From an uncultured bacterium (lineage in GTDB: Bacteria; Cyanobacteriota; Vampirovibrionia; Gastranaerophilales; Gastranaerophilaceae), in assembly GCA_902783125.1 (NCBI GenBank), contig CACZPS010000131.1:1-48573 (forward strand): 48,573 nt of DNA, in the 5' to 3' direction. Under the pieces are notes generated by a model. It saw only the letters and a list, made by a program, of their open reading frames with translations. It made no database searches and was not told where the DNA came from. Made by a program: the position numbers and the translations under genes. Positions 1-48,573 of the stretch are shown piece after piece (position 1 is the stretch's first letter; the number at the start of each line of letters is the position of its first letter).

Positions 1-10
1 AAAAGAAATT

Positions 11-238
11 ATGAAAAATTTTGTAGTGAATTTTGGTGGAGTTATTGTTGATATAATGGCAATAATTACACTTATTGGTTTAGTTATTTCAACAGTTAAG
101 GTAATGATGTCGCAGGGTATGTGGGCAGGTCTTGGTGTGTTATGGACAGGGCTTGTAAGTTTTATTTTTGTATTTTTCTTAATATACCTTGTAATGTCTA
201 TAAATGATAAATTATCAGATTCACATGACAGATATTAA
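11..238 (+). CDS. Small two-helix membrane protein, unknown function
   Basis: A 75-residue protein with two hydrophobic stretches, about residues 14-32 and 41-65, joined by a short loop. It ends in a charged, polar tail (NDKLSDSHDRY), so a small inner-membrane protein is likely. I do not recognise the family. The purine-rich run just before the ATG is a weak ribosome binding site, and the upstream context lies outside the window. A strong terminator begins 28 bases after the stop codon, which supports this being the last gene of a real transcription unit. The frame could be longer upstream of the window, but the ATG context is acceptable. Confidence 0.6.
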   Translation: MKNFVVNFGGVIVDIMAIITLIGLVISTVKVMMSQGMWAGLGVLWTGLVSFIFVFFLIYLVMSINDKLSDSHDRY

Positions 239-265
239 TTTGTTGTGATTATATTTTTTACTTTG

Positions 266-304
266 AAAAGCAGGTCAGGCAGCGCCTGACCTGCTTTTGT
301 GATT
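266..304 (+). terminator. Strong intrinsic terminator, probably bidirectional
   Basis: A perfect 15-bp stem: bases 266-280 pair with 284-298 around a three-base loop (AGC). The stem has a GC-rich core and ends in a T run. The opposite strand reads the mirrored hairpin with AT-rich flanks, so it may work in both directions. It closes the transcript of the small membrane protein. Confidence 0.9.
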
Positions 305-416
305 TTGGCAGCCGGTTGCTTGTTTGGGTTAATTATTGTTGAACATGAGTTATTACTCAATTTAAAACTGTTTTTATATATTTACCCTTACAAATTGAAT
401 TCAATAAATTTTTAAA

Positions 417-470
417 ATGCTTAATATTTTAAATGCTTGGTTTAGACAACTAATAGAAGTATTAAAATAA
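417..470 (+). CDS. Possible 17-residue amphipathic peptide
   Basis: A short open frame reads MLNILNAWFRQLIEVLK and stops at 468-470, directly on the 5' arm of a terminator. Leu, Ile, Trp and Phe recur every three or four residues, so the peptide would form an amphipathic helix. No ribosome binding site is visible. A weak candidate promoter (TTGAAC at 339-344, TTTAAA at 361-366) lies upstream. The frame may be chance, or it may sit within a short non-coding transcript that ends at the terminator. Low confidence. Confidence 0.2.
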   Translation: MLNILNAWFRQLIEVLK

Positions 471-492
471 GAGGGTTAAGCCCTCTTTTTTT
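469..492 (+). terminator. Intrinsic terminator
   Basis: The stem AAGAGGG (469-475) pairs with CCCTCTT (481-487) around TTAAG, and a seven-T run (486-492) follows. The T run points to plus-strand use, ending a short transcript from the 300-470 region. On the minus strand it could also close the remnant gene ending at 537. Confidence 0.8.
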
Positions 493-536
493 GTAAATAA
501 TTATAAATATCGCATTTGAAAAATTGTGAAAATGGG

Positions 537-773
537 TTAATATATAATGTCCGATAGAATTCTTGTGTAATCATAATATTTCTCGTCAGGGTTATTAACA
601 ATATCATATATTGATAGGTATTCCTTATCTGTTAATGCTTGTTTTACGACTTTATTTTTCCCTGAATGTCCGACTTGCTTATCTGACATCACAATAATAG
701 GAGTTTCAAGATTATATTTATCTTTTCGTACTTGTTTTATTAATGCAGGAGATAACCAAGTTAAAGTTTTAAT
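537..773 (-). pseudogene. Truncated remnant of a phage-type nuclease domain (PBECR-like)
   Basis: The minus strand is open for 78 codons from a stop at 774-776 to the TAA at 537-539, but there is no credible start at its beginning. The first ATG leaves only about 48 residues. The reading begins IKTLTWLSPALIKQVRKD and ends with IYDIVNNPDEKYYDYTRI. The spacing 'xTLxLSpxxIxK...dYxxIxdivxNPdxi' resembles the C-terminal barnase/ColE5-like nuclease domains (PBECR family) attached to phage head or polymorphic toxin proteins. I read it as the 3' end of a lost gene. The family assignment is by pattern only and is uncertain. Confidence 0.4.
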
Positions 774-1176
774 TTATACATTAATTAATCTATTTTTTTA
801 CTTTTGCTTGGCTTGTTTAAGAATAGCACAATGATAAGGTTGATGTATTATTTTATTATTTTTTAGATTGTCATGTTATAAAAAATAAGAATTTGGGTAT
901 ATAGTATCCATTATGAAGAAAATGTTTTTAAGGTTGTTAAAAATTAGGAATAAAAAAATGTTGAAGCCAATGTTATTTTGTGGTGCTCAGGCTGATTTCG
1001 CTGTCGGAGTTTATTCTCGCAGTGAAATAATTAACATTGTAAATACGCTTACTTCTTCGCATAATAATAATATTAAAAAAAACAGAATTGTTTGTTTAGG
1101 AATGTAGTGTAGGGTTTTGTGTTTTAAAATCTTTGTCGGTATATATGAATTATGTTTACAAATAGTAATTTGAGGT
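774..1176. other. AT-rich stretch without a supported gene
   Basis: Between the nuclease-like remnant and lipA both strands show short open frames (913-1107 plus, 1011-1217 minus). The minus frame overlaps the lipA end, and neither has a ribosome binding site, a recognisable domain or normal composition. No clear terminator hairpin is seen after lipA. This looks like decayed sequence and the 3' untranslated region of the lpdA-lipA transcript. Confidence 0.5.
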
Positions 1177-2037
1177 TTAAGTCGTAATAGTTTTTGCGTG
1201 ATAAGAACTTCTGACAAGAGGCCCGATTTGATATTTTTTAAATCCGTATTCTTTAGCTTTTTCCCTCAAAAATTCGTATTCTTCAAGTTTATAATATTTG
1301 CTCACCTCTAAATGTTTGCGTGATGGCTGAATATATTGTCCTACTGTCAGAATATCACACCCGATTTGCCTTAAATCCCCAAAAGTTTCAAGAATTTGTT
1401 CCGTTGTTTCACCAAGCCCTATCATTAAACCGGATTTTGTCGGAATATCACTGTTTTCTTTTATATATTTAAGCACTGATAACGACAAATCATAATCACC
1501 TAATGGTCTTGCATCTTTATATACTGCTCTTACTGTTTCTATATTATGATTAAATACATCGGGTTTTGCATTGATTATGGTTTTCAATGACTCCTCATTA
1601 AATTTGTCACGTTTATTTGAGCGAAAATCCGGAGTCAGGATTTCTATTTTAATATTGGGTGATAATTTTCTTGTTTCTTTGATACATTTTGCAAAATGCT
1701 CGGCTCCGCCATCAACGATATCATCACGAGTGACTGACGTTATTACCGCATAATCTAGACCCAATTCATGTATTGCTTCTGCTATATGTTTTGGTTCATC
1801 TAGATCTAACGGTTCAGGTTTTGCAGTAGAGATATTACAATATTTGCAATTTCGAGTACAAATATTTCCCATAATAAGAAAAGTTGCTGTATTATGCTGA
1901 TAACATTCATTTTTATTAGGACATCTTGCCCCTTCACAGACTGTATTAAGGTGTTTCTCTCTTAAAATATGTCTGACTTTTTTGGTTTTTTCCGTATCAA
2001 TAATCGGTCGTTTTAAATATTCAGGTAATCTTTGCAT
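1177..2037 (-). CDS. lipA: Lipoyl synthase LipA
   Basis: Radical SAM enzyme that inserts two sulfur atoms into octanoyl groups on carrier domains, making lipoyl cofactor in the cytoplasm. The 286-residue length is normal. The auxiliary cluster ligands appear as CEGARCPNKNEC (Cys34, Cys39, Cys45). The radical SAM triad CTRNCKYC gives Cys60, Cys64 and Cys67. The C-terminal RSSYHA signature (about 276-281), whose serine binds the auxiliary cluster, is intact. The start is supported by an AAGGA element upstream of the ATG. It lies 12 bases after lpdA on the same strand, so the two are cotranscribed. That pairs cofactor synthesis with the E3 enzyme that reoxidises lipoamide. LipB or a lipoate ligase is not in the window. 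Confidence 0.97.
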   Translation of the reverse strand: MQRLPEYLKRPIIDTEKTKKVRHILREKHLNTVCEGARCPNKNECYQHNTATFLIMGNICTRNCKYCNISTAKPEPLDLDEPKHIAEAIHELGLDYAVITSVTRDDIVDGGAEHFAKCIKETRKLSPNIKIEILTPDFRSNKRDKFNEESLKTIINAKPDVFNHNIETVRAVYKDARPLGDYDLSLSVLKYIKENSDIPTKSGLMIGLGETTEQILETFGDLRQIGCDILTVGQYIQPSRKHLEVSKYYKLEEYEFLREKAKEYGFKKYQIGPLVRSSYHAKTITT

Positions 2038-2049
2038 AACTTTTCCTTA

Positions 2050-3285
2050 TTACATCAAAACCTCTTGTATCCCCTCTGAATAAGTCGGGTGAGCAAAGCA
2101 GGTCTTTTTAAGCTCAGCAATGGAAATGTTATTATCCATTGCTATTGAGATTTGTTGTATTAAAGCTGAGGCTTCTCTTGAAATAATACTTGCCCCTTTT
2201 ATATAACCGTCTTTTGAGAGTATTTTTATAAACCCGTCAATACTATTATCACAATGAGATTTTCCGAGTGCAGAAATTAACATAAATTGTTTATCATAAT
2301 TCTCATCATCCTCTTTTGATTTGGCTACTTCGCCTATCCACGCAATTTCAGGCTCTCCGTAAATAACTGACGGAATATGTGATTTGTTGAACGGGATATC
2401 AAATACAAGCTCTTTTGCCTGAGATACCGCATAATGAGCGAGCATAATCTCGGCAGAAGCATCGCCAATAACTTCACAGTTTTGGGTATTTTTTGTGTTA
2501 ATCTCTCGACCTACGGCAACAAGAATACACTCCGGTTCAGTTATTTCACCGTTAGAAAGTATGACTTTTGTACCCTCAATCTTATTGACAGAATTTGAAA
2601 GATAAGTTTTTATTTTCTTCATCTTAAATTGTCGTTCAATACGTTTTGACACTTCCCAATCAGCGAGAGGGCAAAGTCTTTGAGCAAGTTCAACTATGCT
2701 GACTTCTACCCCAAAAGATGATAATATCCTTGCCCATTCTATTCCTATTGCACCTGAACCGACTATTAAAATACTTTTAGGAAGTTTATCAAGCTCTAAT
2801 ATATCATCAGATGATAAAATGAATTTATGGTCATATTCCAAACCATTTATCTCTTTAGGTTTTGAGCCTGTTGCGAGTATTATTTTTTCACAATTATATT
2901 CTGCTGAAGCTGTTTTGATAAAATTTTGACCAACTATTTTAGCTTCTTCTTTAATGATATTTATTCCTTTTCCCGAAAGTGTTAATTCAAGTGCTTTTCT
3001 AAGTTTCAGTACAACATTATTCTTGTATTCCTTTGTTTTTTCAAAATCAAGGCTTAGGTTTTCAAAATTAATCCCCATAGCATTTACCCCTGTCCCTTTT
3101 AGCTCTGAATATAAATCGGCTATGTGTAAAAACGCTTTTGTTGGGATACATCCTCTATTCAGGCATGTTCCGCCAAGTTCATCTTTTTCAAATAAAACAA
3201 CAGATTTACCCTGTTTTGTATAATACAATGCAGAAGTGTAACCAGCTGGGCCTCCGCCTATAATTCCGATATCAAAATTTTTCAT
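2050..3285 (-). CDS. lpdA: Dihydrolipoamide dehydrogenase (E3), shortened form
   Basis: FAD-dependent flavoenzyme that reoxidises dihydrolipoamide in 2-oxoacid dehydrogenase or glycine cleavage complexes. Numbered from the TTG at 3288, visible motifs are the FAD-binding GGGPAG (about 11-16), the redox disulfide GGTCLNRGC (Cys42, Cys47), the NAD-binding GSGAIG (about 177-182) and the catalytic HPTYSE near the C-terminus (His400, Glu405). I start at the ATG at 3285 because a GGGGA site lies five bases upstream. The TTG just before it would add one residue. At about 411 residues it is shorter than the usual 450-475. Most of the loss lies between AVGR (about 258-261) and IGD (274-276), where family members normally have some 40 residues. 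It may be a divergent E3 or a related disulfide reductase. First gene of the operon with lipA. Confidence 0.9.
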   Translation of the reverse strand: MKNFDIGIIGGGPAGYTSALYYTKQGKSVVLFEKDELGGTCLNRGCIPTKAFLHIADLYSELKGTGVNAMGINFENLSLDFEKTKEYKNNVVLKLRKALELTLSGKGINIIKEEAKIVGQNFIKTASAEYNCEKIILATGSKPKEINGLEYDHKFILSSDDILELDKLPKSILIVGSGAIGIEWARILSSFGVEVSIVELAQRLCPLADWEVSKRIERQFKMKKIKTYLSNSVNKIEGTKVILSNGEITEPECILVAVGREINTKNTQNCEVIGDASAEIMLAHYAVSQAKELVFDIPFNKSHIPSVIYGEPEIAWIGEVAKSKEDDENYDKQFMLISALGKSHCDNSIDGFIKILSKDGYIKGASIISREASALIQQISIAMDNNISIAELKKTCFAHPTYSEGIQEVLM

Positions 3286-3304
3286 CAAACTCCCCTTTTT
3301 GATA

Positions 3305-3313
3305 ATTATATCA
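3305..3313 (-). promoter_or_regulatory. Extended -10 promoter for lpdA-lipA
   Basis: Read on the minus strand this is TGATATAAT, a TGn-TATAAT extended -10 element, about 20 bases upstream of the lpdA ATG. No good -35 is present, which is normal for extended -10 promoters. It shares a 60-base gap with the plus-strand promoter of the small secreted protein. Confidence 0.6.
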
Positions 3314-3332
3314 GAAATTAAACAAAATTTTT

Positions 3333-3341
3333 TGTTATAAT
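3333..3341 (+). promoter_or_regulatory. Extended -10 promoter, probable leaderless start
   Basis: TGTTATAAT is a TGn-TATAAT element ending at 3341. A start seven bases downstream would fall at 3348-3349, exactly on the ATG of the next gene. No ribosome binding site can fit between, so the mRNA is predicted to be leaderless. Confidence 0.55.
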
Positions 3342-3348
3342 AAGTTCT

Positions 3349-3600
3349 ATGAAAAAGATGCTTATTTTAACTTTTCTAATATGTTCTATCTCTTGTGCTT
3401 ATTCACAAGAAAACCCGATGCAGAAACAAGAAGAAATTCGTCTTGATACCGGAGTAAATAATAAAGAATATAAACTGACAAAACCAAATCCTTATAACAA
3501 AAATGATTTATATAATAATGATGATGATAGTGATACTCCGCTTGAGTTTTTGTCATCTCCTCTGCAACTTTTAAAACAATACCAAAATGGGAATTATTAA
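3349..3600 (+). CDS. Small secreted protein, unknown family
   Basis: An 83-residue protein with a basic start (MKKM), a hydrophobic core and a probable signal peptidase site after CAYS (about residue 19). That gives a mature acidic, Asn/Asp-rich chain of about 64 residues with NDLYNNDDDSD in the middle. The motif ICSISC is a poor lipobox, so soluble export is more likely than lipidation. There is no ribosome binding site, and a -10 element sits seven bases before the ATG, so translation from a leaderless mRNA is suggested. It is transcribed divergently from lpdA-lipA. Function unknown. Confidence 0.6.
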   Translation: MKKMLILTFLICSISCAYSQENPMQKQEEIRLDTGVNNKEYKLTKPNPYNKNDLYNNDDDSDTPLEFLSSPLQLLKQYQNGNY

Positions 3601-3666
3601 AATTATTTTCTAACTACTGTTTTTTATAAATTACCGTAGTTTTATACAATTCCTCTCTATTGCTGA

Positions 3667-3695
3667 TTTTCAAACTGTGATAAATATGATATAAT
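3667..3695 (+). promoter_or_regulatory. Sigma-70-type promoter of the helicase gene
   Basis: TTTTCA (3667-3672) and TATAAT (3690-3695) are separated by 17 bases. A start near 3702 would give a leader of about 30 bases containing AAGAGGT (3718-3724) as ribosome binding site, nine bases before the ATG. Confidence 0.65.
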
Positions 3696-3733
3696 TTTTC
3701 CTACAGATAATAATTTTAAGAGGTACTTAATTT

Positions 3734-6700
3734 ATGTTACAAGAGGCAACACGTGCGATAAATTCAGCATTCAATAACAGTTTTGTAAAAAAACTTTCGT
3801 TATACCTACATGATTGTGTTCGGGAAGAAGTTAAAAGCTCGACTTTTAGAAATTTAAAGTCAGACCGAGATAATAAATGGATTTTTCTCAAAGAAGATGA
3901 TAAACTGTTCACCTCGGATATTGAGTATCTCAAACTTGACGGCAGTGATAGTAAAATCACTGAAATGATGATTCAAAGTGAACTTAACCAAAAAGAAAAA
4001 TATCTTATTTACGGATATATGTTCCTTGTCGGAGGAAATCCGAAAAGCAGAAAGAAAAACGAGTTTTTGACTCCTTTGTTATACATGCCGTGCCGGTTAG
4101 AACGTAACGGAGTAAATATTAACTGTATGCTGACTGATGAATTTTTATCACTTAACACAGGAGCATTGACCTCTTTAATGCAAAAAAACGGTGATGAAGA
4201 AGAGATGGAACAGTTATTAGAAGGTTTACTTAATGTTGTTCCTACTCTGCCTATCACTCAGGAAAAAATGGATATTTTCATAACAACACTTCGTTCGGTT
4301 ATCCCTGATATTGAAATAGCACTTGACCACACAGATGATATTGATGAAGATAATATATCAAAAGACACTTCATCAAAATCTGATAATAGTTCTGATGATG
4401 ACGAAGATAATTCTACTAATGACGAAGATTCAACCCCAACAAAATCATCTTCCAAAATAGAAAAAATAAGATTAACAAGCCAATGTGCAATAATCCTTAC
4501 AAAGCGTCCTTCCGTTACAGCCGGTGTTTTGCATGAGCTAATGCAGATTTCCGAAAAACCGAGCGGAGTATATAGAGAAACTGTTTTGAACGTAATAAAC
4601 GAAGAATATACACAGGCAAAATCAGTTGCAATTCCGCCTAAAAATACAGAGAACTTTAACCCGATAACTCCGCTTGCACTGAGTGATTCACAAGCAAGTG
4701 TTATTGAAAATATTGATACAAGCAGATTGGTATCAGTTTACGGGCCTCCGGGGACAGGTAAATCTCAAACCATCGTTAACCTTGTTGCCCATTTGATAGC
4801 TAACGGCAAAACCGTTCTCGTTGCATCTCGTATGGATAAAGCGGTTGATGTAGTTGCCGATAGGCTTAATGGACTTGGGGCGCCTTATTTAGCTTTAAGG
4901 GCGGGTCGTTTGAATTATCAAAAACAACTGAGTTTTCAATTGCAAGACCTTTTATCCAACAAAGTTGATTTAGATGAAGACGTTGATAATAATGTGCTTG
5001 TTGATGTTTCTGATATAGAGGATTTGCTGGATTCAATAAGAGATTTGGAAAAGAAAGCTGAAAATATTATCAAACTGGAAAAAGAATGGACAGAAATCGG
5101 TCAGGAAGTTGCTGAAAAGAAAAAAGTTTCAGGTGCACCTATTTATATAAGAGGGAAATTCAAAAGAGCTGAATTGAATAAGATAAAAGAATTATCTCAG
5201 GAGTTAGAAAAAAATCTAGAAAAATCAGGATTTTTTGCATCAATAAATAACTATACTTCCATAAATCAGCTTAAAAAATTGCTAAAACTTGATGATTTTG
5301 AACTTAATCAGGGAAATCTTTTGAAGTTAAACGAAGAATTGGAACTGGCTGATATTATCTGTAAGGCTAAAGATATTGAAGAAGATATTCAAGCTATGGG
5401 TAATATTCACGTTATAACTGAGAAAATAAGAACATTGAAGAAGAAACAAAAGAAACTTGTTACAGATATTCTTATTAATAAACGCAGAGAAGCATTGAAA
5501 GGTTTGATGCGTGATCAGGTAAAACGTCAAAGATTGTTTGTTCATTCAAAATCCTTGGTAGAACGTAAAAAATCACTTCAAAACAGACTTCTTGAAGCAG
5601 AAGATTTTAAACCGTTATTGGAAGCCTTCCCTTGCTGGTGCGTAACAACTTATGCTGCATCAGGTTCATTGCCGATGAAACCGGGGTTATTTGATGTCGC
5701 AATTATTGATGAAGCATCTCAATGCGATATTGCAAGTTGTTTCCCTATTCTTTACAGGGCAAAGCGTGCGGTTATTGTGGGTGATGATAAACAGCTTCCG
5801 CATTTATCGTTCCTTGAAAATGCCAAAGAACAGTCATTTATGAGTAAATATGAAATAGCTGACAGATATCAGCTTATGTGGAGATTCAGAACAAACTCAA
5901 TGTTTGATATCGCAAACTATTACTCTATGCGACCTGTTTTGTTAGATGAACATTTCAGAAGTCTGCCTCCTATTATTAATTTCTCTAATAAGGAATTTTA
6001 TTCGGATAGGATTCGTGTGATGCGTCAAAATAATCCATCTGAAAAAGTGTTAGAAATTGTGCAGGTTCCTGACGGGAAAGTTGATTTTGATGCTACAAGA
6101 AACTTGCCTGAAATAGAAGCACTTGTTAAACGTGTACATGAAATTATTGTGGATGATGAAAGAGAAAATCCTGATAATCCTATATCTATCGGTATAATTT
6201 CACCGTTCAGAGCGCAGGTTGAACAGTTAGAGATATCTTTAAAGAAGGTTATTTCCGACTATATGATAGAGAAACATCAAATTATTGTGGGTACTGCGCA
6301 TTCGTTTCAAGGTGATGAGAGAGATGTTATTCTTATTTCATGGGCATTTGCGAATAATAGCTTCCCGCAAAGTTTGACCTTCTTGCAGAAACCAAATTTG
6401 TTTAATGTCGCAATCACTCGTGCTAAAAATAAGATGATTAACTTCGTTTCAAAAGACTTTACAGAACTCCCTGACGGATTGTTTAGAAGTTATTTATCTT
6501 ATATAAAAGAATACGAAGAAAAATATCAAAAGATTGTCAATAAAGAACTCGATGAAAATCGATATAAAAATTCATTTGAACGAGATGTCGCAAATACTCT
6601 AAGAGAAATTGGATATGATGTTCAAGCTGGTGTTGATTTAGGCGGGGTAAACGCTGACCTTGTTGTTAATAACAAGTTTGTTATTGAATGTGACGGAGTT

Positions 6701-6844
6701 GGTGATAATGTTAAATCCAATATGAAAAATATGCGCAAACAAGCAGTAATTGAACGATGCGGGTTTAAGGTATGCAGATTCTCATATCGAGAATGGCTAA
6801 CCTCGGCTGAAGCATGTATTAATCGCATGACAAATTATCTCTAG
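3734..6844 (+). CDS. UPF1-like superfamily 1 helicase with C-terminal restriction-endonuclease-like domain
   Basis: A 1036-residue nucleic-acid motor. After an unrecognised N-terminal part there is an acidic Asp/Ser linker (about 198-242). The helicase core has Walker A GPPGTGKS (337-344), Walker B DEAS (659-662), GDDKQLPHLSF, EHFRS (about 739-743), GTAHSFQGDERD and NVAITRAKN (Arg896). A charged, probably coiled-coil insert (about 420-620) separates Walker A from Walker B, as in UPF1-like helicases. The last 90 residues read as a PD-(D/E)XK-like fold of the MTES_1575/Vsr-like type, with Glu949, Asp975 and the ECDG at 985-988. The His that usually follows ECDGxxY is missing. The fusion suggests DNA or RNA processing, repair or phage defence. 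The gene stands alone with its own promoter and a good ribosome binding site. Specific biological role unknown. Confidence 0.9.
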   Translation: MLQEATRAINSAFNNSFVKKLSLYLHDCVREEVKSSTFRNLKSDRDNKWIFLKEDDKLFTSDIEYLKLDGSDSKITEMMIQSELNQKEKYLIYGYMFLVGGNPKSRKKNEFLTPLLYMPCRLERNGVNINCMLTDEFLSLNTGALTSLMQKNGDEEEMEQLLEGLLNVVPTLPITQEKMDIFITTLRSVIPDIEIALDHTDDIDEDNISKDTSSKSDNSSDDDEDNSTNDEDSTPTKSSSKIEKIRLTSQCAIILTKRPSVTAGVLHELMQISEKPSGVYRETVLNVINEEYTQAKSVAIPPKNTENFNPITPLALSDSQASVIENIDTSRLVSVYGPPGTGKSQTIVNLVAHLIANGKTVLVASRMDKAVDVVADRLNGLGAPYLALRAGRLNYQKQLSFQLQDLLSNKVDLDEDVDNNVLVDVSDIEDLLDSIRDLEKKAENIIKLEKEWTEIGQEVAEKKKVSGAPIYIRGKFKRAELNKIKELSQELEKNLEKSGFFASINNYTSINQLKKLLKLDDFELNQGNLLKLNEELELADIICKAKDIEEDIQAMGNIHVITEKIRTLKKKQKKLVTDILINKRREALKGLMRDQVKRQRLFVHSKSLVERKKSLQNRLLEAEDFKPLLEAFPCWCVTTYAASGSLPMKPGLFDVAIIDEASQCDIASCFPILYRAKRAVIVGDDKQLPHLSFLENAKEQSFMSKYEIADRYQLMWRFRTNSMFDIANYYSMRPVLLDEHFRSLPPIINFSNKEFYSDRIRVMRQNNPSEKVLEIVQVPDGKVDFDATRNLPEIEALVKRVHEIIVDDERENPDNPISIGIISPFRAQVEQLEISLKKVISDYMIEKHQIIVGTAHSFQGDERDVILISWAFANNSFPQSLTFLQKPNLFNVAITRAKNKMINFVSKDFTELPDGLFRSYLSYIKEYEEKYQKIVNKELDENRYKNSFERDVANTLREIGYDVQAGVDLGGVNADLVVNNKFVIECDGVGDNVKSNMKNMRKQAVIERCGFKVCRFSYREWLTSAEACINRMTNYL

Positions 6845-6866
6845 GGGTAAATAGATATATTATCAA

Positions 6867-6943
6867 TCTCTCCTTTAGGAGAGAGAAATTTCAACATTTG
6901 AGTAAGACTCAAATGTTAGTTGTAGCGTGCATCTCAATGCACG
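6867..6943. repeat. Three consecutive perfect hairpins
   Basis: Stem 1 is TCTCTCCT (6867-6874) with AGGAGAGA (6877-6884). Stem 2 is AACATTTGAGT (6893-6903) with ACTCAAATGTT (6907-6917), loop AAG. Stem 3 is CGTGCAT (6926-6932) with ATGCACG (6937-6943), loop CTCA. All three are perfect and only 8 bases apart, which suggests a structured RNA or a clustered repetitive element. Confidence 0.75.
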
Positions 6944-6988
6944 AATTTAAATAAGCAGGGTGAGTTGTTTGATGTACCAAGTTTTCTA

Positions 6989-7119
6989 AGTGACAGGAGA
7001 GGGTATGAACTTCATGAAAAATCTATCTCTCTTTTTAAGGAGAGAAAAGAATTTCAAGATTTTTTTTAAAAAATCTTAGAAATTCAAGAGATGTTGTAAA
7101 AGGAACCTCTCCTGTTACT
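6989..7119. repeat. 131-base nested palindromic (MITE-like) element
   Basis: Terminal arms of 14 bases pair end to end: AGTGACAGGAGAGG (6989-7002) with CCTCTCCTGTTACT (7106-7119), with one G-T wobble. Inside lie a hairpin with TCTCTC/GAGAGA arms (7026-7045) and a long hairpin. In the long one GAATTTC (7049-7055) and AAGATTTTTT (7056-7065) pair with AAAAAATCTT (7068-7077) and GAAATTC (7079-7085) around one bulged base. No obvious target duplication flanks it. The form fits a small non-autonomous mobile element or a structured RNA. Confidence 0.6.
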
Positions 7120-7263
7120 GCGTGGCATCTTCTATTTTTTTTAGAGGTAGACACCTTCTGGATTCGTCACATGACAGTGCGAGATTATTTTGTTAATATA
7201 AATGAAAACTCAATCTATAGTGTCACTTTAGTATTTTTGTGTTTGTCCTGACTTAAATTCACA

Positions 7264-7350
7264 TGTCAACCCTGAACTCGTTTCATGGTCTTATTAAAAA
7301 CTACTAAAAACATAATCTTTAAGAGATTCCAAAACAAGTTCGTAATGACC
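7264..7350. repeat. REP-like imperfect palindrome
   Basis: The left arm (from 7264, containing CCTGAACTCGTTTCA) and the right arm (7321-7350, containing AACAAGTTCGTAATGAC) are imperfect inverted copies of one another. The wording 'GTCA...GAACTTGTTT' resembles the common bacterial intergenic family built on TGTCATCCTGAACTTGTTTC, so dispersed copies elsewhere in the genome are likely. Confidence 0.5.
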
Positions 7351-7438
7351 TTCTTATTATCATGGATAGTAGTGAGATTCTTCATAAAGTAATTGTGGTG
7401 AAAAAATTGCCTCTTTTCTATAGTCTTTTGCCCCCGAA

Positions 7439-8512
7439 CTAATCGGACATTTTTGTTATAAATGACGGATTTTCTTTATAAGCCTCTTTTTCTAAAATAT
7501 TCTGTCTGTAATCGGACCAAGGGTTCAATGCACTAAAGAAATTGACTGATTTATAATTCAACATAGCCTTGTAATATTCATCAGCCTTTATTTCTTCTTC
7601 TGCTGATAATTTACCCCTTTTATCAATAACTTCCTGATAATGTTTAGAGTCAATAACAATCGGAATATCGTTATATGTAGCATCAGGATTATTCAATAAT
7701 GTATTCAATGCGGTTATATAATTTTTAAGATTAACTTCTACAGATCCGCCCATTAATTTAATTCTTGTGTCGTCATATTTGTTTCCGCTATTTTGGATAT
7801 CATCATATATTGCATTAAATGTTTCTTTTGCATTCATTTTTTCAATATTTCTTTTGATTTGAGTTAGTGTTACAAAATTAACCTTCTTTATTCCGTCAGT
7901 TGAACGTGCAACAGTTTCATACTGTTTTGCATGCACTAGTTCATGTTTGATTTTTTTATCAATGTTTTTGCTTAAAATAGGGTCATTGATTGTATTTTGG
8001 TTAAACTGAATTTTACCTGACATCGGATAATAAAATGCTTCGGCAATATTAGCATAAATCATTTTATCTGCCATTTTTGCATTTGTGTTGGTGTTAATTT
8101 CGTTAAAGGTTTGTGTTAATTTTTTATTATTTTCATCTGTTTTTGAATTAAAATATTTGCTCAAAGTTAAAGTCATAATTGAGCTGATACCTGCGGCTAT
8201 AGCAATATTTTTGAAAGATTTCCCAAAAGCTTTTTTCATTTGACCTTTTGGTGAGGTACAAGCCTTAAGGAGTTGTTCTAACCCATAAATATATCCAAGA
8301 TATAACGGGATTTGTGCTGTAAACATACCTATATTTCTTGATGCCCAATTCCCTTGTGTGTCAATCTCCTCTTGGACTTTCACACTGTTTATAAAGCTAT
8401 CGGTTAATGTTGTTTGATTATAACCGGCAGGCTTAGTGCTAATTTTAGACATAGTTTGTCTAAAATTAGACAGATTACTATATTTTTGTACATCTGAATT
8501 AACACTAACCAT
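7439..8512 (-). CDS. Membrane protein with HELVH zinc-protease-like motif
   Basis: A 357-residue protein of unrecognised family. Two hydrophobic stretches (about 61-82 and 102-116) suggest membrane attachment. The central KHELVHAKQYE gives His190, Glu191 and His194, the HExxH zinc and catalytic arrangement of zincins. ILEKEAYKE near the C-terminus (Glu341/Glu343) offers a candidate third ligand, as in HExxH proteins that end with an E-x-EAY segment. The N-terminus is Ser/Asn/Gln-rich and polar, without a signal peptide. No convincing ribosome binding site precedes the ATG, so the start is uncertain. An ATG 20 codons later is the alternative. A protease role is inferred from the motif only. 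Confidence 0.7.
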   Translation of the reverse strand: MVSVNSDVQKYSNLSNFRQTMSKISTKPAGYNQTTLTDSFINSVKVQEEIDTQGNWASRNIGMFTAQIPLYLGYIYGLEQLLKACTSPKGQMKKAFGKSFKNIAIAAGISSIMTLTLSKYFNSKTDENNKKLTQTFNEINTNTNAKMADKMIYANIAEAFYYPMSGKIQFNQNTINDPILSKNIDKKIKHELVHAKQYETVARSTDGIKKVNFVTLTQIKRNIEKMNAKETFNAIYDDIQNSGNKYDDTRIKLMGGSVEVNLKNYITALNTLLNNPDATYNDIPIVIDSKHYQEVIDKRGKLSAEEEIKADEYYKAMLNYKSVNFFSALNPWSDYRQNILEKEAYKENPSFITKMSD

Positions 8513-8910
8513 ATCTATATAAAAACATATTGCTAAAAATAATTGATTAAATTATAAATAATTGTAACTATTTAGTTAATCGGTGGGTACGTTACGCTTT
8601 ACCTACCAATGTATCTATGTTCTGATTAATGACAATATAAAATAAGGTACGATTAATTTCTTACCTTATTCGGTTATACAACATTTAACATATTATTGCG
8701 GTGAGTCCGGATGACAGCACCTTACTTGCTAAAAAAGTAAATAGTAATTACAATAATAATAAAATTTGAAACAGGCAGCTGAAGGAGTAAATGTAATTTA
8801 AGTGAATAGTGAGTTGTTGTTTTGGACTTAATAAAGTTACTTTGGTGCAAAAAATTGTGTTTTACTGCTATTTTTATCATATAATATTAAATATAAGATA
8901 GGAGAAAGAT
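8513..8910. other. Intergenic region with two or three hairpins upstream of leuD
   Basis: No gene is supported. A REP-type hairpin pairs GGTGGGTA (8582-8589) with TACCTACC (8600-8607), with one G-T pair. A second pairs AATAAGGTA (8641-8649) with TACCTTATT (8662-8670), perfect over nine bases. A third small one has GGTG (8700-8703) with CACC (8718-8721) around GTC/GAC. A good ribosome binding site (AAGGAG, 8782-8787) precedes only an ATG-TAA start-stop at 8791-8796. None matches a riboswitch class I know. Confidence 0.5.
8855..8885 (+). promoter_or_regulatory. Possible leuD promoter
   Basis: TATAAT at 8880-8885 lies 25 bases before the ATG. The best -35 candidate is TTGTGT (8855-8860) at a long 19-base spacing, so only the -10 is convincing. 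Confidence 0.4.
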
Positions 8911-9402
8911 ATGAAAGGTACAGCATTCAAATTTGGCGATAATATTTCCACAGATCATATAGCTCCCGGTCGTTTGTTTCATTTGCGCTCTGATTTAAAA
9001 GAGTTTTCAAAACACGTGTTGGAAGATGCTGATGAAACATTTGCATCACGAATGAAACAGGGTGATTTTGTAGTTGCCGGTAACAATTTTGGACTTGGTT
9101 CTTCAAGAGAACATGCTCCTCAAATAATTAAAATTGCGGGGGTGGGTGCTGTATTGGCAAAATCTTTTGCAAGAATATTTTATAGAAATGCTATTAATAT
9201 TGGTCTGCTTGCTATCGAATGTGATACTGATGGTATTGATGCCGGTGATGAACTTGATTTGGATATAGAAAAAGGAGTTATTAATAATTTAACTAAATGT
9301 TCTGTTATAGAAATCGAACCTTTACCTCCGGTTATGATTAAACTTCTCCAAGATGGCGGGCTTGTTGAGCATATTAAAAAGAACGGCGATTTTAAATTGT
9401 AA
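8911..9402 (+). CDS. leuD: 3-isopropylmalate dehydratase small subunit (LeuD type)
   Basis: Small (swivelling, aconitase C-terminal-like) subunit of a two-subunit hydro-lyase. The reaction expected is 2- to 3-isopropylmalate isomerisation in leucine synthesis, with a [4Fe-4S] large subunit LeuC. The 163-residue length matches the short LeuD/homoaconitase small-subunit class. Motifs: STDHIAPGR (13-21), the conserved GSSREHAP (63-70) and FYRNAINIG (90-98). The LFHLRSD loop after the first motif carries an Arg, as expected for isopropylmalate recognition, but related substrates (citramalate, homoaconitate) cannot be excluded. AGGAG six bases before the ATG sets the start. No LeuC lies nearby, so the partner must be elsewhere. 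It converges with the next gene, 17 bases apart. Confidence 0.85.
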   Translation: MKGTAFKFGDNISTDHIAPGRLFHLRSDLKEFSKHVLEDADETFASRMKQGDFVVAGNNFGLGSSREHAPQIIKIAGVGAVLAKSFARIFYRNAINIGLLAIECDTDGIDAGDELDLDIEKGVINNLTKCSVIEIEPLPPVMIKLLQDGGLVEHIKKNGDFKL

Positions 9403-9419
9403 TATAGTGCACAGTTTTA

Positions 9420-9875
9420 TTAAGCAGCAGGGTCTATGTGCGGATGGATTCTTCTTTCCTCTGCTATTTTTTCAAGTTTATCAAGAGTTGTTGAGTTTTC
9501 TTTGAAGATGTTTTCGTAATTATTTGTATGTGAACTTATTCGGTATTCTATAGAATTGATATAATTTGCCCAATCTGAAGATATGGTTGAAGTATTGCCG
9601 TTTTGATATACATTAGGACCTCTGTACATTTGTTTTATGTAAATATTTGGGCGTTCATATTTTTTTAATTTTTTGCCTTTATTGAGCAGATGGTTAGGTT
9701 TTACATGATATGTCAATGCAACTCCAAGTCCTGCAAGAATACTTAAACCGCTAATTGCAGCGATTTGATTGTATCTTGTTTCTGTTAACGTATTGTCATG
9801 AGTATTAATGTTTTTATTTTTTGCCCCAAAACTATTGGTATTATTTATCTTATGAGTTATATTATTAATTTTCAT
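9420..9875 (-). CDS. Small single-helix membrane protein with N-terminal NSFGAK motif
   Basis: A 151-residue protein. The polar Asn-rich N-terminus contains NTNSFGAKNKN. One hydrophobic helix (about 38-57, with ISGLSILAGLGVAL) is followed by a basic, then polar domain rich in Asn and Tyr. AAGAAGG six bases before the ATG supports the start. I do not know the family. The short 'SFGAK' N-terminal tag on otherwise unrelated proteins is something I associate with gut Vampirovibrionia, though this is an impression and not a documented marker. It is transcribed towards leuD. Confidence 0.65.
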   Translation of the reverse strand: MKINNITHKINNTNSFGAKNKNINTHDNTLTETRYNQIAAISGLSILAGLGVALTYHVKPNHLLNKGKKLKKYERPNIYIKQMYRGPNVYQNGNTSTISSDWANYINSIEYRISSHTNNYENIFKENSTTLDKLEKIAEERRIHPHIDPAA

Positions 9876-10134
9876 TATTAACCTTCTTAAATCCTTTTCG
9901 TTTTATATAATGTTCTTAAAATAGAATTTTTTGCTAATTTTTATTTTAATATTTACAAATATTAATATTTTTATGTTATTTCGTGTTTGGAATGAGTTAT
10001 GTTAATTATTTCCTTTAAGTGTCTAAATGTTGCATTTTGTAACAGAATTTAGTTATTTTGTGTAATTATTAGCAAATAAATTTTTTATGGGGTTTTATTG
10101 CTTACCGGTGTGTTTATTTTATTTAGGAGTCGAT

Positions 10135-10617
10135 ATGAGTATTGTTTTATCAAGTTCAACCAAGTCCTTTGTAACTCCCTCAGATGTTAATGTTGGCGGA
10201 ATTCAATATAGCGGAGTTATGGATGTTTCTACTAAAAATATAATTGATGGTGACGGAAAACAAAAATCCGTTAGTAATATTGGCAGGAAAAATTCTCATC
10301 ATGTTTTATATATGGAAAATAACGAAGTTACAAGTGCAGTAGAATATTTTCATAAACCCCAAAAAATGATGTTAGGTAATAAGTTATATACTAATATAGT
10401 ATCTAAACGTACTGTCCCGAACAAATATGATACCTATGATATTTTTGCTCCTAATGGTCAATTTAAACAGATAAGAGTGCGTAAAAAGAACGGAGCGGTG
10501 CTTGATATAAGTGAATTAAAAACAAAGCTGTTTAAACGTAAGCTCAAACAACCGATTGAAAAAACAATGCAAATAGCCAAAAATATGTTGTTATCATTAG
10601 GTAAATATGGTTTGTAA
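10135..10617 (+). CDS. Hypothetical protein, unknown function
   Basis: A 160-residue protein without signal peptide or membrane helix. The N-terminal third is Ser/Gly/Asn-rich. A middle part contains NSHHVLYMENNEV and YFHKPQKMM. The C-terminus is strongly basic (RVRKKNG, KTKLFKRKLKQ) and ends in a short amphipathic helix. The frame is open 16 codons further upstream to an ATG at 10087. I start at 10135 because AGGAG (10125-10129) lies five bases before it and the upstream extension has no ribosome binding site. Family not recognised. It precedes ompH on the same strand, which has its own promoter. Confidence 0.65.
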   Translation: MSIVLSSSTKSFVTPSDVNVGGIQYSGVMDVSTKNIIDGDGKQKSVSNIGRKNSHHVLYMENNEVTSAVEYFHKPQKMMLGNKLYTNIVSKRTVPNKYDTYDIFAPNGQFKQIRVRKKNGAVLDISELKTKLFKRKLKQPIEKTMQIAKNMLLSLGKYGL

Positions 10618-10648
10618 TATATTATGATTTGACAGTGGTTACTTTTAC

Positions 10649-10677
10649 TTGATATTTTTTTTGTCTATATGTATAAT
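10649..10677 (+). promoter_or_regulatory. Near-consensus promoter of the OmpH/Skp gene
   Basis: TTGATA (10649-10654), a 17-base spacer and TATAAT (10672-10677). This is one of the two best sigma-70-type promoters in the window and predicts strong expression. A second TTGACA at 10629-10634 has no matching -10. Confidence 0.8.
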
Positions 10678-10732
10678 AATGTTAGATAAAAACTGTGTTA
10701 CATAGTGAGAGTATGTGGAAAGGATATTATTT

Positions 10733-11197
10733 ATGAAAAAAGAAATGAAAGTTTTATCTATTGCTGCATTAGCTTTAGGTTTAGGTTTTGGTATTAGCAA
10801 CGTGGCTACTACAGCTGCTCCTGCAAGTTCTATTGCAGTTGTTGATGTTGCGCAAGTTATCAACAATAACAGTCAAGTTAAGAAATTAAAAGAATCTCAA
10901 GAAAAGAAATCAGAAGCATTGAAAACATGGGTTGAAGCTGCAAGAGCTGATGTTGAAAAACAAAAAACCGATGCTCAAAAAGAATCTTTAACTCAAAAAT
11001 ATAATAAAGAATTACAAGCAAAAGTTGATTCTCAAAGAAAAGAATTGTATGAAGAATCTACTAAGATTGATGCTAAAATTGGTGCTGCAATTGCAAAGAA
11101 TGCTCAAGCTAACGGTTATTCAATCGTTTTGGTTAAAGGTGCGGTTCTTTATGGCGGTACTGATATTACTGAAGCTATTAAAAAGGTTACTAAGTAG
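10733..11197 (+). CDS. ompH: OmpH/Skp-family periplasmic chaperone
   Basis: Skp-type holdase that keeps unfolded outer-membrane and exported proteins soluble in the periplasm. The 154-residue protein has a signal peptide (basic MKKEMK, then an Ala/Leu/Gly core) with cleavage near TTAAPA. Next comes the family opening SIAVVDVAQVI, then a long charged coiled coil (about 50-120) forming the tentacles. A C-terminal return strand (ANGYSIVLVKGAVLYGG, then DITEAI) follows, as is typical of the family. A GTG at 10715 would add six residues, but AAAGGA eight bases before the ATG at 10733 favours the latter. It has its own strong promoter and terminator. It sits 508 bases upstream of the giant exported repeat protein on the same strand, which makes it a plausible helper for it. 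Confidence 0.9.
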   Translation: MKKEMKVLSIAALALGLGFGISNVATTAAPASSIAVVDVAQVINNNSQVKKLKESQEKKSEALKTWVEAARADVEKQKTDAQKESLTQKYNKELQAKVDSQRKELYEESTKIDAKIGAAIAKNAQANGYSIVLVKGAVLYGGTDITEAIKKVTK

Positions 11198-11218
11198 TCT
11201 TTTAACAGAATTTAACAG

Positions 11219-11245
11219 AAAAGCAGGGGCAAAACCCTGCTTTTT
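11219..11245 (+). terminator. Strong intrinsic terminator of ompH
   Basis: The stem AAAAGCAGGG (11219-11228) pairs perfectly with CCCTGCTTTT (11235-11244) around GCAAAA and runs into a T tract. It ends the ompH transcript, so the giant gene downstream needs its own promoter. Confidence 0.9.
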
Positions 11246-11461
11246 CTATATAAAATAAAAAGTGTAAGCCAGCTACTCCTCAAGTCCAACAAACATTCTT
11301 GTTTTTATATTCTAATAAATACTTAGATGCAACTAACTTACTCTTTTATATTAATCTCTTTTCATGCGTTTTTTATCGCTCTTTAGAATTATTTTTGCTA
11401 AGATATCTAAGACTAAAGTATTATTTTTTATTAAATAGGTGTTAGTTAATGAGGTGATATC

Positions 11462-11497
11462 ATGAAAAACTATAATAATATTTTTATATTTTTTTGA
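11462..11497 (+). CDS. Possible 11-residue leader peptide
   Basis: The frame MKNYNNIFIFF followed by TGA has a strong GAGGTGA site (11451-11457) four bases before the ATG. It begins like a signal peptide cut short. It lies upstream of the main giant-gene promoter, so it may be a relic start or a small leader. After the TGA the frame stays open for another 36 codons. Low confidence. Confidence 0.25.
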   Translation: MKNYNNIFIFF

Positions 11498-11549
11498 GTA
11501 GAGTTTTGTTTTAAACTACAATTTTTTATATTAATATTCTGTAACAGTA

Positions 11550-11578
11550 TTGAAAAAACATGGACAATACTTTATAAT
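11550..11578 (+). promoter_or_regulatory. Promoter of the giant gene
   Basis: TTGAAA (11550-11555), a 17-base spacer and TATAAT (11573-11578). A start near 11585 would give a 5' untranslated region of about 120 bases. Confidence 0.75.
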
Positions 11579-11640
11579 ATTATTAAGAGTATTATATATA
11601 TAGTTTGAGGACTAAAATTTAATTTATCTTATGTTTAGGA

Positions 11641-11674
11641 ACATATAATTTGCGGGACGCTGTAAATTATGTGT
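11641..11674 (+). promoter_or_regulatory. Hairpin in the 5' UTR of the giant gene
   Basis: ACATATAATTT (11641-11651) pairs with AAATTATGTGT (11664-11674), ten Watson-Crick pairs plus one G-U, around a 12-base loop GCGGGACGCTGT. It ends 31 bases before the ATG and has no T run, so it would stabilise the mRNA or modulate translation, not terminate it. Confidence 0.55.
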
Positions 11675-11705
11675 TTATAAGGTTTGTTGATTTTATTCGG
11701 AAAGT

Positions 11706-14700
11706 ATGAAAAATAAAACATATAAAACCTTAATTAAATATATTTTTGTGACCTTCCTTTTTACCGGTTTAGGTTTGGGCAACTTTGTCGGTGCTGAGCC
11801 AATAAACTTGCATTCAACTTTTACAGAAGGTGACGTGTCCATTCAAACTAATGATAGTACTCCTTTAACGTATTATTTTACTCCGGTTGAAGGTTCTATA
11901 TATTATGGTGTTTCATCTGTAGCAAATGCTTTAAAAGTAAGTGATACAGGTGATTTTGTGTATGTTGATACTTCAGTTGAGCCTCAAACAACAACTTATT
12001 ATACTCTTACTTATGGTTTAAATGATAGAATGGCTGAATCAGAAACGGGTTTTACATATTCTTTAGAGCAGAATCAGTTATATTTATCCAAAGCAGTTAT
12101 GCGAACAGTGAGTGGTGCAACATATAATATTTCGTCGTTAAGTCCGTCCAATTTAGGTATTATTCATGCCAATTCACAAAAACTTTTTGATGTGCTGAAT
12201 GATTCAAGATTGAACATAGTTAATATTAACATTACAGGCGGTAATGGTGTGGATGGTGTTATTAATGTTGCAGGCAGGGGGATATTATCAATATCGGGTT
12301 CTAAAGTTTCTAATAATAATGGCGTTGATAGTTATGGTGCAGTTGTGTCAGGCGGGACGTCTACCATAAGTGATTCTTCGTTTGAAAATAATAAGGCTAC
12401 CGGTGGTTCAGGTGGTGCCATATATAATACTAATTATCTTTCTGTTCAAAATAGTTCATTTACAAATAATACGGCGTCGCTCTACGGTGGGGCTATATAT
12501 AACCAAGGGAATAACGTTACATTATCAAATGTTACTTTTGAGGGTAATCAGGCATCTCAAGGTGGGGCTATATATAATACGGGGGTGATTAGACTTCAGG
12601 GTACAAATTATTTTAACTTATTATCTGATAGTATATATAATAACGGTTCCGATGCAATCATTCAAATAAGAAATGGTGTAACAACTTTAAATTCATCAGT
12701 AACAGGTACCGGTCAATTTACGGTTGATTCTTCTGCTGAATTAGTTCTTGGTGAAAACAGTTCGATTGATTCTTCGCAAGTCTTTACAATGTCAGGAACG
12801 CTTTCTATTTTAGCAGGAGATTTTATTTTTGGTTCTAATGATTCAATTACGGGAACAATAGAATTATCATCGGGGACGAGTTTTGATTATGGTAAGGATA
12901 CAACGATATCCGCATTAAAAGGTCAAGGCACTTTAAAGAACTCTGCGTCATCTGTTTATACTATTGCATCAGGTTCTGATATTTCAGACTTTGATGGAGA
13001 TTATTATCAAAATAATAGTGATGCATCATTAATTTTAAATCCGGGGTTATCTTTGTTTACCGGTGATAAGAGGATTGAAAAAGGTACTCTTAGTGTTACT
13101 TTGATAAACGAAGGATTAACTGGCGCATCTTCTAAGAATATTAATAATATTTATTTAGGTTCAGGTGCAAAGTTAAATATTGATACAACAAACGGTGGAA
13201 CTATAAACAGTAATATTTTTAAATTTACTTCATCAGATGCGGTTGTGACCTTTGGCGCAACAACTCCAAGCACAAGTTTTTCTAACGGACCGTTTTATTA
13301 TTTATCTGATATAAATTTTAATAGTGACACATCTGTGAATAGTCCATCAAATACTATTGCTATTGCTGATTCCAGAGTTCAATTAAATTCCGATACATAT
13401 AGTTTAAATAAGTATTATTTTGATAATGCGTATGTTAATTTACGTGATAATGAATATGAAACATATTCTTTTTCTCATTTGACTTCATCTTCAAATGGGG
13501 TGAAGTTGATTGTTGATATTGATTTAGGGAATCTTACAAATGATAAAATAACGATAAATGAGTCTGATAATTTAAACTTTTACTTATCGGATATTAATGT
13601 CTCAGGTGTTCCGACAAATAATCAAGATTATAATCTTGTTATTATAAGTGGCGCTGCTCTTGCTTCAGGTATCCAATGGGATGTCGCTCAAAGTATTCTT
13701 GATGACTATGAATTTAAAACTGAGTTAAAAAATATTGTATATACAGATGATGTTTTAGCAACGAGAAAGTTTGCTGCTTATAATAATACTGCACTAAGAC
13801 AAGCAGGTTTAACTTTGACTATTACCGAATTAACTGATCCGTTGATGGCAATTAATCAGGCAAGTTCATCTCAGGATAGTAAGTATTTAAACAGATATTT
13901 TATGTTTAGAAGGAATGGTGAGCAATATTCTCTCACTGATGATTTAGGGGTTACTGGTTCAGGAAATTTGTTTATCAATTATGCAAATTCTGCCGCACCA
14001 TATAATAATCTTATTATTTCAGGTGATGATGGTCGTGTCCGTCATTCAATGTTTGAAATTAATAATTCTGATACAAGTATAACTGCACATAATGTTACGT
14101 TTAGGGATGCAGCAGTTAACAGTAACGGTCTTGCATCAGTGTTTGATGTAAAGGCGGGGAGTGTAAGTTTAAATAATGTAATTTTTGATTCTAATTCCGG
14201 TTATGCGTTATCCGTTTCTAATAGCGGGGTCGCACGACTTAATAATGTTACCTTCAATGAAGGAAGTTTAATATATGGTAATGGTATTTATAATTCGGGT
14301 TCATTAACTATTGAGGCGTCAACTATTGCCTCAAATATTACAAATGCGGGCGGAACTCTTTCTTTTTCAGGAACGGCTAATTCGTATGTGAGTGATACAT
14401 CGTCATTGAATATTAGTGGTGGTATTGTTAATTTTAATAATGCTAATATGAGAATGGAAGGTTCAATATTGCAATCCGGTGGGGTTGTAAATATTAACTC
14501 GGGTATATTTAGTAAAACAGAAAATATTGATACAAATATAGAGAATACAGGTGGTACAACTTATATCAGAGGGGTCACTTTCGGAAACGGAAGTGTGATT
14601 ATTAATGCCGGTAATGGCTCTAAATCGAGTTCAGGTTTGATTTTGGGTGCGTTACAGCAATCCGGTAGTTTGCCGACGACGACAACATTAGTAGGCGGAA

Positions 14701-17700
14701 AATTAATAAATGAGAATAGGGGGGATAATGTCCCTTATACTATTGTTGTTGGAAAATTAATCCTTCAAGATGGAGTGTCTGTTGAGGATAATAAGGGTTA
14801 TTTTGTTCTTGAAGGGACACTTACTCCGACAGGAACTGCTTCTAATATTCAAATAGCTGAGGGTGCAAATTTCACTGTTTCAGGTAATGCCGTTATTGGC
14901 GGGGAACAGAATCAAATAAATTGGAGTATATACGGATTATTATCTTTAGGTACCAATAGCAGTAATAGTGGCTTAGTTTTAGGGCTTGGCGATAATTGGT
15001 CAGGACAAATAAATCTGGAGAATGGTGCTAATCTTGTGTTGGATAGTACATATCAAGTTGATGGCAGTTCAAATAGAGGAATTACCCTTGGAAGTTATTA
15101 TTTGACTTCAAGCAATAGTAATTCAACATTTACAAATAAAAATAATAATATTAATATATCAGGTAGTAATTCGGCTTATGCAGGTTTATATATTCAGGAG
15201 GGCGGTAGTTTAACATCCAGTTCGTCAAATATATTTAGCGGAAGCAAACAAATAAATATGACGGATTCTTCAAATTCTGCAACTGTTACAATTGATGATA
15301 CTACGTCCCTGTTTACATTTAATAATTTGCATTTGGGTTCTAATGTAAAAGCAACGGTGAAATCTGCGGGTGGAAGTTTAGTTAATGGTACGATGTATTT
15401 TGAAGGTTCTGATTCTAAGATGATATTTGAACCAACAGCGGCGAGTGTTACATATATCTTGAATCCTGTTACTTGGTCAACTGTTTCTTCTCAGAATGTA
15501 ACGTCACTTCTTAAGAATAGTTTAGTGTTTAATAACAGTTCATTGTCTGATGTCATATTAAGATTAAATGCGAATAGCAGCGGTGAGTATTTGTTTACGG
15601 GTCCAAAGTATGTTTTGAGAAATGTTATTATGAATTTGCAGGAGGCTGAAACTCCTGTATATGATACTTATACGTTTAATAATTTGTATGTTCATAAGGA
15701 TTCTAATAAGACTGAAAATGACCCTTCAAAATATAATCCTTCTTCCGGTGTTGTTTCACAACCAAAAATTGATGTAACAATTGATTTGGATGTAGCAGAA
15801 GGTAAGGCTGATAATATTGTAATAAACAACGGGTCAGGTTTAATAGATGATTCTGATGTGATAACAAGCGGCGGGGTCTTGAATATTAGCAATATTAAAT
15901 TTTATAATTATCAGGGTAAGACCAGTTCCGCAAGGGTTCTTATTTTAACCGCTCCGACAGCTACTGTCAGACTTTCCGTAGATAATGATGTTTGGAGTAA
16001 AATAAGTCAAAATGCTTTAAAACCTCAGGTTAATTGGAATGAGATTATTGCTACGGTTACACATAATGTTGTATCTGAAACAGCAGGTTCTTTAACAAGA
16101 TATTATATAACTTATGATTTTGGGCTTCCGGGTGATTTATTGGCAGCGTGGAATATAGAAACTTTTTCAACTCCTGATGATAAAACCTTTAGTTTTACAT
16201 CGTCAACTCAAAGAGAAGAATATGTTATATCAAACTCTGATGGTTTGGGGATAACTTCTCAGAATAAAAAAATTGTTGGTTTAAGTTCCGAAAAGAATAT
16301 TATCAATGCTCAGGGTGCTCATCCTATGTTTCAATTGACAAAAACTGATGTATCGGGTGTTTATGTTGATAAAGTGACATTAACAAATGCCTATTCCGAT
16401 AGAAGCGGTTCGGTAGCTTATATTGACAGTCCTTCGGCTACGTTTAGTGTAGAAAACTCAACAATATCACTGGCTAAGGCGGATTCATCATCGTCGGTAG
16501 ATGGTGGTGCAATTTATGTGAATAGAGGTAATTTATTCTTAACAAATTCTTCTGTTGAAAATAATGCGATATATTCATCTGACTTAGCAAGAGGCGGTGC
16601 AGTTTTCGTCGGAAAAGATTCTAATACGGTTGAAATAATAAATACGTCTTTTGCGGGTAACCATGCTACATCAACCGGTTCGTTTGCTTTAGGGGGGGCA
16701 ATTTATACCCAAAAAGATTTAACTATATATGCTAATGATGGTAAGACAGTTAGTTTTAGTGATAATTATACTGAAGGACAGGGGTCTACAAGGAATAATG
16801 CTATTTATGTTGAAACTTCAACTTCTTCAAATCCTACGTTGACTTTATCGGCATCAGACAGAGCTTCATTTAAGGTCGATGGTTCGATTGAAGGCGGTAC
16901 AATTGATTATGAGCAGGGTGCTGATAAAACATTTAATTTATTACTGAATGGTAACAGTAATACTAATTTTACATTATCTGATGTTATTGGAGCAGAAATA
17001 GGTTCATCCTCCCTTGTGACTTTTTCGACAGGCTCTAATCTTAAATATTCAAATATAAATATGAATGGCGGGATTTTAACGTTGTCAGGAACTGTAATAA
17101 CAGAGTCCGGTAATAAAAACTATGCTGTTAGTCTTCTAAACAGTACATCAGGAATATTTGATAGTATTACTTTACAAAATAACGCAGGCGGTGCTTTGAT
17201 GTTAAGAAGCGGGGCTTTTGTTGTATTGTCAGGCACAAATAATTTTAGCGGGAACAGTGTTACAGGTATAAATGCTTCAGGTGCGGCTATCAATGTTGTC
17301 ACTTCAAGTCTTACCGGAGTTACTCTGGGAACGTTTTCTAATAATAGTTTAAGCGCTACGGGTTATGCTGCAGGCGGTGCGTTGTATTTGTTGCAAATGC
17401 GTAATGAACCAACTATTTCCGCATCTTTTATAGGTAATAGTGCTGTGACTGATTCTGTTACTTCAAGAGCATTAGGTGGGGCAATTTATTCTGATTCTAA
17501 TTTTACTATTGCAACAAGAGCATCATCGAAAACGATTGATTTTCAAGGTAATTATGTTCAGGATAGTAACGGTAGAGTTAATAATGCTATTTTTATGGCA
17601 AACGGTTCAACACTTAAACTTAATGCTTCAACTTCAGGTTCGTATATAAATTTCTATGATACTATTGATGGCGGAAATGTTGATGCTAATTTGTCAACGG

Positions 17701-20700
17701 TGGATGATACTCCGTATTATATAAATGTGTCGGGTAATGCTACATCAGGATATGTTAATTTCTATAACAAAGTCAGAAATGCCGAAATTACTGTTGATTC
17801 AGGGATATTAAGTGTTATTGGCGATTCTGCGTCAAGCGCTCCGCTTGATTTGTTATATACTTCCGAAGATTCGGGATATTCTTCTATTACTGTTAACGGC
17901 GGGACGGTTCGTTTTGCTAATGTTATGTTGAAAAATGCGACCAGAAGTATTAATGCAAATATTAATAATGCTAAAGTTGTTATGACTAATTCTGTTATTG
18001 ATGCGTCAGGTGATGATAAAGGGGATGCAGTTAATCTTGGGACATTAACTTCTTCTAATTCATCGTATATTATAGATTTTATTTTTAAATCTAATGATTT
18101 AGAAAATCCTGTCGAAACTGATACATTCAACCTTAATAAAAATTCTTCCGGTGATATTACAACATCCGTAAATTGGGTATATAATAACAAAAACCTTATT
18201 AAAGCAGGGATTTATCCTATTATTACTTCAGGTACGGGCGCTACTTTCTCTCTTGATTATGCGTCAAGAAATACTGTGTGGAATTATGAATTGTCAGAGG
18301 ATGGAACCGTAAAATATGATCAATTTATTGGTCAAAGGCGAGTTCGTGTTTCTCCGCAATATAGCAATTCTATTGAAATATATGATATAAAAGAAGATAC
18401 CTTAAGAGCAATAAGTTTGGCTAATATAGAAAACAGACAGTTCTATTTTACTATTGATCAAGACGAAAAATATGAGTTGTATAGTGATTTATATTTGGAT
18501 GATGAACAATATCCCGTATCAGGAAATCTTGATATAGTGGGTGGTAGTGACAGAACAGACATTATTACCGGTAAAACAAAAAACAGTGATGGGGAAGATG
18601 TTCAGTATGCAATGTATAAGATAGTGTCTAACCCGAATGTTGTCATTAATATTAATAATTTGACGATTAAAGATGTTGGAGCATATTTAGATACAAATTC
18701 ATCTGTTGCATATCTGAATGAAGCAAGTTCAAGATTGAACTTATCAAATGTTACATTAACAGATAATGACGGGTATGCGATTTATAACGAAAACGGTAAA
18801 GTTACATTTAACAGTGTTGTTGTATCCGCTCGTCCTGAAGGCGAAGAAAGTACAATATTTAATGAAATATTGAATGAATCAGGGACTTCTTCAGATTATG
18901 GTATGACATTTAGCGGAAGAAATACATTTGGGACGAAGATAACAAACAGAGGTTCAATTCAGACATCGGGCACTAATACATTCAACGCAAGTGTTGCTAA
19001 TACAGGTGTTATCCAATTAATGGGAGTAACTAATCTGAAAGGTACTTCTGATAATGCTGTTGTTGTATCAAGCGGTCAGGGTGGTTCTGCAAATACGGGT
19101 ACATTGAATATGCTTGGGACTACAACTTTAGACAGTTATTCCGAAATAGCATATAATCAGAATATTAATTTAGGGACGAGTACTAATCCCAATGCACGTA
19201 TTAATATTAGTGAAGGTACTTTGAATCTCGATAATCGTGATAATTGGTACGGAACAATTAATATGAATCAAGACAATTCGGTATTAAATTATTCCGGTAT
19301 TGCAAATAATGATTACAGCGTTGGTGGCGAATCATTCTCAAGAGGGGTACTGAACGCATCCAGAGGTAATTTAAATCTTGTGAAAAGAGATTCTTCTGGT
19401 GTCAGTCCTATTTTATATATAACGGAAAATGGCGATAGTTTAGACGATAATGTTAAAGTTAACCTTGGCAGAGATACAATATTGTATATTTCAAACCATC
19501 CTAATTCTGATTCCGCAATATCTTTTACATTAGGTGAAGATATATGGAATGGGCGTGTTTCTTTAGAAAATTCATATTTTATTATTAGGGCAGGTCAAGA
19601 TAACAAGAATCTTATTCTTAATACAAGTGATATGCTTACTTCTATAGAATCAGATCAAGGGGTTTCAACTTTTGAAAATCAGGGTGTTGATATTGAACTT
19701 GGGAAAGCTCAGAATTTTAGCGGGATTTATCTTCAAAATGGCGGTTCTATGAAAGTCGATAGCGGTTCAACTTTCTTTAATTCGGATTCTGAAAAGATTA
19801 TAAATTCCGGTACGGTAGATGTTATACGTTCAAATGAAATAGATTTTGGGAATGTATCTTTAGGTTCAGGTTCGGAGATGACGGTGTCATCTCGTGGAGG
19901 TGATATTAATTCTGATGTTATTAAAGAATTTTTAGGTTCAGGGGCTAAGGCTAAATTTGTTCTTAGTCCTCAAGATTCTCAAAATAGTGATTATTATACT
20001 TTGTATAATATTCCTAGTGCGCAATATAATACTGTCATTATTGGTGATAGTAATAATACAAAAGTTACTACAGCGGTTTTGGGTTCGTTTGATTATAGAG
20101 GAAATACTGTTTATGAGTTTGATAATGCGTTGGTTGACTTGACTCGTGACAGTTCGTCATCTGATGGTTTAAATACGTACAGAATGTCTTCCGTTACCGT
20201 TTCAGATAATACTAAGTTTAAAATTGATGTGAACTTGGAAGCTGATGTGTTAACCTCTAATATTTCTGATAGATTGGTCTTTAATGCGACTCCTGCAAGC
20301 GATGAAACACAATATATTAATATAGTAATTAATAATATGACAAAACCTGCTAATACAGAAGATAGGGTTATTCAGATAATAGATTCATCTTTGGTGCCTG
20401 ATATGTATCAATTAAAGTTGGATTCTATCGCTGAATCCGAAAAGAGTTGGACTTTTGATGATTATAAAACAGGTAATGTTTATTGGAATACGTTTACCGG
20501 TACCAAAAAATTAGATTTATACAGTTCGACTTCAACGAATGATTCAATTGTAATTACTTGTATATCAGAAGATACCCTCAGAAAAATTAATACTTTAACT
20601 ACTGTTTCTGACAGATATTTTAGATTTACAGATGCAAATCAGACATATTATGTGAAAGATAATACCGGTACAACCGCTTCAGGTACTATGAATATTGTCG

Positions 20701-23700
20701 GTTCGGATATGGCAACTAATTATATTGAGGCAACTAATAATAAAAATTCTGATAATGAAACAAGAAGTTATACAATGTTTCAAAATACTATCGCGGGAAC
20801 AACGTTAAATATAAGCGATGTTACAATCAGAAATGCGGTTGCAGGTGATGACAGTGAAGAAAAAGGTTCAAGTAAGGCATCAGTAATATATAATGCAGGT
20901 GAAAATACGGTTACTAATTTAAGTAATGTTACTTTTTCTGATAATAAAGGTAATACAATATATAATACTTCTACATTGAACTTGAGCGGAGTTGTATTTA
21001 ATTTAACAAATCCGGATCCTAGCGGAAATTCTATATATAACCTTGGAACAGTACAATTTGTAAGTTCAGGTGCAGGTATCGTTTCTAACAGAAGTGTCGG
21101 AAATATTACAAACGAGGGAACTGTAAATATTGGGCAGGGTGCTTCATTATCAATGTATTCTCCGGCAATTTTCTATAATAATTCATCGGGTGCAAGTCTT
21201 AATATAAGCGGAAGATTGTTGCTTGCAGATGGCGCCAGATTGAATATTAACGGTGGAAATGTGCTTGTAAGCGGAATTGTTGCAGGAATATCAAACGCAT
21301 CATTTGGGACGGTGGATTTGTCAAAGGATGCAAATCTTAGTATTTCCGGACAAAATGCATCTCTCGCCGAAGGATTAAAGATTAATGTTAAGGGAAATCT
21401 TCTTATTACGAATAATTATAGCGAAAGAGAAGATTTGAAATACGGTGTTATTCTTGGAAATAATGATTATTTGGTGAATACAGGTGAAGGTTCTGAGAAT
21501 TATGGTATTTTATCATTAGGTGATAAAGGTGTCGCTTCATTAAGACAAGGTTTGAAAAGTGTAAGCGGTGAAGTTGATAACACATATACAATATCAAATC
21601 AAGAAATAAAAGGTGTTGCAACCTCTCGGTTATATAACGGTCAAAGCGGTGTTGACGGTAATGGTATAACTTTAAAGATTGCCTCGGATGAATCATCAGT
21701 ATTTACGGGAAGATATACTCAATATGGTTCTAATACAAAATTGGTCATGGATACTACTCAGTATGAGTCTGCTAAAATGTTTGGCGGTGATAAATATATT
21801 GAGGAAGGGGCTTCTGTTGAAGTTACATCCGGTACAATTGATTATTTAAACATGTATCTGGGTAATAACGTATCTTATACACATAAATCAACATCGGAAA
21901 ACGGCGGTGTTATTAATAATGAGTTATTAAAGTTTACAAATGGCAATGCTGTAGCTAAATTTACTTCTAATGGTGCAGATAAAGCTAAGTATTCTCTTAA
22001 TGCTATAACTCCTGCGTCTATTCAGAATACGTCTAATATTATTAATCTTGATAAGGCAGTAGTTACGTTATTAAATAACGATTATTCCGCTATGAATAAC
22101 GGTTCTTTTGTCAAATATGTGTTTAATAATTCAACGCTTGATTTTACCGCGGAAACAGGCGCCGCAAATTATGATAATTATTTATTCAGAGAATTTGAAA
22201 CATCTGACTCTGAATATTCAATAGATATAGATACTGTAAATCATAAGTCTGATATTATTGAGATTGTTTCAGGTGGAAGCGGTAAAGGTGCTGTAAAAAT
22301 CGTTAAAATTAAGTTTGATGATAATTTTGGTCAAAATTCAGATGGGGTTTACCAAATTATCAAGGGTGGTGACGGTCAGCTATATCTTGATATAGATGCT
22401 ATAAAGGATGATGAGGAATATAATTGGTCTTATGATATAGATCCTGAAACAAAGACTGTATATAATGATACATATCTTGGTACAAAAAATTTGGAATTGG
22501 CAAAGACTACTAATGAAAATGATAGTATTAAATTTGTAAAACATCAAACTGATACGTTAAAGGGTATTAATCAATATAATACTTCTTATTCGGCAGATAA
22601 AAATCGTTATTTCTTGTTCCAAGGCGCCGGAGCTAAAACATATAAATCCATTGATAATGCAGGCGTTACCGCAAACGGTGTTTTGAATATACGAGGTAGA
22701 GAAGATTTAGATGCAGGTATGGATACAATTGATGCTGACGGACATTATCTATTTGAGGTTACAAATCCTGATGTTGAATTAAATATATCTAATGTGGATA
22801 TTAAAAATGCCGGCGTGAAATCCGATTATGTTCAAGCATCAGTAATTTATCTTGTTAATGCAGATGCGAAAGTTAACCTTGCAAATGTTACATTAGAAGA
22901 TAATAATGGAAACGCTTTATATAATTCATCAGGGACATTGAGTCTTGAAAATACAAATGTAAAAGCGTCTGAAACTGCTACTAATTCTATATATAACAGC
23001 GGTGAATTAAATTTACATTCAGGTAATAATATAGAAACAAATATAACAAATACCGGAAATATTGTCATTGAAGGTGTGAATAATACGATTAAGTCGGTAT
23101 CCGGCAGAGGTGCTTTAAATGCGGGTGAGGATAGCTCAATAAATCTTACCGGTGTAATTGATAAAAATCAAACGGTTAGTTTAGCGAATAATTCAAAAGT
23201 TACCGTTAAACAAAACGGTACATTGAATATGAATACTGATAGTGTGGATGTTTCAAAATCTGATTCTTGGAATATTGGCTCAACTGTTGTAATAGACGGT
23301 GGTACTCTGGAGTATGATGGCTTAACGGAAAATGGGTATATTTCATCAACAAGTAATGGCGGAAATCTTAATATTTTATCAGGAATCTTTAATGTAGTCG
23401 GAAAATCAGCTTCTTCTACTTCGGATTTGAATGAGGCTGTTAATGTTACGGTTAAGGATAATGCTACTCTCGTTTTAACAGGTTATGAAGAAGTTATCCT
23501 TGATAGTGCTGATAAATTATTTTCACGTTCTCGTTTGGGAATGATTAATTATGCAAAACTTATTATCAAAGGAATAACTTATGAAGATTCCATAAATGGC
23601 GGTATTGTGTATACCGACAAGTTGATAATGAATAATGATACCGCTGGCATGTTGTTTAACAAAGTAACATCTCCTTCGGAGCAAGAATATAAAGATGTTG

Positions 23701-26700
23701 AGTTTGAAAACGCAGGGATTGATATAGATATTACATCCGATCAATCAGCTTATACAGGAATATTTACTCAAAGTGCCGATAAAACAACAACTGTAACAAG
23801 AAGCGGTAAGATATTTGGCGGTACAAAATATATTCAAGCAGGTACATTAAAGATAACAACCCCGACAGAAGGGATTTATTATACGGATATTAATATAGGA
23901 AGTGGTGCAAAATTAGGTAATTACGCTACTTCTGTCACGGGTGGAGTAGTAAATAGTGAAGTAGTTAAATTTACGGGTGAAAACGGTGTCGCAGGATTCT
24001 ACAAAGATTCATCATATTATGGCGATTATGTCAAATATGATTTAGCATCTGATATTTCCAGAACGGGCAGAGCTAATATGGTTGAATTTGTTGATGCGTT
24101 AGTTACTTTAACAGCCGAACCTGTTGTAAATGCAAACAGAAAAGAATATTTATATAACGGCGGAAGTGTTTATTCTTTCAAAGATTCTTATATTAATTTG
24201 ACAGCAAGCGAGAATTACCCCGATTCTGCTATTGTTCCAAGTGCTTCGGATTCCGGCGATATATACAGATTCACAAAACTTCAACTTGATAATACTCGTT
24301 TTGCTATAGATGTTGATTGTAAGAATAGAGTGTTTGATGAAATATATGTCACATCTTCTGATTCAAGCGGGAAAATTCTTATTTCGGCTATTAACTGGAT
24401 ATCTGAACCCGTAGTGGATGATGGTCAGGAATTTTCTGCTCCAATGCAGATTTTGCATTCTGATAACGATAATATACAGTTAGAACTTGGGTTTACCAGA
24501 AGATGGGAATACACTTTAGATGACTATACGGATAGTGAAAGTGGTAATATAAATGTTACTTATAAAAATTATTTGGGAAGTAAAACATTAAAATTAGATA
24601 CAGTTAGCACAACAAATGATTCAATTAATTTTAATTATTCAAAAGACGATTTATTAAAAGCTATAAATACTAAATTTTTAGGTGATGGTAAGACAAGAAC
24701 CTTTACGTTTATTCTTCCTGAACCGTCTGATTCGGATAGTCAAACCTATAAATTGACAGACAACTCTGAACTTACGGCAGGTGGAGTGTTTAATATTACG
24801 GGTACTCCTACTGAGTCTGAAAATCTTCCTGTATCTGTGATTGATGCGGTTGGGACATATTCATTGTTTAATGTTAAAAATAGCGGAACAACAATGAATG
24901 TTAGTGATGTAATCTTTCAAAATGCTGTAATAGTTGTTGATTCTCAGAATCCTAATCTTGCGGTTAATGCATCAGTATTTGATGTGAATAATACTTCGAG
25001 TACTGTGACATTGCAAAATGTTGTATTTAGAAATAATGCGGGAAATGCGCTGTATAACAGAGCAACGGTTAATATGTCAGGTGTTAGATTTAACAAGCGT
25101 GGGGATATTTTAACCGAGAATACTGTAACAAATTTGGGTACAATCAATGTAGTCGGTGAGAATACATTTGAAACAAATATATCAAATCAGGCTAATGCGG
25201 TGTTTAATATTGGCGGAACATCTGTTGTGTCGGGTGGAATAAATAACGCAGGTATTGTGAATGTTTCAGGTAATACGCAGCTTCAAGGAAATATTATAAA
25301 TACTAACGATATTACTTTAAAAGATAGTGTTGTTGTATCGGGAGTGATTTCAAATACATTAAACGGCTTAATATCTGTTAATGCACCATCAAATTCTGAG
25401 GATGTTATTTCTATTAGAAATACTGTTAATAATGCAGGAAATATTGAAATTAACAATGGAGGGAATTTAAAACTTAATTCGTTAATAACTTCTTATGATA
25501 ACGAATATGGTACATTGGATATTAAAACGGGTGGGGTTTTAGAAGTTGGAACTTCGGGTATTGTTGAATCAGGTAATAAATTAAAACTTGGCGGTAAGTC
25601 CGGTGAAAAAATAGGAACTTTAAATGTTAATCAGGGTACTGTTTATATTGATTCTGAAGATACTATGGATGGTAAAATTATACTCGGGGTTGATATTGAA
25701 TCACAGGACGCTCCTGAAACAGATTTGAGTGTAATTCATTATAGTGGTTCGAAACTTACTGATAGTGCAAATAAATATGTTATTGAAGCTAATGCAGGTA
25801 ATTTATATTTGGATGACGGTGTTTTGAAACTTGATTCAAATGATAAATTATCAAATGCTGTAAACTATATATTGAATAAAGGTACATTCGAAGCTCAAAA
25901 TTTATCAAGTGCTTTGATTCTTGCAAATGGTGATGTTTGGAATCCTGACGCATCGATTAATTTGTTGGGTTCAACTGTTTTGGTATTAGCATCAGATTTA
26001 AATACTAATTCAAAATTAGAATTATCTAATGTAGATCAATTAAAAGGCGGTGTTAATTCATTAGTTACAAACCCTGATGTCGAGATTACAGTATCTGCTG
26101 ATAACAGCAACTTTATAGGTAAATATTCTCAAGATAAATCGGGATTTACGTCATCAAATATTCCGTTGTTAACTGTTACAAAAGAGGGTAAAGTTTTTGG
26201 CGGAATAAAAGAGATTAACACCGGTGCCGTAAATATAGCTACTCCGAATGAGATATATTATAGAGGGTTCGTTCTTGGCGGGAACAAATCTAATCGTGTA
26301 ACATTTACGAACGCTTCATCAGGCGGTGAATTAACAAATGAGGTTGTTAAGTTCTCAGGTTCTTATGCAACCGCTGTATTTGACTCTAACAGTGATACTA
26401 ATAAAGCAAATTATGTTCTTAAGAATATAGAAAGCGGGGAAGGTAATAACATTCTTGTATTTAACAATTCAAATGTTGAGCTTCAAGATATAGATTATTC
26501 TGCTATTTCAGATATTCAATTTGCGGGCTCTGTTGTTAGTTTACAAAGTGATATATCGGGTGAAAAATATAATAATTATAAGTTCGATAAGTTAACTAAC
26601 AGTAATACAACATATAAGATTGATGTTGATACAAGCGGATTTGGTGCTGAATCCGGTTCTTCGTATGCGGATACTATTACTTTTGGCGGTACTTCTACCG

Positions 26701-29700
26701 GTAATGTCGTTATTTCAGATATTAATTTTACTGAAATAAGACCTGATAAAAATGCTACGGGAAAGATTCAAATTTTAACTGATGTGACAACAAATTCTGC
26801 ACTTCAATTAACAGGTGATGCTCTTAATACTACTTGGGAGTATAAGTTAAGTGATAATGAGTTTAAGACCGGTACTACCGTTAGTATTAAATATGATGAT
26901 TTCTTGGGGACAAAAGGAATCAAATCCGCAAAATATAGCGACTCATCAATTGTTGACGACAGTATTGAGTTATATAATTCATCAAATGATGACGTTTTGA
27001 GAACAGTTAACATGTTTGAAGAAGACGGATTAACTCAAAGGACATTTGTAATAAAAGGTGAAAATCCTCAAGATGTTGTATATAATTTATCCAAAAATTC
27101 AGGTATAACAGCATCCGGTTATTTTGTGATTGACGGTATTACACCAAGTAACCCTCCTTCTGTTGATAATCCGCTTGATGCTGATGAAATAGGCACTATT
27201 GATGCAAAGGGTGCATATTCATTGTTCCAAATATCAAATTTAGGCACAACTCTTGATGTATCAGGTGTTAGGTTTATTAATGCCAAAGCTGTAAATGATG
27301 CAGGTGAAGTCATGAATGCTTCTGTATTTGATATTACTGCTTCTGATGCGGTTGTTAACTTAACTAATGTTATTTTATCGTCGAATGAGCTTAATGCAAT
27401 TTATAACAGAGGAAATATGACATTTAAAAATGTTACGGTTTCAGCTGATACAACTCCGGCAAATTCTATCGAAAATTACGGTAGAATAACTATTGTCGGA
27501 ATAAATGAGTTTGTAAGTTCGTTTGTAAATAATACAGATAGTGATGTATCAAACGGAGGAATAATTAACATTGTTGCAGATAGTGTTAATCCTGTAAATG
27601 TAACAAAAGTGTTCTTTAATAATTTAGATAATAAAGGCACATTGAAGACACATTCAGGAATAACAGAATTAAGAACAGTTGTTAATACCGGTGAAATATC
27701 TCTTGGTGCAAAAGATGTTATTTCCGGTGAAATTTCAGGCGACGGTAAATTAAGTATTGTATTCGAGATGCTTGATAGTGCTACTGCTGTTGTTACAGGC
27801 GGTAAAATTAGTGAAGATGTTCAATTAAATATCGATAGTTTAGGTAATTTATCAATATTAGGCGGTACGGTTAATTTAAATGATAATGATATTTGGGCCG
27901 GGACTTTGATAATGAACTCAGATGAAAATAATTCTGATGTGGTTTCTGTTTTGAATATCAGAGGTTTGACATCTAATAACGGTAAGTTGAATGCAAATAA
28001 GGGTAATATTAATATTGAGTCAGGTAACTTAACTGTTAGAGGTACGGATAAGTTATCTGATGATGTTAATGTAAATATTTCTCAAGGTGGTAAATTATCG
28101 CTTAACGGTGTTAAATCAGGAGCAATAACTGAAGGGGTAAATCTTGCAAGCGGTGATATTTGGGCTGGCAGTGTTGAGTTGACTGACAGTAATTTAACGA
28201 TAAACAACGGTTTAACGGATGACAATAAATTGACTTTGGCTTCGGCTGACCAGTTAAAATCGGATAATCTTTCACAATTAGAAAATAAAGGTATTGAGCT
28301 TACAATCTCCGCTGACCAATCAGGTTTTGGCGGGAAATATCTTCAAACCGATGGCAGTTTGATAATCTATGCAGGAAATTATAATGGTTCAACAGGTAAA
28401 TTGGGCGGTGTTAAACGAATAGAAAATGGTACTGCAACAGTTTACAGTAATGAAAATATTAATTATACCGATTTTGTTCTTGGTGGAGATAATGACACAA
28501 CTTTAACCAATTATTCAATAGGCGGTGATGTTACAAGTGGTGTTGTTCGATTTGAAGATGGCTTAGGAAACGCTAAGGCAGTATTTGATAGTGTAAATGA
28601 TAACAGAGCTAATTATAACTTATCAACAATGTCAGGAAATGGTACTGTTGAATTTAACAATTCTGTTGTAAAACTCTCTAATACGGATTATACGGGTTCT
28701 ACAACATATAAATTTGGTGAAAATACTCTTGTTGATTCCTTAGACGGTAATTATAAATCTTATACTTTTGATAATCTGGTATCAGACAATAAGGCTGAGT
28801 ATTCGATAGATATTAATTTCGCTCAGATGGATGTCCCTCAACCGGTTGATGTTAGCGCAGATAAGTTCTATGTAGGAGATAGTTCAACAGGGGTTATGAC
28901 AATTTCTAATATCAATTTTGAGACCTTTGATGTAAATACAACAGAAGGAATTGTACAAATCTTATACGGAATAAATGGCTCTACATCTCATAATGTTCAA
29001 TTAGCTTTGTCGCAGGAGCTTGCAGGACAAGTTTGGACAGTTAATATGGATAGTTTCATTGTAGATAATGAATATGTTGTAAATAGTGATAGTTTCATCA
29101 GACAAAAAGCCCTTGCTTTAGCTCAAACAAAAACAGAAAATGACAGTATCGCAGTTGTCGTAACTCGCAGAGAGGATACGCTCAGAGTTATCAATACATT
29201 TGATGGCGCAAACGGTAAAACTCGTAACTTTGTATTTAAAGAAGGTGATGCTCCTTATCAATTACTTGAACACACATATAAAACTGCCTCAGGTGTTATG
29301 AATGTCAAAGGGGTGGATAAATCTCAAAGTATTATTGACGGTACGAATAGAAATAGAGATATCGAGCATGGCGGACTTTATACCGATGAATATTTATCAA
29401 TGTTTATTTTAGAAAACGTATCTACTCTTAGTATATCTGATGTTACTATAATAAATGCGGCAGTTAATGGGGTTAATGAATCTCATAATGCGTCAGTTAT
29501 AGATATGTATAACTCCGGTGCTATTGCTAACCTTACAAATGTTATCCTTTCCGATAACTCAGGTCGTGCAATCTATGCAAATAGCGGGAAGATAAATCTT
29601 GAAAATGTAAGGTTTGAAGATTCTTCTAACTCTAATTCAATCTATCTTACAGGCAGTGCGGAATTGACAGCATCAGGTGCGAATTATTTTGGCTCTGCTA

Positions 29701-32700
29701 TTGTGAATAATAATGCAAAAGTTAATATTAGCGGAGATAATAATGAATATAAAATTACCGTTTTGACAGGCGGTTCTGACGGTAAATTGACTCTCAGCGG
29801 AGTGAATAAGTTTGATAGTTTAACAGGTGTAACAGAAAACGGCGGTGCTATATCTAATTCACTTGGGGCATTAGATATCAAAGGCGCTCAATTCCTTAAT
29901 AATAAAGCAACATCTAAAGGTGGGGCGATATATAATTCAGGTATTCAAACTACATCTATAAACGGTACCTTTACAAACAATCAGGCTGATTATGGCGGTG
30001 CTGTTTATATCACAGGCGCAAGAGATGTAACCATTTCCGGTATATTTACCGAAAACAAAGCAACAACGGCAGGCGGCGCTATATGGTCTGATTCAAACTT
30101 CACTATTCGTGCCGATGGAGAAGGTGCTTTGACCTCATTCTCAGGAAACAGAGCGAACGATGTTTCTAACGCTATTTATATAGATTCTCAAAATAATCCT
30201 GTAATCAGTATGGTTGTTAATGATGGCGGAAAAATTGCAGTCGCTGATACAATTAGCGGCAGAAATAAATACAATATTGAGGTGAGCGGTAATAATAATA
30301 CTAATAATACCGCACAATTAACAGGTAAGATTTTGAATGCGGATATTAAGGTAAATGATATAAGAACAGTTGTTGATTTTTCAGAGTTGGGTGAGATTTC
30401 TGAAGGGAACGCTGAAAACACAACATTTACCGTTAATTCAGGTACATTAGAACTCAATACGGTTGTTCTGAATCATTGGACAACTTCCGATGACAGGGAA
30501 AGCATTAACTTTAATGTCGTTAAACCTGCAGATTCATCGTCATCAGTTCCTGCGTTAGTTCTTAACAAGACAAATGTTAACCTTTCTAACATGGCAGTTA
30601 CTGATATAAATAATTCAGATGCTGTTTATATGGGTAAATTGTCATCTGATGCGGATAGTAAATTCGTTATTGATGTTATTTTGAGTGATGATTATACTCT
30701 GCAAGAGGACGGTTCATATATCTATAATACCGAAAATGCCGCAGATAATATTACTGTAGAGGCAGGTTCTTCAGGTACGGTTACATTAACTGATATCAAT
30801 TTTGTTAATATGGGTTCAACAAATGATGGCGACATTCAGATTATAAAAGGTGCTTATACTCAGGGTACTTCTATAAATCTTGCATTTAGTCAAAATATTA
30901 TTGATGAATATGTTATAAACGGTTGGGAATATACAATAAAAGATAATTATATTAAAGACGGTAAAGCAGATGTTGAATTTAGTGACTTTATCGGTACGAA
31001 AAATTTAAGTCTGACATCTACCAAGAAAGATACTCCTGATTGGGACGGCAGATATGACAGTGTTAAAATAGTGTCTAACAAACAAGATACCCTTCAGGCT
31101 GTTAACCAATATTCTGATACAGGTTCAGAAAACAGAACATTTAGATTTACAAGTGAATTAGCTAAGGAAACATATAAATTAATAGGAAACACTGGTGTTA
31201 CAACCACTGGTGTTATGAATGTTTTGGGCATCAGAGGGAATGATGATACTATTGATGCTCAGGGCAATTATTCAATGTTTGTATTATCTAACTCAGGTAC
31301 AACTTTAAATATATCCGATGTGAAGATTCAAAATGCAAGAGTGACGTCAAATGCGTCTGTTCTTGATGTTCAGGCAGATGATGCAGTTGTTAATTTGACT
31401 AATGTAATATTATCTCAAAACAGCGGTAATGCTATTGTTAATAGTGGTACTGTCAACTTTAACGGGGTAAATGTTGAGGCTCGTGGCGGAAATATCATCA
31501 ATAATGCTGTGTTAGATATGGTGTCAGGGGTAAATAATATTTCGACTGTTCTTACAAATAATGCGGAAGTTCATTCTGCATTAGGTTCAAATAATACATA
31601 TTTAGGCGAAATAAAAATCGGTTCAAATAATGCAGTATTTAATCTTGAAGGTACCGATAATATTGGAGCAAGAGTTATTCTGAATGATAGCAGCTATACT
31701 CCTGAATTTAATATATTTGGTACAACAACTGTTCGTGAAAATTCAAGTTTTGAAGCACCGAACCTGAAGATTAATATTAAAGATAGCGGAAACTTGGTAA
31801 TAGACGGAAGCTCTGCTAATCTGAATATATCATCGTCAGGTAATGACACTTGGGCAGGAAAATTAACTATTGATAATGACGGAAGTGTTAAACTTACTTC
31901 TAATAACGATTCAATCACAAACGGTTTAATCAATGCGGTATCAGGCAGTTTTGAACTTGTATCAGGTGCGTTTGAGGTTTATTCTGCTTCATCAATAGCT
32001 AATGATGTAAATGTAATACTTACAAGCGGAAACTTTGTATTATCCAATAATAATGTAACATTAGCCGAAGGCGATGTTTGGTCAGATAACACAAATGTTC
32101 TTTTGAGAGATAATACAACATTTACGGTTGGAACAGGTTTGAATACGAATTCTGTTCTTAACCTTACTTCTACTTCTCAATTTGTTGGAGAAGAAGATAA
32201 TAATTATTCTGAAAATTCAAACTTTATCAATAACGGTATAACCATTAATATTAACGTTGATGAATCAGGTATTTATCGTGGTAAATATACTCAAAAAGCG
32301 GGTAAGTTAGTTATCAATAATTCTGCAAGAGTATTTGGTGAATATACTGATGATAGTGATAATGTTGTTCATAGTCTGAAAGATATTCAGGGCGGTGAAA
32401 TGGTTGTTGATTATACAACTAAGTCAATAGATTACGGTAATGTAAGATTAGGTACCAATGCGAAATTAACAAATACATCTATCAGCGGGGATGTTGATTC
32501 TGAATTGTTATCATTTAACGGTTCGAATTCAACGGCTGAATTTAAGTCTGTTAATAATGGCTCTGTTTATAATCTCTATGACGGAATTGCTTCATCCTTG
32601 AGCGGTTCTATTAATACTGTATTGTTCCGAGGTTCAGATGACAATAATCTTAAAGTGATTTTAAAGGGCAATTCTTTTATAAATAATACTACTACTATGT

Positions 32701-35700
32701 CTTATGTCTTTGCTAACTCAAACGTAAGTTTGCAGGACGGTAATACTTATGATGAAAATGATATATTACAATCAGTTGTATTAACAAATTATACTTTTAA
32801 GAGTTTATCTGCTGACAAATCAAACTTCTCTATTGATGTTGATTTGAATGCTAAAGAGTCTGATATGTTGTCAATTCGAGGCATCGCGGATGATAGTGTT
32901 GATAATACCATTACTTTAAATGATATTAATTTTGTCAATGTTGACCAGACAAATAGCGGTAAAATACTTGTATTACCAAATAAAATTGATGGTATAACAT
33001 TAGCGCTTGATTCTGCTATGGCTGATAAAACATGGGAATACAAGGTTGACGACAGAACAGGCCCTAACAGCAGAGTTGTTGAAATAGACGGCAAAGATTA
33101 TATTCAAATCAAATTTACGGATTTCTTAGGTAAAAAGATTTTAAGATTGGCTAATTATAATGATGATACCTTAACAAATTGTGACAGTATAGAGATTTAT
33201 AACGAGCGAACAGATGATTTACTTCAAAAAATTAATCAGTTAAATACTCCTGATGATATTGAAGCAAGACAGTTCTTATTCAATGAGGCAGATCAAATTC
33301 ATAATATAAATATTCCGGACGGTACATTAGGACTTGGAAAAACAGGTACTGGTAATTTTGATATAATTGGCAGAAAGAGTGTAACAACAGGTAATTATTC
33401 AATTATTGACGGTAAATCTAAATATTCAATGTTTGAACTTTCTCAAAATACTAATATGACGGTTCAAAATGTTGAGATTAAAAATGCTCTGACAAATACT
33501 GTTAATGATAAGGGTTCCGCTTTTGATATCTCTAATGCAGATGCAAAATTAAAATTAACAAATGTTATCTTCACTAATAATGAGGGTAATGCGATAGCTA
33601 ATACAGGTACTGTTACTCTGAGAAATGTTGAATTTAAACCTGCTGACAGCGGTGTTTTAAATGCTATCGGGAACTATGGTATAATTCAAACAGCTCTTAA
33701 TGATGACAGTTCTCTTACAACAAATACTTTTGGGACAAGAATAGGTAACTATTCAACAAGTACTTCAACCGGCAGAATGTATTTCCGCGCAAATGATATA
33801 ATAACAGGCGGTATTCATAATGAAGGTGAAATCCAATTCTTAGGTATGAGTACAATTTCAGAAGCCTTAGATGAAACAGCTCTTGAAAACTACGGCACAA
33901 TTATTACTGCGGTTGCTTTATTGGGTATTGATGATGTTAAGACTGTGTTTAACAGAGCTATTAATAACTATGCATCAGGTACTATCCAAACCATTGGGGT
34001 TGATGAATTTAATAAAGATATACTTAACCGAGGTACAATCAACTTTGGCGGGGATGAAACAATATCAGCAGCTATAACGGGTGATGGTGTTATAAATATT
34101 GATAAAGTGAATATTACAATAGATGGAGTTGATACATCAGATATTGTTCCGACAGTAAAAGTAAATGAGGGCGGTTCTGTTGCTTATACACAAAGAGTTA
34201 CTCTTGCTGATGGCGCTAAGTTAAATATCAATGGCGGAGAAGTTAATCTTGACAATTTACAAACGGAATCTGCTGATATTTGGGCAGGTGAATTGATTCT
34301 AAACAGTGGGGTTCTAAACCTTTCAAAAATTGAAAATAGCGGTCAATTCAACGGGGTTGGCGGTACTGTTAATATATTGGAAAACGCGGTATTAAATGTT
34401 AATAATGGTGTTAATGATAATGTATCAGTTAACATTACACAGGGTAAAGTTAAACTTTCAGGGGTAAATGAAGATAACAAAGCTTTATTAACTATGTCTG
34501 ACAATGATATTTGGACGAATGATACTCAAAATACGGGTGTTGAATTGGGTGAGTATTCAGAACTTACTTTGAACAGTGGTTTAAATACAGATTCTAAATT
34601 ATCAATAGCCAAAGATCAGATAAAATCCTCTGATAATTCTGCTCAAGTGACTAACCTTGGGGTTGAGTTGACTATAAATGGTGATAATTCAGGATTTGGC
34701 GGAAAATATCTTCAAGGGGTGGATGATAGTACCGTTATTTATACTGTTGCTCCAAAACTTGTTATGACTTCTGACGGTAAAATGTTCTCCGGAACTAAAA
34801 CTATATACGCAGGCAGTGTTGAGATAACAAGAGAAAATAATATTGATTATAATGATTTTGAACTCAATAACGGGGTACAATTTGTCAATAGATCCGCAGG
34901 CGGGGTTATAGATGAAAGTGTTATTAAATTTATCGGCAATTCAGACTCTGATGGTGCTGTTGCAACCTTCTCAAGTGTCGATACTTCTGCAGGTGCTCTA
35001 AAAGCGGATTACGAGTTATACAATATTCAAAGCGGGGTATCTGCTGATACTATATCGATTGTTAATTCTAATGTTACTTTCAAGAGTTATAATGATACTG
35101 ACCCTGATAATAAGTATTATGATTATGAAGGTACAACACTTTATCGTTTTAACGGTTCAAATATTGATTTAAGTATAAATGATGATAAAGCAATAAATAA
35201 TTATAAATTTACCCGTTTAATCAGTACTGATTCAAGTTATAAAATAGATGTTGATTTTGGTACATATACAATTGCTCCTGACGGAACTGTTACAACATCG
35301 GGGTATAGTGCAGACACATTGGTTCTTGGTGCTAATTCGTCAGGTATAGTTAGATTAGCAGCTTTAAATACAATAAATGATTCTCAGTACAACAATGTGT
35401 TAATAAAAATTCTTGATACTGATTCTTCAAGAATAGCATTGACTCTTGACAGTGATTTTGTAGCTGATTTTGAAAGCAATCATACATATTCAATATCTGA
35501 TTCAAAATTTGTTACTCAAGGTGAGCTGATTATCAGTTATATAGAATATTTGGGTACTCAGACTATTGAAGCTGTTGAGTATGATGAAAATTCCGTAACG
35601 GTTGATAGTATAAAAGTTTCAAGCAAGGTGACAAAAGATGTTCTTTCGGAAGTTAACCGGTATGATGGAATAGATGATAGAACCTTTACTTTTGAGTCCA

Positions 35701-38700
35701 ATAAAATTGATTCAGCAGTAACCGATAGAAAATATACTTTAACTTCTGATACAGGTGTTACGGCTTCAGGTGAAATGAATGTTGTCGGCATTCAGGATAA
35801 TAATGATATTATTGATGCAAACGGACATTCAATGTTTGTGGTATCAAATGAAAATACTAAGTTAAATATATCAGATGTTACTATTCAAAACGCAGGCTTA
35901 GACGCAAATGCGTCTGTTCTTGATGTTCAGGCAGGTGATGCGATTGTTAATCTTAAAAATGTTATTATAAAGGATAATGAAGGGGTTGCTATTTATAACT
36001 TAGGGACAATAAATACCCTGAAAAATTCTGTTAATAAATTTATCTCTGATATATTAAATGAAGGATTTGATGACATTTCAGGAACTATCAATTTCCAAGG
36101 AAACGATACAATATTAGGAAATGTTGAAAACAATGGTGATATAAACTTCTCAGGCAGTGCAAGTCTTTTATCTAGCCTGACAGGCAGCGGAAATGTTAAT
36201 GTTAAGAGTAACGGTGTAAATACTCCATCGCTTGATGTCGGTGCAGGCGGTAATATTGCAGAAGATATTTCTATATTATTGGAGTCTAATGCAAAACTTC
36301 GTATCACGGGTGATGAAACATCAGGCGGGGTTGTTACGTTTAATTCAAATGATAATATTCAGGGTGAATTGATTATGAACAATGCTAATTCAACTTTGAA
36401 TATTAAAGGTTTAGACTCTAATGGACTACTTAATCTTACTGAGGGTAATGTTAATATTACATCAGGAGTTCTCGAGATTTTAAAAGAATCTGTGTTCTCG
36501 AATAACTTAAAAATATCTTTAGGCAAAACTTTAGATGAATATGGGAAAATAATATTTAACGAACATAATGCAACAACTGAAAATTCTATAGAATTGTCAG
36601 CCGGTGATTCTTGGAATGGCGGTTTTGTTGAACTCAATAAGTCCTATTTGACTGTTAAAGCAGGCTTAAATGGAAATTCCAGATTAACTTTGAATAATGA
36701 TAGCCAGTTAATAGGTGATGTAAATTCTAAATTTGTAAATAACGGTACAGATATTATGATTTCTGCTGATATGTCAGGATTTGAAGGTGTATTTGAACAA
36801 GTTGACGGTGGTAGTTTAACAGTAAATCAAAATGGTACACTTTTTAGCGGGTTGAAGAATATTAAAGCCGGCAGAATTGATATTACCAGAGGAGATTCCG
36901 GTATTGATTATAAAAACGTAGTGATTGATGTATTCAGAGATGCGGCTCCGGCATCAGGGGTATTAAGTGATTTTGTGAATAAATCATTATCTTCAAATGG
37001 TGGAAACATTGATAATAGTATAGTAACTTTGAGTAATTCCGCTAAATATGTTGTTCTGGAGTTCTCCGCTGACGGATTAGCTTCCGGTTGGGTTAATTAT
37101 AATCTTTTAGAAAAAATAGAAAACGGAAATATTAATAAAATATTGTTCAGATATTCTGATGTTAAATTTGGAAATGTTGACTCATCAGGGAATATTATTG
37201 ATTTCACCGGGAATACTGTATATGATTTTAAAGACAGATCCAAGGTTAATCTAAGTGACGGGTATTTAAATAATTACAGATTTAGCACGGTATATACCGA
37301 TGATAATTCTATGTATTATATTGATTTAGATTTGTTTAACGGTACATCTGATACAATTACTTATACAACGGAAGTCCAAAAACCGGGAGCTGATGATAAA
37401 ATTTTATTGGGCGGTATAAACTTCTTAAATAAACCTTCTGAGGATAATGATAATATAACTATTATTAAAGATGATATTATTATCCCGATTATTTTTGATG
37501 AAAGTGTTCATGAAAGTGATAAAAACAGATTTTTGGACATTACTAACATTCCTGAGAGTGACAGGACATATACATATAATATAACTTCTGATGCAAGATA
37601 TGATCAGTTCACAGGGGTTAAAACATTGACTTTAGGTGATGACAGGTTGAGTCTGAAATTATCTGTTAGCGAAATGCGTGATACATTGGCAGTATTGAAT
37701 CAGCATATCTTCTCATCATTAGTTAACCCTGAAAATATTAGGACATTCAGATTTGTCGGTGAGTCAACTGATGCATATCAAACATATACTCTAACTGAAA
37801 ATACAGGTAAAACTGAGTTTGGCACAATGAATATTGTCGGTGTAATTAGAGATGAAGGTATTGATGTTATCAATGCTGATGGACATTCTATGTTTGAAGT
37901 AGTGAACGGAAATACTACTTTGAAAATCTCGGATGTTCAGATTAAAAATGCCGAAGCTGCTGATAATATGAATGCTTCTGTATTAGATATTACTAACGCT
38001 ACTGCGATAGTAAACTTAGATAATGTTAAGTTCACTGATAATAAAGGTGTTGCAATCTATAATGCCGGTAGATTGTTAGCTCTAAATGATGTAGTATTTG
38101 ATAGTGCTGAGGATTCTAATAATACAATAGTTAATATTACAAATATTGCTACAAGCGGAACTAATGAATTTAATACAGGTATTACAAACTCAGGAACAAT
38201 TAATTTTGGCGGAGTTGATAATATAAATGTTAATATAATAAACTCTAACAAGTTGAACTTTATTGGCGATGCTGTTGTTAGTGCGAATATTGTTGCTCCT
38301 GAAAATGAATTGAGTATGGTTAATGTATCAGGTAATTTAACAATGAAAGGTACAAATTCAGCAAAAGTATCAATCTCTGACAGCCAAGGGGTAAATGTTT
38401 ATAGCAGCGGAAAACTTACACTGGATAATGCGTATATAAACTTTGATACAGGAGATTCGTTATCCTCAGGTGCTACTGTTTCATTATCTAATTCTGATTT
38501 GACATATTCAAATATAACAAGTGAAGGTATAGTCTTAAAATCAGAAAAAAATTCAACCTTTAAACTTAATTCCGGTTCTATTGGTTTGATTGATGGGAGT
38601 AATATATTTGATAATACCAAAATTGATTTAGTATCGGGTAATTTGAGAGTGGGGTCTAACGTTGATTTTACTTTGGCGGATGGTGATACATTATCTGAAA

Positions 38701-41700
38701 ACACACATATATACATCGCTAAATCAACATCATCTGATGCGGTAGGTATTTTGAATCTTATGAGAGGTTTGAATCCTTATACTGACACTGAGGGTAAAAC
38801 ATCTTACATTGTAAATCTTTCTGATTCTAATATTACAGGTTCAGGCAGACTGAATGCTGATGGCGTAGTTATTAACTTGACTTCTGATGAATCAGGATTT
38901 GACGGTATTTATGAACAAAAATTAGGAACTATTTTGAATGTTTCAACTTTAGGTAAATTGTTTATTGGCGATAAAATCGTTTCTGCAAGTACTGTTAAAA
39001 TAGAACGTGCAGAAGGAATAGATTATAACAAGTTTAAACTTGGTAGTGATAATACTGAATTTTATAATAATTCAGTATCAGAAAACGGTGGTGAAGTTAG
39101 TAATTCGGTTATTTCCTTTATAGGCAGTGGGGCTTTGGCTGTATTTGGAAAATCAACAAGTGCACCTTCTTCTGTTGATAAGGTCAAGTATACTTTGGCA
39201 AATGACATATCTAACGAAAATGTGAATACAGTTAAGTTTGTAGATTCAGAGTTGACTTTGGGTACAAATAATTATGCAAGCGGACAAACTGTTTATGAGT
39301 TGGAAAATTCAAGTATTAATGTTCTCGATGACATTATAAGAGCAGGTTCTGAGCGCAGATATAAATTTAGTACTTTAAAATCATTAGATAATTCAGCAAC
39401 ACTACAGCTGGATATTAATTTCCATAACAGAACGGCTGATGAGTTTGAGGTTGGTGAAAATTCTTCAGGTATTATAACTGTAACTAAATTTAATGTGCTT
39501 GATGTTGATCAAAATGACAGCGGTATTATTCAAATATTATACGGACGTAATGGTAACATAAGATTGGGGATTGTTGATAATCTTGAGTATAAGTTCTTAA
39601 TAGATGATTCTTCTCATATTGTAGATAATACGATTATTCTTAATCAGTATGACTTTATAGGGGCAAAATCATTAAGAGTTGCTAAAACCGTCAATGATGA
39701 TGATAGTGTTGAGATATATAATTCTGACGTTGACGACACTTTGAAAGCATTGAACCAATATGATAATACTCTAAGAAATTATGACTCAAGAAACTTCAAA
39801 TTTACATATAATGAGGTAAAAGGTGACGATGATACATTATACCAAGTTAAAGAAAATCTTGGTGAAACTGCAGTCGGTGTATTTAACATCATCGGTAGAG
39901 CGGGTAAAAATGATACAATCTCGGCAAAAGGTCCTCAAATAATAAATGGGGTAATTTATGAAGATGATATTAGACAACATTCATTGTTTGAAGTTGTAAA
40001 TGACAATACAGTCCTTAATATTAGTAATGTAATAATCAAGGATGCCATAATAAATACAAATATAAGAAATGCGTCGGTCTTAGATATAACTTCAACCGGT
40101 GCTGAAGTCAGCCTTGAAAATGTTATTTTATCTGATAATGCAGGTAATGCAATTTATAACGCAGGATTGTTGAAATTTAATAATGTTACTGTTTCAGAAT
40201 CTACTATTGAAGCTGATAACTCTGTTAAGAATGTCGGAACTTTGGAAACTCAAGGGAAAAACCAATATAATTCTGCATTTATAAATAACGGAGTTATGAC
40301 AATTAATGGTACGGATAGCTTTAACAGTACATTATCGGGTAACGGCACTGTTAACATTAAAGATAATGCCGTAGTTAATGTAAGTGAAAACACTATAATT
40401 AGCGATAATAGAGAAGATAACAATGATATGACTCTTAATATAGCCGGTACAATGAATATTAATGGTGGTTCTGTATCTGTTAACACAGGTGATACATGGA
40501 CAGGTCTTGTTAATCTTAACTATGGCACATTTAATTATAGTAATCTTGACATTTCTGCTAAATTGTTGGCAAAAGTTACCGATAGTGAAAGTACTAATTT
40601 GAATATTAAATCCGGTAAATTAACTATTGAAACTTATGATGAATCAATTACAAATTATATAGGCTCAGGGGTAAATGTTAATATATCTGAAGGTGCTGTA
40701 TTGACTTTAGTCGGAAATAAAGAGTACAGAACAAATACCTTAAATCTTCAAACGGGTGATAATTTAAACGGTACTATTGTTTTAAAATCAGCTTGGTTAA
40801 CTCTTGAGGACGGATTTAAACTAAATAATTCAGATGAACACATATTTAATGATGTTCAAATAAAAGCTGACGAAAGTTCAAAACTTCAAAATGAAGGGGT
40901 GAAGATAACTCTTAATACTGATTTCTCACAAGATGTTGTTGGTATTTATGAACAAAACGGAGCTGAAGCTGAATTAAATGTTACAAAAGACGGTGTAATC
41001 TTTGGCGGAGAAAAAGATATTAATGCAGGAAAAGTTTATATCGAAACAGGTGATAAAGGAATAAATTATAATAATATTAAACTTGGCAATAATACAGATT
41101 TCACAAATATGGCAACCGTAAAATATATTACAAATGCCGAAGGTGAACAGGAAGAAGTAATTCATACAATATCAAAAGATACTGTTGAATTCGTCGGCGC
41201 TAATGCAAAAATGACATTTACATCTTCTTTAAATCCTCCTTTTGAGCCTACATCTAAAGATGTTTTAGCAAATAATGGCAAAACAACTTATGCGGTTGAT
41301 ATTATTCAAAACGGAACTAACGCACAGGGCGATTTGAATACAGGAAATGTTGTCAATTTCAAAGGGGTAAATGTTGTTTTAACGGGAGAACTTGATGAAA
41401 CTTCTCTTGATGAGGCAATTGGTTTAATCAGATATGACAATAAAGTAACATATAAATTTGATGAGTCTTATATCGGAATGATTGATGGTAGTTCCAACAG
41501 ATATTACTTCTCTGATTTCAGAATAGGTAATTCTACTGATAATGATGTGGTTCACATGGTTATTGATGTTTGTGCGGATAATGCAACTATGGATAGTATA
41601 TATGTTGACAGTAACGCTTCAAGAGGTGCGGTATCTATTGATGAAATAGCACTTGTTCGTAATCCTGATAAAGATTCTGTTGAATTTTCAGGTTATGCTT

Positions 41701-44700
41701 ATAGAATTTTGAATGGTGAAAATAACCTTCATTTGATATTAGGTGAAGTTATTAAAGAAAATCATGGAATTCAAGCTCAAACTTTGGATCAATATGACGG
41801 TGATAAATCTTCTGTTGATGTTGACTGGAATGCGTATATCGGTAAAATATCTATTCAATTAGCACAGGTCTTTGACGACGGAAGTTATACATTAAACTTT
41901 ACTAATCCGCTTGATGCTAACGGGTTATATATCAGACAAATGTTTACAAAAGATTTGTTGCGTGATTTGGCGACTTACGTGCCAAAAGATGATCCAATGA
42001 GAGTAAGAAACTTTAACTTTACTAAACCAACAGAACAAACATATAAATTGATTGATAATACTGCAGGTTATGTTCGTGACAGAGAAAGTGGAAACTTCCT
42101 TGATGTTGATAATAATGTAATCTACTTCATAAAAGATGTTGATGGAAATTATGGATGGACGCATGAAGAAGGCGGAACGGTAATTGAACCTGATACAAAA
42201 CCTGTATTTGAAGGAACTTCTAAAGGTACTTTGAGTATTAATGGTGTGAATAATGAAAATAATATTATTGATGCTTATGGCGAAATTATTTGTTTTGAAA
42301 AGGTTGCGGATGATAGTTCTTATTCTGCGTCACTATCCGCAAGAAAAGATGTCGAAACTGATGTAATAACACCTCAAAAATATCATCATTCGATGTTTGT
42401 TCTTAATAACGAAACTAATTTGAATGTTATCGGGGTTACTATTAAAAACGCATATAGAGGCGATGATAGTAAATATGAAGTTCCGTATGTCAATTATGAC
42501 GGACAACAAGCATATAAAACAAATTATCAGGTTTATGAAGATTATGATGTGACAAAAGGTAACGGTTCAGTTATTTCTCAAATAAGTACCAAATCAAATA
42601 TTATTCTTCAAGATGTGAACATAATAAATAACGCTTCGTACGGTAAAGGCGGTGCTATATATGCACTTAACGGATTTACAATAAATGCGGTAAATTCAGA
42701 TGTATTATTTGAAAATAACTATCAAAATGCTCAGAATGTAAATCCGGAAGATGAAAAATTCGATTTAACAGGTGCAAAAAAGAATGATATCTATATCTAT
42801 AACAGAAATGATTTAGCAGAAACATCTTATGATGTAACAATGACATTTAATGCGCTTGAAGGAAAAACAATTAATTTGAAAGACGGTATTGAATGGTTTG
42901 ATACTGATAAAACACTTTTTATAGAAATTAATAAGGCAGATGGTGCAACAGGTGATGTTCTTATCGGTGGTGATTTTGGCGGTTCAATGAATTATATAAT
43001 TGATACGACAGGCGGCGGTATTGGTTATGTTGATGATAAGGTCGGAATAAATACAGTTAAAGGTATTATAATCAGGGGTGATGTCAGATATTCAATGGAC
43101 GTTAATTCTAACGTAAGATGGGTTGAACAACTGGATAGAACAGGTAGAACATCTGATATTATTGCGTTTGAAAATGGTATTGAAAGCTCGTTTATAAATA
43201 CGGATTCTGAAGGAAACAAATATAAGTTATTGATTACATCTAATTCTTTCAATGATATCGGGAAGTTTACCGGTGCCAGAGCAATTTTGACAAGATTGTT
43301 TGTTGAAGAAGTTAATACTACTGATTATATTGCTTTGTTAGATAATGATGGTAAAAAGTTGTCCGAAGTTGGAGATATTATATCTTGGATATCAGGCGAC
43401 AATATGTATTATGCAAAACTTGGTATAAATGGTGCAGTTACTTATGGTAAGGCAATTGATGATACCAATAATGTTATATATCAGGCTCTAAATAATTCCA
43501 AGAATAATACTTTGAAACTGACTGATGATCAAATATTATATGGCGTAACTGATGTAAACGGAAAAGTCGAATCCATCAGTGATTATTTATCATTGGTTAA
43601 TAGTAAAACCACGATTGATGCTAAAAATTTCAAAATAGCAACATATAATCAGATTGAAGGTTTTAAAGCAGGCATGAACGGCACAAAACCAAAAACAATT
43701 GTTGTGAAGAATGCAAACGAAATTTCAGGCTTTGACGGAGCATTCATTACTGATGGCGGAACTATTAATGTTTCTAATTCTAATATTCATAATAATGAAA
43801 GTGATGATAATGGTGCGGTCGCAAGAGATGAAAACGGTAAGTTAACTATATCCGGTTCTAAGAAAGTACATACAACAATTGTTAAAAACAAAGCAAAAGA
43901 TAGTGGTGGTGCTGTTTATACAACAGGAACTTTTACATCAAAATTTGTTGATTTTGGTAATGATTTAGGCGGAAATAAAGCGGCTTATGGCGGGGCAATT
44001 TATTCTGAAAATAAATCTACATTAACAAATACTTCATTTGCGAATAATGTTGCATCTGAAAGTGGTGGTGCAATATATTCTGTTGGAGTATTATCGGTAT
44101 CATCTTCTCAATTTAATAAAAATAATGCAAAATTAGGCGGTGCAATATACCAAGAATTAGATGAAGATATAAAATCTTCTTTATCCATAAAGAGTTCAGG
44201 TTTTACATCTAATAAGGTAATTTCAGAAGATGAAGATGTTTTGGGTGGTGCAATCTACTCTGAGGTTTATATTACTGATTCAAAATCTACTTTTGAAGGA
44301 AATATTGCTGAAAGTTCAGGTGATGATTCTCAAGCGTTAGGTGGCGCAATATATGTAAATACTGCAATAACTCCTGCTAAGAATAAAAAATTACTTAATA
44401 AGTTGACCTCAACGAAGTTCAATAGGAATAAAGTCATAAATGAAACTCAATCAGAAAATGCTAAAGGTGGGGCAATTTATGTAGAAACTGCTGATATATC
44501 AAGTATTGCTCCAAATGAAGGTACACGGACAGTACTTAATATAAGTAAAGCATCTTTTGGTGATTATAAGTTATCAGGAACCGGTAACAGCGCATATTCA
44601 GGTGGCGGTGTATATAATAAAAACGCAAGTTTATCGTTGAGTAATACATCTTTCTATTATAATGATGCAATATATGGCGGTGGTTTGTATAACAGTTTTG

Positions 44701-47700
44701 AAGGTATGGTTACAACATCAAAAGGTAGTTTTGGTTATGCAGACAAGAATGTTGTTAATGTTGTCGGAAATAATGCAATATATGGTGGTGCTATATATAA
44801 TGAGGGTGTTATAAGTTCGACATCAACATCATTTGTTGGGAATACGGCAGTTCAAGGTGGCGCAATATATAATGAGCTGGCATCTGAGTCGGGTTCTGAT
44901 GATCTCGAAACGAAGTTGACCTTGAAAAAAGCTGCGTTTAAATATAATAGTGTTTCTTCGAACAGTGATTATAGTGATGAAGTAAGAGGCGGTGCTATTT
45001 ATAACACTGCGAATATAGATATTCAAAATACTACCTTCACAGGCAATTATGCAAAAGGCGGTGAAGGTGGTGCAATATATAATGATAACGGTGATTCAGA
45101 ATTTATTATTAAAAAATTAACCTTTACGGGTAATTATGCTCAAAAAGGTAATGCGATATACAATGCAGGTAATATAAATACATTATCCGCAACATTTAAG
45201 TCCAATAAAAACGGTACGGAACCGATTATTGGGACGTTTGGTGGCGCAATATACAATGCGGGAAGTATTTCCAGAATAGAAAACTCAACCTTTACCGATA
45301 ATATATCAGGTAATGGTGGTGCTATATATAATGCCGATGAGGATTCGTATATTGGTACAATGTTAAAATTAACTGTTGGTAATTCAAAGAAAGCAAATAC
45401 TCAGAATGTTGCTGTTAATGGCGGGGCTATTTATAATGAGGGTTATATTGAAACAATTGACTCATCAAAACTTTCTTATAATAAAGCGATAGAAAATGGC
45501 GGTATTATAGTTAATAATGGAACTATTCAAAGCATTTTGAATACTGCAATGTCAAACGGAACTGCAAAGAACGGTGGCGCGATTTATAATACAGGAATTA
45601 TCAATAATATCGATAGTAAATCTGCATTGGCAAATAATACGGCATCAGGTAATGGCGGGGCTTTATATAATTCCGGAGCTGACGCAGAAATAACTCTTAC
45701 AGGTTTGACGTTATCTTCTAATGTGTCAACAGGCGGAAGCGGGGGTGCAATATTTAATACAGATAATGGTGTTGTACATCTTGTGAATGTACAAGGCAGT
45801 AAAACAAATACAACCTTTAAATCGAACAAAGCATTGAATTATGGTGGTGCAATCAGCAACTCAGGTAAGATGGATATAGCAGCTGCAATATTTACATCGA
45901 ACACGGTTACAGATGCAAACGGTGGTGGCGGGGCTATTTATAATAACGGAGAAATAACAATCGCTTCATCAACTCAATTTGTATCAAACAGTGCAAGCAA
46001 CGGTGGTGCTATATATAATGCAAGTAATGGTACGATAAAATTATCCGGAGTTATATTTGGTGATTCTAAGAAAGCAAAACTTGCTAATATGGCAACGGGT
46101 AATGGCGGTGCAATTTTCAATGAAGGTAAGATAACTGTTGAAGCGTCTACTCTTGCAAGAAACACTGCAGTAAATAACGGTGGTTTGATTTATGGTACAT
46201 CTGCTTCAAACACAGAATTGGTAGGTAACCAAACAATTGAAAATAATACGGCGGGTAATTTAGGTGGAGCTGTATATACATCAGGCTCATTAGTTACAAA
46301 CTACGGTTCTTCAAGTCCAAATCTCGTGTTTACTGCTAATAGTGCAGTGTCCGGTGGTGCGATTTATGCTGATTCGACATCAAATTTAGATATAGCAAAT
46401 ACTAAATTTATTTCAAATAGTGCTACAACAGGTAATGGTGGTGCAATATATACAAACAGTAGTGATTTAAGTTCAATAACATTATCTGTGTTTGAAAATA
46501 ATACGGCTATTTCTGAGTTTGGAAAAGGTGGTGCAATATACAATTCAGGTGAATTGGAAATTACCGATACAAACTTTAAAAATAATTTTGCAGAGCTTGG
46601 CGGTAATATTTATAACGCAGAATCAGGTGTGCTTAATTTAGGCACAGGTGTAACATTTGAGTTTGTTTCTCAACCAAAGACAAAATACGTATACTCAACT
46701 TCAGGCGGAGCAATATACAATGCAGGAAAATTAAATATATCCAGTGTTATGGAATTCAGCGGGATGTATGCAAAAGGAAATGGCGGTGCAATTTATAATT
46801 CCGTAGATGCGGTTATAACAAGAGAAGAAGCCTCCGGAACATTAACTTTCTCCGGAAACAAAGCGGATGCTAATGGTGGAGCATTGTATAATGCTGGTAT
46901 TGTTAATCTCGAGGATACGGCATTTATAAGCAATGTTGCGGTTAATGGTGGTGCTATTGCGAATGATGGCGAGTTACACGTAAATAATTCCGTAACATTT
47001 ACAGGTAACAGTTCTGTTAAGAGTGGTGGTACAATCTTTAACGCAAACAAACTTATTGTTAAAGGTACTTCTGATGGAGTTGTTGAATTTGCAGAAAGTT
47101 ATGCTCAACAAGGTGGTGCAATTAGTAGCGGTTATGGACTTGGTACTGATCAAACCAATACTAAACTTGAAGTTGAGTATGTTGTCTTTAGTAAAAATTA
47201 TGTATTTAACCAAGAAAATGATACAGGTTCATTTGGTGGTGCTATTTATAACGGCGGAAAGAATAATCCGTTGTATACAACAATAGCACATGCTGTATTT
47301 GACAGTAATTATTCTAATGGAAACGGGTTGCCGACTGCGACAGGTGGCGGTGGAGCAATATTTAATGCAAGTGGCGCGTCTATCATTGATGTTGATGAAG
47401 ATGGCAAAACGATAGCAGGTTTGACTGATTCTAAATTTATCAATAACTATACTTTAATTAACGGTGGTGCTATCTACAATCAAGGTACATTAAAGATGAA
47501 GGATAACTATTTTGAAGGGAATTATGCAAATTCTTATGGTGGTGCTATCTTTAACGATACAGACAGTTATTTGGAAATAAAACAAACATTAAAAGATGAT
47601 GATAATTATAGATTCTATAACAATTATGCGTTAAACGGCGGTGCTATTTATAACCTAAACGGAACCTTAGTTTCGGAAAAAATAACTTATGAAAATAATC

Positions 47701-48573
47701 ATATTATAGCGGGAGTAAAAGGTTTTGGTGGCGCTATTTATAATAATAATGGTAAGTATGTTTCTAAGAACGATACCTTTATTAATAATACCGCAGCAAA
47801 CGGTGGAGCTCTCTACTTGATGGGCGAAAATAATGATATAACTGATGCAACATTTAACTTAAATAAAGCTGTTAGTCTAAATCAAGGCGATAATTCATCA
47901 GGTTTGGGCGGTGCTGTTTATGTAGCGCCAAATTCCAATGTAGTAGTAAGAAATTCAGAATTTACTCAAAATACTGCGGCTCTTGGTGGCGCTATTTATG
48001 TCGCTTCAGGCGCAACTGCTACATTAATAGATACAAATATACAAAATAATATTGCAACATCATTAACATCATCCGGAGCAGGAATATATCTTGATGTTAA
48101 CAGTATTGTTAATATTATTGCTAAAACTCAAGATGTAATTATAAATAATAACACAACAAGCTCAGGTAATTTGAGTGATATTGTTATGGCTTCAGGTTCG
48201 ACTTTAAGGCTTGACGGTTATGAAAATTACTCGATTACTATAGGAAAAATAGAAACAACACCAAGTTTGCCTAATAGACCTACAATTGAGTGTTACGGTA
48301 ATATTTCAACCGATGAATACTCATATATCAGTGATAGGGTGAATGTTGTAGCAAAAGGCGGACATATTGATGTTTTAGATGAATCAATTTTTACAAATAC
48401 AAGTTTCTCGGTTGAAGGTAACACAACATTAGATATATCAAACGGTTCTCTTGGCAGATTAGCATTTAAACGTCTTTCTTTGAAATCAGGTACAACAACA
48501 AATATATCAGTCGATGCGAGCCTTAAATCAGGTCAGGCAGATCAAATAACTGCTGAAGAAAAATCGGGCGAAG
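11706..48573 (+). CDS. Giant secreted beta-helical repeat protein, at least 12,289 residues, 3' end outside window
   Basis: One frame, with codon starts at positions divisible by three, is open from the ATG at 11706 to the last base. Residues 1-30 form a signal peptide (basic MKNKTYK, hydrophobic core, cleavage after VGA). Next come an N-terminal unit with three GGAIYN motifs, fourteen supermodules of about 720 residues and an array of about 45 GGAIYN/FxxN repeats of the polymorphic-membrane-protein (Pmp) type. The repeats alternate short strands with Asn/Gly/Ser/Thr/Asp-rich turns, as in pectin-lyase-like right-handed beta-helices. Cysteine and tryptophan are rare. All fourteen supermodule heads keep the same frame, so no net frameshift exists. 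A secretion or anchoring domain is expected beyond the window. Likely a surface adhesin or fibre, but that role is inferred. It has its own promoter and lies just downstream of an OmpH/Skp gene. Confidence 0.95.
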   Translation, partial: MKNKTYKTLIKYIFVTFLFTGLGLGNFVGAEPINLHSTFTEGDVSIQTNDSTPLTYYFTPVEGSIYYGVSSVANALKVSDTGDFVYVDTSVEPQTTTYYTLTYGLNDRMAESETGFTYSLEQNQLYLSKAVMRTVSGATYNISSLSPSNLGIIHANSQKLFDVLNDSRLNIVNINITGGNGVDGVINVAGRGILSISGSKVSNNNGVDSYGAVVSGGTSTISDSSFENNKATGGSGGAIYNTNYLSVQNSSFTNNTASLYGGAIYNQGNNVTLSNVTFEGNQASQGGAIYNTGVIRLQGTNYFNLLSDSIYNNGSDAIIQIRNGVTTLNSSVTGTGQFTVDSSAELVLGENSSIDSSQVFTMSGTLSILAGDFIFGSNDSITGTIELSSGTSFDYGKDTTISALKGQGTLKNSASSVYTIASGSDISDFDGDYYQNNSDASLILNPGLSLFTGDKRIEKGTLSVTLINEGLTGASSKNINNIYLGSGAKLNIDTTNGGTINSNIFKFTSSDAVVTFGATTPSTSFSNGPFYYLSDINFNSDTSVNSPSNTIAIADSRVQLNSDTYSLNKYYFDNAYVNLRDNEYETYSFSHLTSSSNGVKLIVDIDLGNLTNDKITINESDNLNFYLSDINVSGVPTNNQDYNLVIISGAALASGIQWDVAQSILDDYEFKTELKNIVYTDDVLATRKFAAYNNTALRQAGLTLTITELTDPLMAINQASSSQDSKYLNRYFMFRRNGEQYSLTDDLGVTGSGNLFINYANSAAPYNNLIISGDDGRVRHSMFEINNSDTSITAHNVTFRDAAVNSNGLASVFDVKAGSVSLNNVIFDSNSGYALSVSNSGVARLNNVTFNEGSLIYGNGIYNSGSLTIEASTIASNITNAGGTLSFSGTANSYVSDTSSLNISGGIVNFNNANMRMEGSILQSGGVVNINSGIFSKTENIDTNIENTGGTTYIRGVTFGNGSVIINAGNGSKSSSGLILGALQQSGSLPTTTTLVGGKLINENRGDNVPYTIVVGKLILQDGVSVEDNKGYFVLEGTLTPTGTASNIQIAEGANFTVSGNAVIGGEQNQINWSIYGLLSLGTNSSNSGLVLGLGDNWSGQINLENGANLVLDSTYQVDGSSNRGITLGSYYLTSSNSNSTFTNKNNNINISGSNSAYAGLYIQEGGSLTSSSSNIFSGSKQINMTDSSNSATVTIDDTTSLFTFNNLHLGSNVKATVKSAGGSLVNGTMYFEGSDSKMIFEPTAASVTYILNPVTWSTVSSQNVTSLLKNSLVFNNSSLSDVILRLNANSSGEYLFTGPKYVLRNVIMNLQEAETPVYDTYTFNNLYVHKDSNKTENDPSKYNPSSGVVSQPKIDVTIDLDVAEGKADNIVINNGSGLIDDSDVITSGGVLNISNIKFYNYQGKTSSARVLILTAPTATVRLSVDNDVWSKISQNALKPQVNWNEIIATVTHNVVSETAGSLTRYYITYDFGLPGDLLAAWNIETFSTPDDKTFSFTSSTQREEYVISNSDGLGITSQNKKIVGLSSEKNIINAQGAHPMFQLTKTDVSGVYVDKVTLTNAYSDRSGSVAYIDSPSATFSVENSTISLAKADSSSSVDGGAIYVNRGNLFLTNSSVENNAIYSSDLARGGAVFVGKDSNTVEIINTSFAGNHATSTGSFALGGAIYTQKDLTIYANDGKTVSFSDNYTEGQGSTRNNAIYVETSTSSNPTLTLSASDRASFKVDGSIEGGTIDYEQGADKTFNLLLNGNSNTNFTLSDVIGAEIGSSSLVTFSTGSNLKYSNINMNGGILTLSGTVITESGNKNYAVSLLNSTSGIFDSITLQNNAGGALMLRSGAFVVLSGTNNFSGNSVTGINASGAAINVVTSSLTGVTLGTFSNNSLSATGYAAGGALYLLQMRNEPTISASFIGNSAVTDSVTSRALGGAIYSDSNFTIATRASSKTIDFQGNYVQDSNGRVNNAIFMANGSTLKLNASTSGSYINFYDTIDGGNVDANLSTVDDTPYYINVSGNATSGYVNFYNKVRNAEITVDSGILSVIGDSASSAPLDLLYTSEDSGYSSITVNGGTVRFANVMLKNATRSINANINNAKVVMTNSVIDASGDDKGDAVNLGTLTSSNSSYIIDFIFKSNDLENPVETDTFNLNKNSSGDITTSVNWVYNNKNLIKAGIYPIITSGTGATFSLDYASRNTVWNYELSEDGTVKYDQFIGQRRVRVSPQYSNSIEIYDIKEDTLRAISLANIENRQFYFTIDQDEKYELYSDLYLDDEQYPVSGNLDIVGGSDRTDIITGKTKNSDGEDVQYAMYKIVSNPNVVININNLTIKDVGAYLDTNSSVAYLNEASSRLNLSNVTLTDNDGYAIYNENGKVTFNSVVVSARPEGEESTIFNEILNESGTSSDYGMTFSGRNTFGTKITNRGSIQTSGTNTFNASVANTGVIQLMGVTNLKGTSDNAVVVSSGQGGSANTGTLNMLGTTTLDSYSEIAYNQNINLGTSTNPNARINISEGTLNLDNRDNWYGTINMNQDNSVLNYSGIANNDYSVGGESFSRGVLNASRGNLNLVKRDSSGVSPILYITENGDSLDDNVKVNLGRDTILYISNHPNSDSAISFTLGEDIWNGRVSLENSYFIIRAGQDNKNLILNTSDMLTSIESDQGVSTFENQGVDIELGKAQNFSGIYLQNGGSMKVDSGSTFFNSDSEKIINSGTVDVIRSNEIDFGNVSLGSGSEMTVSSRGGDINSDVIKEFLGSGAKAKFVLSPQDSQNSDYYTLYNIPSAQYNTVIIGDSNNTKVTTAVLGSFDYRGNTVYEFDNALVDLTRDSSSSDGLNTYRMSSVTVSDNTKFKIDVNLEADVLTSNISDRLVFNATPASDETQYINIVINNMTKPANTEDRVIQIIDSSLVPDMYQLKLDSIAESEKSWTFDDYKTGNVYWNTFTGTKKLDLYSSTSTNDSIVITCISEDTLRKINTLTTVSDRYFRFTDANQTYYVKDNTGTTASGTMNIVGSDMATNYIEATNNKNSDNETRSYTMFQNTIAGTTLNISDVTIRNAVAGDDSEEKGSSKASVIYNAGENTVTNLSNVTFSDNKGNTIYNTSTLNLSGVVFNLTNPDPSGNSIYNLGTVQFVSSGAGIVSNRSVGNITNEGTVNIGQGASLSMYSPAIFYNNSSGASLNISGRLLLADGARLNINGGNVLVSGIVAGISNASFGTVDLSKDANLSISGQNASLAEGLKINVKGNLLITNNYSEREDLKYGVILGNNDYLVNTGEGSENYGILSLGDKGVASLRQGLKSVSGEVDNTYTISNQEIKGVATSRLYNGQSGVDGNGITLKIASDESSVFTGRYTQYGSNTKLVMDTTQYESAKMFGGDKYIEEGASVEVTSGTIDYLNMYLGNNVSYTHKSTSENGGVINNELLKFTNGNAVAKFTSNGADKAKYSLNAITPASIQNTSNIINLDKAVVTLLNNDYSAMNNGSFVKYVFNNSTLDFTAETGAANYDNYLFREFETSDSEYSIDIDTVNHKSDIIEIVSGGSGKGAVKIVKIKFDDNFGQNSDGVYQIIKGGDGQLYLDIDAIKDDEEYNWSYDIDPETKTVYNDTYLGTKNLELAKTTNENDSIKFVKHQTDTLKGINQYNTSYSADKNRYFLFQGAGAKTYKSIDNAGVTANGVLNIRGREDLDAGMDTIDADGHYLFEVTNPDVELNISNVDIKNAGVKSDYVQASVIYLVNADAKVNLANVTLEDNNGNALYNSSGTLSLENTNVKASETATNSIYNSGELNLHSGNNIETNITNTGNIVIEGVNNTIKSVSGRGALNAGEDSSINLTGVIDKNQTVSLANNSKVTVKQNGTLNMNTDSVDVSKSDSWNIGSTVVIDGGTLEYDGLTENGYISSTSNGGNLNILSGIFNVVGKSASSTSDLNEAVNVTVKDNATLVLTGYEEVILDSADKLFSRSRLGMINYAKLIIKGITYEDSINGGIVYTDKLIMNNDTAGMLFNKVTSPSEQEYKDVEFENAGIDIDITSDQSAYTGIFTQSADKTTTVTRSGKIFGGTKYIQAGTLKITTPTEGIYYTDINIGSGAKLGNYATSVTGGVVNSEVVKFTGENGVAGFYKDSSYYGDYVKYDLASDISRTGRANMVEFVDALVTLTAEPVVNANRKEYLYNGGSVYSFKDSYINLTASENYPDSAIVPSASDSGDIYRFTKLQLDNTRFAIDVDCKNRVFDEIYVTSSDSSGKILISAINWISEPVVDDGQEFSAPMQILHSDNDNIQLELGFTRRWEYTLDDYTDSESGNINVTYKNYLGSKTLKLDTVSTTNDSINFNYSKDDLLKAINTKFLGDGKTRTFTFILPEPSDSDSQTYKLTDNSELTAGGVFNITGTPTESENLPVSVIDAVGTYSLFNVKNSGTTMNVSDVIFQNAVIVVDSQNPNLAVNASVFDVNNTSSTVTLQNVVFRNNAGNALYNRATVNMSGVRFNKRGDILTENTVTNLGTINVVGENTFETNISNQANAVFNIGGTSVVSGGINNAGIVNVSGNTQLQGNIINTNDITLKDSVVVSGVISNTLNGLISVNAPSNSEDVISIRNTVNNAGNIEINNGGNLKLNSLITSYDNEYGTLDIKTGGVLEVGTSGIVESGNKLKLGGKSGEKIGTLNVNQGTVYIDSEDTMDGKIILGVDIESQDAPETDLSVIHYSGSKLTDSANKYVIEANAGNLYLDDGVLKLDSNDKLSNAVNYILNKGTFEAQNLSSALILANGDVWNPDASINLLGSTVLVLASDLNTNSKLELSNVDQLKGGVNSLVTNPDVEITVSADNSNFIGKYSQDKSGFTSSNIPLLTVTKEGKVFGGIKEINTGAVNIATPNEIYYRGFVLGGNKSNRVTFTNASSGGELTNEVVKFSGSYATAVFDSNSDTNKANYVLKNIESGEGNNILVFNNSNVELQDIDYSAISDIQFAGSVVSLQSDISGEKYNNYKFDKLTNSNTTYKIDVDTSGFGAESGSSYADTITFGGTSTGNVVISDINFTEIRPDKNATGKIQILTDVTTNSALQLTGDALNTTWEYKLSDNEFKTGTTVSIKYDDFLGTKGIKSAKYSDSSIVDDSIELYNSSNDDVLRTVNMFEEDGLTQRTFVIKGENPQDVVYNLSKNSGITASGYFVIDGITPSNPPSVDNPLDADEIGTIDAKGAYSLFQISNLGTTLDVSGVRFINAKAVNDAGEVMNASVFDITASDAVVNLTNVILSSNELNAIYNRGNMTFKNVTVSADTTPANSIENYGRITIVGINEFVSSFVNNTDSDVSNGGIINIVADSVNPVNVTKVFFNNLDNKGTLKTHSGITELRTVVNTGEISLGAKDVISGEISGDGKLSIVFEMLDSATAVVTGGKISEDVQLNIDSLGNLSILGGTVNLNDNDIWAGTLIMNSDENNSDVVSVLNIRGLTSNNGKLNANKGNINIESGNLTVRGTDKLSDDVNVNISQGGKLSLNGVKSGAITEGVNLASGDIWAGSVELTDSNLTINNGLTDDNKLTLASADQLKSDNLSQLENKGIELTISADQSGFGGKYLQTDGSLIIYAGNYNGSTGKLGGVKRIENGTATVYSNENINYTDFVLGGDNDTTLTNYSIGGDVTSGVVRFEDGLGNAKAVFDSVNDNRANYNLSTMSGNGTVEFNNSVVKLSNTDYTGSTTYKFGENTLVDSLDGNYKSYTFDNLVSDNKAEYSIDINFAQMDVPQPVDVSADKFYVGDSSTGVMTISNINFETFDVNTTEGIVQILYGINGSTSHNVQLALSQELAGQVWTVNMDSFIVDNEYVVNSDSFIRQKALALAQTKTENDSIAVVVTRREDTLRVINTFDGANGKTRNFVFKEGDAPYQLLEHTYKTASGVMNVKGVDKSQSIIDGTNRNRDIEHGGLYTDEYLSMFILENVSTLSISDVTIINAAVNGVNESHNASVIDMYNSGAIANLTNVILSDNSGRAIYANSGKINLENVRFEDSSNSNSIYLTGSAELTASGANYFGSAIVNNNAKVNISGDNNEYKITVLTGGSDGKLTLSGVNKFDSLTGVTENGGAISNSLGALDIKGAQFLNNKATSKGGAIYNSGIQTTSINGTFTNNQADYGGAVYITGARDVTISGIFTENKATTAGGAIWSDSNFTIRADGEGALTSFSGNRANDVSNAIYIDSQNNPVISMVVNDGGKIAVADTISGRNKYNIEVSGNNNTNNTAQLTGKILNADIKVNDIRTVVDFSELGEISEGNAENTTFTVNSGTLELNTVVLNHWTTSDDRESINFNVVKPADSSSSVPALVLNKTNVNLSNMAVTDINNSDAVYMGKLSSDADSKFVIDVILSDDYTLQEDGSYIYNTENAADNITVEAGSSGTVTLTDINFVNMGSTNDGDIQIIKGAYTQGTSINLAFSQNIIDEYVINGWEYTIKDNYIKDGKADVEFSDFIGTKNLSLTSTKKDTPDWDGRYDSVKIVSNKQDTLQAVNQYSDTGSENRTFRFTSELAKETYKLIGNTGVTTTGVMNVLGIRGNDDTIDAQGNYSMFVLSNSGTTLNISDVKIQNARVTSNASVLDVQADDAVVNLTNVILSQNSGNAIVNSGTVNFNGVNVEARGGNIINNAVLDMVSGVNNISTVLTNNAEVHSALGSNNTYLGEIKIGSNNAVFNLEGTDNIGARVILNDSSYTPEFNIFGTTTVRENSSFEAPNLKINIKDSGNLVIDGSSANLNISSSGNDTWAGKLTIDNDGSVKLTSNNDSITNGLINAVSGSFELVSGAFEVYSASSIANDVNVILTSGNFVLSNNNVTLAEGDVWSDNTNVLLRDNTTFTVGTGLNTNSVLNLTSTSQFVGEEDNNYSENSNFINNGITININVDESGIYRGKYTQKAGKLVINNSARVFGEYTDDSDNVVHSLKDIQGGEMVVDYTTKSIDYGNVRLGTNAKLTNTSISGDVDSELLSFNGSNSTAEFKSVNNGSVYNLYDGIASSLSGSINTVLFRGSDDNNLKVILKGNSFINNTTTMSYVFANSNVSLQDGNTYDENDILQSVVLTNYTFKSLSADKSNFSIDVDLNAKESDMLSIRGIADDSVDNTITLNDINFVNVDQTNSGKILVLPNKIDGITLALDSAMADKTWEYKVDDRTGPNSRVVEIDGKDYIQIKFTDFLGKKILRLANYNDDTLTNCDSIEIYNERTDDLLQKINQLNTPDDIEARQFLFNEADQIHNINIPDGTLGLGKTGTGNFDIIGRKSVTTGNYSIIDGKSKYSMFELSQNTNMTVQNVEIKNALTNTVNDKGSAFDISNADAKLKLTNVIFTNNEGNAIANTGTVTLRNVEFKPADSGVLNAIGNYGIIQTALNDDSSLTTNTFGTRIGNYSTSTSTGRMYFRANDIITGGIHNEGEIQFLGMSTISEALDETALENYGTIITAVALLGIDDVKTVFNRAINNYASGTIQTIGVDEFNKDILNRGTINFGGDETISAAITGDGVINIDKVNITIDGVDTSDIVPTVKVNEGGSVAYTQRVTLADGAKLNINGGEVNLDNLQTESADIWAGELILNSGVLNLSKIENSGQFNGVGGTVNILENAVLNVNNGVNDNVSVNITQGKVKLSGVNEDNKALLTMSDNDIWTNDTQNTGVELGEYSELTLNSGLNTDSKLSIAKDQIKSSDNSAQVTNLGVELTINGDNSGFGGKYLQGVDDSTVIYTVAPKLVMTSDGKMFSGTKTIYAGSVEITRENNIDYNDFELNNGVQFVNRSAGGVIDESVIKFIGNSDSDGAVATFSSVDTSAGALKADYELYNIQSGVSADTISIVNSNVTFKSYNDTDPDNKYYDYEGTTLYRFNGSNIDLSINDDKAINNYKFTRLISTDSSYKIDVDFGTYTIAPDGTVTTSGYSADTLVLGANSSGIVRLAALNTINDSQYNNVLIKILDTDSSRIALTLDSDFVADFESNHTYSISDSKFVTQGELIISYIEYLGTQTIEAVEYDENSVTVDSIKVSSKVTKDVLSEVNRYDGIDDRTFTFESNKIDSAVTDRKYTLTSDTGVTASGEMNVVGIQDNNDIIDANGHSMFVVSNENTKLNISDVTIQNAGLDANASVLDVQAGDAIVNLKNVIIKDNEGVAIYNLGTINTLKNSVNKFISDILNEGFDDISGTINFQGNDTILGNVENNGDINFSGSASLLSSLTGSGNVNVKSNGVNTPSLDVGAGGNIAEDISILLESNAKLRITGDETSGGVVTFNSNDNIQGELIMNNANSTLNIKGLDSNGLLNLTEGNVNITSGVLEILKESVFSNNLKISLGKTLDEYGKIIFNEHNATTENSIELSAGDSWNGGFVELNKSYLTVKAGLNGNSRLTLNNDSQLIGDVNSKFVNNGTDIMISADMSGFEGVFEQVDGGSLTVNQNGTLFSGLKNIKAGRIDITRGDSGIDYKNVVIDVFRDAAPASGVLSDFVNKSLSSNGGNIDNSIVTLSNSAKYVVLEFSADGLASGWVNYNLLEKIENGNINKILFRYSDVKFGNVDSSGNIIDFTGNTVYDFKDRSKVNLSDGYLNNYRFSTVYTDDNSMYYIDLDLFNGTSDTITYTTEVQKPGADDKILLGGINFLNKPSEDNDNITIIKDDIIIPIIFDESVHESDKNRFLDITNIPESDRTYTYNITSDARYDQFTGVKTLTLGDDRLSLKLSVSEMRDTLAVLNQHIFSSLVNPENIRTFRFVGESTDAYQTYTLTENTGKTEFGTMNIVGVIRDEGIDVINADGHSMFEVVNGNTTLKISDVQIKNAEAADNMNASVLDITNATAIVNLDNVKFTDNKGVAIYNAGRLLALNDVVFDSAEDSNNTIVNITNIATSGTNEFNTGITNSGTINFGGVDNINVNIINSNKLNFIGDAVVSANIVAPENELSMVNVSGNLTMKGTNSAKVSISDSQGVNVYSSGKLTLDNAYINFDTGDSLSSGATVSLSNSDLTYSNITSEGIVLKSEKNSTFKLNSGSIGLIDGSNIFDNTKIDLVSGNLRVGSNVDFTLADGDTLSENTHIYIAKSTSSDAVGILNLMRGLNPYTDTEGKTSYIVNLSDSNITGSGRLNADGVVINLTSDESGFDGIYEQKLGTILNVSTLGKLFIGDKIVSASTVKIERAEGIDYNKFKLGSDNTEFYNNSVSENGGEVSNSVISFIGSGALAVFGKSTSAPSSVDKVKYTLANDISNENVNTVKFVDSELTLGTNNYASGQTVYELENSSINVLDDIIRAGSERRYKFSTLKSLDNSATLQLDINFHNRTADEFEVGENSSGIITVTKFNVLDVDQNDSGIIQILYGRNGNIRLGIVDNLEYKFLIDDSSHIVDNTIILNQYDFIGAKSLRVAKTVNDDDSVEIYNSDVDDTLKALNQYDNTLRNYDSRNFKFTYNEVKGDDDTLYQVKENLGETAVGVFNIIGRAGKNDTISAKGPQIINGVIYEDDIRQHSLFEVVNDNTVLNISNVIIKDAIINTNIRNASVLDITSTGAEVSLENVILSDNAGNAIYNAGLLKFNNVTVSESTIEADNSVKNVGTLETQGKNQYNSAFINNGVMTINGTDSFNSTLSGNGTVNIKDNAVVNVSENTIISDNREDNNDMTLNIAGTMNINGGSVSVNTGDTWTGLVNLNYGTFNYSNLDISAKLLAKVTDSESTNLNIKSGKLTIETYDESITNYIGSGVNVNISEGAVLTLVGNKEYRTNTLNLQTGDNLNGTIVLKSAWLTLEDGFKLNNSDEHIFNDVQIKADESSKLQNEGVKITLNTDFSQDVVGIYEQNGAEAELNVTKDGVIFGGEKDINAGKVYIETGDKGINYNNIKLGNNTDFTNMATVKYITNAEGEQEEVIHTISKDTVEFVGANAKMTFTSSLNPPFEPTSKDVLANNGKTTYAVDIIQNGTNAQGDLNTGNVVNFKGVNVVLTGELDETSLDEAIGLIRYDNKVTYKFDESYIGMIDGSSNRYYFSDFRIGNSTDNDVVHMVIDVCADNATMDSIYVDSNASRGAVSIDEIALVRNPDKDSVEFSGYAYRILNGENNLHLILGEVIKENHGIQAQTLDQYDGDKSSVDVDWNAYIGKISIQLAQVFDDGSYTLNFTNPLDANGLYIRQMFTKDLLRDLATYVPKDDPMRVRNFNFTKPTEQTYKLIDNTAGYVRDRESGNFLDVDNNVIYFIKDVDGNYGWTHEEGGTVIEPDTKPVFEGTSKGTLSINGVNNENNIIDAYGEIICFEKVADDSSYSASLSARKDVETDVITPQKYHHSMFVLNNETNLNVIGVTIKNAYRGDDSKYEVPYVNYDGQQAYKTNYQVYEDYDVTKGNGSVISQISTKSNIILQDVNIINNASYGKGGAIYALNGFTINAVNSDVLFENNYQNAQNVNPEDEKFDLTGAKKNDIYIYNRNDLAETSYDVTMTFNALEGKTINLKDGIEWFDTDKTLFIEINKADGATGDVLIGGDFGGSMNYIIDTTGGGIGYVDDKVGINTVKGIIIRGDVRYSMDVNSNVRWVEQLDRTGRTSDIIAFENGIESSFINTDSEGNKYKLLITSNSFNDIGKFTGARAILTRLFVEEVNTTDYIALLDNDGKKLSEVGDIISWISGDNMYYAKLGINGAVTYGKAIDDTNNVIYQALNNSKNNTLKLTDDQILYGVTDVNGKVESISDYLSLVNSKTTIDAKNFKIATYNQIEGFKAGMNGTKPKTIVVKNANEISGFDGAFITDGGTINVSNSNIHNNESDDNGAVARDENGKLTISGSKKVHTTIVKNKAKDSGGAVYTTGTFTSKFVDFGNDLGGNKAAYGGAIYSENKSTLTNTSFANNVASESGGAIYSVGVLSVSSSQFNKNNAKLGGAIYQELDEDIKSSLSIKSSGFTSNKVISEDEDVLGGAIYSEVYITDSKSTFEGNIAESSGDDSQALGGAIYVNTAITPAKNKKLLNKLTSTKFNRNKVINETQSENAKGGAIYVETADISSIAPNEGTRTVLNISKASFGDYKLSGTGNSAYSGGGVYNKNASLSLSNTSFYYNDAIYGGGLYNSFEGMVTTSKGSFGYADKNVVNVVGNNAIYGGAIYNEGVISSTSTSFVGNTAVQGGAIYNELASESGSDDLETKLTLKKAAFKYNSVSSNSDYSDEVRGGAIYNTANIDIQNTTFTGNYAKGGEGGAIYNDNGDSEFIIKKLTFTGNYAQKGNAIYNAGNINTLSATFKSNKNGTEPIIGTFGGAIYNAGSISRIENSTFTDNISGNGGAIYNADEDSYIGTMLKLTVGNSKKANTQNVAVNGGAIYNEGYIETIDSSKLSYNKAIENGGIIVNNGTIQSILNTAMSNGTAKNGGAIYNTGIINNIDSKSALANNTASGNGGALYNSGADAEITLTGLTLSSNVSTGGSGGAIFNTDNGVVHLVNVQGSKTNTTFKSNKALNYGGAISNSGKMDIAAAIFTSNTVTDANGGGGAIYNNGEITIASSTQFVSNSASNGGAIYNASNGTIKLSGVIFGDSKKAKLANMATGNGGAIFNEGKITVEASTLARNTAVNNGGLIYGTSASNTELVGNQTIENNTAGNLGGAVYTSGSLVTNYGSSSPNLVFTANSAVSGGAIYADSTSNLDIANTKFISNSATTGNGGAIYTNSSDLSSITLSVFENNTAISEFGKGGAIYNSGELEITDTNFKNNFAELGGNIYNAESGVLNLGTGVTFEFVSQPKTKYVYSTSGGAIYNAGKLNISSVMEFSGMYAKGNGGAIYNSVDAVITREEASGTLTFSGNKADANGGALYNAGIVNLEDTAFISNVAVNGGAIANDGELHVNNSVTFTGNSSVKSGGTIFNANKLIVKGTSDGVVEFAESYAQQGGAISSGYGLGTDQTNTKLEVEYVVFSKNYVFNQENDTGSFGGAIYNGGKNNPLYTTIAHAVFDSNYSNGNGLPTATGGGGAIFNASGASIIDVDEDGKTIAGLTDSKFINNYTLINGGAIYNQGTLKMKDNYFEGNYANSYGGAIFNDTDSYLEIKQTLKDDDNYRFYNNYALNGGAIYNLNGTLVSEKITYENNHIIAGVKGFGGAIYNNNGKYVSKNDTFINNTAANGGALYLMGENNDITDATFNLNKAVSLNQGDNSSGLGGAVYVAPNSNVVVRNSEFTQNTAALGGAIYVASGATATLIDTNIQNNIATSLTSSGAGIYLDVNSIVNIIAKTQDVIINNNTTSSGNLSDIVMASGSTLRLDGYENYSITIGKIETTPSLPNRPTIECYGNISTDEYSYISDRVNVVAKGGHIDVLDESIFTNTSFSVEGNTTLDISNGSLGRLAFKRLSLKSGTTTNISVDASLKSGQADQITAEEKSGE
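12411..12578 (+). repeat. N-terminal GGAIYN triplet, exact 75-base period
   Basis: GGAIYNTN, GGAIYNQG and GGAIYNTG begin at 12411, 12486 and 12561, exactly 25 codons apart, each preceded by an SSFxNN- or VTFxGN-type segment. This is the classical Pmp repeat (GGAI plus FxxN). Confidence 0.85.
13836..16133 (+). repeat. Supermodule 1 of the giant protein
   Basis: Head DPLMAINQ (residue 711), then YFMF, SMFEINNSDTSITAHNVTF, one DNWSGQINLE segment, YAGLYIQEGG, and near the end the strand-rich DVTIDLDVAEGKADNIV segment. Confidence 0.8.
16134..18395 (+). repeat. Supermodule 2, with inserted GGAIY motifs
   Basis: Head GDLLAAWN (residue 1477) is the most diverged. The module contains PMFQLTKTDVSGVYVDKVTL and five Pmp-like motifs (GGAIYV, GGAVFV, GGAIYT, GGALYL, GGAIYS) between about 16.5 and 17.5 kb. 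It is therefore a hybrid of both repeat types. Confidence 0.75.
18396..20570 (+). repeat. Supermodule 3
   Basis: Head DTLRAISL (residue 2231), QFYF, then LNLSNVTLTDNDGYAIYNEN. It carries DNWYGTINM and EDIWNGRVSLE. It ends with VTVSDNTKFKIDVN and a segment leading to the next head. Confidence 0.85.
20571..22550 (+). repeat. Supermodule 4
   Basis: Head DTLRKINTL (residue 2956), YFRF, TASGTMNIVG, YTMFQNTIAGTTLNISDVTI, GNTIYNTS and FTGRYTQYG. The long IWxG segments are absent and the unit is among the shorter ones. Confidence 0.85.
22551..24647 (+). repeat. Supermodule 5
   Basis: Head DTLKGINQY (residue 3616), YFLF, TANGVLNIRG, LFEVTNPDVELNISNVDI, GNALYNSS, YTGIFTQ, IFGGTKYIQAG and FAIDVDCKNRVFDEIYV. 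Confidence 0.85.
24648..26990 (+). repeat. Supermodule 6
   Basis: Head DLLKAINTK (residue 4315), TFTF, TAGGVFNITG, YSLFNVKNSGTTMNVSDVIF, GNALYNRA, DVWNPDASINLLG, FIGKYSQ, VFGGIKEINTG and YKIDVDTSGFGAE. Confidence 0.85.
26991..29174 (+). repeat. Supermodule 7
   Basis: Head DVLRTVNMF (residue 5096), TFVI, TASGYFVIDG, YSLFQISNLGTTLDVSGVRF, NAIYNRG, two IWAG segments (NDIWAGTLIM, GDIWAGSVEL), SGFGGKYLQ, KLGGVKRIENG and YSIDINFAQMD. Confidence 0.85.
29175..31085 (+). repeat. Supermodule 8, with GGAIYN motifs in place of IWxG segments
   Basis: Head DTLRVINTF (residue 5824), NFVF, TASGVMNVKG, LSMFILENVSTLSISDVTI and GRAIYANSG. Then come GGAISN, GGAIYN, GGAVYI and GGAIWS between about 29.8 and 30.1 kb. 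This is the shortest unit (1911 bases). Confidence 0.85.
31086..33215 (+). repeat. Supermodule 9
   Basis: Head DTLQAVNQY (residue 6461), TFRF, TTTGVMNVLG, YSMFVLSNSGTTLNISDVKI, NDTWAGKLTI, GDVWSDNTNVLL, YRGKYTQ, VFGEYTD and FSIDVDLNAKESDMLS. It shares a 30-base identical patch with supermodule 11. Confidence 0.88.
33216..35636 (+). repeat. Supermodule 10
   Basis: Head DLLQKINQL (residue 7171), QFLF, YSMFELSQNTNMTVQNVEI, GNAIANTG, two IW segments (ADIWAGELIL, NDIWTNDTQN), SGFGGKYLQ, MFSGTKTIYAG and YKIDVDFGTY. This is the longest unit (2421 bases). Confidence 0.85.
35637..37679 (+). repeat. Supermodule 11
   Basis: Head DVLSEVNRY (residue 7978), TFTF, TASGEMNVVG, HSMFVVSNENTKLNISDVTI, GVAIYNLG, GDSWNGGFVEL, SGFEGVFEQ, LFSGLKNIKAG and YYIDLDLFNGTSDTI. 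Confidence 0.88.
37680..39734 (+). repeat. Supermodule 12
   Basis: Head DTLAVLNQH (residue 8659), TFRF, GTMNIVG, HSMFEVVNGNTTLKISDVQI, GVAIYNAG, SGFDGIYEQ, LFIGDKIVSAS and LQLDINFHNRTADEFEV. Confidence 0.88.
39735..41951 (+). repeat. Supermodule 13
   Basis: Head DTLKALNQY (residue 9344), NFKF, GVFNIIG, HSLFEVVNDNTVLNISNVII, GNAIYNAG, GDTWTGLVNL, VVGIYEQNG, IFGGEKDINAG and a VIDVCADNATMDSIYVD segment. Confidence 0.88.
41952..43911 (+). repeat. Supermodule 14, atypical transition into the GGAIYN array
   Basis: Head DLLRDLATY (residue 10083), NFNF, YKLIDNT, then an extra segment containing NNVIYFIKDVDGNYGW before HSMFVLNNETNLNVIGVTI. It keeps YSMDVNSNVRW and an SGFDGAFITDGG segment, lacks IWxG segments, and passes into the Pmp-type array. 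The right boundary is approximate. Confidence 0.7.
43900..48090 (+). repeat. Dense GGAIYN/FxxN (Pmp-type) repeat array
   Basis: About 45 motifs of the form GG[AG][IVL][YF] occur at roughly 70-125-base intervals, for example GGAIYNEG near 44779 and 45420, GGALYNAG near 46872 and GGAIYNQG near 47462. They alternate with FxxN-type segments such as FTGNYA, FENNTA and FSGNKA. This is the signature of chlamydial polymorphic membrane proteins and related beta-helical autotransporter passengers. The count was made by eye. Confidence 0.85.

What the first reader, a model, noticed from the sequence alone, without database searches (positions are those of the whole stretch)
11706..48573. A single open reading frame of at least 12,289 codons that leaves the window still open
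The sequence shows a signal-peptide start at 11706 and an uninterrupted frame to the last base. Fourteen repeat heads and about 50 GGAIY motifs all sit in that frame, so net frameshifts are excluded. A bacterial gene above 36.8 kb is exceptional and encodes a protein of at least 1.2 MDa. Known giant bacterial genes are few, and mostly surface proteins or synthases. The composition here is that of a beta-helical surface protein.
Basis: seen in the sequence. Interest (0 to 1): 0.95.

Follow-up and report, generated by a model that had tools for sequence, protein, structure and literature searches.

The report
Giant 13-repeat surface fibre protein gene
A gut bacterium of the non-photosynthetic cyanobacterial relatives (Gastranaerophilales) carries one gene of more than 36.8 kb for a roughly 12,700-residue surface fibre, and related species keep the same gene with the same 13 repeats in the same order, so it is a real, selectively maintained protein and not an assembly error.

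Summary
Frame 11706-48573 is open for 12,289 codons with no stop; the window is a whole contig. It is not a misassembly. The longest exact self-repeat is 30 nt, against an apparent assembly k of 87. Two other species of the genus carry it colinearly over essentially its full length (46-48% identity, pS far above pN in every part). A fourth carries the first half, and a fifth is tiled by three contigs. The passenger holds 13 units of 636-807 aa, about 30% alike; unit i best matches unit i between species, 13/13 in three species pairs. The contig breaks where a second giant gene (C180, at least 14,637 codons) shares the same 87 nt, entering a repeated C-terminal cassette: alpha-linker plus 12-strand autotransporter barrel (TIGR01414; Foldseek EspP, BrkA, AIDA-I). 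A unit models as a beta-helix (pLDDT 87.6), closest to Ag43 and pertactin. Host: Candidatus Gastranaerophilales. Best reading: a giant classical (type Va) autotransporter, an adhesive fibre about 0.2 um long, next to a conserved Skp chaperone gene. Giant autotransporters are known (BigE, 10,429 aa). New here are lineage, unit family, size and frozen array. Adhesin function is inferred.

The parts
10733..11197 (+). Skp/OmpH-family periplasmic chaperone gene, 154 aa, directly upstream
   Evidence: Pfam OmpH 2e-10; 88% and 92% identical orthologues sit directly upstream of the giant gene in G005:C9 and G006:C3
11550..11578 (+). possible sigma-70 promoter TTGAAA-17-TATAAT in the 508-bp gap before the giant gene
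   Evidence: 11 of 12 consensus matches, but the number of sites in the region equals the shuffle expectation: weak
11706..48573 (+). giant autotransporter gene, 12,289 codons, 3' end missing
11706..11795 (+). signal peptide (aa 1-30, by eye, cleavage after VGA)
   Evidence: sequence; similar signal sequences in G005, G006, G007 orthologues
11796..13832 (+). N-terminal cap region with three Chlam_PMP repeats (aa 31-709)
13833..16133 (+). passenger unit 1 (aa 710-1476)
16134..18389 (+). passenger unit 2 (aa 1477-2228), most divergent unit
18390..20567 (+). passenger unit 3 (aa 2229-2954)
20568..22547 (+). passenger unit 4 (aa 2955-3614)
22548..24641 (+). passenger unit 5 (aa 3615-4312)
24642..26987 (+). 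passenger unit 6 (aa 4313-5094)
26988..29171 (+). passenger unit 7 (aa 5095-5822)
29172..31079 (+). passenger unit 8 (aa 5823-6458), carries inserted PMP-type rungs
31080..33212 (+). passenger unit 9 (aa 6459-7169)
33213..35633 (+). passenger unit 10 (aa 7170-7976)
35634..37676 (+). passenger unit 11 (aa 7977-8657)
37677..39731 (+). passenger unit 12 (aa 8658-9342); AlphaFold2 model of this unit plus the next head: beta-helix
39732..42092 (+). passenger unit 13 (aa 9343-10129)
42093..48486 (+). membrane-proximal passenger region, rich in GGA[ILV]/FxxN (Chlam_PMP) rungs (aa 10,130-12,260)
   Evidence: Pfam Chlam_PMP 5.9e-54; motif density
48487..48573 (+). 87 nt identical with the last 87 nt of contig C180: start of the collapsed C-terminal cassette

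Best explanation
The frame is a real gene for a giant classical (type Va) autotransporter of a Candidatus Gastranaerophilales species. Expected path: Sec export by the N-terminal signal peptide; periplasmic chaperoning, probably with the neighbouring Skp; insertion of the C-terminal alpha-linker and 12-strand barrel into the outer membrane; then hairpin translocation of the passenger, which folds outward from its C-terminal end into one continuous beta-helix. The membrane-proximal part is made of chlamydial-Pmp-type rungs, followed by 13 diverged units of about 700 aa and an N-terminal cap. At 22-32 residues and 0.48 nm per rung this is a fibre of about 0.18-0.27 um. Its most likely job is adhesion (host mucus, host cells or neighbouring microbes) or self-association, with unit number and order held constant by selection. 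Shown: gene, conservation, unit array, fold class, family barrel. Inferred: the barrel in this very gene, secretion, fibre length, adhesion.
For: Open frame and coding signature. Colinear orthologues: G005:C9 48.4% over 12,038 aligned residues, G002:C23 46.0% over 11,683, G006:C3 first half 44.9%, and G007 tiled by three contigs at aa 7-3586, 3583-7954 and 7968-11995. pS 0.67 vs pN 0.35, with pS well above pN in every 1,500-aa bin. Unit i best matches unit i, 13/13, in three species pairs. No exact self-repeat above 30 nt; two contig pairs end on the same base with exactly 87 nt shared, which reveals k. Unit fold: beta-helix, pLDDT 87.6; top 8 PDB matches are Ag43, pertactin and a self-associating protein, E 6e-6 to 8e-4. 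Chlam_PMP/POMP repeats. Family barrel: TIGR01414 in 27 of 27, alpha-linker plus 12 long strands, top 19 Foldseek matches all autotransporter entries, led by EspP, BrkA and AIDA-I. G005:C9 runs from the orthologous passenger into linker and barrel pieces. Conserved Skp neighbour.
Against: The stop and barrel of this gene itself are not in the assembly. In G005:C9 linker and barrel appear in other frames within the last ~570 nt, at what looks like a scrambled contig end in a multi-copy region, so an intact 3' end has not been seen for this orthologue. Foldseek TM-scores for the unit are low (0.13-0.19 by query length in the top 8) although probabilities are near 1. PF03797 finds nothing in this genome; only the more general TIGR01414 matches the barrels. 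No expression, proteomic or functional data; no adhesive ligand domain recognised.
Confidence: 0.88

Rival explanations
1. Assembly artefact: shorter autotransporter genes were wrongly joined through their repeats into one long frame.
For: Draft short-read MAG, 181 contigs; the contig does end in a collapsed repeat; G005:C9 is scrambled in its last ~570 nt.
Against: Longest exact repeat inside the contig is 30 nt against a k of 87. Same order and number of units in independently assembled genomes that differ at over half of their residues.
Confidence: 0.02
2. A real giant surface beta-helix that is not a type Va autotransporter: held by another anchor or secreted by another system (two-partner or type I), the resemblance of the C-terminal cassette being irrelevant to this gene.
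For: The barrel is not present in the contig; giant secreted proteins in other phyla use other routes (PMC10066038; PMC12863079).
Against: The last residues of the frame align with the segment that precedes linker and barrel in paralogues C88 and G005 C26/C34/C30. It shares 87 nt with C180 in the same frame. The G005 orthologue runs into linker and barrel sequence. The family passengers examined that have a complete 3' end carry the barrel.
Confidence: 0.07
3. The passenger is chiefly enzymatic or a toxin carrier (as in SPATE or subtilase autotransporters, or contact-dependent toxins) rather than a structural or adhesive fibre.
For: Some beta-helical passengers carry catalytic domains, and PL6 lyases appear among weak fold matches.
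Against: No Pfam domain other than Chlam_PMP in the stretches scanned, which cover nearly all of the 12,289 aa, and only repeat-type NCBIfam matches apart from a sub-cutoff rhombotarget A hit in the two stretches scanned; no toxin or protease family found. Best structural matches are self-associating adhesins.
Confidence: 0.06
4. Decaying or selectively neutral repeat array, long only because duplication outruns deletion.
For: Repeat-rich surface genes often vary in copy number; the second giant gene C180 is not colinear between species.
Against: For this gene units have not been gained, lost or reordered while proteins diverged to 46-48% identity; purifying selection along the whole length.
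Confidence: 0.02

Closest known systems
BigE, giant autotransporter of 10,429 aa reported in a bioinformatic survey (PMC3419190)
   Same: Giant classical autotransporter enlarged by replication of a passenger segment (eight-fold there, 13 units here), beta-strand-rich repeats, small C-terminal barrel
   Different: Compared there with beta-proteobacterial proteins, BrkA-like passenger, EstA-type barrel, described as the single outlier among smaller relatives; here longer (at least 12,289, about 12,700 expected), Gastranaerophilales, Pmp-type rungs plus a unit family without Pfam match, and the gene shared by five species
Chlamydial polymorphic membrane proteins (Pmp; PF02415, TIGR01376)
   Same: Signal peptide, beta-helical passenger with FxxN/GGA(I,L,V) rungs, alpha-linker and barrel
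   Different: C. trachomatis Pmp repeat regions are about 400-1,200 residues and 9-25 rungs (PMC10715098); here the Pmp-type rungs fill only the ends and an insert while most of the protein is another unit; the chlamydial Pmp middle domain was not detected
Self-associating autotransporters: antigen 43, AIDA-I; pertactin
   Same: Ag43 and pertactin are the closest solved folds to the repeat unit; the AIDA-I transport unit is among the closest to the barrel
   Different: The solved passengers are about 500 residues; no detectable sequence similarity of the units to PDB chains
Giant ORFs of Omnitrophota (V. archaeovorus 39,678 aa; PMC10066038) and Giant1-5 of Apilactobacillus (PMC12863079)
   Same: Single bacterial genes of tens of kb, small genomes, presumed surface or adhesive role; percent-scale share of the genome (6% in A. 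kunkeei, 5.5% here)
   Different: Omnitrophota ORFs have predicted transmembrane helices and poor conservation; Apilactobacillus proteins are Gram-positive secreted proteins with SH3b ends; neither is described as an autotransporter

Membership tests
Type Va (classical) autotransporter | N-terminal Sec signal peptide | tested here: met
   Sequence of aa 1-30, positively charged start, hydrophobic core, small residues at the presumed cleavage site; same in orthologues; judged by eye, no predictor run
Type Va (classical) autotransporter | Right-handed beta-helical passenger | tested here: met
   AF2 of unit 12 plus next head from 13 window units: pLDDT 87.6, all-beta coil; PDB matches Ag43 and pertactin. 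Shown for the unit, extrapolated to the full length; handedness read from the matches
Type Va (classical) autotransporter | C-terminal alpha-linker and 12-strand barrel in the same polypeptide | tested here: inconclusive
   Present in family members and in the contig end after the G005 orthologue, but beyond the contig end for the window gene
Type Va (classical) autotransporter | Pfam PF03797 barrel | tested here: not met
   No match in this genome nor in the family barrels scanned against Pfam; TIGR01414 is met by all 27 family barrels
Type Va (classical) autotransporter | Surface display depending on BAM and periplasmic chaperones | not testable with these tools
   Skp neighbour conserved; a BamA-like gene, judged by its sequence, lies near the paralogue on C1
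Chlamydial Pmp family (PF02415/TIGR01376) | Multiple FxxN and GGA(I,L,V) tetrapeptide repeats in beta-helix rungs | tested here: met
   53 GGA[ILV], 91 FxxN; Chlam_PMP 5.9e-54 in aa 10,433-12,289; only in part of the protein
Chlamydial Pmp family (PF02415/TIGR01376) | Pmp middle domain between repeats and barrel | tested here: not met
   No Pfam match other than Chlam_PMP in the stretches scanned and none in the complete paralogue on C1; the last part of the window gene is missing
Giant Omnitrophota ORFs | Very long ORF with multiple transmembrane helices | not tested
   No transmembrane predictor was run; no long hydrophobic stretch noticed outside the signal peptide by eye

The most novel reading that the evidence does not exclude
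The frozen 13-unit array is a fixed-length, position-specialised tether: each unit has its own role (binding site or spacer), so that neither number nor order can change, and the about 0.2 um length is itself selected, for example to span a mucus or glycocalyx layer or hold a particular partner cell. This would be the largest autotransporter described in the literature held here, and a giant surface gene whose repeat order is demonstrably conserved across species.
Probability: 0.3. Interest if true: 0.8.

Novelty: new variant of a known kind. Interest (0 to 1): 0.68.

Why it matters
Giant bacterial genes are easily dismissed as assembly accidents or as fast-decaying repeats. Here the same 12-13 thousand-residue protein can be followed across five species at 39-48% identity, with every one of the 13 repeats in its place in the three species tested. 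That makes the question why a 1.9-Mb genome spends 5.5% of its DNA on such fibres testable by sequence evolution. It also raises how a barrel and the Sec/BAM/Skp machinery can export about 12,000 residues, and it gives the poorly known, largely uncultured Gastranaerophilales a candidate attachment organelle.

Tried and rejected
(1) A 26,690-codon frame in G005:C11 was rejected: the stretch holds 72 kb of masked N. (2) Repeat misjoin: rejected by exact-repeat lengths and colinear orthologues. (3) Joining C131 to C180 as one gene: rejected, both run 5'->3' into the same 87-nt end. (4) Orthology of C180 with G002:C128 or G005:C13: no colinear match over their length. (5) PDB sequence searches with the unit profile and with the barrel profile found nothing. 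(6) The 5' end of C180 overlaps no other contig of the bin. (7) Literature on autotransporters or giant surface proteins in Gastranaerophilales/Melainabacteria: nothing relevant in the held library.

Full report
Observation. The + strand frame beginning at ATG 11706 has no stop up to the last base, 12,289 codons, calculated 1.312 MDa and pI 4.4, Asn 11.9%, Ser 10.7%, Gly 9.5%, Thr 8.9%, six Cys. The window is a complete contig, C131, of a 1.897-Mb draft genome of 181 contigs, 87.6% complete. A chance frame of this length has probability about 10^-456 at this composition, and the codon-position GC pattern is constant along it.

Is it an assembly error? Exact repeats inside the contig reach only 30 nt. 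C131 and C180 share exactly their last 87 nt and end on the same base; so do C127 and C128. That is the signature of a de Bruijn graph with k of about 87 merging at near-identical sequence, so repeats of up to 30 nt cannot have confused it. Independent evidence is stronger. In G005 (rumen MAG RUG11040, identified by matching contig numbers, lengths and coordinates) contig C9 holds a 12,773-aa frame from its ATG, colinear with the window protein (48.4% identity over 12,038 aligned residues). G002:C23 holds 12,538 aa, open at the contig end (46.0% over 11,683), and G006:C3 the first 6,255 aa (44.9%). G007 carries the gene in three contigs that tile the window protein at aa 7-3586, 3583-7954 and 7968-11995. 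Identity is 35-61% in every 500-aa bin with substantial coverage; synonymous differences exceed non-synonymous ones in every 1,500-aa bin (overall pS 0.67, pN 0.35; dS is near saturation, so ratios are rough). Five of the eight genomes held for the genus therefore carry this gene.

Anatomy. After a signal peptide and an N-terminal region with three Chlam_PMP repeats come 13 tandem units (636-807 aa; starts at aa 710, 1477, 2229, 2955, 3615, 4313, 5095, 5823, 6459, 7170, 7977, 8658, 9343), each opening with the head 'xDTLxxINx..RxFxF..GxxNIxG..SMFxxxN..TxLNISxVxIxNA..NASVxD..AxVNLxNV..NxGNAIYN'. They are 23-45% identical to one another where BLAST aligns them. Between C131 and G005, C131 and G002, and G005 and G002, unit i is always the best match of unit i (13/13 each; chance about 10^-10 per pair). 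The boundaries in the other species were taken from the full-length alignment. The independent head search lists 12 heads each in G005:C9 and G002:C23, with a double spacing where the weak unit-2 head falls. From aa 10,130 on, the protein is rich in GGA[ILV]/FxxN rungs. The units themselves match nothing in Pfam or, by profile, in PDB.

Structure. AlphaFold2 with only the 13 window units as alignment gives pLDDT 87.6 and an all-beta coil for unit 12 plus the next head. The eight PDB matches below E 0.001 are antigen 43, pertactin and a self-associating protein. TM-scores are low, as expected for long helices of different curvature, so this supports the fold class, not a specific relative.

What lies beyond the contig end. 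The last residues (..NISVDASLKSGQADQITAEEKSGE) align with the stretch that in paralogue C88 and in G005 C26/C34/C30 leads to 'AAPVAAQLGGYLTQ.NSYDQAF' and the barrel. C180 shares the 87 nt in the same frame. The G005 orthologue runs into the same linker and barrel, although its final ~570 nt are scrambled over frames at the contig end; whether that is assembly noise or a real lesion cannot be told here. Twenty-seven family barrels all match TIGR01414. The model of one has an alpha-helical linker and 12 long strands, and its top 19 PDB matches are autotransporter entries led by EspP, BrkA and AIDA-I. PF03797 itself does not match. By these paralogues about 400-430 residues are missing, for a total of about 12,700.

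Host and distribution. The cassette relatives named in GTDB contigs are almost all Candidatus Gastranaerophilales/Melainabacteria or unnamed bacteria from guts and rumen. The head module occurs in 60 of 239 genomes of the family, 21 of 41 genera, mostly in frames of 1,000-6,000 aa; among the listed matches, frames above 9,600 aa occur only in the window's genus. In this genome six members take 103.8 kb, 5.5%.

Neighbourhood. Directly upstream (10733-11197) is a Skp/OmpH periplasmic chaperone gene, 88-92% identical and in the same place in G005 and G006; in G002 the giant gene sits next to another gene. Skp is a chaperone of outer-membrane proteins and autotransporters in E. coli (established knowledge), which fits the reading.

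Mechanism. Shown: the gene, its conservation, the frozen array, the fold class of the unit, the barrel of the family. Inferred: secretion through the gene's own barrel, a single fibre of 0.18-0.27 um (22-32 residues and 0.48 nm per rung), adhesion or self-association. The order constancy argues that units are not interchangeable. The second giant gene (C180) is not colinear between species, so constancy is a property of this gene and not of the method or the genus.

Novelty. A survey reported BigE, 10,429 aa, as the largest known autotransporter, with an eight-fold repeated passenger segment (PMC3419190); characterised passengers in a later review reach 3,374 aa (PMC9289746). Larger bacterial ORFs exist elsewhere (39,678 aa, PMC10066038). 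So the kind is known. The size, the lineage, the unit family and the cross-species frozen array are new as far as the held library shows.

Noticed in passing
G000:C180 (L007, L008, L009), whole contig 1-43912: A second giant gene of the same family in the same genome: the whole contig is one frame of 14,637 codons open at both ends, so larger than the window gene; it ends on the same 87 nt and is not colinear with giant frames of other species.
   Followed up: partly
window 3734-6844 (+): 1,036-aa fusion of superfamily-1 helicase (AAA_11/AAA_12) and a C-terminal MTES_1575/DUF559-type nuclease, resembling parts of the anti-phage proteins Hhe, ProA and candidate PDC-S37.
   Followed up: partly
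L011 (G000:C1) 8645-12694; L056; L057: Family members with a long extension after the barrel (about 200 residues in C1; proline-rich NKPAPVQQVKPQSV repeats in L056). Classical autotransporters end at the last barrel strand, so the extension would face the periplasm.
   Followed up: no
L011 (G000:C1) 3271-5710 (-): A second Skp/OmpH-like gene next to a BamA-like gene (judged by sequence, not scanned), close to the complete paralogue on C1: two Skp-type chaperones, each near an autotransporter gene.
   Followed up: no
G005:C11 (L013-L017), about 8,000-80,000: 72 kb masked as N produce an artificial 26,690-codon frame in automated ORF output; the readable part before it is a family passenger.
   Followed up: yes
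window 1177-3288 (-): Adjacent lipA (lipoyl synthase) and a dihydrolipoyl-dehydrogenase-like gene that falls short of the curated family cut-off (412 aa against models of about 460).
   Followed up: no
ends of contigs C131, C180, C127, C128 of G000; C30 and C34 of G005: Family C-terminal cassettes are nearly identical between paralogues of one genome while passengers differ, suggesting gene conversion of barrels and explaining why short-read assemblies lose the 3' ends of these genes.
   Followed up: partly
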